Shown here: positions 1-64,000 of the stretch, piece after piece
Layout: each line of letters starts with the position of its first letter
Numbering within the stretch: position 1 is the first letter of the stretch
Origin: Lysobacterales bacterium 63-13
GTDB taxonomy: Bacteria > Pseudomonadota > Gammaproteobacteria > Xanthomonadales > Rhodanobacteraceae
Assembly (NCBI GenBank): GCA_001899855.1
Contig: MKWR01000031.1
Span: 186,001-250,000 of the forward strand
Direction: 5' to 3'
DNA length: 64,000 bases
Made by a program: the position numbers and the translations under genes
Notes under the pieces: model-generated
The model's input: only the letters and a program-made list of their open reading frames with translations
What the model was told of the DNA's origin: nothing
Database searches by the model: none

Positions 1-297
1 ACCGATGTTGCGCGCGCCATTGCACCCGGGGCCCGGCACAGGATCATCGGCCTTCGTCCGGGCGAGAAGACGCATGAACTTCTCGTCAGCCAGTGGGAAG
101 CCCCCCAGACCGTGCGACGGGATGGACATCTGGTCATCTGCCCGGTTGCCGGGCGATACGATCTCCAGCAATACGTCGCGGGCACCGGCGCGCAACGCAT
201 TCCGGACGCAGGCGAATACAGTTCCGAAAGCAACGAGCGTTGGCTCGGCGTGGAGGACATCAGGGCGCTGCTGCACGAGTCGGGTTTGCCGCAATAA
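1..297 (+). CDS. nucleotide-sugar 4,6-dehydratase (PseB/CapD-like), C-terminal fragment
   Basis: The reading frame is open from the first base and ends at TAA 295-297, giving the last 98 residues of a longer protein. It reads GLRPGEKTHELLVS and ends with SSESNERWLGVEDIRALL. This matches the C-terminal tail of the short-chain dehydrogenase/reductase group of UDP-GlcNAc 4,6-dehydratases (inverting, PseB/FlaA1 type). These make UDP-4-keto-6-deoxy sugars in the cytoplasm as precursors of rare amino sugars. The NAD-binding and catalytic parts lie outside the window, so the exact substrate cannot be judged. Its position before glycosyltransferases fits sugar supply to the EPS locus. Confidence 0.75.
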   Translation, partial: TDVARAIAPGARHRIIGLRPGEKTHELLVSQWEAPQTVRRDGHLVICPVAGRYDLQQYVAGTGAQRIPDAGEYSSESNERWLGVEDIRALLHESGLPQ

Positions 298-580
298 ACG
301 ATTGGGCGACTGCCCTATCGAACTTCTGCCACGAGTAGGAACCATGCTGGATTCAATCCGAAGCGGGGCAAAGCGAGTGCCGGGTGCAGTCTGGTTGGTG
401 CGAATGAACGCGGTCATTGCGAATTCAACGCTTCATGGTACGCGCCACGCGGATGCTTCATCCCTGATTGACATGACGGTGGATGGCCAGGATCGGCAAA
501 TGCTCAACCTCTCTGCCGCAGAGTATTGCCGCGATCGATTTCAGATCTGGATGAGCTGACATGGGATCGAGCACGGGGCA
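298..580. other. 283-base spacer without a convincing gene
   Basis: No reading frame here has family features or a good ribosome binding site, and no clear hairpin with a T-run was found. It is slightly less GC-rich than its flanks (short AT-rich bits near 415-440). It separates the dehydratase from the first glycosyltransferase and may hold the promoter of the next gene, but no box pair was convincing. Confidence 0.4.
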
Positions 581-1438
581 ATGCTCGCAAGGACAGGGTC
601 GGGCGCTGTCGTGAACCCGCCCGCCGTTTCGATCATCATGCCGGCCTTCAATGCCGCGCCATTTATCGAGGAGGCGATCGACTCCGTTCTTGCGCAGACA
701 TGCAAGGACTGGGAGCTGATTGTCGTCGACGACGGCAGCACCGATGAAACGGCAGCAATCCTCGCGCGGCAGCATGACCCGCGGATCTCGGTAATACGCC
801 AGGCAAATGCGGGAGTGAGCGCGGCGCGCAATGCCGCGCTCGATGCTGCAACCGGGGAATTTGTCACGTTCATGGATTCAGATGACCGCCTGCCGGCCGA
901 GGCGCTGATGCATCGGGTCGGTTATCTGCAAGCCAACCCCGAGGTCGACATCGTCAATGGCGGCATTCGTGTCACGGAAGGTGGCGAGACGCTGCGTGCC
1001 TATGCGCCATCGACAGCGGTTACCGCCCTGCTGCCGCGCCTGGCAGCACTGGATGAGGGGTGTTTCTTCGGTCCTTTCTACATGCTGCGGCGTGCGCGAA
1101 TCGGCACCCATCGTTTCCCGCGTGGAATCACGCATTGCGAGGATCTGTGCTTTTTCCTCGAGTTGGCGGACAGCAAGGATCTGATCTACGGTGCGGTCGA
1201 GTCCGAGGTGTACGAGTACCGCAAGCATGGCGATTCAGCGATGACGAATCTGCAGGGAATCGAATCGGGCTACTTGGCGCTGATCCGGCTTGCCGCGCGC
1301 TTGCAGCAGATGACGCCTGGGCGGACGCGCGCATTGAAATTCCGCATTACCTCGATCATGGTGAAATCGTGGCTGCGCAATGCACGACCGCTGCGCGCGC
1401 TGCAAGCGGTTTTCAGGATCTGGACGGCGGCACGCTGA
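581..1438 (+). CDS. family 2 glycosyltransferase
   Basis: A 285-residue cytoplasmic GT-A glycosyltransferase. The N-terminal Rossmann-like part begins VSIIMPAFNAAPFIEEA. It has the nucleotide-binding pair in VVDDGSTDE (Asp50-Asp51) and the metal-binding DxD as MDSDD (about residues 98-102). The C-terminal half is less conserved, as usual for acceptor specificity. It probably adds one sugar to a lipid-linked repeat unit of the EPS; donor and acceptor cannot be told from sequence. The ATG at 581 has a weak ribosome binding site. A GTG at 611, just before the conserved core, is an alternative start. It is followed after 114 bases by a second glycosyltransferase. Confidence 0.85.
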   Translation: MLARTGSGAVVNPPAVSIIMPAFNAAPFIEEAIDSVLAQTCKDWELIVVDDGSTDETAAILARQHDPRISVIRQANAGVSAARNAALDAATGEFVTFMDSDDRLPAEALMHRVGYLQANPEVDIVNGGIRVTEGGETLRAYAPSTAVTALLPRLAALDEGCFFGPFYMLRRARIGTHRFPRGITHCEDLCFFLELADSKDLIYGAVESEVYEYRKHGDSAMTNLQGIESGYLALIRLAARLQQMTPGRTRALKFRITSIMVKSWLRNARPLRALQAVFRIWTAAR

Positions 1439-1552
1439 TGCACGGGGATCGACCATGAATTCCGGAACTTGCCGCAGTCCGCGTTGCCAGGCCGGGGATG
1501 CTGGTGCATCCGCTCGTGCCGCATTGCGGAACATGCAGGAAGCAGCCCGGTA

Positions 1553-2626
1553 ATGCGTGTGCTGATGCTTCCGCGCTACGACTCTCTGGGTGCGAGCAGT
1601 CGCCTGCGAATGCTGCAATACATTCCTGCGCTCGAAGCGGCGGGTATCCATGTCGACGCGGCACCCTTGCTGGACGATGGCTATGTCAGCGATCTCTATT
1701 CCGGCAGGGTTTCACCCGCAAAGGTCTTGCGCGCCTACGTTCGTCGCCTCCGGCTTCTTTGGACGGGCAGAAGCCATGACCTCATCTGGTTGGAGAAGGA
1801 GCTCTTTCCGTGGCTGCCTGCGTGGCTTGAACGGTTTCTCCTGCCGGGACGGACGCCGCTGGTCGTGGATTATGACGATGCCGTATTCCATCGCTACGAT
1901 CAGCATCGGCTCGCGCTGGTTCGCTGGTTGCTGGGGCGGAAAATCGACCGTGTCATGCGCCGTGCCGACATGGTGATCGTCGGCAATGATTATCTTGCCG
2001 AGCGTGCCCGTGCTGCCGGTGCGGCACAGGTCGAGTGGCTGCCAACGGTTGTGGACCTGCAGCGGTATCCGCCACGCGCAATCAAGGAAACAGCAGACGA
2101 CGTGGTCATCGGCTGGATCGGCTCGCCGGCCACCGCGCACTATCTGCATCTCGTGGCTGCGGCGATCGCTGCGGTGGCTTCGCGCCACGCGATCCGCTGC
2201 GTCGCCATCGGTGCGCGTCCCGATCAGGTTTCCGGCACGCCATTCGAGGCGTGGCCGTGGAGTGAATCGGATGAGGTCTCGATGCTGTATCGCATCGACA
2301 TCGGCATCATGCCGCTGCCGGATGCGCCGTGGGAAAAGGGCAAGTGTGGCTACAAGCTGATCCAGTACATGGCCTGCGGCCTGCCGGTCGTGGCATCACC
2401 CGTCGGCGTCAACACGCAGATAGTGCAACAGGGCGAAACCGGTGAGCTGGCCAGGAGCACGGCCGAGTGGACGCAGGCGATCGAGCGCCTGGTGACGGAT
2501 GTCGAACGCCGCAGGCGAATGGGAGAAGCGGGTCGGCAGCGTGTGCAGCGGGATTACTCGTTGCAGGCACAAGCACATCGTCTCGTCGGCTTGTTGCGGC
2601 AGGCAGCGCCAAGGGCAGAAAGCTGA
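1553..2626 (+). CDS. GT-B glycosyltransferase (family 1/4 type)
   Basis: A 357-residue protein starting MRVLMLPRYDSLGASSRL. The ATG at 1553 is preferred over upstream in-frame starts because AGGAAG lies 9 bases before it. The C-terminal domain has the nucleotide-sugar binding pattern of GT-B enzymes (GYKLIQYMACGLPVVASPVG, the usual E replaced by the K..L..Y variant of this subgroup). The N-terminal domain carries the acceptor loop with DYDDAVFHRYD. It probably extends the EPS repeat unit. Its TGA overlaps the ATG of the next gene (TGATG), so the two are translationally coupled. Substrate unknown. Confidence 0.82.
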   Translation: MRVLMLPRYDSLGASSRLRMLQYIPALEAAGIHVDAAPLLDDGYVSDLYSGRVSPAKVLRAYVRRLRLLWTGRSHDLIWLEKELFPWLPAWLERFLLPGRTPLVVDYDDAVFHRYDQHRLALVRWLLGRKIDRVMRRADMVIVGNDYLAERARAAGAAQVEWLPTVVDLQRYPPRAIKETADDVVIGWIGSPATAHYLHLVAAAIAAVASRHAIRCVAIGARPDQVSGTPFEAWPWSESDEVSMLYRIDIGIMPLPDAPWEKGKCGYKLIQYMACGLPVVASPVGVNTQIVQQGETGELARSTAEWTQAIERLVTDVERRRRMGEAGRQRVQRDYSLQAQAHRLVGLLRQAAPRAES

Positions 2627-4575
2627 TGTGCGGATTTGCCGGATTCCTGAGCCGCCACAAGCATCCAGGTGATGCGCAGGCCATCGCCACTTCGATGGCT
2701 GCGAGGATTGTCCACCGGGGGCCGGACGATCATGGTGCCTGGGTTGATTCGGAAAGTGGCATCGCGATGTCCCATCGTCGCCTCGCCGTTGTCGACCTGA
2801 GTGCAGCCGGTCACCAGCCGATGCTGTCGGCCAGCGGACGTTGGGTCCTGGTCTACAACGGCGAGATCTACAACCATCTGGAATTGCGCGCGCAACTCGA
2901 TGCCGAGGGAGCGGTGCGGCCGTGGCGTGGGCACTCCGACACCGAGACCTTGTTGGCGGCAGTGGATGAGTGGGGCGTCGTTGAATCCCTGAAGCGCAGT
3001 GTCGGCATGTTTGCCTTTGCCTTGTGGGATCGCCGTGAACGCGAATTGTGGCTGGCACGCGATCGCATCGGCGAAAAGCCGTTGTACTACGGCTGGCAGG
3101 GCGAGAGCTTCCTTTTCGGATCCGAACTCACGGCATTGCGCGCGCATCCGGCGTTCGATGCGAAGGTGGATCGGGGCGCGCTGGCCTTGCTGCTGCGTCA
3201 CAACCATGTGCCAGGCCCGTGGTCGATCTTTGCCGGAATCCGCAAATTGCCGCCCGGCAGCGTGCTGAAGATCAGTGCCAACAAACCGGACGCTGCACCG
3301 CTGTCGTGGTGGTCGCTGGCGGAACTGGCCGAACGAAGCGTGGCCAATCCGTTCGCGGGCAGCGAAGAGGAAGCCACGGATGTGCTGGAGCGACTCCTCG
3401 GCAACTCCGTGCGCGGGCAGATGGCGGCCGATGTTCCGCTTGGGGCCTTGCTTTCTGGCGGGATCGATTCATCGCTGGTCACGGCGTTGATGCAAGCCAA
3501 CAGTGCGCGGCCGATCCGCACGTTCAGTATCGGCTTTGCGGAGAAGGATCATGACGAGGCGCAGCATGCACGTGCGATTGCTGCACATCTCGGCACCGAA
3601 CACAGCGAATTCCGACTTGCTGCAAGTGATGCGCTTGAGTTGATCCCGCGACTTGCACAAATCTACGACGAGCCTTTCGCCGATGCCTCGCAATTGCCGA
3701 CCTGCCTGGTCATGCAGCAGGCGCGTCGGCATGTAACAGTCGCGCTTTCCGGTGATGCGGGCGACGAGTTTTTCGGTGGATACAATCGGTATGTGTTCGG
3801 CCCGGGACTCTGGAAGCGCGTGGCGTGGATGCCTTCGTTCGTCCGCAGGGGATTGGGTGCCGGATTGGCGGCGATGCCAGTGCCTGCCATCAATCGTGCT
3901 TTCGGCCGGATCGCCGGCAAGGCAGGCATCGCATTGCCGGGCGAAAAACTGCACAAGCTCGGGCGTTGCCTGCGCGATGCATCCAGTCTGGACGATCTGT
4001 ATGTCGGGCTGGTTTCCGGATGGCGGGATGTGGAGAACATGGTGGTCGACGGATTCATCCCGCCAAACCTGCTCGATTCCCGCGAGACATGGCCGAGGCT
4101 GTCCGATCCGGTAGCGAGGATGATGGCGCTGGACAGCCTGGGCTATCTTCCGGATGACATCCTGGTGAAAGTGGATCGAGCCTCGATGGCGGTTTCCCTT
4201 GAGACGCGCGCTCCGTTCCTCGATCGCGATGTGATGGCATTTGCATGGTCATTGCCAATGTCGATGAAACTCCGCGACGGGCGCGGCAAGTGGTTGCTGC
4301 GCCGCTTGCTTGATCGCCATGTCCCGCGAGACCTGCTCGATCGCCCGAAGGCGGGATTCGCCATTCCGCTGGATGCCTGGCTGCGCGGACCCTTGCGAGA
4401 ATGGGCCGAGAGCATGCTGGAAGAAGGCCGCTTGCGCCGCGAGGGTTATTTCGATCCGAAACCGATCCGCGCGGCATGGGCGCAGCATGTGCGTGGCCGG
4501 GCCAGTTCGGGACACCGGCTTTGGTCGGTGTTGATGTTCCAGGCATGGTTGCAGCAACAAGGAGGTAGTGCCTGA
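2626..4575 (+). CDS. asnB: glutamine-hydrolysing asparagine synthetase-type amidotransferase
   Basis: A 649-residue class II amidotransferase. It starts MCGFAGF, and Cys2 is the N-terminal nucleophile exposed after Met removal, which fixes the start. The N-terminal Ntn-hydrolase domain (about 1-200) releases ammonia from glutamine. The C-terminal synthetase domain has the PP-loop SGGIDSS (about 277-283), which binds ATP. AsnB paralogues inside polysaccharide loci are known to amidate sugar carboxylates or make asparagine. The position between glycosyltransferases argues for a sugar-modifying role (exosortase-type EPS loci carry a similar amidotransferase), but ordinary asparagine synthesis is not excluded. 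It overlaps the upstream stop as TGATG. Confidence 0.88.
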   Translation: MCGFAGFLSRHKHPGDAQAIATSMAARIVHRGPDDHGAWVDSESGIAMSHRRLAVVDLSAAGHQPMLSASGRWVLVYNGEIYNHLELRAQLDAEGAVRPWRGHSDTETLLAAVDEWGVVESLKRSVGMFAFALWDRRERELWLARDRIGEKPLYYGWQGESFLFGSELTALRAHPAFDAKVDRGALALLLRHNHVPGPWSIFAGIRKLPPGSVLKISANKPDAAPLSWWSLAELAERSVANPFAGSEEEATDVLERLLGNSVRGQMAADVPLGALLSGGIDSSLVTALMQANSARPIRTFSIGFAEKDHDEAQHARAIAAHLGTEHSEFRLAASDALELIPRLAQIYDEPFADASQLPTCLVMQQARRHVTVALSGDAGDEFFGGYNRYVFGPGLWKRVAWMPSFVRRGLGAGLAAMPVPAINRAFGRIAGKAGIALPGEKLHKLGRCLRDASSLDDLYVGLVSGWRDVENMVVDGFIPPNLLDSRETWPRLSDPVARMMALDSLGYLPDDILVKVDRASMAVSLETRAPFLDRDVMAFAWSLPMSMKLRDGRGKWLLRRLLDRHVPRDLLDRPKAGFAIPLDAWLRGPLREWAESMLEEGRLRREGYFDPKPIRAAWAQHVRGRASSGHRLWSVLMFQAWLQQQGGSA

Positions 4576-5615
4576 TGTGGCCGTTCTGGCTCATGTTCCT
4601 GATCCCGGCTTGGGCCGTGCTCACGCCGGGGCGCTTGCCGGCGCGCCAGGCCTGGGTTGCATGGTTGGCGGTGGGCATCGTCTTTTCGGTGATGATGGGT
4701 TTGCGTCATGCCGTAGGCGGCGACTGGTCGAACTACCTTCCGCATTTCAATGCAACCGCGCAGCGGACATTGCTCGATGTCCTCGGTCGCGGCGATCCCG
4801 GCTACTACGGCGTGAACTGGCTGGTGGCTCAAGCCGGCGGCAGCATCTACACCGTCAACCTGATCTGCGCGTCATTGATGATGTGGGGCACGGTCGTGTT
4901 TTGCCGCGCACAGCCAAACCCGTGGCTGGCTCTGCTGGCTGCGGTGCCCTACATGCTCATCGTGGTGGGCATGGGTTACACGAGACAGGCGGTTGCGCTT
5001 GGCTTTGCCTTGCTAGGGCTTTCCGCATTGGGCAATGGGCGAGTGCGCGCGTTTGTGTTCTGGGTGGCGATCGGCGCGACGTTTCACAAGTCGGCCGTCC
5101 TGCTGCTGCCGATCGCGGCATTGGCGGCCACTCGAAATCGCCTTCTGATCACGGCTCTGGTCGCCCTGACCACGGGTCTCTTGTATTACTTGTTGCTGGC
5201 GGACAGCGCCGAGGCCTTGTGGGAAAACTACGTCGAGGCTGATTACCAGTCCCAGGGCGGCTTGATCCGGGTGCTGATGAATGTAGTGCCGGCGATCTTG
5301 CTGCTCTTGTATCGAAAGCGCCTTGCCCCGGACATGAACGAACGCAGGCTCTGGGTATGGATTTCGCTTTTTTCCCTGGCCTGCCTGCCGCTGGTGGGCC
5401 TGGCTTCGACGGCGGTCGATCGCGTTGCCCTGTATTTCATTCCATTGCAGTTGTTCGTTTTTTCCAGATTGCCACGACTGGCGGCGAATTCGCGTTCCCG
5501 CACGGCGGTGGTATTGGTGGTGATTGCGTACTATGGCGCCGTCCAGTTCGTATGGCTGAACTACGCGACGTTCGCCCGCTATTGGACACCCTATCAATTC
5601 ATGCCAATGGGATGA
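4575..5615 (+). CDS. EpsG family polysaccharide polymerase/membrane protein
   Basis: A 346-residue protein with about ten predicted membrane helices. It carries the EpsG-family signature GLRHAVGGDWSNYLPHF near residues 41-57 (R..vG.Dw.nY). EpsG proteins are inner-membrane proteins thought to polymerise lipid-linked EPS repeat units, like Wzy. The start is supported by GGAGG at 4561 and by a TGATG overlap with the amidotransferase stop. A second, unrelated polymerase/ligase-like protein is encoded at 14973, so which of the two polymerises the main chain is open. Confidence 0.8.
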   Translation: MWPFWLMFLIPAWAVLTPGRLPARQAWVAWLAVGIVFSVMMGLRHAVGGDWSNYLPHFNATAQRTLLDVLGRGDPGYYGVNWLVAQAGGSIYTVNLICASLMMWGTVVFCRAQPNPWLALLAAVPYMLIVVGMGYTRQAVALGFALLGLSALGNGRVRAFVFWVAIGATFHKSAVLLLPIAALAATRNRLLITALVALTTGLLYYLLLADSAEALWENYVEADYQSQGGLIRVLMNVVPAILLLLYRKRLAPDMNERRLWVWISLFSLACLPLVGLASTAVDRVALYFIPLQLFVFSRLPRLAANSRSRTAVVLVVIAYYGAVQFVWLNYATFARYWTPYQFMPMG

Positions 5616-5767
5616 GCAGGTTGACGAGCCGGTCCTGTCCTCATGGTCTTTCGCCGGGCGCGGACTCCCGCGCGGCAAGAAGCTTGCGACCCGCGTATCC
5701 ACAGGTACTTGGCCTGGCCCATGCCGGATGCGGGGATCCCTCGCGCCAAGATTGTCAGGATTGACGC

Positions 5768-6928
5768 ATGAAGGTTGTCCTCTTCGCCAACACCGAGTGG
5801 TATCTGTACAACTTTCGTCGATCGTTGGCGCTGGCCTTGCGCGAGGCGGGGCACGAGCTGCTGCTGATCTCGCCGCCCGGCCCGTATGGCGAACGCTTGC
5901 GCGCGCTTGGCTTTCGCTGGGAGCCGTTGCCGATGCAGCGACGCAGCCTGAATCCGCTGCGCGAAGTGCGCCTGTTGTGGCATCTGTGGCGATTGTTTCG
6001 GCGCGAGCAGCCGGTCCTGGTGCATGGCTTCACCATCAAGTGCGCGGTGTATGGGTCGCTGGCTGCGCGCATCGCCAAGGTGCCGGCGCGGATCAATGCC
6101 GTGGCCGGCATGGGTTATGTGTTCACCAGCGAGGATCCACGGGCGCGCCTGCTGCGGCCCGTCGTCCGCGGCTTGCTCAAGCTCGCCCTGGGTGGGCGCG
6201 ATGCGCGGCTGATCCTGCAGAATCCGGATGATGTGGCAATGTTCCAGCGGGCGGCGCTGGTCAAGGCGGACCGCGTGCGACTGATTGCTGGCTCGGGTGT
6301 GGATTGCGCGCGATTTGCCGCGCGGGCCGGGCGGCGGGACGACGCGGGCTTGCCGCGCGTCCTGCTTGCCGCACGCATGTTGTGGGACAAGGGTATCGCC
6401 GAGTTTGTCGAAGCCGCACGCCGGTTGCGCGCGCAGGGCAGGGCGATCGAGTTTGTGCTTGCTGGCGATCCGGATCCCGGCAATCCGGCCGCGGTGCCCG
6501 AGGCGACGCTGCAAGGCTGGGTCGAGGAAGGCCTGCTGCAATGGCTCGGACATGTCGAGGACATGCCGGCATTGTTCGCCAGCGTCGACATCCTCGTCTT
6601 GCCGAGTTATCGCGAAGGCCTGCCGAAAGGCTTGATCGAGGCGGCCGCCTGCGCCTTGCCCCTGGTCACCACCAATGTGCCGGGTTGTCGCGAGGTGGTG
6701 ACGGATGGCGTTGATGGCCTGCTGGTGCCGGTTCGTGATGCGCCCGCGCTGGCGCGTGCCATCGCCCGCCTGCTCGACGATGCCGACCTCGCCCGCGCCC
6801 TCGGCCATGCGGCACGCGAAAAAGCGCTGCTCCAGTTCGACGAAGGCATCGTCATCGAGCGCACCCTGGCGGTTTACTCCGAGCTGGGCTTGCAGCACGC
6901 CAGGGCCGCGGCGCAAGCAGGCCCATGA
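5768..6928 (+). CDS. family 4 glycosyltransferase (GT-B)
   Basis: A 386-residue GT-B enzyme beginning MKVVLFANTEWYLYNFRRSL, similar in layout to the PglA/WbnK-like transferases that act on undecaprenyl-linked sugars. The acceptor domain contains HGFTIKCAVYGSLAAR. The donor domain has the glycosyltransferase-1 core with SYREGLPKGLIEAAACALP, in which the E of the EGLPKGLIEA motif contacts the donor phosphate/ribose. It acts at the cytoplasmic face of the inner membrane. A 152-base gap with no visible hairpin precedes it. Its stop overlaps the next start as ATGA. Confidence 0.86.
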   Translation: MKVVLFANTEWYLYNFRRSLALALREAGHELLLISPPGPYGERLRALGFRWEPLPMQRRSLNPLREVRLLWHLWRLFRREQPVLVHGFTIKCAVYGSLAARIAKVPARINAVAGMGYVFTSEDPRARLLRPVVRGLLKLALGGRDARLILQNPDDVAMFQRAALVKADRVRLIAGSGVDCARFAARAGRRDDAGLPRVLLAARMLWDKGIAEFVEAARRLRAQGRAIEFVLAGDPDPGNPAAVPEATLQGWVEEGLLQWLGHVEDMPALFASVDILVLPSYREGLPKGLIEAAACALPLVTTNVPGCREVVTDGVDGLLVPVRDAPALARAIARLLDDADLARALGHAAREKALLQFDEGIVIERTLAVYSELGLQHARAAAQAGP

Positions 6929-7353
6929 GGCCATCGCGCGAGCGCGGCAAGTGGGGGCGTGCGCTGGCCTTGGTCGCGCTGGTTGCGCTGGTCGTGGTCG
7001 CGATGACGCTTTCCTCGCAGGCGATGGCGGAGCTGCGGCGGGCCATGCCCATGCTCAGTCGTGCCATGAGCTGGCTGGAAGGCTTCGATACGCCATTCGA
7101 CCTCGATCATGTCGCCTTCTTCATGTTGATCGCCTGCCTGGCGCGCTTGTTGCTGCGCGTGCGCTGGTGGTGGATTTTCCTGGCCATCGCGGCGTTGGCC
7201 GCAGGCACGGAATTTCTGCAGTTTTGGGTGGATGGGCGAACACCGAAACTGCTGGATGCCCGCGATGACCTGATCGGCGGCGTGCTTGGCTTGCTCCTGG
7301 GTGCCGCGTTGCGTGCGGCGAGGCGCTTGTTGCGCCGTGGGCGCGATCGTTAG
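6925..7353 (+). CDS. VanZ family membrane protein
   Basis: A 142-residue protein with four predicted membrane helices. It shows the VanZ-family signature DHVAFF in the first half and TEFLQFW...D.RDDLIGGVLG in the second. Although named after the teicoplanin-resistance accessory protein, VanZ-like proteins are common in EPS loci of Proteobacteria, where their role is not established. It overlaps the preceding glycosyltransferase by 4 bases (ATGA), so it belongs to the EPS operon. Nothing here suggests glycopeptide resistance. Confidence 0.82.
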   Translation: MRPSRERGKWGRALALVALVALVVVAMTLSSQAMAELRRAMPMLSRAMSWLEGFDTPFDLDHVAFFMLIACLARLLLRVRWWWIFLAIAALAAGTEFLQFWVDGRTPKLLDARDDLIGGVLGLLLGAALRAARRLLRRGRDR

Positions 7354-7440
7354 CGGCGGGGAATGCCTGCCTCGTTGTGCCGGGCAATCCGCTTGATTTG
7401 CTAAGCTGCATTCCCGCCAAACGGTCAACTTGGCCAGCGA

Positions 7441-8238
7441 ATGATCGATCTGCATTGCCACATGTTGCCCGGCATCGATGACGGTGCCGTCGATCTGGAA
7501 ATGTCGCTGCGCATGGCACGCATGGCGGTAGCCGATGGCGTGCACACGCTGGCATGTACGCCGCACATCTATCCGGGGTTGTACGAGAACACCGCCACGG
7601 GAATTCGCGCGGCGGTGGACAGTCTGCAGGCGCGGCTCGATGCGCGAGGCATCAAGTTGCGCCTGCTCGTCGGTGCGGATGTGCATCTGCAACCGGGATT
7701 GTCCCAATCAATACGCGGCGGGCGCGTTCCCACCCTCGCGGGTTCGCGCTACCTGCTGCTTGAGCCGCCGCACCATGTGGCACCACCGCGATTCGAGGAA
7801 TCGGTTTTCGATTTGATGGCGGCGGGGTATGTCCCGGTCATCACCCATCCCGAACGCCTGACCTGGATCGAAGACCACTATCCGACATTCACCCGCCTGG
7901 TCGAACGCGGTGTGTGGATGCAGCTGACCGCCGCCAGCGTTGCCGGCAAGTTCGGGCGCCGGCCGCGCTACTGGTCGCACCGCATGCTCGATGAGGGTTG
8001 TGTGCATATCCTTGCCAGCGACGCGCATCATCCCGAGCGTCGGCCGACCATCCTTTCCGAGGGGCGTGATGCAGCCGCCTTGCGGGTCGGTGAAATCGAG
8101 GCGAACCATCTCGTGCTGACACGGCCGCAGGGCATTGTAGAAAACGCGGCCCCTGGAGATCTGCCACCATTACCCCACGGCAAGATGTTGCCAAAGGCTG
8201 GCGGAGGTTTCTGGAAGCGCCTCATTGGGGCACAATAG
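7441..8238 (+). CDS. CpsB/CapC/YwqE-type PHP-fold tyrosine-protein phosphatase
   Basis: A 265-residue PHP-domain metallophosphatase. The metal-binding motif HCHMLPGIDDGA lies at residues 5-16. Further histidines and aspartates are seen in TPHIYP, THPER and SDAHHPERRP, in the order usual for CpsB/YwqE enzymes. These remove phosphate from the C-terminal tyrosines of bacterial tyrosine kinases and so control EPS chain length and export. The cognate kinase is encoded two genes downstream. No low-molecular-weight (Wzb-type) phosphatase is seen. An 87-base gap precedes the gene. Confidence 0.9.
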   Translation: MIDLHCHMLPGIDDGAVDLEMSLRMARMAVADGVHTLACTPHIYPGLYENTATGIRAAVDSLQARLDARGIKLRLLVGADVHLQPGLSQSIRGGRVPTLAGSRYLLLEPPHHVAPPRFEESVFDLMAAGYVPVITHPERLTWIEDHYPTFTRLVERGVWMQLTAASVAGKFGRRPRYWSHRMLDEGCVHILASDAHHPERRPTILSEGRDAAALRVGEIEANHLVLTRPQGIVENAAPGDLPPLPHGKMLPKAGGGFWKRLIGAQ

Positions 8239-8250
8239 ATCCTCAATCGC

Positions 8251-8967
8251 ATGGGCATGAAGATGAGCGGCTTGGTGTTTCGAGTCCTGGGGGCCTTCCT
8301 GCTGACACTGGTCCTGAATGGATGCGGGTCAGGACCGTCCGTGCGCAGCGCGCCATCCGGCGGCGGCTTGCCGCCATCCGATACCACGAGTGCCAGTGGC
8401 GTTTACCACGGCACCACCGACTATCGCCTCGGTGCCCAGGATGTCCTCGAGATCACGGTTTTCGGCGTGCCGGACCTGAGCCGCACGGCGCGCATCAATT
8501 CCGACGGACAGATTTCGCTGCCGCTGATCGGCGGCATCCAGGCCGGCGGGCGCACGATTCCTGAACTGGAAAAGGATATTGCCGCGAGTCTTTCCAGGAC
8601 CTATCTGCAGAATCCGCAGGTGACCATTTTCGTCAAGGAGTACGCCAGCCAGCGCATCACCCTGGAAGGCTCCTTCAGGAGGCCGGGCATCTATCCGTTG
8701 ACAGGCAAGACCACCTTGCTGCAAGCCATGGCCATCGGTGGCGGATTCGACGAGCTGGCCGAGCAGGGCAGCGTCGTGGTTTTTCGCCAGGTGGACGGAA
8801 AGAAGATGGCCGCGGTCTTTGACGTTCGCGAGATCAGAAAGGGCAACGCCGAAGATCCACAGGTGTTTGGTGACGATATCGTGGTCATCACCGATGCGGC
8901 GGGCAAATCGGCTTTCCAGAAACTGCTCAAGTCCTTGCCGCTGGTTGGATTGTTTTTCCTGCTCTAG
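8251..8967 (+). CDS. polysaccharide export outer-membrane lipoprotein (Wza/GumB-like)
   Basis: A 238-residue protein with a lipoprotein signal: basic N-terminus, hydrophobic stretch and lipobox VLNGC with the lipidated Cys near residue 25. The polysaccharide-export (poly_export) domain follows, beginning DYRLGAQDVLEITVFG. An SLBB-like segment contains TLEGSFRRPGIYPL. Such proteins form the outer-membrane channel for EPS. It is shorter than E. coli Wza, which has about 380 residues and two SLBB domains, and resembles GumB-type short forms. ATG codons at 8251, 8257 and 8263 are all possible starts; none has a strong ribosome binding site. Confidence 0.9.
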   Translation: MGMKMSGLVFRVLGAFLLTLVLNGCGSGPSVRSAPSGGGLPPSDTTSASGVYHGTTDYRLGAQDVLEITVFGVPDLSRTARINSDGQISLPLIGGIQAGGRTIPELEKDIAASLSRTYLQNPQVTIFVKEYASQRITLEGSFRRPGIYPLTGKTTLLQAMAIGGGFDELAEQGSVVVFRQVDGKKMAAVFDVREIRKGNAEDPQVFGDDIVVITDAAGKSAFQKLLKSLPLVGLFFLL

Positions 8968-9003
8968 CGTTCAGGCCCGAAGACTCAAGGAAACCGGATT
9001 CCG

Positions 9004-11331
9004 ATGTCGCGAGACAAATTCCCGACCAAGGCAACTGGCAGGGGCAACTCGCTTCCGGCGGCCCCGCACTCGGGGAGCCGGGTGGATCGGCGCTTGCCTG
9101 TGCCCGCGGAATCGCATGCACTGGCGGTTTCCACTGTCGACAATGGAGCTGCGGATGACGAAATCGATCTGCTTGCCTATTGGCGGATGCTGGTCAAGCG
9201 CCGTTGGCTGATTGTCGGCATCGTTGCCGTCATCGTGGCCATTGCCCTGGTCCGGACCTTGATGACCCCGCCAAGCTATCGTGCCACGGTGGTCATGCAG
9301 ATCGAAGCCGAGACCATGCAGATCATGCAGGTCCAGGGCATTACGCCGGTGCGCGGCGGTTACGATTCCGAATTCAACCAGACCCAGTACCAGTTGCTGC
9401 AGAGCCGCTCACTGGCGGAACGCATTGCCGGGGATCTGAACCTGGTCGGCAGCAATGTCGTGCAGGTGATCACGCCGCCGAGCTGGAGTGAACGCCTCGG
9501 CGACCTCCTCAATCCGGGTTCGCGGATCAAGGATCTGCAACCCGGCCCGCAGACCGACGGTGGCGTGGGCTCCAGCGGCAGCGTGCTGGCGCAACGACGA
9601 CAGATGGCGAGCCTGATCCAGGACGGGGTGACTGTCGATCCCGTGCGTGGCTCGAACCTGGTGCGTGTCAGCTATACCAGCAATTCGCCGACATTTGCGG
9701 CGCGCGTGGCGAATGCGCTGGCCGATGGTTTCATCGCCTCCAGCATGGATCGCCAGTTCGGCGCTTCCTCCTATGCCAAGAAATACCTCGAGGATCAGCT
9801 GGCCCAGTTGAAATCCCGCCTCGAAGTATCGGAGCGTGCGCTGGTTGATTTTGCGCAGAAGGAAGAAATTGTTCCGACTGTGGATGGCACCTCGCTGGTG
9901 AGCCGGAATCTGGTCGACCTCAACGCATCGCTGGCCCAGGCCCAGCAACAGCGCATCCGCGCCGAGGCACGTTGGGAGGGCGTGAAAAATGCGACGAGCG
10001 GCGTATTGCCGGCCGATATCCTCGCGGGCTCGATTCTCGGGACCCTGCAGCAGCAACGTGCGCAGTTGCAGAGCCAGTATCAGCAGAAGCTGCAGGTGTT
10101 CAAGCCCGATTACCCGGAAATGCAGGCGCTGAAGGTGCAGGTCGACGAGGCCACGCGGCAGATCGAGACCGAATTGAAGAACCTGCGGGCGACGATCAAG
10201 GCCGAATTCGATTCGGCGGCCGGACAGGAGAAATTGCTCAGGACCGAATTGGACGGCTTGCGCGCGCAAACGCTCGAAGCCGATGGCCGCAGCATCCAGT
10301 ACAACATCCTCAAGCGCGACGTCGACACCAATCGCGAGCTCTACGACGCGCTGCTGCAGCGTTACAAGGAGGTCGGCATGGCCAGCGGTGCCAAGCCGAG
10401 CAACATCTCCATCATCGATCGCGCCGAGGTGCCGACGTCGCGTTATTCGCCCAGCCTGTCGCGCAACCTCACCATCGGGCTGCTGCTTGGTCTGGCGCTC
10501 GGGGTGATGATCGCGTTGGTGCTCGAGTACCTCGATGACACCTTGAAGACGCCGCAGGATATCGAGCAACACCTGCAGCTTGCCGTGCTTGGCATCATCC
10601 CGAAGCTGACCAAGCAGACGCCGCGTGAAGCCTTGGCGGATCCACGATCCGCATTCTCCGAGAGCTATCGATCGGTGCGTACCGCGCTGCAGTTCTCGAC
10701 CGACCATGGCGTGCCGAAAGTGCTCCTGATCACCAGTCCTGCAGCGACCGAAGGCAAATCCACATCGGCGTTGACCCTTGCCCAGAACTTCGTGCAGCTT
10801 GGCAAGCGCGTCTTGTTGATCGAGGGCGACCTGCGCAATCCCTCGCTCGGCAAGGCCATGGGCCTGGAGCGAGGAAACGGCTTGAGCAACCTGCTTTCCG
10901 GAGCAACGACGCTCGCCCAGGCGGTGACCACGACCGGCACGAAGAATCTGGATGTGATCCTTTCCGGCCCGTTGCCACCCAGCCCCACCGAATTGCTGGC
11001 CGGCGCACGCCTGGTATCCCTGTTGCTGATCGCTTCGCAGAAATACGATCAGGTCATCATCGATGGCCCGCCCGTCCTCGGCATTGCCGATTCGCCGATC
11101 CTCGCCAATGCGGCCGGCGGCACCTTGCTGATTGTGCGTTCGGGCTTGTCGCGGATCAGTTCGGCCCAGGCGGCGATCAAGCGTTTGCGCGCCACCCATG
11201 CGCGCCTGATCGGCTGCCTGCTGACCCAATATGATGCCAAGGCCAGCGGCTACGGCTACGAATACGAAGGCTATTACGCCTACGGTGGCGCGCCGAAACT
11301 CCTCGGAAGCGGGCGCAAGGCAAGCAGATGA
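9004..11331 (+). CDS. Wzc-like polysaccharide co-polymerase with fused BY-kinase domain
   Basis: A 775-residue inner-membrane protein. The N-terminal Wzz domain starts with EIDLLAYWRMLVKRRWLIVG and the first membrane helix (about 62-82). A long periplasmic coiled-coil region ends at a second helix (about 485-505). The cytoplasmic tyrosine-kinase domain has Walker A SPAATEGKSTSAL (about 576), Walker A' LLIEGDLRNPS and Walker B VIIDGPPVLG (about 683). The C-terminus is a tyrosine cluster (YGYEYEGYYAYGG), the expected autophosphorylation site. It works with the Wza-like lipoprotein and is likely dephosphorylated by the CpsB-like enzyme upstream. Its TGA overlaps the next ATG (ATGA). Confidence 0.92.
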   Translation: MSRDKFPTKATGRGNSLPAAPHSGSRVDRRLPVPAESHALAVSTVDNGAADDEIDLLAYWRMLVKRRWLIVGIVAVIVAIALVRTLMTPPSYRATVVMQIEAETMQIMQVQGITPVRGGYDSEFNQTQYQLLQSRSLAERIAGDLNLVGSNVVQVITPPSWSERLGDLLNPGSRIKDLQPGPQTDGGVGSSGSVLAQRRQMASLIQDGVTVDPVRGSNLVRVSYTSNSPTFAARVANALADGFIASSMDRQFGASSYAKKYLEDQLAQLKSRLEVSERALVDFAQKEEIVPTVDGTSLVSRNLVDLNASLAQAQQQRIRAEARWEGVKNATSGVLPADILAGSILGTLQQQRAQLQSQYQQKLQVFKPDYPEMQALKVQVDEATRQIETELKNLRATIKAEFDSAAGQEKLLRTELDGLRAQTLEADGRSIQYNILKRDVDTNRELYDALLQRYKEVGMASGAKPSNISIIDRAEVPTSRYSPSLSRNLTIGLLLGLALGVMIALVLEYLDDTLKTPQDIEQHLQLAVLGIIPKLTKQTPREALADPRSAFSESYRSVRTALQFSTDHGVPKVLLITSPAATEGKSTSALTLAQNFVQLGKRVLLIEGDLRNPSLGKAMGLERGNGLSNLLSGATTLAQAVTTTGTKNLDVILSGPLPPSPTELLAGARLVSLLLIASQKYDQVIIDGPPVLGIADSPILANAAGGTLLIVRSGLSRISSAQAAIKRLRATHARLIGCLLTQYDAKASGYGYEYEGYYAYGGAPKLLGSGRKASR

Positions 11332-12956
11332 CCGCCGATGCGCTGGAACTGGCCCTGGCCCTGCATCAGGCCCCGATTCAACGCTTCGCCCTGCGTGATC
11401 GACCCTTGCCGGAGAATATTGGCGAAGTCCTGCAGCTGGCATCGGCGATGCAGCCGCAGCTGGAATTGGCAGCCGCGCGCTTCCAGGTATCCGAAGACAC
11501 CATTGTCGAAGCCGTGCGCTTCTACCTGCACCAGATCCTGTTCGAACCGGGTACCGATGCATATCGGATTCTCGGTCTGAGCCCGGATGCCGACACCCGG
11601 CAGATTCGCCAGCACCATGTCTGGCTGCAACGCTGGCTGCATCCGGATCGATGCGGTGAAGACTGGGAAGCGGTGTTCTCGAGCAAGGTGAACTGGGCCT
11701 GGCAGCAGATTCGCAATGAGGCATCGCGAAGCGAGTACGACCTGGCGTGCCAGGGCCGCGGACCGAAAAGCACGGTCGACGAAGTTGCGGATGAAGCACT
11801 CGTGCAGGTGCCTGCCTGGAATGCCGAGCCGATCAGCAGAAACGTCCGCAATTGGCCACGGCGTCTTGCCATCGGCAGTTTGCTGGTCGTCTGCGCGGGC
11901 TTGTTCTACCTCGCCGTGACGCAAGTGGACCAGGTCGATCTGAACAGCTTGCCGGCGCAAAACCTAGAAGCGGGAACAGCCATCCAGCCGACGCCGCCGT
12001 TTGCGGAAATCACGCAGGAGCGCACGCCTGGCATGGCGCTCGCGCGGACTGATCTTGCCATCGAGCCCGTGCCCGTGGATCGTGCCGTGGCGCCAACCGC
12101 AACCGGTGTGGTGAAGGATGGGTTCACCCCGCAAGGCAGTGGTGCTGGCGATGCCGGTGCTGCCTCAGCTGGCGATCGGCAGGACGGATCCACCTCGATT
12201 GCGCCGGATCCCGGACGTTTGCCCGCCGCGCAGGGTGCGTCGTTCGTTGCCAGCGCCGTCGCTGCCGATGATGCGCGAATGCCCGCGGCGCCGGGCGTCG
12301 ATGCGGGAACGTCCGCATCGACACGTGTGGCGCGGAAACCCGCCGGGGCGATGGGCGAGAAAGAGCTTCGCCCGGTGATTGCAAAACGCGTGGCGGCCAG
12401 CTCTGCCGATCCCGGGGTTTCCTCGGACGGCGGGCGCAGCGGGAAGTCCGCCGGCCTTGCTGCGCGGAATCAGCAGGAAGCGAACACGCCGGACAACGCG
12501 GCGCACTTGCCGGCCATGGTGCCGTCGGAAAGGGCAAGCGGGGACCTTCAAGTCGCCGGCGCAGCGGAGGCATCGTCGCCCGCACCTGCAGCGGCGGATG
12601 TAACGGAAGTCGACGTGCTTTCACGCTTCGAACTCGCGCGAAAACGCGTCAGCAACATGGTCAACTATTTCCGCAGCCAGAAAGTGGACCTGGAAGACTG
12701 GAACGACGCCCACGGCCAGCACGACATTGCCCAGGTGCGTGCCGCCCTGCATGCGCGAAACCACGAGGTCGGTATCGAACGCTTTGCCCTTGATCCCCCG
12801 CAATGGCGGGTTTCCGACACGGCTGTATCGCTGAATGCGACTTATCGCGTCGTCAATGGGCTTGACGCCATCGAGTCGGGTCAGTTCAACCTCGATCTGG
12901 CCTGGCGCGAAGGCAACTGGAAAGTCACCCGCATCGAGGTATTGCCTTCCCGATGA
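11328..12956 (+). CDS. membrane protein with N-terminal J-domain-like region
   Basis: A 542-residue protein of uncertain function. Residues about 77-140 resemble a DnaJ J-domain (DAYRILGLSPDADTRQIR..., HPD at 105-107). One membrane helix lies at about 181-199. A long Ala/Pro/Gly-rich low-complexity segment (about 210-420) would lie in the periplasm. A C-terminal domain (about 430-542) ending FNLDLAWREGNWKVTRIEV looks like an NTF2/SnoaL-type fold. With the J-domain in the cytoplasm it could recruit DnaK to the EPS machinery; this is inference. It is joined by ATGA overlaps to both neighbours, so it is part of the EPS operon. Confidence 0.7.
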   Translation: MTADALELALALHQAPIQRFALRDRPLPENIGEVLQLASAMQPQLELAAARFQVSEDTIVEAVRFYLHQILFEPGTDAYRILGLSPDADTRQIRQHHVWLQRWLHPDRCGEDWEAVFSSKVNWAWQQIRNEASRSEYDLACQGRGPKSTVDEVADEALVQVPAWNAEPISRNVRNWPRRLAIGSLLVVCAGLFYLAVTQVDQVDLNSLPAQNLEAGTAIQPTPPFAEITQERTPGMALARTDLAIEPVPVDRAVAPTATGVVKDGFTPQGSGAGDAGAASAGDRQDGSTSIAPDPGRLPAAQGASFVASAVAADDARMPAAPGVDAGTSASTRVARKPAGAMGEKELRPVIAKRVAASSADPGVSSDGGRSGKSAGLAARNQQEANTPDNAAHLPAMVPSERASGDLQVAGAAEASSPAPAAADVTEVDVLSRFELARKRVSNMVNYFRSQKVDLEDWNDAHGQHDIAQVRAALHARNHEVGIERFALDPPQWRVSDTAVSLNATYRVVNGLDAIESGQFNLDLAWREGNWKVTRIEVLPSR

Positions 12957-14182
12957 AACCGGCCATGCGCCTGCTGGCCTGGGGTGGCTTGCTGGCGCTC
13001 GCGCTGCTGACCGGCTGGCGCGTCGTCGCAACGGCCATGTCGGATCGTCTTGCCGCCACGCATCCGCAACAGGCGCTTGCTTGGGAGCATGACAATCCGC
13101 GCGCCTTGGCGGCCCTTGCCAGGCGGCAACTCGAACAACACGATACCCGCGCCGCGCGGGAAACGGCGCAACGATTGCTTGCGCACGAACCTCTGGCTGG
13201 GCAAGGTTTTGTATTGCTCAGCGAGATCGCCCAGGCTGAAGGAGACGAGGCGCAAGCGATGCTCCTCTCGCCCATCGCGATCCGCCATGCGCCCGCCGCG
13301 GTTGGCCCGCGTGCCTGGATGATCGGTCAACAGTTGGCGCAGGGGCGCTATGCGGACGCGCTGGAAAGCCTGGATCGCATGTTGCTCGCCTCGCCCGGAC
13401 AAGGCGGACGACTGTTTCCGCTGCTGGTCCAGCTCGCCGACGATGCCGAATTTGCCGACGCACTGGCTGCCCATCTCGCTGCGCGACCGGCCTGGCGTCG
13501 GGGTTTCGTCCTTGCCCTGGCCAGCAAGGCCAGCGCGAACGCGTTGGGCCAGGTGCTGGGTGGCGTACAACGTCGCCATGCCCTGGATGCCAGCGAGATG
13601 GAGCAATGGATTGCCCGCCTGGTCAGGGATGGCAAATGGGGCGAGGCGTACGCGCGCTGGGCAGGTGAAATCGACCAGGGCGTTCCGAGCCGGCTGCCCA
13701 GCGTTTACAACGGCGGATTCGAGATGCAGCCCGCCGGGGTCGGCTTTGACTGGCAGATCGGCAATTCGGCGGGTGTGATCATCGAGCGGGCGGCTGCGCC
13801 AGGCGCGAGTGGATCGTTCGCCCTCGGCCTGACCTTTCTTGGTCGACGCATCGAGGCGATCCCCTTGCAGCAATGGTTGCTGCTGGCACCCGGCTCCTAT
13901 CGCATGAGGTTTCGCGCGAATGCGCAGGATCTGCGTGGTGATGGCGGCGTGCAATGGGTGATTCGCTGCCACGGTAGCCGCTCCGATCTGGCCACGTCCG
14001 CGCGTTTGAGCGGAAACCTCGCCTGGGCGGATCACGAGTTCGAGGTGGTGATCCCGCCACGGGATTGCCAGGTCCAGGATCTCTCGCTGCGCAACAGCGG
14101 TGCCGATGGCGCGGGCAAGATCATCTCGGGCACGTTGTGGATCGATGATCTTTCCGTTGCGCGAGTCGAACAGCACCGCTGA
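12953..14182 (+). CDS. TPR-like protein with C-terminal beta-sandwich domain, EPS-associated
   Basis: A 409-residue protein with an N-terminal membrane anchor or signal (about 5-28). The alpha-helical middle region has TPR-like helices (ALAALARRQLEQHDTRAARE and following). A C-terminal domain from about residue 250 begins VYNGGFEMQPAGVGFDWQI and resembles carbohydrate-binding beta-sandwich modules by its NGGFE...FDW start. It overlaps the J-domain gene by ATGA. The likely place is the periplasmic side of the inner membrane, handling the growing polysaccharide; this is inferred from context only. Confidence 0.65.
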   Translation: MKPAMRLLAWGGLLALALLTGWRVVATAMSDRLAATHPQQALAWEHDNPRALAALARRQLEQHDTRAARETAQRLLAHEPLAGQGFVLLSEIAQAEGDEAQAMLLSPIAIRHAPAAVGPRAWMIGQQLAQGRYADALESLDRMLLASPGQGGRLFPLLVQLADDAEFADALAAHLAARPAWRRGFVLALASKASANALGQVLGGVQRRHALDASEMEQWIARLVRDGKWGEAYARWAGEIDQGVPSRLPSVYNGGFEMQPAGVGFDWQIGNSAGVIIERAAAPGASGSFALGLTFLGRRIEAIPLQQWLLLAPGSYRMRFRANAQDLRGDGGVQWVIRCHGSRSDLATSARLSGNLAWADHEFEVVIPPRDCQVQDLSLRNSGADGAGKIISGTLWIDDLSVARVEQHR

Positions 14183-14273
14183 TCTGCAGGCGTTCAGGAA
14201 AATGCGGGTGCGGCTGCCGGCAATCCGCGTCACATCAGGCAATTCGCGCATTTTCGACATGGCAAGATGGAAA

Positions 14274-14302
14274 TTGCCTTGACCAGCGGCCTGCCCTACA
14301 CT
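14274..14302 (+). promoter_or_regulatory. candidate sigma-70 promoter for the FecR-like gene
   Basis: TTGCCT (14274-14279) and TACACT (14297-14302) are separated by 17 bases, 4 of 6 matches each, and lie 35 bases before the ATG at 14337. This suggests the small gene is transcribed separately from the EPS operon, as does its own terminator. Confidence 0.4.
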
Positions 14303-14336
14303 GCGCGGGACTGATTCCCTGTAGGGGGACTGCAAG

Positions 14337-14798
14337 ATGAACAAGTCGATGATCCGTTCGATGCTGTCTGGAATCGCTGCCGTCGTGGTGGCCATGCCGC
14401 TGCACGCGCAGATGATGGCGGATCCGTCCGCAACGACCAGCGAGGCGGCGCCCGTGGTTGCCAAGGTGCGCACCAATGGTGGCGTCATCATGGTCAGCGA
14501 TGGCGGGGAGTTTCAGACGGCCGCGCAGGATCAGCCGGTGACGGCCAAGTCGCGCTTGATGGTGTCGAAGGAAAGCTCGGCCACGGTCATCTATGACGAT
14601 GGCTGCAAGAAGGGATACGACGAGCCCGGCATCTACGAGATTTCGCAGACCTGCGTGTTGCCGGTCGCCGCTGCTGCCAGCGGCGGTGGTCCGTCCAAGG
14701 GCCTGATCATTGGCGGAGGGCTGCTGGTCGCTTCCGCGATATATGTGTACATCGACCACAACAACGACGATGACGATCGGCCGCCGGTGAGTCGTTGA
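14337..14798 (+). CDS. small exported protein with FecR-like segment and C-terminal membrane helix
   Basis: A 153-residue protein. It has a clear signal peptide (MNKSMIRSMLSGIAAVVVAMPLHA, cleavage near Ala24). A middle part (VTAKSRLMVSKESSATVIYDDG) looks like the beta-stranded core of FecR/LPXTG-less sensor domains. A glycine-rich linker, one membrane helix (LIIGGGLLVASAIYVYI) and an Asp-rich tail (NNDDDD) follow. The strong ribosome binding site TAGGGGG lies before ATG 14337. It has its own promoter and terminator between two EPS genes. Function unknown. Confidence 0.7.
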   Translation: MNKSMIRSMLSGIAAVVVAMPLHAQMMADPSATTSEAAPVVAKVRTNGGVIMVSDGGEFQTAAQDQPVTAKSRLMVSKESSATVIYDDGCKKGYDEPGIYEISQTCVLPVAAAASGGGPSKGLIIGGGLLVASAIYVYIDHNNDDDDRPPVSR

Positions 14799-14849
14799 GT
14801 GATTTCAGTTTGAAGCGTGGCTGCCGGTACGGCAGCGCGTTGGATCTGC

Positions 14850-14880
14850 AAGGCCTGGCGTGTGCGCCAGGCCTTTTTTA
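14850..14880 (+). terminator. rho-independent terminator
   Basis: An 11-base perfect stem (AAGGCCTGGCG at 14850-14860 with CGCCAGGCCTT at 14865-14875) closes a TGTG loop and is followed by a T-run. It ends the transcript of the small exported protein gene. Confidence 0.9.
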
Positions 14881-14972
14881 TTTGTGCGGTGCGGATCGAT
14901 GCGGTCTCGCCCCGGTGAACGTGCGTGCAGGCATCGAATCCGGCCACTCGGGCTCTTGAATACGGGCATTGC

Positions 14973-16370
14973 ATGATGAACACCACGAGTGATGGGCAGC
15001 CGGGTGATGTCGCCATCTCGCTGCTGGCGGCATGCCTGCTGATTCTTTGTTTCGTCACCGGCGGCGACTCGGCGACCGCCAATGCCGGCGGCACGGCAGC
15101 GCAATTGCTGGCGCTGCCCCTCATTGTCCTTGCGCTGTTTCAATGCTTCGGACGCGACCGCTTCCAACCTGCCGTCGTGCGCTGGGGTGTCGTTGCCGCG
15201 GCGGCGATCCTGGTGCTGTCGCTGATCCAGCTCGCGCCCTTGCCGGACATGCTGTGGAGCCTGCCGGCCGAACGCACGGCCTTGCTGCAGGATCTCGAAG
15301 CCGTGGGCGTCACAACGGTCGATCAACGCTGGACCTTGTCGCCCTCTGCGACGGAACGCAGCCTGCTGTTCCTGCTGCCGGGGCTGGCCCTGTTCCTCTG
15401 CATGCTGGCACTTGGCCGCGACGGTTGGCGGCGCATGCTGTGCCTGGTCGTGGCCCTGTGCCTGGCGAACCTGGTGTTTGCGGTTGTGCAGATGGCGGCG
15501 GGCAAGGACAGCAGCCTCAACCTGTATCCGGACTTTGTGCCGGGATTGTCCGGCATCTTTGCCAACCGCAACCATCAAGCGGATTTCCTGGCCATCGGCC
15601 TGGTGCTCGTGGCGGTGTTTTTCCTGCATGCCTGGAGGCGGATGCGCGAGGGCACCGGTTCGGGCGTGGCAGTGGGCGCGTTGTTGTTCGTTGCCCTGAT
15701 TTTCACCGCCATCCTGCCGCTGCTTGGTTCGCGGGCAGGCGTGATCGTTGCCATGCTCATGCTGGTGGCCGTGCTGCCTGCCTCGGGATTGCTGTCGATG
15801 CGCAGCTTGCGCGAAAGTCGATGGCTGCAGGTTGGCGCGTTGTTGGCCGTGCTGGTCTTTGCCATCGGCCTGCGCGCCTCGCTGGCCTGGATGACGAGTG
15901 ATGCGGGCGATCTGGCCAACGAAGGCTCGCGTTTCAGGATTTCCGTGGAAACGCTGGGCATCGGCAGCGAGCATGCCCCGCTCGGCTCGGGGATCGGCAC
16001 CTTCGTCGCGGCTTTCCAGCAAGGAGCCAGCGAGGATTTCCTCATGAACGCCTACGTCAACAACGCGCACAACGAGTACGCACAATGGTGGCTGGAAGGG
16101 GGCGTCTTGGGTGTCATTGTGATGCTGCTGGCATTGGCTGTGCTGGCCAGGGCCTTGTTCGGCTTGTTGCGCATGCGTCCGGGATCCACTGCCAGGGTTT
16201 GCGGGATCGCGGCGATGATGGGAATCGGCGTCATCGTCCTGCATTCGACGGTTGACTACCCGTTGCGGACGCAAGCCTTGATGGCGGTTTTTTCCGTGCT
16301 CTGTGGCATTGCCGTTGGCGCGGCCGGAACCGCTGCTGCCGCCAGGGCGCAGCCAGCTCGTCGCGCCTGA
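14973..16370 (+). CDS. O-antigen ligase/Wzy-like polysaccharide polymerase
   Basis: A 465-residue integral membrane protein with ten to twelve predicted helices. It has the Wzy_C/O-antigen-ligase signature in the large periplasmic loop, including NAHNEYAQWWLEGGVLGV. The family joins polysaccharide to lipid A core or polymerises repeat units at the periplasmic face. In an EPS locus a polymerase role is more likely. Tandem ATG codons at 14973 and 14976 are the preferred starts; a GTG at 14925 would add 16 residues. It comes after the terminator at 14850, so it has its own transcript or reads from an unseen promoter. Confidence 0.83.
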   Translation: MMNTTSDGQPGDVAISLLAACLLILCFVTGGDSATANAGGTAAQLLALPLIVLALFQCFGRDRFQPAVVRWGVVAAAAILVLSLIQLAPLPDMLWSLPAERTALLQDLEAVGVTTVDQRWTLSPSATERSLLFLLPGLALFLCMLALGRDGWRRMLCLVVALCLANLVFAVVQMAAGKDSSLNLYPDFVPGLSGIFANRNHQADFLAIGLVLVAVFFLHAWRRMREGTGSGVAVGALLFVALIFTAILPLLGSRAGVIVAMLMLVAVLPASGLLSMRSLRESRWLQVGALLAVLVFAIGLRASLAWMTSDAGDLANEGSRFRISVETLGIGSEHAPLGSGIGTFVAAFQQGASEDFLMNAYVNNAHNEYAQWWLEGGVLGVIVMLLALAVLARALFGLLRMRPGSTARVCGIAAMMGIGVIVLHSTVDYPLRTQALMAVFSVLCGIAVGAAGTAAAARAQPARRA

Positions 16371-16417
16371 GCGACAGCGCAGCCGGGAATGCGGATCCTG
16401 TCCCGCGACACGCGTGC

Positions 16418-17782
16418 TCAATCCTTCTTCGGCCGCTTCCAGCCGGGCACCGTGCATTGACGGATGCGGGCCATGGTCAGCTCGCCTTCCGGGGCCGAGC
16501 GGGTAATCACCGATCCGGCACCGATGGTGGCCTGGTTGCCAATGGTTACCGGGGCCACCAGCGAGGAGTTGGAGCCGATGAAGGCGCCGTCGCCAATCGT
16601 CGTGTGGTGCTTGTGGGCACCGTCGTAGTTGCAGGTGATCGTGCCGGCGCCGATGTTTGCATGGCTGCCGATGTCGGCATCGCCTACATAGCTCAGGTGG
16701 TTGATCTTCGAGCCCGTGCCGAGGCGGGTGTTCTTGGTCTCGACGAAATTGCCGACGCGCGAGCCGGCACCCAGCTCGGTGCCCGGGCGCAGGCGCGCGA
16801 ACGGTCCGATCACGCAGGGACCGTGGGTGACGAGGCCATCGATGTCGCAATGCGCCTTGACCACGGTGCCGGCGGCAAGGCGCGAGTTGGCGATGCGCGT
16901 GAAGGGCCCGATCGAGACTTCGTCACCCAGTTCTACATGGCCTTCGAGGATGACATCGACATCGATCTCGACATCGCGCCCGACCGTGGCCTTGCCACGC
17001 ACGTCGAATCGCACCGGGTCGGAAAAGCGTACACCCAGGCTGGCCAATTCCGTTGCGCGCAGGCGCTGGTACTGGCGTTCCAGCGAGGCCAGTTGCCAGG
17101 GATCGTTGGCACCGAAGACTTCCTGTGGATTCCGGCAATAGCTGGCCTGGGCGGGTTCGCCTTCTTCGCTGGCCTGGGCGAAGACGTCGGTGAGGTAATA
17201 CTCGCCCTGCGCGTTGTCGCTGGAGAGGTTGTTGAGCCAGACGCGCAGCCGCCGCGCCTCGGCGGCAAGGATGCCGCTATTGACCCAGGTGATCGCACGC
17301 TGCTCGATGCTGCAGTCCTTCTCCTCGACGATCGCATGCACGCGGCCAATGCCATCGCGGATGATGCGGCCGTAGCCGTAGGGTTCTTCCAGCTCGGTCA
17401 CCAGGGCAGTCAATGTTCCTTTCGCCGCAAGCAAGCCTTCGAGGGTGCTGCGCTGGATCAGCGGCACATCGCCGTAGAGCACAAGTACGTGTGCCAGGTC
17501 GGGAATTTCGGGCATGGCCAGTTTCACGGCATGGCCGGTGCCGCGCTGCTCGGCCTGGTGCACCCAGGTCAGGTCGGGATCGGCAAAGGCGGCGCGGACC
17601 TGATCGCCACCGTGGCCATAGACGATATGGATTGCCGCCGGCTCCAGTGATCGGGCGACCTCGATGACATGGCCGAGCATCGGCCTGCCGGCCAGCGGCA
17701 TCAGCACCTTGGGGCGTGCCGAGCGCATGCGCTTGCCTTCGCCGGCAGCGAGGATGACCACATGCAGCGAGGTGGCGTGCAT
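16418..17782 (-). CDS. glmU: bifunctional UDP-GlcNAc pyrophosphorylase/GlcN-1-P acetyltransferase
   Basis: A 454-residue two-domain cytoplasmic enzyme. The N-terminal uridylyltransferase domain has [17 protein letters not shown] (about 11-27). The C-terminal left-handed beta-helix has many hexapeptide repeats ([16 protein letters not shown] and following) and the acetyltransferase residues in [11 protein letters not shown] and [10 protein letters not shown]. It acetylates glucosamine-1-phosphate, then makes UDP-GlcNAc for peptidoglycan, LPS and EPS. It lies 209 bases after atpC on the same strand, the usual gammaproteobacterial order. A terminator between them suggests partly separate transcription. 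Confidence 0.97.
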
Positions 17783-17936
17783 TGGCGGAATCTCCAGGGG
17801 CAGAGACGGTGAACCTTAGCGGAAATCGACGACCCGGCAAACAGGGATGCGGACAGTTGTCGTTTGAATGCAACCGGCAGTCGGATCAATCGGCGTGCGG
17901 CGACCCCGCGCAGCGACTCGGGCAGGGCGCTGAACG

Positions 17937-17960
17937 GAAAACGCCGGCATGCGCCGGCGT
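17937..17960 (-). terminator. rho-independent terminator of the atp operon
   Basis: An 8-base stem (ACGCCGGC at 17941-17948 with GCCGGCGT at 17953-17960) around ATGC. On the minus strand it is followed by TTTTCC. It lies 31 bases after the atpC stop and before glmU. Confidence 0.8.
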
Positions 17961-17991
17961 CTTGCGGGGTGGTCGAGTGAAGGCCGCGCGA

Positions 17992-18414
17992 TCAGTGCTT
18001 GAGGCTGCGACGCAGTTGTTCGAGTGCCTGCAACTGGGCAAGTGCCTGGGCCAACTGGGCCTGCGCCTCGGCGATTTCCATTGCATCGACACGATTGGCA
18101 ATGGCGCGCTCCGCCTCGTCCTTGGCCTTGCGTGCGGCAGCCTCGTCGAGATCGGCGGCCCGTTCTGCGGTATCGGCCAGCACGGTGACAACCTGCGGCT
18201 GCACCTCGAGGATGCCGCCGGAGACATAGAAGAACTGCTCCTCGCCATTCTCCAGTTTCAGGCGCACCTGGCCGGGCTTCAAGCGCGTGATCAGCGGCGC
18301 ATGGCGCGGCGCAATGCCAAGCTCGCCCATTTCGCCAGTGGCAATGACCATGCTCACGTTGCCATGGAAGATTTCCTTCTCGGCACTGACGATGTCGCAG
18401 CGGATGGTGCTCAT
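17992..18414 (-). CDS. atpC: ATP synthase epsilon subunit
   Basis: A 140-residue protein starting [19 protein letters not shown]. It has the beta-sandwich domain (1-85; [19 protein letters not shown]) and a C-terminal helical hairpin rich in Ala/Glu/Gln. It belongs to the F1 central stalk and inhibits ATP hydrolysis through its C-terminal helices. Length is normal. GAGAGAA precedes the ATG. It is the last atp gene; a terminator follows. Confidence 0.97.
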
Positions 18415-18442
18415 GGGTTCTCTCTCACTTCGTTCGGTCGAC

Positions 18443-18540
18443 GGGAATGGGGAATTGGGAACAGGGAATGGTCAGAAGCAAAAGCACAGGCGAGGAAAAT
18501 TCCGCTCCACCTGTTGCCTATTCCCCATTCTCTATTCCCG
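18443..18540. repeat. inverted GGGAATN-heptamer repeat between atpD and atpC
   Basis: The left arm 18443-18471 is a run of degenerate GGGAATN units. The right arm 18517-18540 is the complementary run (CCTATTCCCCATTC...TATTCCCG). The centre of about 45 bases is not repeated. The arms could pair into a long imperfect hairpin in the mRNA between the two cistrons. Related elements sit in the next two atp gaps. Confidence 0.85.
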
Positions 18541-18550
18541 AAAGCGGCCG

Positions 18551-20113
<1,563 letters not shown>

Positions 20114-20977
20114 CTAGACCGCCGCCGCGCCGCCGACGATTTCCGAGATTTCCTGGGTGATCGCTGCCTGGCGGGCCTTGTTGTAGATCAGGGTAAGCGT
20201 GCCGATGGCCTTGGTCGCGTTGTCCGACGCGCTCTTCATGGCCACCATGCGCGCGGCATGTTCGCTGGCGAGGTTCTCGAGGGTTGCCTGGTAGACCAGC
20301 GACTCGACATAGCGCTTCAGCACGTGGTCGAGAACCGAAGCCGGATCGGGCTCGTAGAGATAGTCCCAGGAGTGTGTGCTGGTCAGCTCGTCCGAAGGCG
20401 GCAGCGGCAGCAACTGGTCGACCGTCGCCTTCTGCGTCATGGTGTTGACGAAATCGTTGTAGACCAGCGACAGGCGATCGATGCGGCCATCGGTGTAGGC
20501 ATCGAGCATGACCTTGATGACGCCGATCAACTGGTCGATCTGCGGCCTTTCGCCGAGATGGGTGACGCTGCCGACCATGTTCACCTTGAGGCGGCGGAAA
20601 TACGCACTCGCCTTCTGGCCGATGCAGACCATGTCCACTTCAACGCCCTTGTCCTGCCAGGCGCGGATCTGCCCGAGCAGGTTGCGGAACAGGTTGGTGT
20701 TGAGGCCGCCGCAAAGGCCGCGATCGGTCGAGACAATGACGTAGCCGACGCGCTTGATCTCGCTGCGCTCGACCATGAACGGATGCTTGTACTCGCTGTT
20801 GGCACGCGCAATGTGGCCAATGGCCTGGCGCATCAGCCGCGCATACGGGCGCGAGGCCTTCATCAGGTCCTGCGCCTTGCGGATCTTCGATGCCGAGACC
20901 ATCTCCAGCGCGCGCGTCACCTTGCGGGTGTTCTGCACGCTCTTGATCTTGGTTTTGATTTCTCTGCCGCCGGCCAT
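20114..20977 (-). CDS. atpG: ATP synthase gamma subunit
   Basis: A 287-residue central-stalk subunit of F1. It starts [28 protein letters not shown] in the usual way, with the family's long N-terminal helix. The C-terminal helix ends [38 protein letters not shown]. The Rossmann-like middle has [16 protein letters not shown]. It rotates inside the alpha3beta3 ring. Length is normal. The ribosome binding site is weak. Confidence 0.98.
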
Positions 20978-21002
20978 TGCTTCGCTCGCTTTGCTCGCTT
21001 CG

Positions 21003-21095
21003 TGGGAATCGGGAATAGGGAATCGGGAATGGTTTAAAGCGGAATTCCGGCGAACCGTGCTTTCACGATTCCCTACTCTCTATTCCCTATTCCCG
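21003..21095. repeat. inverted GGGAATN-heptamer repeat between atpA and atpG
   Basis: The left arm 21003-21032 has four clean units (GGGAATC, GGGAATA, GGGAATC, GGGAATG). The right arm 21067-21095 reads GATTCCC...CTATTCCCTATTCCCG. The arms are complementary across a centre of about 34 bases. It is the most regular of the three copies in the atp operon. Confidence 0.88.
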
Positions 21096-21102
21096 CCGGG
21101 TC

Positions 21103-22650
<1,548 letters not shown>

Positions 22651-22780
22651 TTTGGTTTCCCGGTTCGTGTACGGCCTTTGCCGCACGCGGATGTTTCAGT
22701 ATTGGGTTGTGCGGTGGGGAGTCAGCAGGCAAGGTGGTGGGCGCGATGCGCTCGCCGCCCACTGCCGGGTGCCCATGCGT

Positions 22781-23314
22781 TCACTGGACAAGCGCCTGTT
22801 CGAGTCGCGCCAGGCGGCCGCGCACCGAACCATCTATGACAATCTCGCCGGCGTCGATGACGGCACCGCCGAGCATCTTCGGATCAATCGACTGGCTCAG
22901 CTCGATGTCGCGATTGAAACGACGCTTGAGTGCCGCGCTGATCTTTTCCAGCTCGGCGGCTTCGACACGGGTCGCCGTACGCAGGCGCACTTTCAGGGTG
23001 CGTTCCGATTCCAGCTTGAGCTGCTCGAACAGCGCGCCAATCTCCGGCAGCGCCCACAGGCGGCCATTGTCGGCCAGCAGGCTGATGAAGCGGCCAAAGT
23101 CCGAATCGACCTTTTCGGCATGCGGCAGGAACAACGAGGCGAGTTCGCCCGCGCTCAGGCGCGGATTGCCAAGCAGGCCGACCACGCGCGGATCAGCCGC
23201 CACCTGTGCGGCGAAGGCGAGCTTTTCCGCCCAAGCTGCCAAGGTGCCTTTCGACACGGCAGTCTCGAAAGCGGCGCGTGCGTACGGTCGGGCCAGGGTC
23301 AGTGCGCTGGACAT
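22781..23314 (-). CDS. atpH: ATP synthase delta subunit
   Basis: A 177-residue peripheral-stalk subunit (OSCP). It starts MSSALTLARPYARAAFETA, typical of the family, and has the C-terminal motif DPKMLGGAVIDAGEIVIDGSVRGRL. It joins the b-subunit dimer to the top of F1. It starts 4 bases after the atpF stop, so translation is probably coupled. The gap to atpA (130 bases) lacks the heptamer repeats found further down the operon. Confidence 0.97.
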   Translation of the reverse strand: MSSALTLARPYARAAFETAVSKGTLAAWAEKLAFAAQVAADPRVVGLLGNPRLSAGELASLFLPHAEKVDSDFGRFISLLADNGRLWALPEIGALFEQLKLESERTLKVRLRTATRVEAAELEKISAALKRRFNRDIELSQSIDPKMLGGAVIDAGEIVIDGSVRGRLARLEQALVQ

Positions 23315-23318
23315 GGGA

Positions 23319-23789
23319 TCAGATCTCGCTCACGAGTTGGTCGAGCAGATCCTTGTGCGCATTGGCATCGATCTCGCGCTTGAGGATCTTTTCGGCACCG
23401 GCGACGGCCAGCGAGGCAACCTTGGTCCGCAGTTCCTCGCGGGCACGGTGCGCCATGCTCTCGATTTCGGCGGCGGCAATGGCTTTCTGCTTGGTGCCTT
23501 CGACGATGGCATCGGTGCGCGCCTTGTCGACGATCTGGCCGGCCTGCTGGCTGGCCTTGTCGATGATCGCGACGGCTTCGAGGCGAGCCTTGCGGATCTC
23601 GTCGGCGACGCGCGAATCGGCATCCGCGAGTTCCTGGCGGGCACGGTCGGCTGCAGCCAGACCTTCGGCGATCTTGGCCTGGCGTTCTTCGATTGCCGCG
23701 ATGATGTGTGGCCAGATGAATTTCATCACCAGCCAGACAACGGCGAAGAACACAATGCCCTGGATCACCAGAGTGATATTGGGAATCAT
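23319..23789 (-). CDS. atpF: ATP synthase b subunit
   Basis: A 156-residue protein with an N-terminal membrane helix (TLVIQGIVFFAVVWLVMKFIWP, given in parts: TLVIQGIVFFAVV then WLVMKFIWP). A long charged helical stretch follows (IAAIEERQAKIAEGLAAADR) and makes the right-handed coiled coil of the peripheral stalk. Length equals E. coli AtpF. It binds delta, encoded next. Confidence 0.97.
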   Translation of the reverse strand: MIPNITLVIQGIVFFAVVWLVMKFIWPHIIAAIEERQAKIAEGLAAADRARQELADADSRVADEIRKARLEAVAIIDKASQQAGQIVDKARTDAIVEGTKQKAIAAAEIESMAHRAREELRTKVASLAVAGAEKILKREIDANAHKDLLDQLVSEI

Positions 23790-23852
23790 TTTTCTTGCTC
23801 CTGCGTGACGGCGGCCGGGTGGCCGCCGCGCGGATGCCGGGTTAACGGATGA

Positions 23853-25416
<1,564 letters not shown>

Positions 25417-25484
25417 CTGGTTTTGCTCGAATGCTTGTTGGGATCACGGTCAGCCAGCAAAAATGCTGCCTGCAGAGCCGCCGA

Positions 25485-25514
25485 ATTGTATCAGCAGGTG
25501 TTTGGCAGTCGCAA
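25485..25514 (-). promoter_or_regulatory. candidate sigma-70 promoter of the atp operon
   Basis: On the minus strand TTGCGA (25514-25509) and TACAAT (25490-25485) are 18 bases apart, 4/6 and 5/6 matches to consensus. It lies 69 bases before the atpI GTG, in the 374-base gap shared with the + strand signalling genes. Confidence 0.55.
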
Positions 25515-25716
25515 CCGAGAAAACCCCTTGGGCGGCGCTGGATCGGCCCGGCAAGGGCATCGCTGGACAGGGGCAAGTCGACCCTGCTCCTCGCCCAGGC
25601 CCGATTGTGCCGGCACCGGGGACGCGCGCCGTGCGCAGCACGCTGGCTTTGCCCGCTCACTGCGTCCAATTGTCACCCCGCCCGTCGCATCGGCAGGGGC
25701 CTGCCGGCGCATTTGG

Positions 25717-25746
25717 TTGCCGCTGGCATGGCTGGCTCGGCATAAT
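25717..25746 (+). promoter_or_regulatory. candidate sigma-70 promoter of the FHA/STAS gene cluster
   Basis: TTGCCG (25717-25722) and CATAAT (25741-25746) with an 18-base spacer, 4/6 and 5/6 matches. It lies 44 bases before ATG 25791. The rest of the gap 25417-25790 is GC-rich with no gene or strong hairpin seen. Confidence 0.45.
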
Positions 25747-25790
25747 CAGGAGTCCGGGCTCGACCCCGCTGCGTCAGGGATCACGCTTCA

Positions 25791-26645
25791 ATGAGTCTAG
25801 CTGCCGATGCCTACCTTGAATTGCCGGCTGGCCAGGCTGTTTACGCCGAGGGCGATTCCGGATCGACGATGTACATCATCGAGGCGGGTACGGTCGATCT
25901 GCTGCTGGCGGCACGCGGAGCCGAGCCGATCGCCAGCTATGGCCCTGGTGACTTCTTCGGCGAGGCGTCGATGCTTGCCGAGCAGCCGCGCTTCTGCTCG
26001 GCCATCGTGCGCAAGCCGGTGCGCCTGCTCAAGATCGAGCGGGCCGGATTCGCCGACCTGCTCGCCCAGCAAGTCGAAATCGGCATTGCCATCATGCGCA
26101 AGCTGGCGCAACGCCACCAGCAATGCGAGTTGCGTCTGGCCTCCGCCCTGCTCGAAGCGGCGCAAAAGCGCAAGCCGGCCAGTGCCCCGCTTCGAGACGC
26201 CGCGCGCGCCGCGCCGGCGGCACCGGATGAAACCCTCCAGCAATCGGTGAGCCCGGAACCGCCGCCTTCGCGTACCACGATCGAGCCGCCGCGGGCATCG
26301 CCACCGGTCGCGAAATTGCGCGGCGGTTGTGCGCTGAAGCATGGCAAGGGCAGCGTGTTCGCGCTCGATCCTGCGCTCAACGAGTTTCTCGTCGGTCGGC
26401 CTGATCCGCGGGCCGGCATCAATCCGGAGATCGATCTCAGCGCGGTTGATCCGACGCGCAGCTTGAGCCGGCGGCATGCCAGACTGGTTCGCCAGGGCCA
26501 GCTTTTCTTCGTGCGCGAAGATGCGCGCACGGTGAACGGAACCTTTGTAAACAATGTGCGGATCGGAACCGGCGTCGACGTTCCGATCAAGCCCGGGGAT
26601 ACGCTGCGCTTTGGCGCGGTCGAGGTCGAATTTTCTGCCGCCTGA
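25791..26645 (+). CDS. cyclic nucleotide-binding domain/FHA domain protein
   Basis: A 284-residue cytoplasmic protein. The N-terminal cNMP-binding domain (about 5-115) has the phosphate-binding cassette GDFFGEASMLAEQPRF. A Pro/Ala-rich linker follows (about 130-190). The C-terminal FHA domain (about 195-284) has SRRHARL and VNGTFVNN, so the phosphothreonine pocket Ser and Asn are present. There is no DNA-binding helix-turn-helix, so it is not a Crp-type activator. It is likely a sensor/adaptor linking a second messenger to Ser/Thr phosphorylation. It is 19 bases before the next FHA gene. Confidence 0.85.
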   Translation: MSLAADAYLELPAGQAVYAEGDSGSTMYIIEAGTVDLLLAARGAEPIASYGPGDFFGEASMLAEQPRFCSAIVRKPVRLLKIERAGFADLLAQQVEIGIAIMRKLAQRHQQCELRLASALLEAAQKRKPASAPLRDAARAAPAAPDETLQQSVSPEPPPSRTTIEPPRASPPVAKLRGGCALKHGKGSVFALDPALNEFLVGRPDPRAGINPEIDLSAVDPTRSLSRRHARLVRQGQLFFVREDARTVNGTFVNNVRIGTGVDVPIKPGDTLRFGAVEVEFSAA

Positions 26646-26664
26646 CGCGGCTCGGAGACTGAAG

Positions 26665-27639
26665 ATGGTGAGTAGCCGCGAGTTGCCAGAGTCCCTGACC
26701 GGGGTGGATCTCGGTGTCATCGATGCGCTCAAGGCGCTCAAGGAAGAGGCCGATATCCTGCGCGGTCGCTTGGCCGGTCTCGAGTCGGTCAAATCCGATT
26801 TTGATCCGGCCGTGTTCAGTCGGGTCAATGCCGACTACGCGAAACAGCTGGCCGGCCTGGAAGCCAAGTCCGAGCCGCTGCGCCAGCAGGCGCGCGAGTC
26901 CTATGCGCGTTTGCGCGGCGCGCTGGCCGACATCAGCCACGCCCACGAGGCGGTCAAGCTGGATCGCCAGGAGATCGAACTGCGCCGCAAGCTCGGCGAG
27001 TTCAGCGAGGAGGAATACAAGAAGCGTCTGCAGGCCATCGAGACCTCGCTGTCCGAACGGGCCGTCGCCCACAAGCAGGGCGAGGCACTGCGCGGGCGCT
27101 TCCTCGAAGTGTTCGCCAGCGAAGAGGAGTTGCTGCAGGCGGTGCCAGCAGCGCATGCGGGTCCGGCGAGCACGCAGGAAATGCCGATCGCCGAGGATAT
27201 CGACATCCCCATGGATCTCGCCTCGCTGGACATCCCGGCCGCGCAGACGCAGATCCTGCAGGTGCTGAAGCTGCCCGAGCCACCCAAGGTGCCGGGCGCG
27301 CCTGCGGCCAAGCCGCCTGCATTCGGCGCGAGTGCGACGATGTCGCTGCGCACCGGTCGCCTGGTTCCGCAGAATCCGGAAGCCGGACGCACGGCCATTC
27401 CGCTTCCGCCCAAGCCGATTTCGATCGGTAGCGAAGCCAGCAACGAGATCCGCATTGGCGGGCCCGGTGTCGAACCCCAGCACGCGCGCATCTCGGTCGA
27501 TTCGCAGGGCTACACCTTGAGCGATCTCGGCAGCAAATCCGGTACGCGGGTGAATGCCGAGACCATCCAGCAACGCCTGCTGCGGCACGAGGATGTGATC
27601 CAGATCGGCATGGCCCGCTTCGTCTTCCGCGAAGGCTGA
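26665..27639 (+). CDS. coiled-coil protein with C-terminal degenerate FHA domain
   Basis: A 324-residue protein starting MVSSRELPESLTGVDLGV; GGAGACTGAAG before 26665 supports this start over upstream in-frame codons. Residues about 15-155 are charged and helical, likely a coiled coil (RQEIELRRKLGEFSEEEYKK). A Pro/Ala linker leads to an FHA-like fold (about 240-324) with LSDLGSKSGTRVN. The usual GR and S-x-x-H are replaced by GS and EPQH, so phosphothreonine binding is doubtful. It is one base away from the STAS gene and belongs to the same operon. Confidence 0.78.
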   Translation: MVSSRELPESLTGVDLGVIDALKALKEEADILRGRLAGLESVKSDFDPAVFSRVNADYAKQLAGLEAKSEPLRQQARESYARLRGALADISHAHEAVKLDRQEIELRRKLGEFSEEEYKKRLQAIETSLSERAVAHKQGEALRGRFLEVFASEEELLQAVPAAHAGPASTQEMPIAEDIDIPMDLASLDIPAAQTQILQVLKLPEPPKVPGAPAAKPPAFGASATMSLRTGRLVPQNPEAGRTAIPLPPKPISIGSEASNEIRIGGPGVEPQHARISVDSQGYTLSDLGSKSGTRVNAETIQQRLLRHEDVIQIGMARFVFREG

Positions 27640-27640
27640 G

Positions 27641-28144
27641 ATGGCGCTCGAGATCCGCGAGGAAACCATTGCCGAGGTGCGCGTGCTCGGCCTGACCGGG
27701 CGCCTGGACACCGATACCGCGGCCGATCTCGAGTTGGCCGCACAGGACCTGATCGACGCCGGGGCGCGCGATTTCATCGTCGACCTCGCCGGTGTCGGTT
27801 ATGTCAGCAGCGCCGGTTTGCGCGTCTTGCTGATGATCGGCAAGTCGATCGACGGCAAGGGCAGCTTGCGCCTGTGCGGCTTGAACGCAACGGTGCGCCA
27901 GGTTTTCGATGTCGCCGGTTTCACCCAATTGTTCGTGATTGGTGCCGACCGCAACGCCGTGCTGGCAAAGGCCAAGGCCAAGCCAGCAGTCACGGCTGCG
28001 GCTGCGGCTGCGGAATCAGGCAGGGACAATGCGCTTGCCCTCGCCGCAGCGAAGCTGCTGGCGGCGGAAAAATCCGCTTTTGCCGGGGCCAGAGTCGAGG
28101 CTGCCCTCGCCGCCGCTGCCTCGCGCCTGCTGGCTTTGGCTTGA
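27641..28144 (+). CDS. STAS domain protein (anti-sigma factor antagonist-like)
   Basis: A 167-residue protein. The STAS domain (about 1-108) includes DFIVDLAGVGYVSSAGLRVL, with the phosphorylatable Ser at 56 or 57. It has a C-terminal Ala-rich helical extension of about 55 residues that ordinary SpoIIAA/RsbV proteins lack. In partner switching, the unphosphorylated form binds an anti-sigma kinase; a PP2C phosphatase restores it. The phosphatase gene faces it 7 bases away. No kinase gene is in the window. Confidence 0.88.
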   Translation: MALEIREETIAEVRVLGLTGRLDTDTAADLELAAQDLIDAGARDFIVDLAGVGYVSSAGLRVLLMIGKSIDGKGSLRLCGLNATVRQVFDVAGFTQLFVIGADRNAVLAKAKAKPAVTAAAAAAESGRDNALALAAAKLLAAEKSAFAGARVEAALAAAASRLLALA

Positions 28145-28151
28145 GGCTTGC

Positions 28152-29684
28152 TCAGTCGCGACTGAGCAGGAGCAAGGTCAGGTCATCCGCGGCGGCCGCC
28201 GAGCCGACAAAGGCATCGACTTGCCGGTTGATTTCCGCAAGCAGCGCGGGTGCCTTGCCGGCACGCTGCATGGCTGCCTTGGCGCGCTCGATGCCGAACT
28301 GTTCACCATCCTTGTTCTGGGCCTCGTCGAGACCGTCGGTGTAAAGCAGCAGGCAGGCGCCGGGCGTCAGGGTGATTGTCGATGAGGCAAAGCGTGTCTG
28401 CGCATTCGCGCCGAGTGCGGCGCCGGGCTCGATGACCAGTTGTTCGACATAGCCGTTTGCCGCGCGCAACAGCGGCGCGGGATGACCGGCATTGGCAATC
28501 TCGATGCGGCCGCTGTCGACGTCGAGGGCAATGACCTGGGCGGTGACGAACATGCCGGATTCAAGCTCGTCGAGGAGCAGGATGTTCAGGGTGACCAGCA
28601 AGTCGAGTGGCGTGCCGGCCTGGTTTGCCAGCAGGCGCATGGCCATGCCGAAGCGGGCCATGACCAGGGCGGCGGATACCGCCTTGCCGGAGACATCGGC
28701 AATGACCATGCCGACGCGATCATCGGTAAAATGGAAATAATCATAATGATCGCCGCCGACCACGCGTGCCGGTACGTAGGCTTCGGCCAGCTCGTATCCG
28801 GGCAGGCGAATCGTGTTTTGCGGCAGGAAATGCTGTTGCACGCGGCGGGCGAGGAGCAGGTCGCGCTCGGCGACACGGCGATCCGGGTGGTTGCCGCGCT
28901 CGGCTTCGAGCAGGCCGGCAAGGACACTGGCAATGCCCTTGGCCAGCGAGCGGTCCATCGGGTTCCAGGTATCCGATCGCGCGGATTCGGCGACCACGAC
29001 GCCGAGCGTCTCGCCACCGAGGATGACCGGTGCGGCGAGGATTCCAGCCGGTGCGCGGGCGACGCCGAGCGGTTCAATGGCCGAAGCGCCACCGGCGACA
29101 CCATCGACATGACGCAGGCAAGCCTCGGCCAGGGCCAGGCTGACCGGGCGCTGCGCATCGGTGCTTGCCGCTTCCTGGCCATATTCGACCAGCTTGCGGC
29201 TGCCGGGGCGGGTCACGTACAGGCCGACCCGCTCGCAGCCGATGAAGCGCTCGCGGATGGCATCGAGAACCTGGCTGATCAATGCTCCGGCTGCCTCGCG
29301 CCGCGCCGGCAGCGCGGCAATCCAGGCCAGCAGATCGAGGCGCCCGACCAGTTGCGGGAAAGAGTTCTCCGCCCCCTGGCCCGTTGCCTGCGCATCGGTC
29401 GTGGTCACGCTCACGGCGACTTCACCAATGACCAGATCGACCGAGCCCTCGATGCGCAATTCGCCGCGCAAGGGCAGGCCGCGATGGAGGATGCCGTTGG
29501 CACTGCCGAGATCGTGGATGCGCCAGACGCCATCGCTGCCGCAGGTCACCTCGGCATGCCGGCGCGAGACCGTGGAGTCATCGATGCGGATGTCGCAATA
29601 CGCCCCGCGCCCGATCACTGCGGATTCGCTGAAACTGAATTGCTGGCCGGCGAGGGCACCGCTGGTGATGGTCAGGCTCGGCAT
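28152..29684 (-). CDS. FHA-GAF-PP2C (SpoIIE-type) protein serine phosphatase
   Basis: A 510-residue cytoplasmic protein. The FHA domain (about 1-95) has VIGRGAYCDI, SRRHAEV and SANGI, so it is intact. The GAF-like domain (about 115-275) starts LVGRLDLLAWIAALPARR. The SpoIIE/PP2C phosphatase domain (about 300-508) has VVGGDHYDYFH, VIADVSGKAVSAALVM and LLLYTDGLDEAQN, carrying the metal-binding Asp residues. It probably dephosphorylates the STAS protein encoded opposite. ATG 29684 (MPSLTITSGALAGQQF) is chosen; upstream in-frame codons run into the repeat cluster and are not conserved-looking. It is convergent with the STAS gene. Confidence 0.9.
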   Translation of the reverse strand: MPSLTITSGALAGQQFSFSESAVIGRGAYCDIRIDDSTVSRRHAEVTCGSDGVWRIHDLGSANGILHRGLPLRGELRIEGSVDLVIGEVAVSVTTTDAQATGQGAENSFPQLVGRLDLLAWIAALPARREAAGALISQVLDAIRERFIGCERVGLYVTRPGSRKLVEYGQEAASTDAQRPVSLALAEACLRHVDGVAGGASAIEPLGVARAPAGILAAPVILGGETLGVVVAESARSDTWNPMDRSLAKGIASVLAGLLEAERGNHPDRRVAERDLLLARRVQQHFLPQNTIRLPGYELAEAYVPARVVGGDHYDYFHFTDDRVGMVIADVSGKAVSAALVMARFGMAMRLLANQAGTPLDLLVTLNILLLDELESGMFVTAQVIALDVDSGRIEIANAGHPAPLLRAANGYVEQLVIEPGAALGANAQTRFASSTITLTPGACLLLYTDGLDEAQNKDGEQFGIERAKAAMQRAGKAPALLAEINRQVDAFVGSAAAADDLTLLLLSRD

Positions 29685-30070
29685 GATCGCGGCAGTGTCG
29701 CATGGCGGCCATCGAAGTTGAAATCCGCGTGCTGCCGGCCATTGCCGACAACTGCTCCTGCGTTGCAGGCATACAGGCCGTCCATGGCATCGCCTGCAAC
29801 TGCTCGGCAACTGCTCCTGCGTTGCTCTCGACGGCTGTTCCCGACGCCGTTCTACCGCATCCATCCATGGATGCGTACCTCCTGCATCCATGCAGTCGTC
29901 CTGCGTTGCAGGAATACAGGCCGTCCATGGCATCGCCTGCAACTGCTCCTGCGTTGCAGGCATACAGGCCGTCCATGGCCATAAAAAAACCGGACGGCGA
30001 TGCGTCCGGTTTGAATGCGTTGCGGAGAATCCGGGGAGGGCCGCAACGCTATCCGTGTTGCTGGAGGCGA
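29685..30070. repeat. repeat-rich spacer with three copies of a ~40-base element
   Basis: Three direct copies share CTGCGTTGCAGG(C/A)ATACAGG followed by CCGTCCATGGC, at about 29757-29786, 29900-29930 and 29950-29979. Copies 1 and 2 extend with ATCGCCTGCAACTGCTC. Between copies 1 and 2 lie shorter related pieces (AACTGCTCCTGCGTTGC near 29809) and a separate ATCCATGGATG/GCATCCATG palindrome-rich bit (29862-29893). Spacing is irregular, so it is not a CRISPR array. The phasin terminator sits at its right end. Confidence 0.85.
29983..30012 (-). terminator. rho-independent terminator of the phasin gene
   Basis: A 9-base stem (AACCGGACG 29988-29996 with CGTCCGGTT 30003-30011). On the minus strand it is followed by a run of seven or more T. 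It lies 59 bases after the phasin stop. Confidence 0.9.
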
Positions 30071-30463
30071 TTACTTGCCCGAAGCGGCCTTCTTCGCCGC
30101 ATTGACCTGCTTGGTCACGGCTTCGTTGGTGGCTTCGAACGAACCCTTGATCAGGTTGCCGATCTGCTCGTTGGTCTTCAGGGTCAGGCCGATCACTTCC
30201 TGGTTGGTGGCGTACAGCTTCTCGGCGGATTCCTTGGCCAGCTGGATACCCTTCGGCCAGATGGCCTTGGCGCCTTCGAAATCACGCACTTCGGAAGCCT
30301 CGGCCCAGAAAGCGCTGGAGGCATTGACATGGTTCTCGACAGCCTTCAACTGCAGGCCGGCGATGCTCTCGAAGCTGGCCAGCGCGACGCTCTGCGCCTT
30401 GACAGCGGCATCGGCAAAGTTCTTGCCGAGGGAAAGGAACTGCGAATTCATCTGCTCGTACAT
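30071..30463 (-). CDS. phasin family protein
   Basis: A 130-residue all-helical protein, MYEQMNSQFLSLGKNFADAAVKAQSVAL..., ending in an Ala/Lys-rich tail (NAAKKAASGK). It matches the phasin_2/PhaP family, which coats polyhydroxyalkanoate granules; family members are also found as general stress proteins. No PHA synthase is in the window. It has a good ribosome binding site (GAGGGAG), its own promoter and terminator, so it is monocistronic and probably well expressed. Confidence 0.88.
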   Translation of the reverse strand: MYEQMNSQFLSLGKNFADAAVKAQSVALASFESIAGLQLKAVENHVNASSAFWAEASEVRDFEGAKAIWPKGIQLAKESAEKLYATNQEVIGLTLKTNEQIGNLIKGSFEATNEAVTKQVNAAKKAASGK

Positions 30464-30499
30464 GGGGTAACTCCCTCTCTAAGAGTGTTGGTGAAATGT

Positions 30500-30528
30500 A
30501 CTCTAGCAAAGAGTTTGGTGCGTTGCAA
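30500..30528 (-). promoter_or_regulatory. candidate sigma-70 promoter of the phasin gene
   Basis: On the minus strand TTGCAA (30528-30523) and TAGAGT (30505-30500) are spaced by 17 bases, 4/6 matches each, and lie 37 bases before the phasin ATG. Confidence 0.5.
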
Positions 30529-30629
30529 CATAATCCGGCAAAGCTTGATGTAAGTGGTTCAGAAACCGTTGCAAATCATCAACATGTACATGGGGTTTCG
30601 ATGTGCGTATGCAATATCACCGGCGCAGG

Positions 30630-30992
30630 TCAGGCTTGCGGACCGGCGTAGCTGCAGCCGGATGTGCAGGTTTCGTGGATCACCACCCGAGCCAGCAGCG
30701 GCAGGCGTGGCTGCAGCGCGTTCCAGATCCACACGGCGAGGTTTTCGCTGGTCGGGTTTTCCAGTCCGGGCACGTCATTGAGATAGTGGTGATCGAGCTG
30801 GTCGAACAACGGCGCAAAGGCCGCTTTGACATCCGCGAAATCGCAGACCCAGCCCAGGGTCGGCTCGATTGCTCCGCGCAAGTGGATCTCGATCTCGAAC
30901 GAATGCCCGTGCAAGCGCGAGCACTTGTGCCCTTGCGGCACGCTGGGCAGGCGATGGGCCGCCTCGATGCGGAATTTCTTGAAGATTTCCAT
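30630..30992 (-). CDS. queD: 6-carboxy-5,6,7,8-tetrahydropterin synthase (QueD)
   Basis: A 120-residue T-fold enzyme. Zinc ligands are His13 in EAAHRLP and His28/His30 in LHGHSFE. The catalytic Cys is Cys24 in KCSRLHGH, and the C-terminal acid lies in [10 protein letters not shown]. It converts dihydroneopterin triphosphate to 6-carboxytetrahydropterin in the queuosine/deazapurine pathway. No other queuosine genes are close by. The 297-base stretch between this gene and the next (30993-31289) holds two T-runs (31173 and 31208) but no recognised gene or terminator. Confidence 0.93.
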
Positions 30993-31289
30993 GGGCTGTC
31001 GACATCATGCATAGGACGGCGAGTATCGCCGAATGCCAAGGATAGCGTCGTTATGACGAAAGCGCTTGCGGCGGGCTGCGTGGTGGATTCGGTCGCGGCC
31101 CCTTGATGGTTTTCGGGCGAGTGCCATCGGCCGCGAAGCTGGGGCTGTCACACCCCTTTGTAGCGCGGCACCCCTGCTTTTTTTCTCTGGCCGATTGGCG
31201 AACTGGTCGCTTTTTTGCGTCGCGACGCGGCGTATGGATCAAGAAGAAGGTCACCGGATCCGGCCTCGATTCATCATCAACGGAATGTG

Positions 31290-32411
31290 TCAGGTTCCGT
31301 CGAGAAAATGGCGCGCGATGGCGAGTGCCAGGCGGTAGGGTTCGGGATCGTTGCGGTTGCTCAGGATGATCACGCTCAAGCGGCGTTGCGGATAACGCAC
31401 GAAGACATTGCGGAAGCCGATGCTTTCGCCCGAGTGCCACAGGGATTCGCCGGTGATGCGCCAACCGAAGCCGTAGCGGACATCGGCATCGTCGGTGACT
31501 GTCCAGGGATGAAAGGCAAGTTCGCGTGATTGCCTCGAGAGCAGGCGATCGCTGTAGAGCGCGGCATCCCAACGGGCCAGATCGTCGATCGAAGAATAGA
31601 TGCCGCCATCGCCGAGCACCGCGCTGGTCAGGCTTTGGTCGGTGCGCGTCCAGCCGCTTGCATTCTCGCTGTAGCCATAGGCGCGGTGGCTGACTGCCGG
31701 GCCGCCGTTGACATAGGCCAAGGTGTCGCGCATGCCAAGCGGTTCGAAGATGCGTTGCTTGAGGAATTCCTCGAAGCGCAGCCCCGATGCCTTTTCGACA
31801 ATCAGGGCGAGCATCGCATAGCCGCCATTGCTGTAACGATAGTGGCTGCCGGGTGCGAAGTAGAGGCGATCCTGCGCCTCCAGCAGATGCAGCACGTCGA
31901 CATCGCGCAGCTGGGTTGCCAGGCTTTCCGGCATCACATCCTCGTAGTCGATGAGGCCGCCGGTATGGGTCAGCAGCTGACGAATGGTGATGGCATCGGT
32001 CGCCGCGGGCAGCGAGGGCAGCCATTGGCGCACGCGCTGATCGAGGTCGAGGCGACCGTCCTCGGCGAGCAGCAGGATTGCCGTGGCGGTGAACTGCTTG
32101 CTGATCGAAGCCAGTCGATAATTCGTCGCCGGCATGGCCATTTGGTGGTCTTCGAGATTGGCCATCCCGTAGCCCTTGCGCACGACGGCCTTGCCATCGC
32201 GAATGACCAGCACCGAGGCACCCGGAACGTCACCCTGGTAAGCCTGCATGATCGTGTCGATCTCGGTGGTGTCGTTCATGATTCCTGCGCCGCTTGTGCA
32301 TCCACCCAGTGCGGCTGCAAGCCCGAGCAGCAGGGCGAATCGCACCAAGCCAGTACGCTGGTACAGGCTGCGCCGGCGTCGCGGTTCAGGCTCATTCGAT
32401 GGGCACGTCAT
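31290..32411 (-). CDS. serine hydrolase of the class C beta-lactamase family, lipoprotein
   Basis: A 373-residue protein. ATG 32411 (MTCPSNEPEPRRRRSLYQ) gives a signal with lipobox LGGC near residues 31-34, so it is probably a lipoprotein. The beta-lactamase/DD-peptidase fold shows SISK (SxxK nucleophile), YSN (YxN) and HSGE (in place of the KTG triad). Such proteins include D-Ala-D-Ala carboxypeptidases, D-aminopeptidases and esterases. It starts 20 bases inside the end of the VanX-type gene. In this setting a murein-peptide substrate is likely; antibiotic resistance is not indicated. Confidence 0.83.
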   Translation of the reverse strand: MTCPSNEPEPRRRRSLYQRTGLVRFALLLGLAAALGGCTSGAGIMNDTTEIDTIMQAYQGDVPGASVLVIRDGKAVVRKGYGMANLEDHQMAMPATNYRLASISKQFTATAILLLAEDGRLDLDQRVRQWLPSLPAATDAITIRQLLTHTGGLIDYEDVMPESLATQLRDVDVLHLLEAQDRLYFAPGSHYRYSNGGYAMLALIVEKASGLRFEEFLKQRIFEPLGMRDTLAYVNGGPAVSHRAYGYSENASGWTRTDQSLTSAVLGDGGIYSSIDDLARWDAALYSDRLLSRQSRELAFHPWTVTDDADVRYGFGWRITGESLWHSGESIGFRNVFVRYPQRRLSVIILSNRNDPEPYRLALAIARHFLDGT

Positions 32412-33117
32412 AAAGAATCTCGGCGGAAGGCTCGGGCTCGAAGCGGTAGTGCCACCACTCCATCGTGTAGTTCTGGAACCCTGCTGCGTGCATGGCCTCC
32501 CGAAGCCGATGCCGGTTGCCGCGTTGCGCCGCACTGATCTGCGCCGAGTCGGTATGCGCGCGCGGGTCGAAGAAATCGAAATCCGTGCCCATGTCGAGCG
32601 CTCGGCACGCTGTCGCCCGGCGATCGCATTGCTGCAGGGTGAGATCGACCGTGGCGCCGCGACTGTGCCCGGAAACCGGCGCAATGTAGTCGCCCAGCAG
32701 CTCGGACTTGTCGAGGTTGGGGTAGTAGCGCGACTTGCTCTTCTGTTCGCCGGCATCATTCGCCCAGCGGACGAAATGGCGTACGGCGCGCGCGGGGCGA
32801 TAGCAGTCGAAAATCTTCAGTCGCAACGAGTGCCTGCGGAGTTCGCGTTCAACGTCGGCCAGGGCGTGTGCCACCGGCGATTTGAGCAGGCAACGTGCGG
32901 CACTGTAGCCATCGATGGGTCGACCGACAAAATTGTCGGCACCGGCATAGCGCATGTCGAGGTTGATGTCCGGGACCAGCTCCCTGATGTCGACAAGGCC
33001 AGCTTCGCTTGCCGTGGTGGCGCTCGATAGCACGTTATCGGCGGCACCTGCGAGTGACACAAATTGCACGGCGATGTGGGCGCACAGGGCGAGCCACAGG
33101 GCGCGGCGATCAATCAC
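32392..33117 (-). CDS. ddpX: D-alanyl-D-alanine dipeptidase (VanX/DdpX type)
   Basis: A 241-residue exported protein (signal peptide to about Ala26). It belongs to the M15D zinc dipeptidases. Zinc ligands and catalytic residues are His151 and Asp158 in SGHSRGATVD, Glu220 and His223 in MEWWHY, and the Arg in CYRPAR (107). It cleaves D-Ala-D-Ala. The start is a GTG at 33117 that overlaps the upstream gene by 8 bases. Without vanH/vanA-type ligase genes this is a nutrient or recycling enzyme (as DdpX in E. coli), not glycopeptide resistance. Confidence 0.9.
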   Translation of the reverse strand: MIDRRALWLALCAHIAVQFVSLAGAADNVLSSATTASEAGLVDIRELVPDINLDMRYAGADNFVGRPIDGYSAARCLLKSPVAHALADVERELRRHSLRLKIFDCYRPARAVRHFVRWANDAGEQKSKSRYYPNLDKSELLGDYIAPVSGHSRGATVDLTLQQCDRRATACRALDMGTDFDFFDPRAHTDSAQISAAQRGNRHRLREAMHAAGFQNYTMEWWHYRFEPEPSAEILYDVPIE

Positions 33118-34660
33118 AATCGGCCACCCGCGCGAAGGCGAGATCCTCGTAATCGAAACTGAAATCCGCTTGCGGATCGACCTTGCTCATGTGCATCGTC
33201 GGCGCATCGCCGGTCGTGAAATCGAGCCAGGCCTCGGCATCGACGCCCTCGGCACCCCAGTCGACCAGGTTGCGCTGGCCGACCTGCATCAGCGTGCCGC
33301 GCATGAGCGGCGACTTGGCCGAGCGAAAACGCACCCGTTGTGCGTCGGCACAGATTGCCACGTCGCCAAACCACGGGTCGCGCCAGACGCCGAGCAGACC
33401 GTGCAATTGTGCGGGTGTCAATGACGTACGCGTGGCTGTGTCCGGTGCCGCATGCTGCGTGGTCGAGACGCGATCAGCGGCGAGATCGGCAGCGAAGTCG
33501 GCAATGCCGCGCGCATCATCCGGCGCGGTGAACTGCTTGACCAGGGCCTCGCCCAGTACAGTTCTGGCCTCGTCCGCTTCGCCGTTGATCAGGAAGACAA
33601 ACCCGGATTTGCGATCCGGCAACAACAGCATCATCGAGTACATGCCCGACAGCGTGCCGGTATGCGAGACCGTCCACTCGCCATCGACATCGCCGAGGCG
33701 GAAGCCGAGCGCATAGAGCCAGGCATGGGTGTTGTCCCAGACGCGTCGCCGCGCCGAAATCGGCATCGGCGTGTGGCCTGTCCACATTGCTGCGCGCTGT
33801 TCGGCGGACAACCAGGCTTTCTGTTGCGCATCCGGAGTCAACCAGGTGCGCGCCCAGCGCAACATGGCATCGAGACTGCAACGAATGCCCCCGGCGGCGG
33901 CCGAGGTGATCCCGGCAACCTCATCGCCATCGGCGGAGATGACGACATTGCGCCCCTTGGCGTGTCCGTGCGGTTGCGCGATGTCGTCCGTGACGGAAGA
34001 CTTCCATGCGCCAACGCGGCAATCGAGGCCAAGCGGCACGAACACCTGCGAACGCATCAATTCTTCGTAGCTTGCGCCGCCCGCAGCGGCAGCGACTTCG
34101 CCGGCGACCACATAGAGCAGGTTGTCGTAGGCATAGCCGGCGCGAAAACTGTACTTTGGCTTGATGTGGCCGAGGCCGGCAAGGATGTCGGCGCGGGTGA
34201 ACCGGTTGGGTTCCGGCCACAACATGAGGTCGCCGCCGCCTTCCGGCAGGCCGCTGTTGTGCACGAGCAGGTCGCGTACCTGCATGTTCCGCGTCACCCA
34301 GGGATCGAACATGCGGAAGGTCGGCAAGTGCTTTACCACCGGATCATCCCAGCGCAGCTTCCCGGCATCGACCAGGCGGGCGAGCAGGCTGGCGGTCATA
34401 GCTTTGCTGTTTGAGGCAATCTTGAACAGGGATTGGCGCGAGATCTTCTTGCCCGTGCCCGCTTCGCGTTCACCGAGCGTGCGCGTGTAGAGGACTTCGC
34501 CGTTGTCGACTACGCCCACCGCAATGCCCGGCAACTGGTAGCGCTGCACGGCATCGTCAACGATGCGGTCAAGGCGTTCCGGGCGTGGCGCAGCCAGTGT
34601 CCCGGTGGCCAGGAAGAACAGGGCGATGAGGACGATTCGATGCGTGCGCATGGCGTTCAT
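33110..34660 (-). CDS. exported serine hydrolase (beta-lactamase/DD-peptidase family) with C-terminal extension
   Basis: A 516-residue protein with signal peptide (MRTHRIVLIALFFLATGTLA). The catalytic domain (about 25-390) has SNSK (SxxK), YDN (YxN) in GYAYDNLLY and HTGTLSG as the third motif. A C-terminal domain of about 100 residues (from SLTPAQLHGLLGVWRDPWFG) resembles the DUF3471-like beta-barrel found in such hydrolases. The ATG at 34660 overlaps the lysA stop (ATGA); ATG 34651 is an alternative. It probably acts in the periplasm on D-amino-acid-containing peptides; the exact bond is unknown. Confidence 0.85.
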   Translation of the reverse strand: MNAMRTHRIVLIALFFLATGTLAAPRPERLDRIVDDAVQRYQLPGIAVGVVDNGEVLYTRTLGEREAGTGKKISRQSLFKIASNSKAMTASLLARLVDAGKLRWDDPVVKHLPTFRMFDPWVTRNMQVRDLLVHNSGLPEGGGDLMLWPEPNRFTRADILAGLGHIKPKYSFRAGYAYDNLLYVVAGEVAAAAGGASYEELMRSQVFVPLGLDCRVGAWKSSVTDDIAQPHGHAKGRNVVISADGDEVAGITSAAAGGIRCSLDAMLRWARTWLTPDAQQKAWLSAEQRAAMWTGHTPMPISARRRVWDNTHAWLYALGFRLGDVDGEWTVSHTGTLSGMYSMMLLLPDRKSGFVFLINGEADEARTVLGEALVKQFTAPDDARGIADFAADLAADRVSTTQHAAPDTATRTSLTPAQLHGLLGVWRDPWFGDVAICADAQRVRFRSAKSPLMRGTLMQVGQRNLVDWGAEGVDAEAWLDFTTGDAPTMHMSKVDPQADFSFDYEDLAFARVADCD

Positions 34661-35928
34661 TGCGCCTGCCAGTCGAGCGTCGTGGCTTCGCCAAGGCACA
34701 TTTCGGCATGGCTCTGGCGGCGGCGCGCAATGGCCCAGCGGCCCTGGTCGAGAAGCACCTCGGCGGCAAGTGGCCGCGAATTGTAGGTTGATGCCATTGA
34801 TGCGGCATATGCACCGGTCGTGCAGATCATCATCAATTCGCCGGTTCGACATTCGGGCAGGGTGCGGTCGCGAGCAAAGGTATCGGCGCTTTCGCAGACC
34901 GGGCCGACGATATCGTAGGTGACCTCGGCTCGGGGCTGCGGCGACACCGCGACGATGTCATGCCAGGCGTCGTAAAGGCTGGGTCGCGCAAGGTCGTTCA
35001 TGGCGGCATCGAGGACGAGGAAGTGGCGCGAATCCGCTTGCTTTCTGCGCAGCACCCGGGTCAGCAGGATGCCCGCTTCGGCCACCAGCCAGCGGCCCGG
35101 CTCAAGCACAATGCGACCATGGTAATCATGCAAGGCATGGCGGATCGCAGCGACGTATTCGGCCGCTGTCGGTGCCGCATCGTCGCGGTCGCGATAGCGG
35201 ACGCCGAGTCCGCCGCCGACATCGATCGAATGAATCACGTGGCCTGCGGCTTCGAGCTCGCGGCGCAGCGCGGCAACCCGTTCCAGCGCATCACGGAAGG
35301 GTCCAAGACCGAGGATCTGGGAGCCGATATGCACATGCAGGCCGTTGATGCGCAGGTTTTTCAAGTGCGGGCGATCGGCAAACCATTGCCGGGCCTGATC
35401 GACGTTGACGCCGAATTTGTTTGCGGCTTTTCCCGTCGAGATCTTTGCATGTGTTTGCGCATCGACATCGGGGTTGATGCGCACGGCGACATTGGCGATT
35501 TGATCGAGTTCGGCCGCGACTTGCTGCAGGGAATCGAGTTCGTCGCGCGATTCCACATTGAAGCGCGCGATGCCGGCTGCGAGTGCCATGCGCATCTCGT
35601 CGATGCTCTTGCCGACGCCGGAGAAGACGATGCGTTGCGGATCGATGCCGGCATCGAGCGCGCGCTGCAGTTCACCCGCCGAGACAATATCCGCACCGAT
35701 TCCCGCGGCCGCCATCAAGCGCAGGACGGCACGCAACGGGTTCGCCTTCACGGCAAAACAGATCTGCGCGTCGAGGCCGCCGAGGGCGCGCTGCAGCTCG
35801 TGGATGCGCTGGCGGATCGCGCTGGCCGAGTAGACGTGGCATGGCGTGCCGACGCGACGGGCCAGCCATTCCAGGTCGATGCCATCCACCGTTGCGTTAC
35901 GGGATTCCGCGAGCGTGCGGCCTTCCAT
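34657..35928 (-). CDS. lysA: diaminopimelate decarboxylase
   Basis: A 423-residue fold-III PLP enzyme. The PLP lysine lies in CFAVKANP (about Lys61). The glycine-rich phosphate loop is DVGGGLGV, and the second-subunit Cys/substrate motif is GPVCESADTF. It decarboxylates meso-diaminopimelate to L-lysine in the cytoplasm. ATG 35928 is taken as start; a TTG at 35940 would add four residues. Its stop overlaps the next gene (ATGA). Lying in a row of murein-peptide genes, it could use DAP released from imported peptides as well as newly made DAP. Confidence 0.95.
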   Translation of the reverse strand: MEGRTLAESRNATVDGIDLEWLARRVGTPCHVYSASAIRQRIHELQRALGGLDAQICFAVKANPLRAVLRLMAAAGIGADIVSAGELQRALDAGIDPQRIVFSGVGKSIDEMRMALAAGIARFNVESRDELDSLQQVAAELDQIANVAVRINPDVDAQTHAKISTGKAANKFGVNVDQARQWFADRPHLKNLRINGLHVHIGSQILGLGPFRDALERVAALRRELEAAGHVIHSIDVGGGLGVRYRDRDDAAPTAAEYVAAIRHALHDYHGRIVLEPGRWLVAEAGILLTRVLRRKQADSRHFLVLDAAMNDLARPSLYDAWHDIVAVSPQPRAEVTYDIVGPVCESADTFARDRTLPECRTGELMMICTTGAYAASMASTYNSRPLAAEVLLDQGRWAIARRRQSHAEMCLGEATTLDWQAQ

Positions 35929-35998
35929 CAGCAGATCCAAGTTGTCGGTGCGCTGGTTGGCGAAGCGACCCGCGTGAACGGATCGCTTCGCCGTGCCT

Positions 35999-38986
35999 TC
36001 AGAAATTTACCGAGACGGTCAACTGGGCGTAGCGCGGCGACTGGTAGCCGGTACCCTGGCGATAGCTTGGGTTGAGGAAGCCGATATCGGTTTCCCGCTC
36101 GTCATCCACTTCGGTGACGCGTTCCTGGTTGAGCAGGTTGTACACCGCCAGTTTCACGCGCATGTCGGCGGACCCGAACGAGTGGAAGTAGCTGACGTTG
36201 GCACCGAAATCATAGGTCCACGGCAGACGGCCACCGGCGCCGCGAAGACTCGCTTCATAAATCCGTTCCGAAGGAGTATCGGATGTGCAATTCGCTACGC
36301 AAATGAAGTTGCTGTGGTAGTTGGTGCCGTCGAAGGGATTGCCGACGCCGAACGCATTGACCGGTCGACCCGACTGCACAACCAGCGTTCCACCGACCGC
36401 CCAGTTCTCGTTGAACCCGTAGGCGCCGCGAAACTTGAACTGATGGCGCCGGTCATTCGGCAGGTATCCGGTGCCGCCGTAATTGACCCATGGATCGTCG
36501 AAGTTCTCGGTGCGGCCGGTGTCTGAGAAATCGGTATCCGAGTTGACCGGGCCTTCGGCATTGCCCTTGCTGTAGGAAAGCGTGTAGGAGGCATTGAAGG
36601 ACCAATGCTCGTCCCAGGCGCGATCGATCTGCAGCTCGAGTGCCTTGTAGGTGCGTTCCGGCCTGGAGTAGCCGGTATCGCCGACATAGTTGCCATCATC
36701 GTCGTACAAGGCCCATCCGGCGACTGCCGTATCGATGGTGACGTAGGCATCATTCTCGCCGTCACAGTTGGTGTCGGTGTACACCGTGGCATCCTGGCCG
36801 GGGTTGCCCATGATGTAACCGATGTAACCCGGCTCGCCGTCGCAGAGGATGCCGTTGGAGGTCAGTTCCATGTCGTCGATGGCATTGGTCAGGTCGCGAA
36901 AGATGCCGCGCATGCCGATCGACCATTTGTCGTCGATCATGGACTGGAAGCCGAGGATCAACTCATCCTGGTAGACCGGATCCATGTTCTTGTCGACTTC
37001 GCCACGCAGATCGCCGACCGTGCCATCACCCTGTGAATCATCCACTGGCCCGATCTGCGCGCCGAGGATCGGGCGCTGATAGGTGCTGCCGTTGAACTCG
37101 AAGTCCTCGAGTCCGTTGAACGCATAGAACGTGCGCACGTCGGCAAAGCCACCGGCCTGCTTGATGTTGATGACATTCGCCACCGGCAGGAAGTAGCGCC
37201 CGAGCGTGCCGAAGATCTTGGTCCGCCCGTCGCCAACCGTATCCCAGGTGAAGCCGAGGCGGGGCGCGAGCATGTCGCTGATCTTGATGTAGCTGTCGCC
37301 GTCGGAGTTCTTGTTGTCGAACGCCTCCATGCGCAGGCCGGCATTGAGCACGAAGTTGGGCGTGACCGACCAGCTGTCTTCGAGGTAGTAGGCGCTGTTG
37401 ATTGTCTCGAAGGTGCCATCGACTTCGTTGGTGCGCGTGCGCACATAGGCAGTGACGCCCTCGGGAACAACGCCGCCGTTGGCCAGCGTGGCACCCGGGC
37501 TGGTGCTGCGGATTTCATAGAGCAGGCGATCGGGGCCCGGATAGAACTGCGTGTGATCCGAAGTATTGGTCTCATGATCGAGGCCAAAGCGCAGCAGGTG
37601 ATCGCCGAGCGACCATTCGAAATCCAGGCGCGCCGCCTCGCGATTGTCCAGGCGCCGGGCGACGGTCGAGGTGCTGGTGCAGCCGATATCGCCCTCACCG
37701 ACCGGTCTCAGGTCACGAATGCGGCTGCAGTTGATGTCGTTGAGGCTCGATTGCGCGAACTCGCGTTCGTTTTCGCCGTACATGGCCTTCATCGAGAAAT
37801 CATCGGTCAGGTATCCCGTGTAGGTCGCCGACCAGTTGCTGCCGCCATTGTCGAGGTAACGGGTGTTGTTGAAATCGTTGCGCTGGCCGTTGGCCAGATC
37901 GAACTGGTAGATGTCGGTGGCGGTGTTGTTGCCATCGCCGAAAGCGAGAAACTCGAGCAGGTGGTTGTCGCTGATCTGCCAATCCAGCTTGGTTCCCCAG
38001 AAGCCGTCGTCGGACTTGCCCTTGTTGATGAGGTTGCCGGACGTGGTCGTGTTGGTTGGCCGGTAGTCGCGCGCCTCGTACAGGGCGAAGAAGAACAGCT
38101 TGTCGCGGATGATCGGTCCGGAGGCATACACATTCACGTTGTGGCGATCGTATTCGTCGTAGCTGGAAATGTAGGTGGGATTGCCGTCGGCATCGTAATG
38201 GTCGTTGCCGCTGGTCTGTGCAAAACTCGGCTCCCATACGGCCTCGGCACCGAATTTGAACTCGTTGGTGCCCGATTGCGTCACCGCATTGATCACGCCA
38301 CCCGTGGTGCGGCCGAATTCAACCGAGTAGCCGCCCGTCTTGACCTGGAACTCCTTGTAGAACGCAAACGGCACCGACGAGAAACCGACACGGTTGTAGA
38401 AATCCGTGACATTGAGGCCATTGATGTAAACCGTGTTTTCCGCCACCGACGAACCGCCAAACGAGATGCCGCCAAATTCGCCTTGCACCACGCCCGGCGC
38501 AAGCAGGGCAACCGCCAGCGGATCGCGCTCGACCGGCAGGCGCTTGAGCTCCTCGCGATCGATATTGGTCGCGCTTTCAACCGAGGTGACATCAACTGCC
38601 ATGGGCAGGGCCGAGGCACTGACGACGATGGTGTCGAGCGTGCCGGTTGCTGTTCCCACGTTGACGGTGGTCGCGTTGCCCAGGCTTACCGTCACGTTCA
38701 ACGGTTCTGCCAGCGACTGGCCATCCACCGTTGATTGCAGCTGGTAATTGCCGACCGGAAGGAACGGGAACCGGTAGTTTCCATTGGCATCGGCGGTTAC
38801 CGTGCGCGAGAAGCCGGTGTCCGGGCTGGTCACGGTGATGACCGCTCCCGGGCGCGTGCGACCGACCAGCGAGCCGTCGGAATTTGCGGCCGACACCGCC
38901 GTCGGTGCGAGCATCGACAGGCAGGCACCCAAGGCCAGGCAAAGTGCCCGTTGTGCCATTGTTCTTTTGCCAATCACCTTGTTCAT
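35999..38986 (-). CDS. TonB-dependent outer-membrane receptor, Oar-like
   Basis: A 995-residue protein. Signal peptide to about Ala34. An N-terminal carboxypeptidase-regulatory-like domain (about 38-110; GSLVGRTRPGAVITVTSP, FPFLPVGNYQL) marks the Oar type. The plug domain (about 125-240) has VYINGLNVTDFYNRVG and GRTTGGVINAVTQSGTNEF. The beta-barrel ends in SVNF with the C-terminal aromatic typical of outer-membrane proteins. Strong ribosome binding site GGAGGGG. It lies 47 bases after the transglutaminase-like gene and 70 before lysA, so it is probably in their operon. The ligand is unknown; peptides are likely from context. Confidence 0.9.
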   Translation of the reverse strand: MNKVIGKRTMAQRALCLALGACLSMLAPTAVSAANSDGSLVGRTRPGAVITVTSPDTGFSRTVTADANGNYRFPFLPVGNYQLQSTVDGQSLAEPLNVTVSLGNATTVNVGTATGTLDTIVVSASALPMAVDVTSVESATNIDREELKRLPVERDPLAVALLAPGVVQGEFGGISFGGSSVAENTVYINGLNVTDFYNRVGFSSVPFAFYKEFQVKTGGYSVEFGRTTGGVINAVTQSGTNEFKFGAEAVWEPSFAQTSGNDHYDADGNPTYISSYDEYDRHNVNVYASGPIIRDKLFFFALYEARDYRPTNTTTSGNLINKGKSDDGFWGTKLDWQISDNHLLEFLAFGDGNNTATDIYQFDLANGQRNDFNNTRYLDNGGSNWSATYTGYLTDDFSMKAMYGENEREFAQSSLNDINCSRIRDLRPVGEGDIGCTSTSTVARRLDNREAARLDFEWSLGDHLLRFGLDHETNTSDHTQFYPGPDRLLYEIRSTSPGATLANGGVVPEGVTAYVRTRTNEVDGTFETINSAYYLEDSWSVTPNFVLNAGLRMEAFDNKNSDGDSYIKISDMLAPRLGFTWDTVGDGRTKIFGTLGRYFLPVANVINIKQAGGFADVRTFYAFNGLEDFEFNGSTYQRPILGAQIGPVDDSQGDGTVGDLRGEVDKNMDPVYQDELILGFQSMIDDKWSIGMRGIFRDLTNAIDDMELTSNGILCDGEPGYIGYIMGNPGQDATVYTDTNCDGENDAYVTIDTAVAGWALYDDDGNYVGDTGYSRPERTYKALELQIDRAWDEHWSFNASYTLSYSKGNAEGPVNSDTDFSDTGRTENFDDPWVNYGGTGYLPNDRRHQFKFRGAYGFNENWAVGGTLVVQSGRPVNAFGVGNPFDGTNYHSNFICVANCTSDTPSERIYEASLRGAGGRLPWTYDFGANVSYFHSFGSADMRVKLAVYNLLNQERVTEVDDERETDIGFLNPSYRQGTGYQSPRYAQLTVSVNF

Positions 38987-39033
38987 TTCCCCTCCAGGTC
39001 ATGGTTGCCGCATGTATCCGCGGTTGATTTGAA

Positions 39034-40524
39034 TCATTGCCCGGCAGGGGAAACCTGCCAGGTGAAGTCGTAGTCCCACTGGTCGAAATAGAGATTGCCG
39101 CCGCGCCACTCGGCTTCGCCGCGTTGCAGGTCGACGGTCTCGGAACGGAAGAATTGCTTGGCTGGGACAAGTTCGCGGCCGTAGTCGTCATTGAAGGCAA
39201 TGCGATAGGCATCGAGGCCGCCGAGATAGAAACCGGCGATGCGCGGGTCCTCGCTGTGCAGGCGGCCCGTGGTCACGTCCATCGGGATCCAGCCGTAGGG
39301 CGCGATGTAGAGCTGGCCCCAGTCGTGCAGGTTCCAGTAATCATCACCATCGGAATAGACCATGCCCGATTGCCAGCGCGATGGAATGCCGTTGAGGCGC
39401 AGCAAGCTCATCAGCAACAAGGTCTGCTGGCCGCAATCGGCATGCCCGGCGTGCAGGGCGTAGTCACTGATGTTGTGGATCGTCGAGTATTCGCGCGCAC
39501 CGGCCCATGGAATCTGATCGACTGCGGCATAGAGCTTCTGCGCGATGCGCCAGGGATTTTTCTCGTCGCCGACAATCTGCCGCGAGAACAGTCGCAGGGC
39601 TTCGTTGAAGACGATATGCGGCGGTCGTTCGGCCACGAAGGGTGCGAGTTCGGGCGTGATCTTCGCGGCGGTGACCTTGTCCGCATCGATCGCGTGCGAT
39701 TGTGCCGAGACGGTCAGCGCGTAGCGGATCGAGAACTCGGTCGGCTTGCCCGCTTCGGCCTTTTTTTCCAGATAGACCGTGCGCTGCAGGGCCGATTCGG
39801 GTGCGATGACTCGCTTGGCTGGCGTGCTTTCGATGAAATGGATCTTGTCCTGCTGGCCGGGCAGCGCGCGCGGATAGGGAATCCAGGCGCGCACGACTTC
39901 GCCGGCCGGCACTGCATCGGCATGCACGCTGAGCGACTGGGTGACCTTGAGCGTGCGCGATGCGAGGCCGCGCACCTGGCCCGCGCGTGCGTCATCGAGG
40001 ATTTCACGGTGATGCGCATTGGCCGTTTCCATCGGCCCGTCGCGCAACGGCGTCTGCTCGCTGCGTCGCTCCCGCGCCTCGGCGCTCAGGCGGAACAGGT
40101 TCGACGCCGCGCGGTTGAAGTACAACACGCGGCCATCGATTGTTTGCGATTCAAACAAGCCATGCGCCTGCCAGCGCGCAAACTCGGCATCGTCCAGGTC
40201 AGGAATCTTCTTGCGCAACTGCGCCTTGAGCGCATCTTCATCCAGCGTGAAGTCGAGCAGGATGCGGCGCATGCGCTCGCGCTCGTAGGTGAATGCGGCG
40301 CGCGTGGCGGCATTGGCTTGCGTGTCGGCCAGCGCCGTGGTGATCGCACGTTCTGCCCATTGATACTGACCCTGGTCGATACTGGTGATGATGGAATCGA
40401 TCGATGGCGAGGCTGCCGCGCAAATGCCATGGCCCAGCAACACTGCCGCAAGCAGCATGCCGCACCGCAGGCACCCAAGGCGGGTGAGCGCGGCATGCGA
40501 CAGGAATGTCGCTGGCTTGTGCAT
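39034..40524 (-). CDS. exported transglutaminase-like protein
   Basis: A 496-residue protein. The start at ATG 40524 gives MHKPATFLSHAALTRLGCLRC and a signal peptide to about Ala37. The N-terminal half is helical and of unknown fold. The transglutaminase-like core has Cys364 in ADCGQQTLLLM, His400 in NLHDWGQLYI and Asp416 in PMDVTTG, the full catalytic triad. Family members are often proteases or amidases rather than cross-linkers. It is first in a six-gene minus-strand row and divergent from the DUF819 gene. In this setting a peptidoglycan-peptide hydrolase role is possible but not shown. Confidence 0.85.
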   Translation of the reverse strand: MHKPATFLSHAALTRLGCLRCGMLLAAVLLGHGICAAASPSIDSIITSIDQGQYQWAERAITTALADTQANAATRAAFTYERERMRRILLDFTLDEDALKAQLRKKIPDLDDAEFARWQAHGLFESQTIDGRVLYFNRAASNLFRLSAEARERRSEQTPLRDGPMETANAHHREILDDARAGQVRGLASRTLKVTQSLSVHADAVPAGEVVRAWIPYPRALPGQQDKIHFIESTPAKRVIAPESALQRTVYLEKKAEAGKPTEFSIRYALTVSAQSHAIDADKVTAAKITPELAPFVAERPPHIVFNEALRLFSRQIVGDEKNPWRIAQKLYAAVDQIPWAGAREYSTIHNISDYALHAGHADCGQQTLLLMSLLRLNGIPSRWQSGMVYSDGDDYWNLHDWGQLYIAPYGWIPMDVTTGRLHSEDPRIAGFYLGGLDAYRIAFNDDYGRELVPAKQFFRSETVDLQRGEAEWRGGNLYFDQWDYDFTWQVSPAGQ

Positions 40525-40669
40525 CGTCTCGGAGTTCCACCTGAAAGCATCTGTGGCGGCTGTGTAACACGGTTGCAATCGGTGGTCAATAATTTATGCT
40601 TCGCAACAGATTTCCGGGAATCATCTATTCCGTAATGCACCATTCAGCGCATGACAAGGCGGGGTCTCC
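40525..40669. promoter_or_regulatory. divergent intergenic region of the murein-peptide locus
   Basis: 145 bases separate the two divergent arms. It is the most AT-rich stretch nearby (GGTCAATAATTTATGCTTCG near 40582). On the minus strand TTGACC and TACACA are 17 bases apart (about 40589-40561); the second box is weak. It is the most likely place for an operator of the RpiR regulator encoded in the + arm, but no clear inverted repeat was recognised. Confidence 0.5.
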
Positions 40670-41821
40670 ATGATCCAGACGGTATGGCCATACCTTGCCG
40701 TGATGCTCCTGTGTGCGGGCATTTTTCCTGCGCTGGAGCGCCGCTTCGACTGGCGCTTTTTCAAGGTGATGCCGCCGATCGTGTTGACCTACCTGCTGGT
40801 CACCGCCCTCGCCGTCGGCGGACTGTGGCAAGTCAACGAGGCGATCCGCGGCGCACAGTCGAGCCTGATTGGGCGACTGGTCCCCGCCCTGCTGTTTCTG
40901 CTGATGATCAATTGCGACCTGCGCGCGATCTACCGGCTCGGGGCGCGCGTGCTCGCCGTATTCTTCTGCACATCATTATGTTTGTTTATTGCTTTCGTGG
41001 TCACGTTCCTGCTCTATCGCGGCTGGTTGGCGGGCGATGCCTGGCAACCACTGGCCGCACTAAGTGGCAGCTGGGTCGGCGGCTCGGCCAACATGATTGC
41101 CGTGAAGCAAGCCATCGGCATGTCCGATTCGCTGCTCGCCATGTCCTTGCTGACCGACGCGCTGGGCTATTCGATCTGGGTGGTCGTGCTGTTTGCAGTC
41201 GCGCCACTGGCACCCGCCTTCAACCGCTGGACGCGCGCGCGATCCAGCGCCGACATGGGCGTCGAGGAACTGCGCAGCAATGCACCGGCGACACCCGACA
41301 GCGTGCTGGTCTGGCTCGGCCTGGCCTTGCTGGTGGGCGCGGGCAGCGCGTCGTTGGCGTCGCTGTTGCCTGTGTCCAGCATGCTTTCGGCCACCACCTG
41401 GACCATTCTGCTTGCGACCGGATGCGGACTGATCGCCGCGCATACCCCGCTGGCACGCTATCCGGGCGCGAGTTCCATTTCCGGCGCGTTGCTGATCGGC
41501 GTGGTCGCGATACTCGCCTCGCAAAGCAATTTTGAAGGTATCGGCGAGGCACCGATGTACCTTTTGTGCGGGCTCACCGTCCTCGTCATCCACGCCGTTT
41601 TGCTGATCCTCGCGGCGCGCGTTTTCCATTTCGATCTTTATCTGTGCGGCATCGCCTCGCTGGCGCATGTCGGTGGCGTCGCCGCGACGCCACTGCTTGC
41701 GGCCAGCTACGCGCGTGCGCTGGTGCCGGTCGGAATCCTGCTTGCCCTGCTCGGATATATCCTCGGCACCGGCTTTGGTCTGCTGGTCGCCTCGATCCTG
41801 TCGGCGCTGGCACTTCCCTGA
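40670..41821 (+). CDS. DUF819 family membrane protein
   Basis: A 383-residue protein with ten to eleven membrane helices. It has the DUF819 (YjcL-like) signature LSGSWVGGSANMIAVKQAIG and AHVGGVAATPLLAASYAR, resembling the two re-entrant halves of sodium-coupled transporters. Function is not established. In other genomes the family often neighbours dipeptide epimerases, which suggests transport of a murein-derived compound; this is inference. It opens the + arm and is 13 bases before the NlpC/P60 gene. Confidence 0.85.
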   Translation: MIQTVWPYLAVMLLCAGIFPALERRFDWRFFKVMPPIVLTYLLVTALAVGGLWQVNEAIRGAQSSLIGRLVPALLFLLMINCDLRAIYRLGARVLAVFFCTSLCLFIAFVVTFLLYRGWLAGDAWQPLAALSGSWVGGSANMIAVKQAIGMSDSLLAMSLLTDALGYSIWVVVLFAVAPLAPAFNRWTRARSSADMGVEELRSNAPATPDSVLVWLGLALLVGAGSASLASLLPVSSMLSATTWTILLATGCGLIAAHTPLARYPGASSISGALLIGVVAILASQSNFEGIGEAPMYLLCGLTVLVIHAVLLILAARVFHFDLYLCGIASLAHVGGVAATPLLAASYARALVPVGILLALLGYILGTGFGLLVASILSALALP

Positions 41822-41834
41822 AGGCAACTCGATC

Positions 41835-43259
41835 ATGAACCTGTTTCGACTCCTGCTTGCCGCCCTTTTCGTGCTTGGTACGCCGACGTCGTTCGCGCGC
41901 GAAACGCCGACCCCGGCAGTCGAACTTGGTGGCGTCGGCGTCAGCGACGCGCAGCTTGGTGCCGACTACTGGATTGCGCGCCAGACTGCTGCCGATCAGG
42001 TGATCCTCGGTCGCAGTGGGATTCTGGCGCAGAACGCGCAACTCATGCGCGAGGATGCGTCGATGCACGACCTGCGCGGCTTGTCGTCGACGCTGGATCG
42101 CAAGCAGGTCGCGACCTGGATCGAAGGACTTGCCGACGCGCCACAGTCGCCGCTCTACGACGTCGATGGAAAACCCGTCGCTGCAACCGTGCTCGAAGCC
42201 ATCCTCGCCAACCGGCAACTGGATGGCATACCCGCGTCGCAAGCGACGCGCTATGGTCTGGTCGTGCAGCGCGCCGACCTGCGCACCTTTCCGACCCACT
42301 TGCGGGTGTTCCGTTCGGCCGACGACACCGATATCGACCGTTTCCAGGAAAGCGGCGTGTTTCCCGGCACACCCGTCGTGATTGCGCACGTGAGCGCCGA
42401 TGGTCGCTGGTGGTTCGTGGTCAGCCCGAGCTACGCGGCATGGATCGAGGCCCGCTCCGTCGCCATCGGCACGGCCAAACAGGTGTTCGGCTATGTCGAT
42501 AAGTCACCTTACCGCATCGTCACCGGTGCCAGCGTGCACACGGTCTTCACGCGCGAGGCACCGGCACTCTCGGAACTGCAACTCGACATGGGTGTGCGCG
42601 TTCCGTTGTGGACGGACTGGCCCGCCGAAACGCCGGTAAACGGCCAGCACGCGTATACAGCCCATGTCATCGAACTGCCGACCCGCGGCACCGACGGCAG
42701 CCTCGGCTTCGCGCCGGCCTTGTTGCAGAAGAATGCGGACACGGCCGCCGACTATCTGCCGCTGACCCGCAGCAACATCCTGCGCCAGGCCTTCAAGTTC
42801 CTCGGCGAACGCTACGGCTGGGGCCATGCCTACAACGGGCGCGATTGCAGCGGCTTCGTCGCCGAGGTCTATCGCAGCATGGGCGTCATGATGCCGCGCA
42901 ACACCAGCGACCAGAGCGTGAGCCCGGCCTTCGCAAAACACATCTTCACGGAAGCCGACACGCCCGCGCAACGCAGCGAGGCCGCGCATGCGGCCGAGCT
43001 GGGCGACCTCGTCTATATCCCCGGGCATGTCATGTTGGTCATCGGCAGCATGAACGGTGATCCATGGGTCATCCACGACACCACCGGAGCCACCGTGCGC
43101 ACTGCGGATGGCCGCCGGGTACGCGTGAAACTGAATGCCGTTTCGGTGACGCCCTTGGTTCCGCTGCAATTCAACGACAGCGAATCCTATATCGATCGCA
43201 TGCGCAGCATCGTGCGCATCCGCCCCTTGCCAGCCACGGAAGCGCCAAACCATCCATGA
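41835..43259 (+). CDS. exported NlpC/P60 endopeptidase with SH3 domains (YkfC-like)
   Basis: A 474-residue protein, signal peptide to about Ala22. Order: NlpC/P60 N-terminal stabilising region (about 30-90; YWIARQTAADQVIL), two SH3-like domains (about 130-300) and the NlpC/P60 peptidase domain (about 310-450). The catalytic triad is visible as Cys338 in GRDCSGFVAEVY, His398 in PGHVMLV and His414 in VIHDTTG. Family members cut gamma-D-Glu-DAP bonds in murein peptides. Its stop overlaps the epimerase start (ATGA), as the product (L-Ala-D-Glu) is the epimerase substrate. Confidence 0.9.
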   Translation: MNLFRLLLAALFVLGTPTSFARETPTPAVELGGVGVSDAQLGADYWIARQTAADQVILGRSGILAQNAQLMREDASMHDLRGLSSTLDRKQVATWIEGLADAPQSPLYDVDGKPVAATVLEAILANRQLDGIPASQATRYGLVVQRADLRTFPTHLRVFRSADDTDIDRFQESGVFPGTPVVIAHVSADGRWWFVVSPSYAAWIEARSVAIGTAKQVFGYVDKSPYRIVTGASVHTVFTREAPALSELQLDMGVRVPLWTDWPAETPVNGQHAYTAHVIELPTRGTDGSLGFAPALLQKNADTAADYLPLTRSNILRQAFKFLGERYGWGHAYNGRDCSGFVAEVYRSMGVMMPRNTSDQSVSPAFAKHIFTEADTPAQRSEAAHAAELGDLVYIPGHVMLVIGSMNGDPWVIHDTTGATVRTADGRRVRVKLNAVSVTPLVPLQFNDSESYIDRMRSIVRIRPLPATEAPNHP

Positions 43260-44350
43260 AGATCACCGATATCCGCTTCGGCATGCTGCGCGTGCCCCTG
43301 AAGACGCCGTTCAAGACCGCATTGCGCACGGTCGAAGCGGTCGAAGACATCATCGTCATGATCAATACCGACAGCGGCCATGTCGGTTATGGCGAAGCGC
43401 CGGCAACGGCGGTGATCACCGGCGATACGCACGGCTCGATCATCGATGCGATCCGCCACTACATCTCGCCGCGTCTGCTCGGTGCCGAAATTGCGGATCT
43501 CAATCGCATCACCCATCTGATCCAGGGTTCGATGGAGAAGAATTCAAGCGCCAAGGCCGCCGTGGAGATTGCCGTCTACGATCTCTGGGGCCAGCTTTAC
43601 CAGGCACCGCTGTATCGCCTGCTCGGCGGCGGCGATCCGGTCATCACCACCGATATCACCATCAGTGTCGACTACATCGACAAGATGGTGGCCGACTCGC
43701 TGGCAGCGGTCGAGCGCGGTTTCGAGTCGCTCAAGATCAAGGTCGGCAAGGACATCGGTGTCGACATCGAGCGGGTCAAGGCCATCTACGCGGCGGTCGA
43801 GGATCGCGCCTTGCTGCGCCTCGATGCCAACCAGGGCTGGACGGCCAAGCAGGCCGTGTATGCGCTGCAGACGCTGGAAGACGCCGGCGTGCGCCTCGAA
43901 CTGGTCGAGCAACCAGTCAAGGCCAATGATCTGGACGGCATGAAATACGTCACCGAACGCGTGCACACGCCGATCATGGCGGATGAAAGCGTGTTCGGCC
44001 CGACCGAGGTGATCGAACTGATCCGCATGCGCGCCGCCGACATCATCAACATCAAGTTGATGAAAACCGGCGGCATTTCCAATGCCATCCGCATCGCCGA
44101 CATTGCCGCAATGTACGAGGTGGAATGCATGATTGGCTGCATGCTTGAAACCAGCATCAGCGTCGCCGCCGCCGTGCACGTGGCGGTCGCCAAATCCAGC
44201 GCGATCACCAAGATCGATCTCGACGGGCCCTCGCTGTGCGCCTTCAATCCGGTGGATGGCGGGGTCATCTTCAACGAATCCGAGATCACCATAACGGATG
44301 CGCCGGGGCTGGGAATCCGGGATATTCGCGGACTGGAATTGATCCCCTGA
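43256..44350 (+). CDS. dipeptide (L-Ala-D/L-Glu) epimerase
   Basis: A 364-residue enolase-superfamily enzyme (muconate-lactonising subgroup). The capping domain begins MKITDIRFGMLRVPLKTPFK. The barrel has Lys160/Lys162 in LKIKVGK and metal ligands Asp190 (LDANQGW), Glu218 (VEQPV) and Asp243 (ADESV). The second catalytic Lys is Lys267 in INIKLMKTGG. This spacing fits AE epimerases such as YkfB and YcjG, which turn L-Ala-D-Glu into L-Ala-L-Glu in the cytoplasm. ATGA overlap with the NlpC/P60 gene. Other dipeptides are possible because specificity varies in the family. Confidence 0.92.
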   Translation: MKITDIRFGMLRVPLKTPFKTALRTVEAVEDIIVMINTDSGHVGYGEAPATAVITGDTHGSIIDAIRHYISPRLLGAEIADLNRITHLIQGSMEKNSSAKAAVEIAVYDLWGQLYQAPLYRLLGGGDPVITTDITISVDYIDKMVADSLAAVERGFESLKIKVGKDIGVDIERVKAIYAAVEDRALLRLDANQGWTAKQAVYALQTLEDAGVRLELVEQPVKANDLDGMKYVTERVHTPIMADESVFGPTEVIELIRMRAADIINIKLMKTGGISNAIRIADIAAMYEVECMIGCMLETSISVAAAVHVAVAKSSAITKIDLDGPSLCAFNPVDGGVIFNESEITITDAPGLGIRDIRGLELIP

Positions 44351-44369
44351 GCGGAGCGAGTCGAGGCGA

Positions 44370-45227
44370 ATGTCACCGCTGCTGAAAATCCGCGCCGAAC
44401 GCGACCAGATGTCGGCGATCGAACGCCGCATTGCCGACTTCCTCCTGGAAGAGTCGCATCTGTTGCGCGACTACTCCTCGCAGCAGCTCGCCAATGCACT
44501 GAAGATCAGCCAGTCGAGCGTGGTCAAGTTCAGCCAGAAGCTCGGCTTCAAGGGCTATCCGGATCTCAAGTACTCGATTGGCGAAGCGGTCGCCCGTGGT
44601 GATGCCGCGGATGGCGGTGGCGCGCATGGCAATGGCGAACCGGTGGTCGACGACCCGCATGCGGCGCTGGCCGAAAATCTCTGGTACATCAAAACCCGCG
44701 CCGAACAGGAAACCCGCCTGATCAATCCGGCGAGTGGCATCGATGCGATTGCCAGACTGATCGGCAAGGCCGGCAAGGTCTTTCTCATCGGCCTTGGCGA
44801 AGACGGCATTCCGGCGCGCGCCTTCGCCATGCGCCTGTCCCTGCTCGACATCCTCACCGTGCATCATTTCGATGCGGTGCTGATGACGGCGAGCATCAGC
44901 ACGGCGACCAAGGCCGACGTGCTGATGATCTTCTCCGAGCACGGCCAGCAGACCAACCTGTGCAAGATCAGCCGGCAGTTCCGCGAGCGCCATGGCAACG
45001 TGATCTCAGTGACCCGGCACTCGGCCAACCCCTTGCGCGCGCACGCCGATCATTCACTGCTTGTCTCCGCGCACGACGACCGCGCGCATATCGTGCCGCT
45101 GATCTATCACTCGGCCCTGCGCCATCTGCTCGACATGATCTTCGTGCTGCTCTGCGAAGGTGGCAAGAACCGCCTCGACCAGCTGGAGTCGAATCTCGAG
45201 CGCATCCGCAGCTTGATGGAGCCATGA
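44370..45227 (+). CDS. RpiR/MurR-family transcriptional regulator
   Basis: A 285-residue DNA-binding protein. The N-terminal HTH_6 domain (about 1-78) has SSQQLANALKISQSSVVKFS. A Gly-rich linker follows, then a C-terminal SIS domain (about 120-260; GKVFLIGLGEDGIPARAFAM) which in this family binds phosphosugars. No sugar-phosphate enzyme is in the locus, so the ligand may be unusual. It starts 19 bases after the epimerase and likely controls this locus. MurR, a relative, controls MurNAc use in E. coli. Confidence 0.9.
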   Translation: MSPLLKIRAERDQMSAIERRIADFLLEESHLLRDYSSQQLANALKISQSSVVKFSQKLGFKGYPDLKYSIGEAVARGDAADGGGAHGNGEPVVDDPHAALAENLWYIKTRAEQETRLINPASGIDAIARLIGKAGKVFLIGLGEDGIPARAFAMRLSLLDILTVHHFDAVLMTASISTATKADVLMIFSEHGQQTNLCKISRQFRERHGNVISVTRHSANPLRAHADHSLLVSAHDDRAHIVPLIYHSALRHLLDMIFVLLCEGGKNRLDQLESNLERIRSLMEP

Positions 45228-45236
45228 GGGGCAGGG

Positions 45237-45292
45237 AATGGAGAGCGGGGAATTGGGTAACGGATAGCGGGAAGCGGGACCCATCGCTTCCC
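45237..45292. repeat. degenerate GGGAATN repeat and hairpin after the RpiR gene
   Basis: A run of GGGAATGGAGAGCGGGG AATTGGG-like units (45237-45258) is followed by an 8-base stem (GGGAAGCG 45269-45276 with CGCTTCCC 45285-45292). There is no T-run. It resembles a decayed copy of the atp-operon elements and may separate the + arm into two transcripts. Confidence 0.6.
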
Positions 45293-45361
45293 TCGGGTGG
45301 GCGATGCACTTTTCCAGGCGTCGGGGATAGTCATCTCGAAGCGGCGGCAAGAGGTTGAACG

Positions 45362-46153
45362 ATGATTGAGCGAGCGGGGTGCATGTTTCGCGGCGTCGGT
45401 TTTGCGATCGCCTGCGCGGCCAGTCTGTTTTCCCCCGCGATCCCTGCGGCGGATGCGGCCGACAGCCTGACCGGTGCGCAGCAAATGATTCTTGTCATCA
45501 CGCCGGATTGGGACAGCACGCAGGCAAGCTTGCGCCGGTTTGAACGACACGACGGGCAATGGCAGGCGGTTTCGCTGCCGCAGCCGGTGGTCATCGGCAA
45601 ATCCGGTGCTGCCTGGGGGCTTGGCCTGCATGCGCCGCAGCCCGGCCCGCAGAAACGCGAGGGCGATGGGCGTGCGCCGGCCGGGATTTTCTCGATTGGC
45701 CCGGCCTTTGGCTACGCGTCATCGGTAGCGACCAAACTCGACTACCAGCCAATGACGGCAGCGGACTACTGCATCGATGTCAGCGACTCGCCGCTGTACA
45801 ACCAGATCGTCGATGCCGGAAAAGTGGGCGCACAGGCGATCGCGGGTTCAACCGAGCCGATGCGCCGCGATTTGCACGCCGCTGGCGACCCGCGCTACAA
45901 GCTTGGCTTTGTCATCGCGCATAATGCGCAGCGCAAGCCTGGTGGCGGCAGTTGCATTTTTGCCCATTTGTGGAAAAGCGCGGATTCGGCCACTGCCGGA
46001 TGCACAGCGATGGCCGAGCCGATCATGCGCGAACTGCTGGACTGGATTGACCCGACGCGACAGCCGGCGTTTGTCCTGCTGCCGCGTGCCGAATACCAGC
46101 GCTTGCGCCAGACATGGAAGCTTCCTCGCCTTGACGACAATGCTCCGCGATGA
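45362..46153 (+). CDS. exported L,D-transpeptidase-like (YkuD) protein
   Basis: A 263-residue protein with signal peptide to about Ala32. The YkuD-like domain (about 45-220) has His202 in IFAHLW and the nucleophile Cys214 in TAGCTAM. The usual S-x-GC-x-R motif is changed (TAGCTAM, no Arg), so activity or specificity may differ from cross-linking enzymes. The ribosome binding site AAGAGG precedes ATG 45362. Within the locus it could be an L,D-carboxypeptidase or endopeptidase. Confidence 0.82.
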   Translation: MIERAGCMFRGVGFAIACAASLFSPAIPAADAADSLTGAQQMILVITPDWDSTQASLRRFERHDGQWQAVSLPQPVVIGKSGAAWGLGLHAPQPGPQKREGDGRAPAGIFSIGPAFGYASSVATKLDYQPMTAADYCIDVSDSPLYNQIVDAGKVGAQAIAGSTEPMRRDLHAAGDPRYKLGFVIAHNAQRKPGGGSCIFAHLWKSADSATAGCTAMAEPIMRELLDWIDPTRQPAFVLLPRAEYQRLRQTWKLPRLDDNAPR

Positions 46154-46202
46154 TGCTGGCACGCGCCGCCCACAAACCTGATCCCGAGCCGAGTTCCTGC
46201 CC

Positions 46203-47465
46203 ATGTCGATGACCACACGAATCCTGCTCGGCCTCGCCCTCGGTGCGATCCTTGGCCTCGGCCTTGCCTGGTTCGACCCGGCCCTGGCGAAGACCGCCGC
46301 GGCCATTGCGCAGCCGGTCGGTCGCCTCTGGCTGAATGCCTTGCAGATGACCGTGGTGCCTCTGGTGCTGGCCCTGGTCATCATTGGCGTGAGTGCCGCC
46401 AATGACGCTGCCGCATCCGGGCGCACGGCACGACGGGCGATGGTCGTCTTCGCCCTGCTGCTGGCGGCAGGTGCGATGTTCGCGGCAATTGCTGCACCGC
46501 TGCTGCTGTCCTTGCTGCCACGTGATCCGGTCCTCATCGAACATCTGCGCGCGGCCATTCCGGATGCCGGCACTACCACCAGCGCCGTCGGTCTCGGTGA
46601 CTGGTTCACGGCGATCATTCCGGCCAATGCCATAGCCGCCGCGGCGCAAAGCGCGATGTTGCCGCTGGTTGTCTTCGCCCTGTTCTTCGGCTTTGCCCTG
46701 ACCCGCATCGAGGCCATGCGCCGCGCGCGCATGGTCGAATTCTTCCAGACCATCGCCGACATCATGATCGTCATCGTGCACTGGGTGTTGTGGGCGGCAC
46801 CGCTGGGCGTGTTCGCCCTCGTCCTCGCCGTCTGCGCCACTGCCGGCGGCAGTGTGATCAGTGCGCTGGGCTGGTACATCGCCTTGCTGTGCAGCCTCTA
46901 CATCACCATCACCCTGCTGATGTATCCGCTTGCGGTGATTGCCGGTGGCGTGCGCCTGCGCCGGTTTGCGGCGGCCATCCTGCCGGCGCAGGTCGTTGCG
47001 GCGAGCACGCAATCCTCGCTCGCCTCGTTGCCGGCGATGATCGAAAGCGCGCGCGGGCGTCTCGATCATCCGCCCGCCGTGGCGGCCCTGGTATTGCCGA
47101 TGGCGGTGTCCCTGTTTCGCATCACCAGCCCGGTGCAATACATCGGTGCGGCCTCGTTCATTGCCTGGATCCATGGCATCGACGTTCCAGCCGCACAGAT
47201 TGCCGCCGCTGCGGCGCTGGCCGTGGTGATCAGTCTCGGCTCGGTGGGTTTGCCGGGCCAGGTCAGCTTCATGGCGACGACAATGCCGGTGACCTCGGCC
47301 ATGGGCTTGCCGCTGGATCCGCTGGGCCTGTTGCTCGCGGTCGACACCATCCCCGATGTCTTTGCCACGGTCGGCAATGTCAGCGCCGACCTGACCGCGA
47401 ACACCATTGTCGCGCGCCGCCACAGCGAGGATCCGTCCGTGGAAGGGGTTGCCGCGGACACCTGA
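46203..47465 (+). CDS. dicarboxylate/amino acid:cation symporter (DAACS family)
   Basis: A 420-residue inner-membrane protein with about eight helices and two hairpins. It shows the Ser-rich re-entrant motif ASTQSSLASLP and the Na+-site helix region in NVSADLTANTI. The family carries glutamate, aspartate, dicarboxylates, serine/alanine and sometimes dipeptide-like compounds. It starts 49 bases after the YkuD-type gene. Uptake of glutamate or alanine freed in the periplasm would fit. Confidence 0.9.
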   Translation: MSMTTRILLGLALGAILGLGLAWFDPALAKTAAAIAQPVGRLWLNALQMTVVPLVLALVIIGVSAANDAAASGRTARRAMVVFALLLAAGAMFAAIAAPLLLSLLPRDPVLIEHLRAAIPDAGTTTSAVGLGDWFTAIIPANAIAAAAQSAMLPLVVFALFFGFALTRIEAMRRARMVEFFQTIADIMIVIVHWVLWAAPLGVFALVLAVCATAGGSVISALGWYIALLCSLYITITLLMYPLAVIAGGVRLRRFAAAILPAQVVAASTQSSLASLPAMIESARGRLDHPPAVAALVLPMAVSLFRITSPVQYIGAASFIAWIHGIDVPAAQIAAAAALAVVISLGSVGLPGQVSFMATTMPVTSAMGLPLDPLGLLLAVDTIPDVFATVGNVSADLTANTIVARRHSEDPSVEGVAADT

Positions 47466-47550
47466 GGCGGGGGCGGCGACAGTCCACTTCAGCGACGCCG
47501 GCATGCGATGCCAGCGCCACGATCGCAGCGCGCCCGGCGCACCTGCGGAT

Positions 47551-48285
47551 TCAGCTGCGCTTGCCGAATGCGCCGAGCAAACCTGCGCCTGCCTGCAGCA
47601 TTTCGCCCATGCTGATTTCGCCGTCACCGTCGCTGTCGAGCACGCCGCTGAGCAGTCCGCCGACGCCGCTCTGCTGCAGGCGATGGTTTTCCTGGCCGAG
47701 CATGCCGCTGAGGGCGTTCGCATCGAGGCCCTGCTTTTTCGTCATGTTGCCCAGCGCCGCCATGACGATCGGCGCAAGCATGGCCAGCAATTGCGCCGCA
47801 CCGGCACCGCCGAGGCCACTGGTCTCGCCGAGTCCGCGTGCGGCCTGATCGCGGCGCGCACCGAAGATGTGGCCAAGGATGGCACCACCGATGCCGCCGC
47901 CGGCGCTGCCGCCGGAGGAGCCGCCGCCAAGAACCGAGCCGAGCACGTCGCCGATGCCGCCATCTGCGCCGGCCCTGCCGCCGCCGCCGAGGACGGAACC
48001 CAGCACATCCCCGATACCGCCGCCTTGCCTGTTGCCGCCACCACCAAGCACCGATCCCAGCAGTCCGCCGATATCGACGCCGGCGTGATCGCGTTCGAGT
48101 GCCGAATGCAGGGCGTTCGCGCCTTGCGGCGAGGTTGCATTGCGTGCCAGTCCGCCCATCAACAAGGGCAAGGCCTGCTGGATGGCGTCGCTGGCCTGCG
48201 CCGGATCGATGCCGAGTTGCCCGGCAATGGATTCAATATGGCCTTGATCCATTTGCGCAAAAATTGTTGAAGTCAGGTCACTCAT
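47551..48285 (-). CDS. DUF937 protein with glycine-rich repeats and a C-terminal EF-hand
   Basis: A 244-residue protein. The N-terminal DUF937 helical region (about 1-75) contains GIDPAQASDAIQQALPLLMGGLARNA. Three copies of a GGIGDVLGSVLGGG-like unit follow (about 72-125). A second helical part has LLAMLAPIVMAALGN. A single calcium-binding loop near the end reads DSDGDGEISMGE. Function unknown; no signal peptide. It is convergent with the symporter gene. Confidence 0.8.
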   Translation of the reverse strand: MSDLTSTIFAQMDQGHIESIAGQLGIDPAQASDAIQQALPLLMGGLARNATSPQGANALHSALERDHAGVDIGGLLGSVLGGGGNRQGGGIGDVLGSVLGGGGRAGADGGIGDVLGSVLGGGSSGGSAGGGIGGAILGHIFGARRDQAARGLGETSGLGGAGAAQLLAMLAPIVMAALGNMTKKQGLDANALSGMLGQENHRLQQSGVGGLLSGVLDSDGDGEISMGEMLQAGAGLLGAFGKRS

Positions 48286-48435
48286 GTCTGCAGTCCATTT
48301 CAGGGGGGGATGGCCACGCTACCATTGCCTCGCCTCGACTGCCCGGGGGAATGCGCCGGCATGCGTCAAAGATCGTGACGTAGGCGTTGCCCTGGGCTAA
48401 CTATTGCCGAAGCCGCGTGCCGCAGGGATTCAGCC

Positions 48436-48783
48436 ATGACAGACATCGATCCGCGATTCGCGGCCTTGCAGGCCCGCTATCGTGCCTCCCTTGCCGGCAA
48501 GCGCGCCGACATCGAGCAGGCATGGCAGGCCTTGGGCGCGGACTGCAGCGATACCGCCAGCCAGGCAGCCTTGCTTGCAGTGGTGCATCGCCTGGCCGGA
48601 TCGGCCGAATCCTATGGCTTTGACGGGATCGGTCGCCTTGCCGCGCAGTTGGACAGGCAACTGGAACCGATTCGTGGCAACGCCAATCCGGCGCAGCGAA
48701 GCGCGGCCCTGTGCGCGATGCGCGATGCCCTTGCCCGCCCCATTGAGGATCTGCTGGCCGAACTCCAGCGTGGCGCGGCGTGA
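48436..48783 (+). CDS. stand-alone Hpt (histidine phosphotransfer) domain protein
   Basis: A 115-residue helical protein with the phosphoryl-accepting His51 in VVHRLAGSAESYGF, the Hpt signature HxLxGxA. It would pass phosphate between hybrid kinases and response regulators; neither is close by. The ATG at 48436 is preceded by a weak AGGGATT site. It sits between a DUF937 gene and arginase with no overlap. Confidence 0.83.
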   Translation: MTDIDPRFAALQARYRASLAGKRADIEQAWQALGADCSDTASQAALLAVVHRLAGSAESYGFDGIGRLAAQLDRQLEPIRGNANPAQRSAALCAMRDALARPIEDLLAELQRGAA

Positions 48784-48860
48784 TGCCCGGTGTACGACGG
48801 GTGGTTCGCCTTGCGCCGGGCTGAACGCTATCCTGCACGCCCGGATTGTGGATCAAGACC

Positions 48861-49781
48861 ATGCAAGCAAAGTCCCTGGTATCCCTGATTGGCGCACCGA
48901 CCGACATTGGTGCCGGTCATCGTGGCGCGTCGATGGGTCCTGAGGCCCTGCGTGTGGCCGGCATTGCCGAAGCCCTGACCCAGCGTGGCATCGAGGTGAT
49001 CGATCGCGGCAACCTGACCGGCCCGATGAACCCCTGGAGCGGCCCGGTTTCGGGCTATCGCCACCTGGCCCAGGTGGCGGAATGGAATCGCCTGGTCATG
49101 CATGCGGTCAGCACTGAACTGGCCCAGGATCGCCTGCCGGTCCTGCTTGGCGGCGACCATTGCCTGGCCATCGGATCGATCACCGCCGTGGCCCGGCATT
49201 GCCGCGAGCGCGGCAAGCGCCTGCTGGTGCTCTGGCTTGATGCGCATGCCGACTACAACACCTGCGATGTCACCCCTTCGGGCAATATCCATGGCATGCC
49301 GGTGGCCTGCCTGTGCGGACTCGGCCCGCGCGAGCTGACCGAACTCGGTGGCAGCGCACCGGCGCTGTCGCCGGACTGCATCCGCCAGATCGGCATCCGC
49401 TCGGTCGACACCGGCGAGAAAAAGCTGGTCCGCGATGCCGGGCTGGACATCTACGACATGCGCTACATCGACGAGATCGGCATGAAGCGGGTGATGGAAG
49501 AGGCGCTGGCCGACATCGACGACAACACCCACGTGCATGTCAGTTTCGATGTCGACTTCCTTGATCCCGGCATTGCCCCGGGCGTCGGCACGACCATTCC
49601 GGGCGGGCCGAACTACCGCGAAGCGCAGTTGTGCATGGAGATGATCGCCGATCGCGGCGGCATGGGCTCGCTGGACATCATGGAGCTCAACCCCGCGTTC
49701 GATGACCACAATCGCACGGCCGTGCTCGCCGTTGACCTGGTCGAGAGCCTGTTTGGCAAGAGCACCTTGATGCGCGATTGA
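48861..49781 (+). CDS. rocF: arginase
   Basis: A 306-residue ureohydrolase. Manganese ligands are in GGDHCLA, DAHADYN and SFDVDFLDPG, in the standard order and spacing. Length matches bacterial arginases (about 300). It hydrolyses L-arginine to ornithine and urea in the cytoplasm. ATG 48861 is preferred to a TTG at 48846. The following 297 bases (49782-50078) hold no gene; a 10-base inverted repeat GCGCCAAGCG (49842-49851)/CGCTTGGCGC (49886-49895) is the only structure seen. Confidence 0.93.
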   Translation: MQAKSLVSLIGAPTDIGAGHRGASMGPEALRVAGIAEALTQRGIEVIDRGNLTGPMNPWSGPVSGYRHLAQVAEWNRLVMHAVSTELAQDRLPVLLGGDHCLAIGSITAVARHCRERGKRLLVLWLDAHADYNTCDVTPSGNIHGMPVACLCGLGPRELTELGGSAPALSPDCIRQIGIRSVDTGEKKLVRDAGLDIYDMRYIDEIGMKRVMEEALADIDDNTHVHVSFDVDFLDPGIAPGVGTTIPGGPNYREAQLCMEMIADRGGMGSLDIMELNPAFDDHNRTAVLAVDLVESLFGKSTLMRD

Positions 49782-50078
49782 TCGGCAGCGGCCGCTGGTC
49801 GGATCGTCCTGTGAGTGCAAATTCCTGACAGTTTGCGCCGCGCGCCAAGCGCACGCGCTGTCGCCGGAACGATCAGGCCGGCTGCCGCTTGGCGCTTGCA
49901 GCCTTCCGGGGTGGCACGCTGCTTGCTTGCATCTTGCTTGATACGTGACGGTGGGTTCGGCTGAACGCTGCGGGCCGGGTCTCGTCGATCGAGCGGGCGC
50001 CAGGTTGCGCCCGACAGCGGCGGCAAATCCCGGAACCGGGCCGTTGCTGTCCACGCACTTGGCCATGGGTGGCGCAAT

Positions 50079-51638
50079 ATGTTTCTTCGGAAAGACCCGG
50101 ACGAAAGACTCCTGGCGGCGATGAATGCGCCGTTGCGATCTGCCGCGGTCGTTGGCAAATGCCTGGCGATACTCGCCCTGAGCAGCGCCCTGGTCGTCGT
50201 CATCGGCGGCACCAGCCACGTCTTCGGACGGCCCCTGATTGCCTTGCTGCTGACCGCGATCATCGCTGCGGTGCTGGTGTCACTGCGTCCGCGCCTGTTC
50301 CTCGCGCCACTTGGTGCCGCGGAACGCCTGGATGAGCGCAGTGCGCCGCCGGCCATCAATGTCGATCCACTGTTCCTGATGTCGCCGTCGCCAGCTTTGC
50401 TGGTCGACTGCGAATCGCGCGGGATCCTGGCTGCGAACCAGGCGGCCGCCGACCTGTATGGCTACGCGCTCGGCGATCTGGGGCACCTCTCGCTGGCAGC
50501 GTTGTTGCCGGTCGCCGCGACCCCCGACGAGGCGCAAGGCGACCTGCCCGCTGCCGGACTTGCCCGACACCAGCGCGCCGACGGTAGCTCGTTCTGGGGC
50601 GAACTGCAGTATTCCCGCATCGAACATGCGGCCCATGCCGCCTGGCTGGTGACGATCACCGATGTCAGTACGCGCATGAATCTCGCCCGCAACCTGGAAA
50701 ACAGCGAGCGCCTTGCCGCCGACCTGATCGAGCTCAGCCTTGGCATCGTCTTCATCCACGACCTCAACGGCGACTTGCGCACGGTCAACCCCGCCTTTGC
50801 CCAGGCACTGGGCTACACTGCCGAGGAACTGGCAGGCCGCAACCTTGGCGAGTTCCTGCCGCCGGGCCAGTGCGGGGCGTTCGGCGGCTACCTGTCGAGC
50901 ATCGATCAGGATGGCGTGAGCGATGGCGTGATCCGCCTGCGCACGCGCGATGGCGGCGAGTGCGTCTGGGAATACCGCAACCGCCTGCGCCTTGGCAGCG
51001 ATGGCGGCAAATCCATACTCTGCTGCGCGATCGACATCAGCGAGCGCTCGCGCAACGAGCGTCGCCTGCTGGAAACCCGCAACAAGGATCCCCTCACCGG
51101 CTGCTACACGCGGCCGCACCTGCAGGTATTCGAGGAAGCCGCCGAGCCGGCTGCGTGCTGGGCGGCTATCGTCATCGAAATGGATCATTTCCAACGCTAC
51201 ACCGACAGCCACGATCATCGCGCTGGCGAGCAGGCCATCATCGGCACCGCACGCATGCTCGAAGGCATGGTGCGCAGTGACGATTCCGTGGTGCGCCTGG
51301 GTGCTGACGAATTCGTCATCCTCCTGCGCCGGTGCGATCAGGCCACGCTGGAATCATTTGTCGGCCGCCTGCAGCGTCTGCGTGACAATCAGGCCGGCGT
51401 GCCGTTCACCTTTGGCCTGGCCATGCGCAAGGATGGCGAGAACCTCACGGAAACCATCCACCGCGCCGATCGCCAGCTCGTCGAGCGCCGCGTCATCGAA
51501 CGCAGCAGCATCCGCGTTGGCAACCCGCGGGAGGCGCGTTTGCTGGCGCATCGACGCTTGCCGAGTGCGCGCCTGGCGGAACTCGCTGCAGCCGAGGGCG
51601 AGATCCTCGTCCTGCGCGATGCCGGCAGTTCGGCCTGA
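50079..51638 (+). CDS. membrane PAS-PAS-GGDEF protein with degenerate cyclase motif
   Basis: A 519-residue protein. Two N-terminal membrane helices (about 24-70). Two PAS domains (about 95-205 and 210-335; the first DLYGYALGDL, the second NPAFAQALGYTAEELAGRN). A GGDEF-type domain (about 345-475) whose signature is GADEF (408-412) instead of GGDEF. The usual first metal Asp is Glu (IEMDHFQ), and the guanine-binding Asn of the ND motif is Thr (RYTDSHDH). Cyclase activity is therefore doubtful; it may bind GTP or act as a partner. No EAL domain. Confidence 0.87.
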   Translation: MFLRKDPDERLLAAMNAPLRSAAVVGKCLAILALSSALVVVIGGTSHVFGRPLIALLLTAIIAAVLVSLRPRLFLAPLGAAERLDERSAPPAINVDPLFLMSPSPALLVDCESRGILAANQAAADLYGYALGDLGHLSLAALLPVAATPDEAQGDLPAAGLARHQRADGSSFWGELQYSRIEHAAHAAWLVTITDVSTRMNLARNLENSERLAADLIELSLGIVFIHDLNGDLRTVNPAFAQALGYTAEELAGRNLGEFLPPGQCGAFGGYLSSIDQDGVSDGVIRLRTRDGGECVWEYRNRLRLGSDGGKSILCCAIDISERSRNERRLLETRNKDPLTGCYTRPHLQVFEEAAEPAACWAAIVIEMDHFQRYTDSHDHRAGEQAIIGTARMLEGMVRSDDSVVRLGADEFVILLRRCDQATLESFVGRLQRLRDNQAGVPFTFGLAMRKDGENLTETIHRADRQLVERRVIERSSIRVGNPREARLLAHRRLPSARLAELAAAEGEILVLRDAGSSA

Positions 51639-51641
51639 GCG

Positions 51642-52985
51642 CTACTCGAAGCCGTTGGCGAAGATCAAATCACTGCCGAGGGTCAGGCAGCTTGGCGTAT
51701 TCGCGGCGACCCGGTTGCGCAACAGCGTGATGTGGGGCGGGGCGAACTTCTGCACGTTCTGCCCGCAATTCGCAGTGCTGACATGGCAGTAGCTCATGGC
51801 CGTGCCTTTCGGTGAATCGGGAGTGCCGGTCGGGCAACTTACGGTTCCGGAATAGCAGCCGCTTTCGCCGTTGTAGCAGCGATCGATCGTGTTCGTGCCG
51901 GTTGGATAGACAGCCGTGCTCGCATTGGAGCAGTGGGTATGTGCAGCACCGAAATTGTGCCCCAGTTCGTGGCCGACGATAAACGCGCTTGAGGCAACGC
52001 CGATTCCCGAGTTGGTGAAGATCTGATTGACGCTGTAGCTGCCGCCGGAACCGCTGCTCCGGCAATAGAAATCGACCCAGGCGATGCCCGAGGCGGAATT
52101 GCCGGAATTTGAGTTTCCGGAAAGGAGCATGGCGAACGCCCGGCTGACTGCATTGCCGCCGCTGCTGTAATTCGCCTGCCAGTAATTGCCGAACTCGTTG
52201 AGCATGGCAGATGTGGCCGAGGTGTCGGCATTGGCGAACGGATCCGAACCCGGACGCAGGAAGGTCGTGCCTTGCTGCAGGTTCACGTCGAGGTCACGCT
52301 GGTACATCACATTCATCTGCGCGAACAGGTCGGCGATCCACGCGGTGGCCTGTGCGGAATTGTTCGAGAAGCGCTTGAGCATGAAGCTCGAATCCGTATC
52401 CACCGCGACCACGGCATTGCGCAGCACGCCGGCGGGCACTTGCGCATCGAGCAGATGATCGAGTGGCGAAGCCGTCGAGGAGGGATTGGGCAGGGAATCC
52501 TCATTGGCGGTGAACTCAAGTTTCACGCCGGGTGGCAAGGCCTGCTCGGCCTTGACCGCATGCATGCTCCAGCCATCCGCCACACGTTCGCTGCGCAGCT
52601 CGAACGGTCCGCTCGCCGCCGAGCCGGCGGCGTAGGGCTCGCCCTTCAGATCCGCATCAAAGGAAATGGCAACGCGGACAGTTCCATCCGGGCTGTAGCC
52701 CAGCAGATGGATGCGCTGGCTGCGTGGCAACTCATGCTCGCCTGCGGCATCGACGAGGATGATGCGCGCGTCCGCGGCATAGACATCGATGCGGCGAAAG
52801 CTCATGTCGCTGAACACGCCGGGCCCAGCGGGAAACCCGTTCACCTCGACGCTTGCGCCAACCGGTGTGTTGGCCATGTCGGAAATAACAGACCACTCAA
52901 GGGTGGTCGTGGCATTGCCAGCCGTGGCGGCCGCAGCGCCCGTGGACAGGCCGATGGCGAAGAAAAGCTGGAGCAAGATACGCAT
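51642..52985 (-). CDS. secreted metzincin metalloprotease
   Basis: A 447-residue protein; signal peptide to about Ala22 from ATG 52985. The prodomain-like part (about 25-185) has beta strands. The catalytic domain (about 187-425) has the zinc motif HELGHNFGAAH (His339, Glu340, His343, His349) and the Met-turn AMSYC. It resembles reprolysin-like M12 proteases with several Cys residues. It ends in SDLIFANGFE, a short C-terminal motif also seen inside two other secreted proteins in this window. Neighbouring subtilase is on the same strand, 202 bases away. Confidence 0.88.
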   Translation of the reverse strand: MRILLQLFFAIGLSTGAAAATAGNATTTLEWSVISDMANTPVGASVEVNGFPAGPGVFSDMSFRRIDVYAADARIILVDAAGEHELPRSQRIHLLGYSPDGTVRVAISFDADLKGEPYAAGSAASGPFELRSERVADGWSMHAVKAEQALPPGVKLEFTANEDSLPNPSSTASPLDHLLDAQVPAGVLRNAVVAVDTDSSFMLKRFSNNSAQATAWIADLFAQMNVMYQRDLDVNLQQGTTFLRPGSDPFANADTSATSAMLNEFGNYWQANYSSGGNAVSRAFAMLLSGNSNSGNSASGIAWVDFYCRSSGSGGSYSVNQIFTNSGIGVASSAFIVGHELGHNFGAAHTHCSNASTAVYPTGTNTIDRCYNGESGCYSGTVSCPTGTPDSPKGTAMSYCHVSTANCGQNVQKFAPPHITLLRNRVAANTPSCLTLGSDLIFANGFE

Positions 52986-53134
52986 GTCCGGTTCCCGGCA
53001 ATCATTTCCCGGGCCATTCTGCCAAAACTCGCCAGCGGCGATCGTGATCCGCGCCGCATGCCTTCCAATGCGCCTTTCCATGCGCGTCGCTTTCGCGCGG
53101 ATCGGTTCGCAACAGGCGGAGCTTGCTGCCGCTC

Positions 53135-53162
53135 AAAAAGAAGGGCGCCTTTCGGCGCCCTT
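53135..53162 (-). terminator. rho-independent terminator of the subtilase gene
   Basis: A 9-base stem (AAGGGCGCC 53141-53149 with GGCGCCCTT 53154-53162), loop TTTC. On the minus strand it is followed by CTTTTTG. It lies 25 bases after the subtilase stop. Confidence 0.88.
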
Positions 53163-53187
53163 CGAATCAACTGCGCATCAGGGCGGA

Positions 53188-56100
53188 TCAGGGAATGGTG
53201 ATCGGCATGCCAGCGCGGTTGTAGGCGTAGCCGAGCACGGTGGCCGGATGGCCGGTCGTGCCGGTGGTCTGCAGATGCACGTAGCCGTAGGTGACGATGT
53301 TCGGCGTCACTGTCGTGTTCGTGAAGCGCACGCCCAGATAGCCATCCACGCCGCCGGCCTGGCGGAAGTTCGTGGTTGCGCTCACGGTCGAGAACTGCGA
53401 TGTCGGCCCGACACTATTGCCCGATGTGAGAACGATGTAGTTGCCGCCAGCCGTCGCCGCGACGCCTGCAGGGGCCAGCGTTCCCGAATTCGGCCAGAAG
53501 AACGTGAGGTTGGTGGTGCCGTAGGGATTCCATGCCGATCCGGGTGTTTCCACCGTGCCGTGGGTGCCCGCCACGAAATCAAAGTAGACGCCGTCACCAT
53601 TTGCAGGAACGAGGACGCTGAGCGGACCCGAGTCGACGATGAGGTTGCCGACGAACAAGGTCGCCGACGCAGCCGCGGCATTGCTGCCGTTGCTCGTCTG
53701 CAGTGCACCGACGGCAATCGTGTTGGCGTAGTCCTGGTTGGTTGCCGAGGCGACATTGACGGTCACTGTGCAGCCTCCCGGAGGTATCTGCGCGCCACTG
53801 CCCAGCGAAACCGAGCCACTGCCCGCTGCCGCGGTGACCACGCCACCAGTGCAGGTGGTCGAGGCATTCGGTGTTGCGGCCACAGCAAGACCAGCAGGGA
53901 AGGTGTCGGTCAGGGCGGACGTCAGCGTGGCAGCGCTCGCTGCGGAGTTGCCGAGCGAGATCGTCAGCGTACTCGGCGTATTGATCTCGACACCGACCGG
54001 TGAGAAGGACTTGGCAACGGTCGGCGGCGGCGGATTGCAGACCGGTGGCGTATTGCTGTCGCCAAAGATCAGATCGTCGACATCCATGGTGTTGCCGGCC
54101 GTGGTGCTGGTCGTCTGCGCCGTCTGCTTGGCGACGACATTGCCGATGTAGGGCGAAGACACCGCGTTGGCACCGCTGTAGATCGAAATGCCGTTGACGC
54201 AGACCTCGACGGTGTGCGCCGCCCGGTTGAAGATCATGCTGATGTCGAAATAGGTCGCCAGCGGCCAACTTGCGCCGGTTGGCTCATACAGGCCTGTCGT
54301 GAAGTTCGGCATCTGGATCTGCCGCGCAGCACCCTTGTCGAAGCGCACCAGCGTACTGACCACGCCCGCAACCGGATCCTGTGGATTGAAGTCGAACGTC
54401 GCGCCATTGGTATTGCGCGTGATGCGCAACTTGGCCGTCAGCACCGAGTAGTTGGCCGTGCCAACCACTTGTGTCGGCGAGATCGCCGACTGCGATGTCG
54501 CCGTCGACGTAGTCGAGGTGATGCGCAGATGCTGGGTGCCAGCCGCCGGCTGGGCCGCAGAGATTGTCGTATTCGTTGAGTTGCTGCCGAACCAGCCCTG
54601 CTGTCCGTTGACCGCGCCTACAGTGAACGGCGATTCGAAGCCGGTGCTGTAGGTCGTCGGCGTCGGTGCCAATGCGCGATAGACCGCCGAAGCCGCCGTA
54701 GGGCTGTTGCCCGCATCGGTCTGCAAGGACCCCGCTGCGATCGTGTTCGTGTAGTAGCCCGCCGTTGCCGAAACGACGTCGACCACGACCGTGCAGCCCG
54801 TGGTCGGGATCTGCGCACCAGTAGCAAGCGTGACAGAGCCCGAACCGGCTGCCGCCGTGACGGCACCCGAGGGGCAGGTGGTCGAGGCGTTGGGTGTCGA
54901 TGCCACGACCAGGTTGGCCGGGAACGTGTCGACCAGATCCGCCGTCAACGTAGCCACCGAGGCCGGGTGGTTCAATGAAATCGTCAGCGTGCTTGGTGAG
55001 TTCGCCGTGGTCACTGCCGGCGCGAAGGCTTTCGTGACCGTGGGTGGCGCGACACCGCAGGTGATCGTGTCGACCCACCATCCGGATGTTCCCGATGCGG
55101 CACCCGAGCTGTCATCAGCCGAACGCCACCGCAGGCGGCTCGGCTGGTTGGCCGCTGCCGCCGGGAAGATCACCGAACTGGTGACGAATGCACCCGACGT
55201 CGTGCCCGTCCAGGCAAAGCGTCCACCGATCGGGCTCGAGAAGCCGGCCGAGATGGGCGTCGCGCCATAACCGCCGCTGATGAACGAACCGCCGGCTGCG
55301 ATGATGTCCTGATAGGCACCGCCATTGATCGAGATTTCCAGCACGCCGCCATCGAAACCGCTCTCGAGGTTGTAGCGGTTGCGGAATGTCAATGTCGTTC
55401 CCGCTGCCGGGGCGAACTGCGGTGAGATCAGGTAAAGATCGGCGACCGTAGTCAGATTGGGAGCGAACCCCGAATTGGGTGCCGTATCCGACACGGTGCT
55501 GACCGTCGTCCACGCACCCGTGCTGCCGCCGATGCCGTCGACGAACGACCAGCCGGCAGGAAGTGCTGGAGCGGTGGCGCCATCAAACGCTTCGGTCGGA
55601 CAAATGGGTAGCGGGGGAGTGGTGACCGTCAGGGTCGCATTCGCCGCCGCCGCGTTGTTGCCCGTGCTGGTTTGCAGGGCACCGGCGACGATCGTGTTGT
55701 TGTAGACACTGGCCGAAGCCGATGTGACATCAACCGAGACCGTGCAACTGCCTGCTGCGGGAATCTGCGCTCCAGTGGCCAAGGACACCGAACCCGATCC
55801 CGCTACGGCCGTAACCGTGCCACTGGGGCAGGTCGTCGAAGCGGCAGGAGTTGCCGCAACCACGAGGCCGCTGGGGAAGGTGTCGGTCAGATCCGCACTG
55901 AGGGTCGATGCGACCGGGCCGGCATTGTTCAAGGTGATGGTCAGCGTGCTGTTGACATTGGTCTCAACGCTGGTCGGGGCAAAGGCCTTGCTCAGCGTGG
56001 GTGCCTGCGAACCGCCGTTGGGGACGTTGAAGGTGAGCGGCACGGTGACGACAGGCAGGTTGGTCGCATTGCTGGCAATGCACAGGGTTGCCGTGTAGGT

Positions 56101-59100
56101 GCCGGCACTGAGGCCTGCGGCATCGAACACGACCGGAACCACCTGCGAGCCGGCAAAACCGAGCGAACCGGACGTCGGGGTCAGGCTGACCCAGGACGGC
56201 AGCACGCAACTGACCGTACCCTGCACGAAGGCCGACATGTTCACGGTGGCCGGATCCGACTGGAACTGCGTCGGATCATCGTACGGCGCGTAGATCACCG
56301 GCGGATTGCCGACTTGCGGGTCGGAGCTGACGCGCCATGCCCACAGCGGGTTGGCGGCAGTTCCGGCACCACTGCCATTCATGCTCGGGAACACCGTCAA
56401 CCAGTAGCGTCCGCTCGATAGGTTGAGCGGCGGAACACCGGGTGCGCTGAGCACGAGTTGCGCGGCACCGGCCGTGCCGGTGATGCCCGTCGTGGCGGCG
56501 GTACCGATGGTGTTTGTATACGTCCACACGGGCGCGGCACCAAAGCCTTCCGGAGCGCCGGCAGGCAGACCCGCATTGTCGGCATAGATGCTGAAGGTTA
56601 CCGAAGGCGTATTGGTGGTCGTCAGATTGCCGCTTGGCAGCAGGAATCCGTTTGCACGCAACGTGGTGACGCTGGTCGTGCCGCTGATGTCGAAATTCTG
56701 CGACCAGTAGTTGCCTTCGGACACGCCGAGATACAGGCCGCCCAACTGGCCACTGCCCGATGTCGTCGTGTTGAGTGGCGTGACCTGTGCGGTGCCGGTG
56801 CTGGTGACCGACCAGTCCAGCGTCGGGTTGCCGATGTTGGCGATCGTCAAGTCATTGCTGACCGTGGTGTCCGAGCTGCCGGACAGGCTGCCCGGGGTGA
56901 CCTGGATGATCGGGCCGGCCGGGTTCAAGGCGATCGGCAGGTGCAAGGTCGGCTCGTCGCCGGCGCTTGGGGTGAGGACCAGTTCACCAAGATTCCATTG
57001 TGCGGAAGTCAACAGTGCGCCGTGCGCGGTGACCGTGATCGTGCGCGATCCGGTTGCATTGACCGTGAACGAGGCCGGCGAGAACTCGACTGCACCAGCC
57101 GGGAAGCCGACCGCTGACAGCGTGTAGGTCTGGCTGCCGGCGCGGGCGCGGCGGAACGTGCGCGTGAAGGTGGTGTCACCGACGAAGTTCGCCTTGGCCA
57201 TGCTGGCCAGGTTCAAGGTCGAGATGTCACCGGCGGTAGCCGGGTTGGCGGCGAGGAAGTTGGCCGCGGTCTCGTCCATGATCAGGCCGACCTTGGAGGC
57301 GGCACTCAGATTGACGCGTCCGGAACCGTAGTCCCACAGGCGCACGGGCGAGCCGTCCGAGTTGATTGCGCCAAAGTTGTTCGAGCTCAGGTTGAGCGCG
57401 GACTTGACCTGGGTAGCCGACCACGTCGGGTTCAACGCGCGCATCAATGCCGCTGCGCCCGCCATGTGCGGACTCGACATCGACGTGCCGTTGCTGAGGT
57501 AGACGCCGTTCGGGCCGACCACATTGGCCGCACCGGCGGCGAGGATGTCCACGCCAGGCCCGGAGATGTCAGGCTTGACCATGCCCTGTCCGCTGACCAG
57601 ACGCGGGCCGCGGAAACTGAAATCGGCGACGACGTCACCCTGGCTCGGGAAGGCCTGCGCGGCGATGTCGATGGAGACGGTTGCCGTGGCTGGATTCGAG
57701 CCGGCTTCGAGGTTGAGCCAGTCGCTCATCAACATCGACCACGAGGTATCCGCGGCACCGAGGTTGAGATATACCGCATCGACGAAGATGACGCCGACGG
57801 CACCGGCATTGATCGCTGCCGTGCGACGTGCGCCACTGCCGCAATTGCTGGCCGTGCCATCGAGGTGCAGAACGGCGATCGCGCCGGAGGCAACCGGTGG
57901 CGGCGCGGTGTCATCGAAGCCATCCGCAAAGATGCGATCGGCCGGCGCACCGCTGCGCACGAACGTGTTGGGTGGGTAGGCTGCACAACCGTCGGTCGAG
58001 CCGTTGGCGAAGCCGGGACTCTTGATCAGTGGCACATTGACTTGATTCTGCGTGGGCAACGGTGCGCCACCCGGGCGCATCGGGATGTCCTGCGTGTTTG
58101 CCGGCGGGCTCGCTTCGCTGGTCAGGTCGAGGCTGACGGCGATGATGCGGTCCTCGGTCGAGGCGGCCACGGTCTCCACCCACGGTTCCATGTGGTTGAC
58201 CTGGCCTTGCGGGTTCGGCACCGAAGTGCTGGTGTTGCCGGCCGATGCGGCAACGAAGGTGCCGGCGGCAACCGCGTTGCGGAAGGCCGTCGAGGTTGCG
58301 TCGGTCCACGGCGAAGTACCACCGCTGATCGAATAGTTGATGACGTCAACGCCATCGGCCACCGCCTGGTTGGCGGCTTGCGCGGTTGCCGTGCTCGGGC
58401 AGGTCGACGGGCATGCCAGATAGGCGATCACGTTGGCGTGCGGCGCCACGCCGGAGATGGTGAACGCGCCACTGGAGAAGCTTGCATTCCAGGTGTTGCC
58501 GGCCACCGTGCTTGCCGTGTGCGAGCCGTGACCTTGCGTGTCGGTGCCGGTGGTGCCGGGTGCGGCGAAATTGTAGATGCCGATCAGCTTGTCGTTGCAC
58601 TTGCCGGCATCGATGCCACCCGGCGCGCACTGGCCGAGATAGGTGCCATTGCCCTTCGGGTTCTGGTGGACGTATCCATCAACCGGTCCGACCGCGGCAA
58701 ACGCCGGGCTTTCCCAGTTGATGCCGGTATCGATGTCGCCGATGAGGATGCCTTCACCCTTGGTGGCCACGCCGCTGGCGGTCATGCCGTCCCAGATCGA
58801 AGTGGCGCCAATGAATGCGGGACCGCGATCGGTGGCCAGCTCCAGTTCGTGTTCGCGCTCGATGAACATCACGTCCGCGCGTTTCATGACTTCGGATGCT
58901 TCGGCATTGCTGAGGCGCACGATCACTGCATTCAATGCGTGCTGCATGCGTGCCATCACCTGCAGCGGACGCTGCAGGTTGCCGCTCATCTCATCGACAA
59001 AGGCTTGTTGCCGTGTTTCGAGGTAGCCCACGTAGGCGCGCGCGGCAGCGGAATCCATGTCGATCTTGGCGCTGCTGACACCGTTGCGCTCGATGTGCCC

Positions 59101-59373
59101 GGGAGCAGGCAGGCTGGCGACTTCGCCGGCGTAGGTTGCCAGCGGCGCTTCCTTGAAGACGACCGTGTACCAGGCGGGCCCTTCCACCGGCGACGCCAGC
59201 AAGGTGCTGGTCGACGCGATCTTTGGCAGGGTCGCCGAGAAATTGATGATCGGATTGTAGGTGGTGGCACCCACTGATGACGTGAGACCGGTCATCAGGG
59301 TCAATGCAAGCGCGCTTGCCAGTGGCGTTGTCCGCCGCTTGGCACCGCGTATTACGGTGGAAGTCCAATTCAT
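53188..59373 (-). CDS. large secreted S8 subtilase with three alternating repeat modules
   Basis: A 2061-residue protein. Signal peptide to about Ala36; inhibitor I9-like propeptide (about 65-180). The subtilase domain has Asp215 (GDIDTGINW), His282 (GHGSHTA) and Ser631 (GTSMSSPHMAG), with a PA domain insert (about 445-590) that carries IFADGFDD near 481-488. After a fibronectin-like part come three copies of a ~125-residue DUF11-like unit (about 1123-1251, 1443-1561, 1782-1908; each with K-F-P, STL.I.L and ASTTC), each followed by a different beta-sandwich-like module. ATG 59373 has GGGGAT upstream. A 22-base palindrome lies 41 bases before the start. Likely released or surface-bound. Confidence 0.9.
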   Translation of the reverse strand: MNWTSTVIRGAKRRTTPLASALALTLMTGLTSSVGATTYNPIINFSATLPKIASTSTLLASPVEGPAWYTVVFKEAPLATYAGEVASLPAPGHIERNGVSSAKIDMDSAAARAYVGYLETRQQAFVDEMSGNLQRPLQVMARMQHALNAVIVRLSNAEASEVMKRADVMFIEREHELELATDRGPAFIGATSIWDGMTASGVATKGEGILIGDIDTGINWESPAFAAVGPVDGYVHQNPKGNGTYLGQCAPGGIDAGKCNDKLIGIYNFAAPGTTGTDTQGHGSHTASTVAGNTWNASFSSGAFTISGVAPHANVIAYLACPSTCPSTATAQAANQAVADGVDVINYSISGGTSPWTDATSTAFRNAVAAGTFVAASAGNTSTSVPNPQGQVNHMEPWVETVAASTEDRIIAVSLDLTSEASPPANTQDIPMRPGGAPLPTQNQVNVPLIKSPGFANGSTDGCAAYPPNTFVRSGAPADRIFADGFDDTAPPPVASGAIAVLHLDGTASNCGSGARRTAAINAGAVGVIFVDAVYLNLGAADTSWSMLMSDWLNLEAGSNPATATVSIDIAAQAFPSQGDVVADFSFRGPRLVSGQGMVKPDISGPGVDILAAGAANVVGPNGVYLSNGTSMSSPHMAGAAALMRALNPTWSATQVKSALNLSSNNFGAINSDGSPVRLWDYGSGRVNLSAASKVGLIMDETAANFLAANPATAGDISTLNLASMAKANFVGDTTFTRTFRRARAGSQTYTLSAVGFPAGAVEFSPASFTVNATGSRTITVTAHGALLTSAQWNLGELVLTPSAGDEPTLHLPIALNPAGPIIQVTPGSLSGSSDTTVSNDLTIANIGNPTLDWSVTSTGTAQVTPLNTTTSGSGQLGGLYLGVSEGNYWSQNFDISGTTSVTTLRANGFLLPSGNLTTTNTPSVTFSIYADNAGLPAGAPEGFGAAPVWTYTNTIGTAATTGITGTAGAAQLVLSAPGVPPLNLSSGRYWLTVFPSMNGSGAGTAANPLWAWRVSSDPQVGNPPVIYAPYDDPTQFQSDPATVNMSAFVQGTVSCVLPSWVSLTPTSGSLGFAGSQVVPVVFDAAGLSAGTYTATLCIASNATNLPVVTVPLTFNVPNGGSQAPTLSKAFAPTSVETNVNSTLTITLNNAGPVASTLSADLTDTFPSGLVVAATPAASTTCPSGTVTAVAGSGSVSLATGAQIPAAGSCTVSVDVTSASASVYNNTIVAGALQTSTGNNAAAANATLTVTTPPLPICPTEAFDGATAPALPAGWSFVDGIGGSTGAWTTVSTVSDTAPNSGFAPNLTTVADLYLISPQFAPAAGTTLTFRNRYNLESGFDGGVLEISINGGAYQDIIAAGGSFISGGYGATPISAGFSSPIGGRFAWTGTTSGAFVTSSVIFPAAAANQPSRLRWRSADDSSGAASGTSGWWVDTITCGVAPPTVTKAFAPAVTTANSPSTLTISLNHPASVATLTADLVDTFPANLVVASTPNASTTCPSGAVTAAAGSGSVTLATGAQIPTTGCTVVVDVVSATAGYYTNTIAAGSLQTDAGNSPTAASAVYRALAPTPTTYSTGFESPFTVGAVNGQQGWFGSNSTNTTISAAQPAAGTQHLRITSTTSTATSQSAISPTQVVGTANYSVLTAKLRITRNTNGATFDFNPQDPVAGVVSTLVRFDKGAARQIQMPNFTTGLYEPTGASWPLATYFDISMIFNRAAHTVEVCVNGISIYSGANAVSSPYIGNVVAKQTAQTTSTTAGNTMDVDDLIFGDSNTPPVCNPPPPTVAKSFSPVGVEINTPSTLTISLGNSAASAATLTSALTDTFPAGLAVAATPNASTTCTGGVVTAAAGSGSVSLGSGAQIPPGGCTVTVNVASATNQDYANTIAVGALQTSNGSNAAAASATLFVGNLIVDSGPLSVLVPANGDGVYFDFVAGTHGTVETPGSAWNPYGTTNLTFFWPNSGTLAPAGVAATAGGNYIVLTSGNSVGPTSQFSTVSATTNFRQAGGVDGYLGVRFTNTTVTPNIVTYGYVHLQTTGTTGHPATVLGYAYNRAGMPITIP

Positions 59374-59413
59374 GTCTATCCCCAGATTGAATGCGTAAAG
59401 CAATGCGCAACGA

Positions 59414-59435
59414 ACCTGTCGCGATCGCGACAGGT
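59414..59435. promoter_or_regulatory. 22-base perfect palindrome, candidate operator
   Basis: ACCTGTCGCGA followed directly by its reverse complement TCGCGACAGGT, with no mismatch or gap. It lies 41 bases before the subtilase ATG on the minus strand, in the position of a promoter. The symmetry fits a dimeric repressor site; as RNA it would be a loopless hairpin without a T-run, so a terminator is less likely. Confidence 0.6.
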
Positions 59436-59788
59436 CAGACAACAAACGGTGAAACCCCCTGTAGCTCACTCCCGATCAAGCCATGGCGCTTGACACGAGC
59501 CGATCTTGGCCCGAGTCAAGGCTTTTCGCAACCGGGATTTTCGGGGTCCCGGGGGATTGCGACGAAATCGCATTTCCGTTTGTCCGGAAGCGCCATTCAG
59601 GTTGCAGGAACCGGGTCGGACTTGCCTGCCTGGCCGGCAGCAAGGGGGTAGTGCGCGAGGCCGTCGGGCGCGGCTCGGACTTGTGCGATCACCTGCCGCG
59701 GAAAGCAGGTTTCGGCAAGGCAGCGGAGCTGCACGCGACTGGCCTGGGCCGGTGCCGAGGAGCCAGGCCTTGCATGCCGGGAAAGGCC

Positions 59789-59823
59789 GATCCCGCCTTG
59801 GCCGGGTTCGGCTTGGCGGGATC
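59789..59823 (-). terminator. possible terminator after the exported-protein gene
   Basis: A 9-base stem (GATCCCGCC 59789-59797 with GGCGGGATC 59815-59823) 15 bases after the stop. On the minus strand it is followed by GGCCTTTCCC; the T-run is short, so strength is uncertain. Confidence 0.45.
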
Positions 59824-59838
59824 GGGTCGGGCGCTCAT

Positions 59839-60687
59839 TCAGCGATAGCGGTAGCGTGCGGGCGGATCGGCGACAAAGCCGTTCGGAAACGGATTCGGTT
59901 CGCGACTGGCCAGCGGGCGGCGCGGGATGATGCCGCGCGCGGCGAGGTTGCGGTAGCTGTCATACCAGATGGCCAGGGTTTCCGCTGGCTGGCTGCTGGC
60001 GCGCTCGAAGCGGGTGGTGCCGACTTGCGACCATTCGCGCTCGCCGTGGCCGGTGCCGAGGCGCTCGCGTTTCGGCTCGCTGCGTCCCAGGGCCGCATCG
60101 GCTTGCACCGTGCTTTCCTGTGCCTTGCCGGCCGAGGCTGGCGGGGCAGCAGCAACTGCCTGGTCGGACGATGCTTCCGCATCCTTCGCCCACGGCCGTG
60201 CACTCGGCGCGGGTACGCGTTCGTTGCGTGGTTCGGCGATCCAGCGACGCGCGCGCTCGGTGAACACGGCGACCCCGATCACGCCGACATTGGCGGGCCG
60301 GCCGGTCTGCGCGGCATAGCTGTCGGACAACGTGGTGAAGTTGAACTGCGCGACCTCGTCGAGGCTCTTGCGCCAACCGTTGATCTCGGTTGATTCCCAG
60401 GCATCGAGCACATAGCCCCCCTGGTTGGCACTGGCGGTCTCGCCGCTGACGGCATTGACGCCATCGACCGAGAGCACGGCCAGCAGGCGTGCGCCAGTGC
60501 GGTTGCTGAGGCGTACGGCATAGCGGTGGCCCGGCGTGCCGGGCACGTAGAGCTTGCCGTTGTGCACATGGGTGGAAAGGGTCTGGCCGGTATCGCGGTC
60601 GACCACGGCCAGATCAAGCAGGTTGCCGGCACGCGCCGGCATGACGAGGATCAGGGCAAGCAGGACAGAGCAGAGCAGGGTACGCAT
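59839..60687 (-). CDS. exported protein of unknown function
   Basis: A 282-residue protein. ATG 60687 has a strong GGAGGTG site and gives the signal peptide MRTLLCSVLLALILVMPARA. The N-terminal domain (about 21-150) is beta-rich (LYVPGTPGHRYAVRLSNRTG) and contains a conserved-looking VLDAWESTEINGWRKSLDEV. A low-complexity linker (about 165-235) leads to a short basic C-terminus. I do not recognise the family. It looks periplasmic. It is divergent from trpS. Confidence 0.7.
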   Translation of the reverse strand: MRTLLCSVLLALILVMPARAGNLLDLAVVDRDTGQTLSTHVHNGKLYVPGTPGHRYAVRLSNRTGARLLAVLSVDGVNAVSGETASANQGGYVLDAWESTEINGWRKSLDEVAQFNFTTLSDSYAAQTGRPANVGVIGVAVFTERARRWIAEPRNERVPAPSARPWAKDAEASSDQAVAAAPPASAGKAQESTVQADAALGRSEPKRERLGTGHGEREWSQVGTTRFERASSQPAETLAIWYDSYRNLAARGIIPRRPLASREPNPFPNGFVADPPARYRYR

Positions 60688-60838
60688 GGGGCACCTCCGG
60701 GTGCGGTTGGCGGGAGGGTTCAACGCCTGTTGCCGCATGCCGGGGTTTGCCGGGCGGGTTTCGTTGTGCCGCCATTTATCCGCGCGGTGCGGGGATGCGA
60801 TTCGTTAGACTGGCTGCTCAGGCCACGACGAAAAGACC

Positions 60839-62224
60839 ATGACTGCAAAGATCCGCACGCTGACCGGTATCACCACCACCGGCACGCCCCACCTCGGCAA
60901 CTATGTCGGTGCCATTCGCCCGGCGATCGAGGCCAGCCACCGCGACGATGTCGAATCCTTCTATTTCCTCGCCGATTACCACGCCCTGGTCAAATGCGAG
61001 GATCCGCAACGGATCGCGCAGTCGCGGCTGGAAATCGCGGCGACCTGGCTGGCCCTGGGCCTGGATACCGATCGCGCGTTCTTCTACCGGCAATCGGACA
61101 TCACCGAGATTCCGGAACTGACCTGGCTGCTGACCTGCGTCACCTCGAAAGGCCTGCTCAATCGTGCGCATGCCTACAAGGCCGCCGTCGATCGCAACAC
61201 GGCCGACAACGAGGATGGCGATGCCGGAATCAGCGCCGGCCTGTTCATGTACCCGGTGCTGATGGCCGCCGACATTCTCATCTTCAACGCGCAGCGCGTG
61301 CCGGTCGGTCGTGACCAGATCCAGCACATAGAAATGGCGCGCGATATCGGCCAGCGCTTCAATCACCTGTACGGCGCGGCATACCGCGCGGCGACCCGCG
61401 GCGACAGCGATCCGTTCGTCCTTCCCGAAGCGGTCACCGACGAGCACGTTGCCACCTTGCCGGGGCTGGATGGCCGCAAGATGTCAAAAAGCTACAACAA
61501 CACGATTCCGCTGTGGTTGTCGGCAAAGGAAATGAAGAAGGCAGTCCTTGGCATCGTCACCGACTCGCGTGCACCGGGCGAAGCCAAGGACGCGGACACC
61601 TCGAACCTGTTTGCCATTTACCAGGCCTTCGCCAGCAGCGAGGAAACCGCCGCCATGCGCCAGGCATTTGCCGATGGCATTGCCTGGGGCGAGGCCAAGC
61701 AGATGCTGTTCGAGCGCATCGATGCCGAGCTGGCGGCACCACGTGAGCGCTACGGCGCGTTGATGAGCCGGCCCGCGGAGATCGAGGAACGCTTGCTCGC
61801 CGGCGCGAAGAAGGCGCGCGAGCGCAGCGCCCCGTTCATTGCCGCCTTGCGCGAATCAGTCGGGCTGTCCACGCGCACGGCAGCAAGGCCGGTCACGCCA
61901 GGCCGCGGCGCAGCGGCTGCGCATGGCAGCGCCTCCGCGCAATGGAAACGCTATCGCGAAAAGGACGGCAGGTTCTATTTCAAGCTGGTCGCTGCCGACG
62001 GCGGCTTGTTGCTGCAAAGCTCGGCATTCGAGCGTCCCGACGAAGTGGGCGTGGCCATCGACAGGCTGCTCGCCATGTCCGGGCAAGCCGCCATCGACAG
62101 CACGATGCTGGCACTGGATGGGCGCGTCGGCATTTGCGCCGAAGTGGCGACGGTGGCAAACGCCTTGGCAGTGCTTGCCGAGATCGAAAGGGAAAAGCGC
62201 GCCGCGAAGGCTGCGCAGGACTGA
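60839..62224 (+). CDS. trpS: tryptophan-tRNA ligase with C-terminal extension
   Basis: A 461-residue class Ic aminoacyl-tRNA synthetase. The HIGH-type motif is PHLGNYVG (about 17-24) and the KMSKS loop is KMSKSYNN. It charges tRNA-Trp. The catalytic part ends near residue 345; usual bacterial TrpS has 330-350 residues. An extra ~100 residues follow: an Ala/Gly linker, then WKRYREKDGRFYFKLVAADG, which resembles the DUF1508/UPF0339 beta-hairpin unit. Such extended forms are common in Xanthomonadales; the role of the extension is unknown. Confidence 0.95.
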   Translation: MTAKIRTLTGITTTGTPHLGNYVGAIRPAIEASHRDDVESFYFLADYHALVKCEDPQRIAQSRLEIAATWLALGLDTDRAFFYRQSDITEIPELTWLLTCVTSKGLLNRAHAYKAAVDRNTADNEDGDAGISAGLFMYPVLMAADILIFNAQRVPVGRDQIQHIEMARDIGQRFNHLYGAAYRAATRGDSDPFVLPEAVTDEHVATLPGLDGRKMSKSYNNTIPLWLSAKEMKKAVLGIVTDSRAPGEAKDADTSNLFAIYQAFASSEETAAMRQAFADGIAWGEAKQMLFERIDAELAAPRERYGALMSRPAEIEERLLAGAKKARERSAPFIAALRESVGLSTRTAARPVTPGRGAAAAHGSASAQWKRYREKDGRFYFKLVAADGGLLLQSSAFERPDEVGVAIDRLLAMSGQAAIDSTMLALDGRVGICAEVATVANALAVLAEIEREKRAAKAAQD

Positions 62225-62375
62225 GCAGAGCCCCGACCGGTGGAACTGTGGCCGGCGTCACGCGGATACTGTGAAGGGCTGCTCCTCGACGATGGCCGCG
62301 CGTGTGCCAAGGTGCACGGGCATCGGCACGGGCCCAGGCCCTGGCCGGATGCCTCACCGGGTTGGGGCGCGCAGC

Positions 62376-63305
62376 ATGAATACTCGCACGGCACGGCGAA
62401 ACCGGAATTTCGCCGCCATCATCATCTGGACACTGTTTGCCTGTTTCAGCGTACAGGCTGGAGCGACCTCGACGGTGCAATTGCCGTCTTGGGTCTGCGC
62501 GCATCCCGATGCGATCTTCATCGACGGATTCCAGCCGGCCGCCGGCATCACGCGGCTGCCATCGAACGGCAGCGGTGGCGCGATCGGCAATGTCACGCGG
62601 GTCGTCAATGTGCCGGGATATGGCAGCCACACGATTCACCTGCGCGTGCCGCCTTCGTACTCGGCAAATCATCCGCTGCCGCTGGTGCTCGCCTTGCACG
62701 GCCAGGCGGGCAGCCCAACCGCAGCGAATACCGCAGCGCAAGCGGTGCGCAACGCCTGGGCACCGATTGCCGATGCCCAGGGCTTCATCGTCGTTGCGCC
62801 GGTGGCCACGGGCGGTTCCGGTGGCTGGATCGCGCCGCCGCCGAATCCGAGCGACTACAGCATCTTTGCCGCGGCCATTGCCGATGCCGAGGCGGCCTAC
62901 AACATCGACACCTCGCGTCGGATCGGCTGGGGCTTCTCGGCCGGTGGCCATGTCATGCACGACATCATGTACAACGACTTCGGTGCACCGGTGTCGATCG
63001 ACACGTTTGCCGCGTATTCGGTCAGCGCCGGGGCGCTGCAAGACCTGGCGTGCCAGGGACTGAATGCGAGCCAGTGCAATGCGCTGATCGCCGCCGCGTC
63101 ACGGCACATACCGATCGACATCCACGTCGGCAGTTCCGATCCGCTGCTGCCGAACGCCACCAGTGATCGCAATTTCTTCCAGAACAATGGCTGGGTGCTT
63201 TCGAGCAATCTCTGGTTCACCACGTTCAGCGGCGGGCATACCTACGCGACCACCCAGCTTGGCGAAATCTGGTCGCACCTGTGTCCGTTCCAGGCCTTGC
63301 CCTGA
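62376..63305 (+). CDS. secreted alpha/beta-hydrolase (PHB depolymerase/LpqC-like esterase)
   Basis: A 309-residue protein. Signal peptide to about Ala30. The alpha/beta-hydrolase domain has LALHGQAGSP (oxyanion region), nucleophile Ser188 in GWGFSAGG, a likely acid in GSSDPLLP and His in SGGHTY. It resembles esterases of the poly(3-hydroxybutyrate) depolymerase/feruloyl esterase group. Just after the signal it has IFIDGFQ (47-53), the motif shared with two secreted proteases in this window. Substrate unknown. Confidence 0.85.
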   Translation: MNTRTARRNRNFAAIIIWTLFACFSVQAGATSTVQLPSWVCAHPDAIFIDGFQPAAGITRLPSNGSGGAIGNVTRVVNVPGYGSHTIHLRVPPSYSANHPLPLVLALHGQAGSPTAANTAAQAVRNAWAPIADAQGFIVVAPVATGGSGGWIAPPPNPSDYSIFAAAIADAEAAYNIDTSRRIGWGFSAGGHVMHDIMYNDFGAPVSIDTFAAYSVSAGALQDLACQGLNASQCNALIAAASRHIPIDIHVGSSDPLLPNATSDRNFFQNNGWVLSSNLWFTTFSGGHTYATTQLGEIWSHLCPFQALP

Positions 63306-63314
63306 GCAGTGTGA

Positions 63315-64000
63315 TCAGGCGGCCAGCGGTTGCGAGTCGGCAAGTCGATCGAAATAATCGCGGGTCAGGCGCAGTTGCGTCTGTGCGCAATCGGTGCCGT
63401 TGACGACGCTGCGGAAGGCCGCGTTCTCGGCGCGATCCCTGGCGTACCAGCCGAGATGCTTGCGCGCGATGCGCACGCCAGCCAGCTCGCCATGAAACGA
63501 ATAAAGATCTTCGAGATGGCCGACGAGGATGTCGCGCACGGCAAGCGCTGACGGCGCGGCGAGGATTTCGCCGCTTGCCAGATAGTGCGCGATCTCGCGG
63601 AAGATCCACGGTCGCCCCTGCGCGGCGCGACCGATCATGACGGCATCGGCACCGGTTGCCTTGAGCACCGCGGCGGCTTTCTGCGGCGAATCGATGTCGC
63701 CGTTGGCCAGCAATGGAATGCGGATCGCCTGGCGGATTGCGGCGATGGTTTCGTACTCGGCCTCGCCCTGGTAAAGATCGGCTCGGGTGCGCCCGTGCAC
63801 GGCGAGCGCGGCGATGCCGGCATCCTCGGCAATGCGCGCGATGCGCACGCCGTTGCGATTGTTGCGATTCCAGCCGGTGCGGATCTTCAGCGTCACCGGC
63901 ACCTCGACCGCGCCGACCACGGCTTCGACAATGCGCGCGACCAGGCCCTCATCCTGCAACAAGGCCGAGCCGGAATACACATTGCATACTTTTTTCATTC
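63315..64000 (-). CDS. dusB: tRNA-dihydrouridine synthase B, 5' end outside the window
   Basis: The last 228 or so residues of a DusB-type flavoenzyme; the N-terminus is cut by the window end. It shows KKVCNVYSGSALLQDE, the tRNA/FMN region LKIRTGWNRNNRNG, HGRTRADLY and the FMN-binding NGDIDSPQKA...GADAVMIGRAAQGRPWIF. It reduces uridine in the D-loop of tRNA. An ATG near the edge (63998) is probably internal since the family extends about 100 residues further upstream. Confidence 0.92.
   Translation of the reverse strand, partial: MKKVCNVYSGSALLQDEGLVARIVEAVVGAVEVPVTLKIRTGWNRNNRNGVRIARIAEDAGIAALAVHGRTRADLYQGEAEYETIAAIRQAIRIPLLANGDIDSPQKAAAVLKATGADAVMIGRAAQGRPWIFREIAHYLASGEILAAPSALAVRDILVGHLEDLYSFHGELAGVRIARKHLGWYARDRAENAAFRSVVNGTDCAQTQLRLTRDYFDRLADSQPLAA

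Follow-up and report, generated by a model that had tools for sequence, protein, structure and literature searches.

Gene content and layout of the divergent locus

Analyses of the window, the whole 64,000-nucleotide stretch of Lysobacterales bacterium 63-13 DNA studied here, identified twelve genes in two divergent arms at positions 31290-47465. The ORF listing and the Pfam and NCBIfam profile searches confirmed the divergent set and every protein family that the initial annotation had named in it. The minus arm encodes a transglutaminase-core protein, a TonB receptor, LysA, a PF00144 hydrolase, an M15 dipeptidase and a second PF00144 hydrolase, and the plus arm encodes DUF819, SH3_6 + NLPC_P60, MR_MLE epimerase, HTH_6 + SIS, YkuD and SDF proteins.

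31290..32360, minus strand: SER2, SxxK hydrolase (PF00144), probable lipoprotein (lipobox LGGC)
32392..33117, minus strand: VanX-like M15 D-Ala-D-Ala dipeptidase (PF01427, 156 bits), N-terminal signal-like segment
33110..34660, minus strand: SER1, predicted secreted SxxK hydrolase, class C beta-lactamase/DD-peptidase fold (PF00144)
34657..35940, minus strand: LysA, diaminopimelate decarboxylase, meso-DAP to lysine (TIGR01048)
35999..38986, minus strand: TBDR, TonB-dependent receptor with CarboxypepD_reg domain, predicted outer-membrane uptake (PF13620, PF07715, PF00593, PF25183)
39034..40524, minus strand: TG, predicted secreted transglutaminase-like cysteine hydrolase, first gene of the left arm (PF01841)
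40561..40631, no strand: divergent promoter/operator region between the arms, with TGTGTAACA at 40561-40569, TTGCAA at 40573-40578, GTCAATAATTTATG at 40585-40598 and the palindrome GGAAT-N5-ATTCC at 40617-40631; candidate operator parts GGTCAATAATTTATG and GGAAT-N5-ATTCC
40670..41821, plus strand: DUF819 membrane transporter, candidate L-Ala-D-Glu importer (PF05684)
41835..43259, plus strand: predicted secreted NlpC/P60 endopeptidase, DvLysin/PnpA-like (SH3_6 and NLPC_P60; best profile matches 3M1U and 6SQX)
43256..44350, plus strand: predicted cytoplasmic L-Ala-D/L-Glu epimerase (best PDB match 1JPM)
44370..45227, plus strand: RpiR/MurR-type regulator with SIS domain (PF01418 and PF01380)
45362..46153, plus strand: YkuD-type protein, predicted secreted, candidate LD-carboxypeptidase/transpeptidase at DAP-D-Ala (PF03734)
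46203..47465, plus strand: SDF/SLC1-family symporter, candidate meso-DAP importer (PF00375, 255.5 bits)

Neighbouring genes overlapped at LysA/SER1 (4 bases), SER1/VanX (8) and NlpC/epimerase (4), and the remaining intergenic gaps within the arms were 13-134 bases, a spacing that would fit two transcription units. The start codon of SER2 is uncertain, and the script used 32279. By a crude hydropathy rule, with starts chosen by script, 59-75% of the orthologues of each predicted secreted protein passed as having a signal peptide (VanX 35/59, SER1 44/73, SER2 21/30, NlpC 101/135, TG 73/107, YkuD 82/116, TBDR 79/111), compared with 0/114 for RpiR, 2/74 for LysA and 9/138 for the epimerase.

Conservation of the locus and its regulatory region

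A comparison of gene neighbourhoods had been set beforehand as a refuting test, and with the flanks as control it found the neighbourhood conserved. In the best 80 of 340 epimerase relatives, a set that favours near kin, the following genes lay on the expected strand: TGase 78, NlpC 79, RpiR 80, YkuD 73, TonB receptor 72, SDF 67, DUF819 60 and LysA 55. These counts were taken from tblastn tables in place of the ORF clustering, which had merged SER1, SER2 and VanX; those for SER2 in the 80 loci included cross-matches to other SxxK hydrolases and were not used. The flanking genes, DUF937 and arginase, were each found in 0/80, and the window flanks in 0/109 relative loci. As the locus genes recur in relatives and the flanks do not, the grouping is not due to chance. 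The single high-identity exception was L132, where an epimerase 67-68% identical to that of the window was present and the other locus genes were all absent.

Sixty further regions were picked by hand so as to cover the identity range 93% to 29% (12 of them repeat loci of the 80-set), and the larger counts are based on the 109 of 128 loci that were unique and 19 kb or longer. Within the order, NlpC/P60 and the epimerase, mostly with YkuD and VanX, recurred together down to an epimerase identity of 45%, and the NlpC/epimerase grouping was partly found in other Gammaproteobacteria. Distant members (L137-L140 and L142) had a compact form, VanX / NlpC-epimerase-YkuD. In L143, L145 and L146, whose epimerases are of low identity, NlpC was absent, and ten loci of another family, some on short contigs, had NlpC and epimerase with VanX/YkuD absent (L122-L126, L129, L130, L134, L141 and L147). 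Seven NlpC loci came from outside the order; of these, L168 had NlpC and YkuD alone, L171 was without the epimerase, and L172 and L173 retained little. Some relatives were without DUF819, SDF or both, so the entry route must differ there. The epimerase was absent from the two other sampled genomes of the genus of the window, and the locus is thus accessory within the genus.

Genes added in relatives gave the locus a murein context. Among the 109 loci, 53 had an M19 dipeptidase, 18 an Amidase_2 (MurNAc-L-Ala amidase) and five an S66 protein (LD-carboxypeptidase). Outside the order, L167 and L169 had murein-sugar genes (NamZ, BadFG-type kinase and GKRP/SIS, etherase-like, proteins) and L170 an S13 D-Ala-D-Ala carboxypeptidase. 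Two fusions in L169, TGase-YkuD and Amidase_2-PG_binding-beta-lactamase, support a probable functional link of the locus genes to murein.

The promoter hexamers in 40561-40631 were assigned by eye; a general promoter scan (3 sites vs 4.0 expected) and a terminator scan (11 vs 13.7 expected) found no more than chance. An operator-like element was present, with up to three mismatches, in 108/108 RpiR+TG+ loci, the class from which the pattern itself was derived, and, with up to two mismatches, in 0/19 loci without RpiR. The survey reported 132 loci, window included, with 12 counted twice and rows without a usable upstream stretch skipped; the intergenic comparison covered 108 regions, one of zero length. 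The window genome had a single site, and the reversed control had 0. The element therefore tracks the RpiR gene in co-occurrence. The RpiR protein has the HTH_6 and SIS architecture of MurR/RpiR regulators and scored 80.5 of the 408 bits of the NCBIfam MurR equivalog cut-off. We infer a ligand and a binding site for RpiR, and co-transcription of the arms; the target of the regulator would be a single operator region lying between two promoters that overlap.

Diagnostic residues of the enzymes, receptor and carriers

The checked catalytic residues were invariant across the aligned orthologues, with the exception of one gapped VanX row. The initial annotation had described the NlpC/P60 protein as YkfC-like, an assignment that did not hold. 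The protein has the Cys-His dyad and third polar residue that the YkfC subfamily requires (Cys338, His398 and His414, in 32/32 orthologue rows, His414 being assigned as the third residue via alignment to DvLysin). Tyr200 in SH3b1 was invariant (32/32), the alignment to 3H41 stopping short of SH3b1 (cf. BcYkfC Tyr118). However, at the position of BcYkfC Asp256, aligned via the Asp of 3H41, Asn356 was found in 30/32 rows, with Asp solely in L138 and L139. Asp256 is the published residue test for the YkfC subfamily, for which a free N-terminal L-Ala is required (PMC2954226), and membership of that subfamily was rejected; because the signature Asp is replaced by Asn, the window enzyme may not recognise a free N-terminal L-Ala. 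Profile scores were 126 bits for 3M1U (profile 122-425), 87 bits for 6SQX (53-387) and 36 for 3H41, and 6SQX alone aligned with the far N-terminus. DvLysin and PnpA (PMC7860986) are thus the closest solved relatives, and the similarity extends over the N-terminal, SH3b and catalytic regions of their four-domain type. PnpA is secreted, attacks the murein of other bacteria and cleaves gamma-D-Glu-mDAP in tri-, tetra- and pentamuropeptides, and the available parts of PMC7860986 describe no epimerase locus.

The assignment of the epimerase to the YkfB-like family was upheld. It matched 1JPM, the B. subtilis enzyme and its closest solved relative, over its full length with 344.6 bits, a close match to YkfB. 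Arg26, Lys162/164, Asp192, Glu220, Asp245, Lys269 and Asp323/325 were invariant (81/81; numbering starts at 43250, two codons ahead of the ATG), and the protein has the counterparts of YkfB Arg24 and Asp-x-Asp, which we take to be the substrate residues, as well as the two catalytic lysines. The NCBIfam AE-epimerase equivalog cut-offs were missed (NF041118, 254 of 500 bits; PRK15129, 113 of 343 bits). Recoding in nine epimerases, suggested by '1 TGA' marks, was rejected, since the matches concerned start with query residue 1 or 2, immediately ahead of the ATG.

At the D-Ala end, the Ser and Lys of the SER1 SNSK motif were found in 35/35 rows and those of the SER2 SISK motif in 39/39, and these hydrolases scored far under the beta-lactamase cut-offs among the NCBIfam models listed. 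The VanX-like protein has the M15 family assignment and the zinc and catalytic residues of VanX dipeptidases, with Ser149, His151 and Asp158 of SxHxxGxxxD in 20/20 rows and ExxH in 19/20, the remaining cell being a gap; it missed the NCBIfam VanX equivalog cut-off (189.5 of 320 bits) and scored 123 of 176 bits against the DdpX-type PRK10178. The YkuD Pfam score was marginal (23.9 bits vs a cut-off of 23.4), and His202 and Cys214 were found in 74/74 rows. Cys363, His399 and Asp415 of TG were invariant in 37 rows (numbering of window:39037-40521); its predicted structure (pLDDT 88.5) had as best PDB fold match the cysteine protease 3ISR, and its substrate and role are assigned provisionally.

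Both plug and barrel were identified in the TonB receptor by Pfam, and receptor alignments of more than 500 aa were obtained in 100 loci at 44-82% identity. In a review of TonB transporters (PMC11658791), a search of the available text by term found neither muropeptide nor oligopeptide, and murein solely in the reference list.

LysA scored 473.5 bits against TIGR01048 (equivalog cut-off 297.9), with Lys65 and Cys349-Glu350 in 56/56 rows. Another match over the cut-off lies elsewhere in the genome, at C24 in an 880-aa frame, so the locus LysA is rejected as the sole DAP decarboxylase and is, judged by these matches, a second copy. The predicted structure of the DUF819 protein matched the citrate carrier CitS, and AspT weakly. 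The symporter has the SDF fold of SLC1/DAACS transporters and lacks the arginine expected of those that carry acidic amino acids: in 67/67 rows Ala388 takes the place of the Arg seen in the aspartate transporter 9BGZ. The corresponding Arg397 of GltPh is, we assume, the residue that binds the acidic side chain, and the GltPh chains 5CFY (Ala) and 6BAU (Cys), which we believe to be engineered mutants, are also without it. Asp385 and Asn392 were kept (67/67), and the NMDGT motif was replaced. An SDF or APC permease accompanied LysA in 57/57 LysA+ TG loci, compared with 18/29 LysA- TG loci; in L110, from the larger set, an APC permease replaced SDF. The SDF-LysA association (Fisher p about 1e-7) was not significant on phylogenetically independent pairs (median p 0.125-0.25, no contrary pair; based on a quick tree of 69 loci and the window, built without a mixture model), and we dropped it as a statistically strong link. 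Import of DAP by the symporter is likely, because the acidic-side-chain Arg is missing and LysA is always accompanied by an amino-acid carrier. The substrates of the receptor and of both carriers are thus candidates, proposed from context, fold and residues.

Probable murein-peptide utilisation, alternatives and related systems

The neighbourhoods, the genes added in relatives, the fusions, the YkfB match and the divergent promoter with its operator-like element supported the earlier reading of the locus as one for murein-peptide catabolism. We consider, with good confidence, that it would be a locally regulated murein-peptide utilisation divergon, by which murein fragments are very probably captured and their unusual peptides dismantled for food. 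The TonB receptor would carry murein fragments across the outer membrane, and in the periplasm the D-Ala end would be trimmed and consumed by both SxxK hydrolases together with the YkuD protein and VanX, while the DvLysin-type NlpC/P60 enzyme would cut gamma-D-Glu-DAP in stems that are free or still sugar-linked. The DUF819 carrier would let in L-Ala-D-Glu for conversion by the epimerase to L-Ala-L-Glu, which ordinary dipeptidases would split, and the SDF carrier would take up DAP, from which LysA would make lysine. We infer every substrate and transport direction in this scheme from the sequences. To call the system complete, as the initial annotation had suggested, goes too far: neither a MurNAc-L-Ala amidase nor an L-Ala-L-Glu dipeptidase was found among the window locus genes.

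Peptides from the cell's own wall would suit these enzymes just as well, and the locus could serve the periplasmic recycling of murein turned over by the cell itself, with the receptor importing something else or only retrieving peptides that the cell had lost. Recycling in E. coli and Bacillus handles peptides of this sort (PMC2954226, PMC3305447), and five loci keep the TGase-like gene and the enzymes without a receptor gene (L024, L036, L044, L051 and L081). We regard this as unlikely, however, as AmpG, the usual recycling permease, is already present elsewhere in the genome, the receptor gene is retained in nearly all of the best 80 loci, with a single weak match besides itself in the genome (32% over some 300 aa), the locus is accessory, and NamZ and sugar-catabolic genes are present in two of the loci outside the order. 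General scavenging of D-amino-acid or gamma-glutamyl dipeptides is very improbable. The specificity of dipeptide epimerases varies, the aligned 3JVA, presumably of a specificity other than L-Ala-D/L-Glu, having Gly where YkfB and the window enzyme have Arg, and M19 enzymes, present in relatives, act broadly on dipeptides; but Arg26 and the two C-terminal Asp of the epimerase are invariant, and the DAP decarboxylase and VanX here, with the amidase, LD-carboxypeptidase and NamZ of relatives, indicate murein. Remodelling of the stem peptide for wall modification or antibiotic tolerance, suggested by the VanX-like, YkuD and class C beta-lactamase folds, is hardly credible, given the absence of a VanA/VanH-type ligase or dehydrogenase among the twelve genes, the low beta-lactamase scores, the signal-like VanX N-terminus and the lack of any role for the epimerase, LysA and the carriers.

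If the locus serves murein-peptide utilisation, its closest known counterparts include B. subtilis ykfABCD/dpp, which likewise pairs a gamma-D-Glu-DAP endopeptidase with a neighbouring L-Ala-D/L-Glu epimerase and has a peptide importer; there YkfC is cytoplasmic, YkfA LdcA-like and the importer of the ABC type (PMC3305447, PMC2954226). In contrast, the window endopeptidase is predicted to be secreted and is of another type, DUF819 and SDF carriers are the proposed importers, and an outer-membrane receptor, VanX, YkuD, LysA and a local RpiR are added. In B. cereus ykfBC the endopeptidase is outside and the epimerase inside, with dipeptide import proposed between them, but this organism is Gram-positive, with no receptor described in the parts of PMC2954226 available, and its YkfC is of the type with Asp256. 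The ampG-murTKQ operon of Tannerella forsythia is also dedicated to environmental muropeptides and regulated, although it is AmpG-based and sugar-centred, under the hybrid two-component regulator GppX, and the available text of PMC5388701 reports no peptide-catabolic set. A predicted murein PUL of a Urechidicola (Bacteroidota) symbiont, most of whose genes were ascribed to murein metabolism, has SusCD pairs, an AE epimerase, an amidase, a D-Ala-D-Ala carboxypeptidase and transporters (PMC10199937). The initial annotation knew of no such set described as one system; the window locus is a variant beside this published PUL and not the first of its kind, whereas the NlpC/VanX/YkuD/LysA set and the RpiR operator are unreported in the available parts of PMC10199937, whose PUL is sugar-centred (AmpG, MurQ, glycosidases, DeoR).

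We speculate, tentatively and with more doubt than conviction, that a TonB murein-peptide receptor, an SLC1-fold carrier adapted to the uptake of meso-DAP as a lysine source, a DUF819 L-Ala-D-Glu carrier and a transglutaminase-like murein hydrolase form a single system under operator control, allowing soil Lysobacterales to use other bacteria's wall peptides as food. The order includes bacteriolytic soil bacteria as well as Xanthomonas. The analysis proposes testable substrates for DUF819, for an Arg-less SLC1 carrier and for a secreted transglutaminase-like hydrolase, together with a candidate receptor for murein peptides; if the reading is correct, the locus would be the peptide-side counterpart of the known murein-sugar scavenging operons.

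Conservation of the divergent gene set

The initial annotation had described a divergent gene set in the window, and all of its families were found there, with six genes in each arm, in this order:

Left arm (leftwards): transglutaminase-like (TGase-like) protein, TonB receptor, LysA, SER1 (an SxxK hydrolase), VanX-like dipeptidase, SER2 (a second SxxK hydrolase)
Right arm (rightwards): DUF819, NlpC/P60, dipeptide epimerase, RpiR, YkuD, SDF symporter

Genes within the arms overlap by 4, 8 and 4 bases or are separated by gaps of 13–134 bases, which suggests that each arm is one transcription unit, two in total. Two small genes called by a codon-usage script lie 3' of SER2 (30071–30463 and 30630–30992, both on the minus strand). 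The nearest named records by epimerase (92–93%) were an unclassified Lysobacteraceae MAG, a Pseudomonadota MAG and Dokdonella.

The neighborhood of the epimerase/NlpC pair proved to be conserved in the order. In 80 named epimerase relatives, the top-ranked among 340 and hence near kin, the genes found on the expected strand were RpiR (80), NlpC (79), TGase (78), YkuD (73), the TonB receptor (72), SDF (67), DUF819 (60) and LysA (55), and the DUF937 and arginase genes flanking the locus in the window were found in none. In 20 regions with 14 kb upstream, chosen among the highest-scoring places, the distal genes of the left arm were kept as well (VanX and SER1 each 19/20; SER2 17/20, one inverted). 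In a set of 109 unique loci, each 19 kb or longer, matches at E up to 1e-10 were counted for NlpC (107), YkuD (93), RpiR (91), the TonB receptor (88, some only 25–29% identical), TGase (86), SDF (73), DUF819 (65), LysA (57), M19 (53), VanX (44, a count held down by short upstream flanks), Amidase_2 (18) and S66 (5); both flanking genes were again absent from all 109. In five distant loci (L137–L140 and L142), as epimerase identity falls from 65% to 45%, the set is reduced to VanX facing NlpC-epimerase-YkuD, with a carrier gene in three.

There were exceptions. At L132, whose epimerase is 67–68% identical, none of the remaining locus genes was found alongside, and L143, L145 and L146 (epimerases 29–35% identical) had no NlpC at the locus. 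NlpC and epimerase are both present in ten loci of another family that have neither VanX nor YkuD; nine of these have an amidase instead. In one genome, the epimerase of L144 (G160:C7:105558–106639) is broken into two frames at residue 176/177, by a frameshift or a sequencing error. Of 250 sampled genomes of the order, 143 had some epimerase match, and neither of the other two sampled within the window's genus had one; the locus is therefore accessory. When the NlpC profile was run on 398 genomes drawn from the phylum, 15 had a match with E no higher than 1e-20.

Enzymes and carriers

The initial annotation had proposed a YkfC/YkfB-like pair, of which the YkfB half stood. The epimerase aligned end to end with Bacillus subtilis YkfB (1JPM, 344.6 bits), and the substrate residues (YkfB Arg24 and Asp-x-Asp), which we take to contact the Glu side chain and the Ala amine, respectively, were kept in 81/81 aligned rows; the dipeptide epimerase 3JVA has Gly at the Arg24 position. 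The closest structures to the NlpC protein, however, were DvLysin (3M1U) and PnpA (6SQX), and the position of YkfC Asp256 is Asn in 30 of 32 aligned rows. Excerpts of the respective papers describe Asp256 as a YkfC hallmark (PMC2954226) and PnpA as cleaving gamma-D-Glu-mDAP in tri-, tetra- and pentamuropeptides (PMC7860986). Based on this Asn and the DvLysin/PnpA kinship, a free L-Ala end may be dispensable for the NlpC enzyme. It could then cleave sugar-linked stems, in which case the amidase of some relatives' loci would release L-Ala-D-Glu. The only two rows with the YkfC-type Asp, L138 and L139, come from loci with M19 and without DUF819; the replacement is possibly a natural specificity switch.

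The model of the TGase-like protein (pLDDT 88.5) had a transglutaminase-like cysteine-protease fold, the best match being 3ISR (E 1e-13), followed by TgpA and TglA; pseudomurein endoisopeptidase PeiP matched at E 0.009. Its Cys-His-Asp triad was invariant in 37 aligned rows. In a sample of 369 genomes of the class, four had a near full-length orthologue, each in the order and about 3 kb or less from the epimerase; the other 34 matches were weak. One further near full-length copy, outside the order at L169, is fused to YkuD. That near full-length copies were all found in these loci, one of them in this fusion, speaks for its acting on murein peptides; the cross-link amide bond or the MurNAc-L-Ala bond as target is a guess.

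The locus LysA exceeds the equivalog cut-off. A second match above the cut-off, elsewhere in the genome, lies in an 880-aa frame that we infer is probably an aspartate kinase-LysA fusion, and the locus LysA is thus an additional copy. As an AmpG gene is also present elsewhere in the genome, the locus is not the sole murein route of the cell.

DUF819 is placed in the CPA/AT group in an excerpt of PMC8396727. Its model (pLDDT 86.6) matched the citrate carrier CitS (E 1e-4 to 5e-4, TM 0.60–0.67), and its match to the aspartate:alanine antiporter AspT was not significant; L-Ala-D-Glu, as a dicarboxylate-like dipeptide, would be a fitting substrate. At the position of an Arg in the aspartate transporter 9BGZ, the SDF protein has Ala, and its NMDGT motif is altered as well, both in 67/67 rows. 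Transport of aspartate or glutamate by this protein is therefore unlikely. Two GltPh chains in the comparison likewise lack the Arg, both of which we believe to be engineered mutants. The Asp and Asn matching GltPh positions, presumably substrate-backbone ligands there, were kept in 67/67. An SDF or APC carrier accompanies LysA in 57/57 loci with TGase, compared with 18/29 TGase loci without LysA; on independent pairs this trend had no contrary case, yet was not significant. Based on this association and the altered SDF residues, putative import of DAP is our preferred, but unproven, role for SDF.

Genes added by relatives

Hand-picked neighbors were read by Pfam. M19 membrane dipeptidase lies between LysA and SER1 in L088 and L089 and beside NlpC in L138; L114 and L126 have Amidase_2, L126 also has an S66 LD-carboxypeptidase 3' of the epimerase, and L126 and L127 have SSF or APC carriers. 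Some added neighbors look unrelated, e.g., NAD synthase next to L137. In the compact locus L127, a protein with T6SS_VgrG3-like_C, PG_binding_1 and XVIPCD (8543–9772, minus strand) lies between VanX and NlpC; it is a predicted antibacterial secretion effector, which would place killing genes beside eating genes.

Some loci outside the order add further genes. In L167, DUF819-NlpC-epimerase-YkuD is followed by an SSF carrier, BadFG-type kinase, GKRP/SIS protein and NamZ, plus RpiR. At L169, NamZ, a class IV aminotransferase and a kinase-SIS fusion accompany VanX, NlpC, the epimerase and a match to RpiR. The features concerned are:

L167:12160–17948 and L169:12977–18679, NamZ, BadFG-type kinase and GKRP/SIS proteins adjoining the NlpC-epimerase core
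L169:2556–5015, fusion of Amidase_2, PG_binding and a beta-lactamase-fold hydrolase (819-aa frame)
L169:6073–8199, fusion of a transglutaminase core and YkuD (708-aa frame)

At L170, epimerase, NlpC and YkuD adjoin an S13 carboxypeptidase. The remaining four class matches were less informative: L171 has NlpC, YkuD and VanX without epimerase, L168 NlpC and YkuD only, and L172 and L173 few locus genes. Two carboxyltransferase-domain proteins (CT_A_B and CT_C_D; L171:11465–13233, minus strand) adjoin VanX and NlpC of L171, a pair that to us resembles 5-oxoprolinase subunits.

The intergenic element and its candidate regulator

Between the arms, GTCAATAA was conserved in 107/108 intergenic regions (one region having zero length). 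The palindrome GGAAT-N5-ATTCC was exact in 29 regions, while any such word reached at most 4 in 20 simple shuffles. A 14-base core was sought in the loci, 12 of which entered the counts twice. At up to 3 mismatches it occurred in 108/108 loci having both RpiR and TGase, from which the pattern had been derived. It was also found in 4/5 loci with RpiR but without TGase, the exception, L058, having just 243 bases upstream. None of 19 loci without RpiR had it at up to 2 mismatches, although three reach 3. The window's genome has one site with one mismatch allowed (reversed control, 0). We read the conserved element as a candidate RpiR operator between overlapping promoters. The hexamers, TTGACC-17-TACACA leftwards and TTGCAA-16-TATGCT rightwards, were picked by eye, and a promoter pattern scan gave no support for either. 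Because the RpiR genes of L167 and L169 are located with murein-sugar genes, a MurNAc-6-P-like effector would suit as candidate ligand. In L126, L129, L130 and L134, where no RpiR was found, a AATAATTTATT word is on the opposite strand upstream of NlpC.

The nearest published systems, as represented by titles, abstract starts and passages, were the ykf operon of Bacillus, the ampG-mur operon of Tannerella and, in a Urechidicola symbiont, a predicted murein PUL. No description of this gene set was among the matches listed, which is weak evidence since the search covered open-access papers. Together, the conserved gene neighborhoods, the murein genes added by relatives and the enzyme residues support the original murein-peptide reading, with the corrections described. 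The locus is very probably a variant of murein-fragment utilization, unusual in that receptor, secreted peptide cutters, carriers, epimerase, DAP decarboxylase and regulator are joined around one operator-like element.
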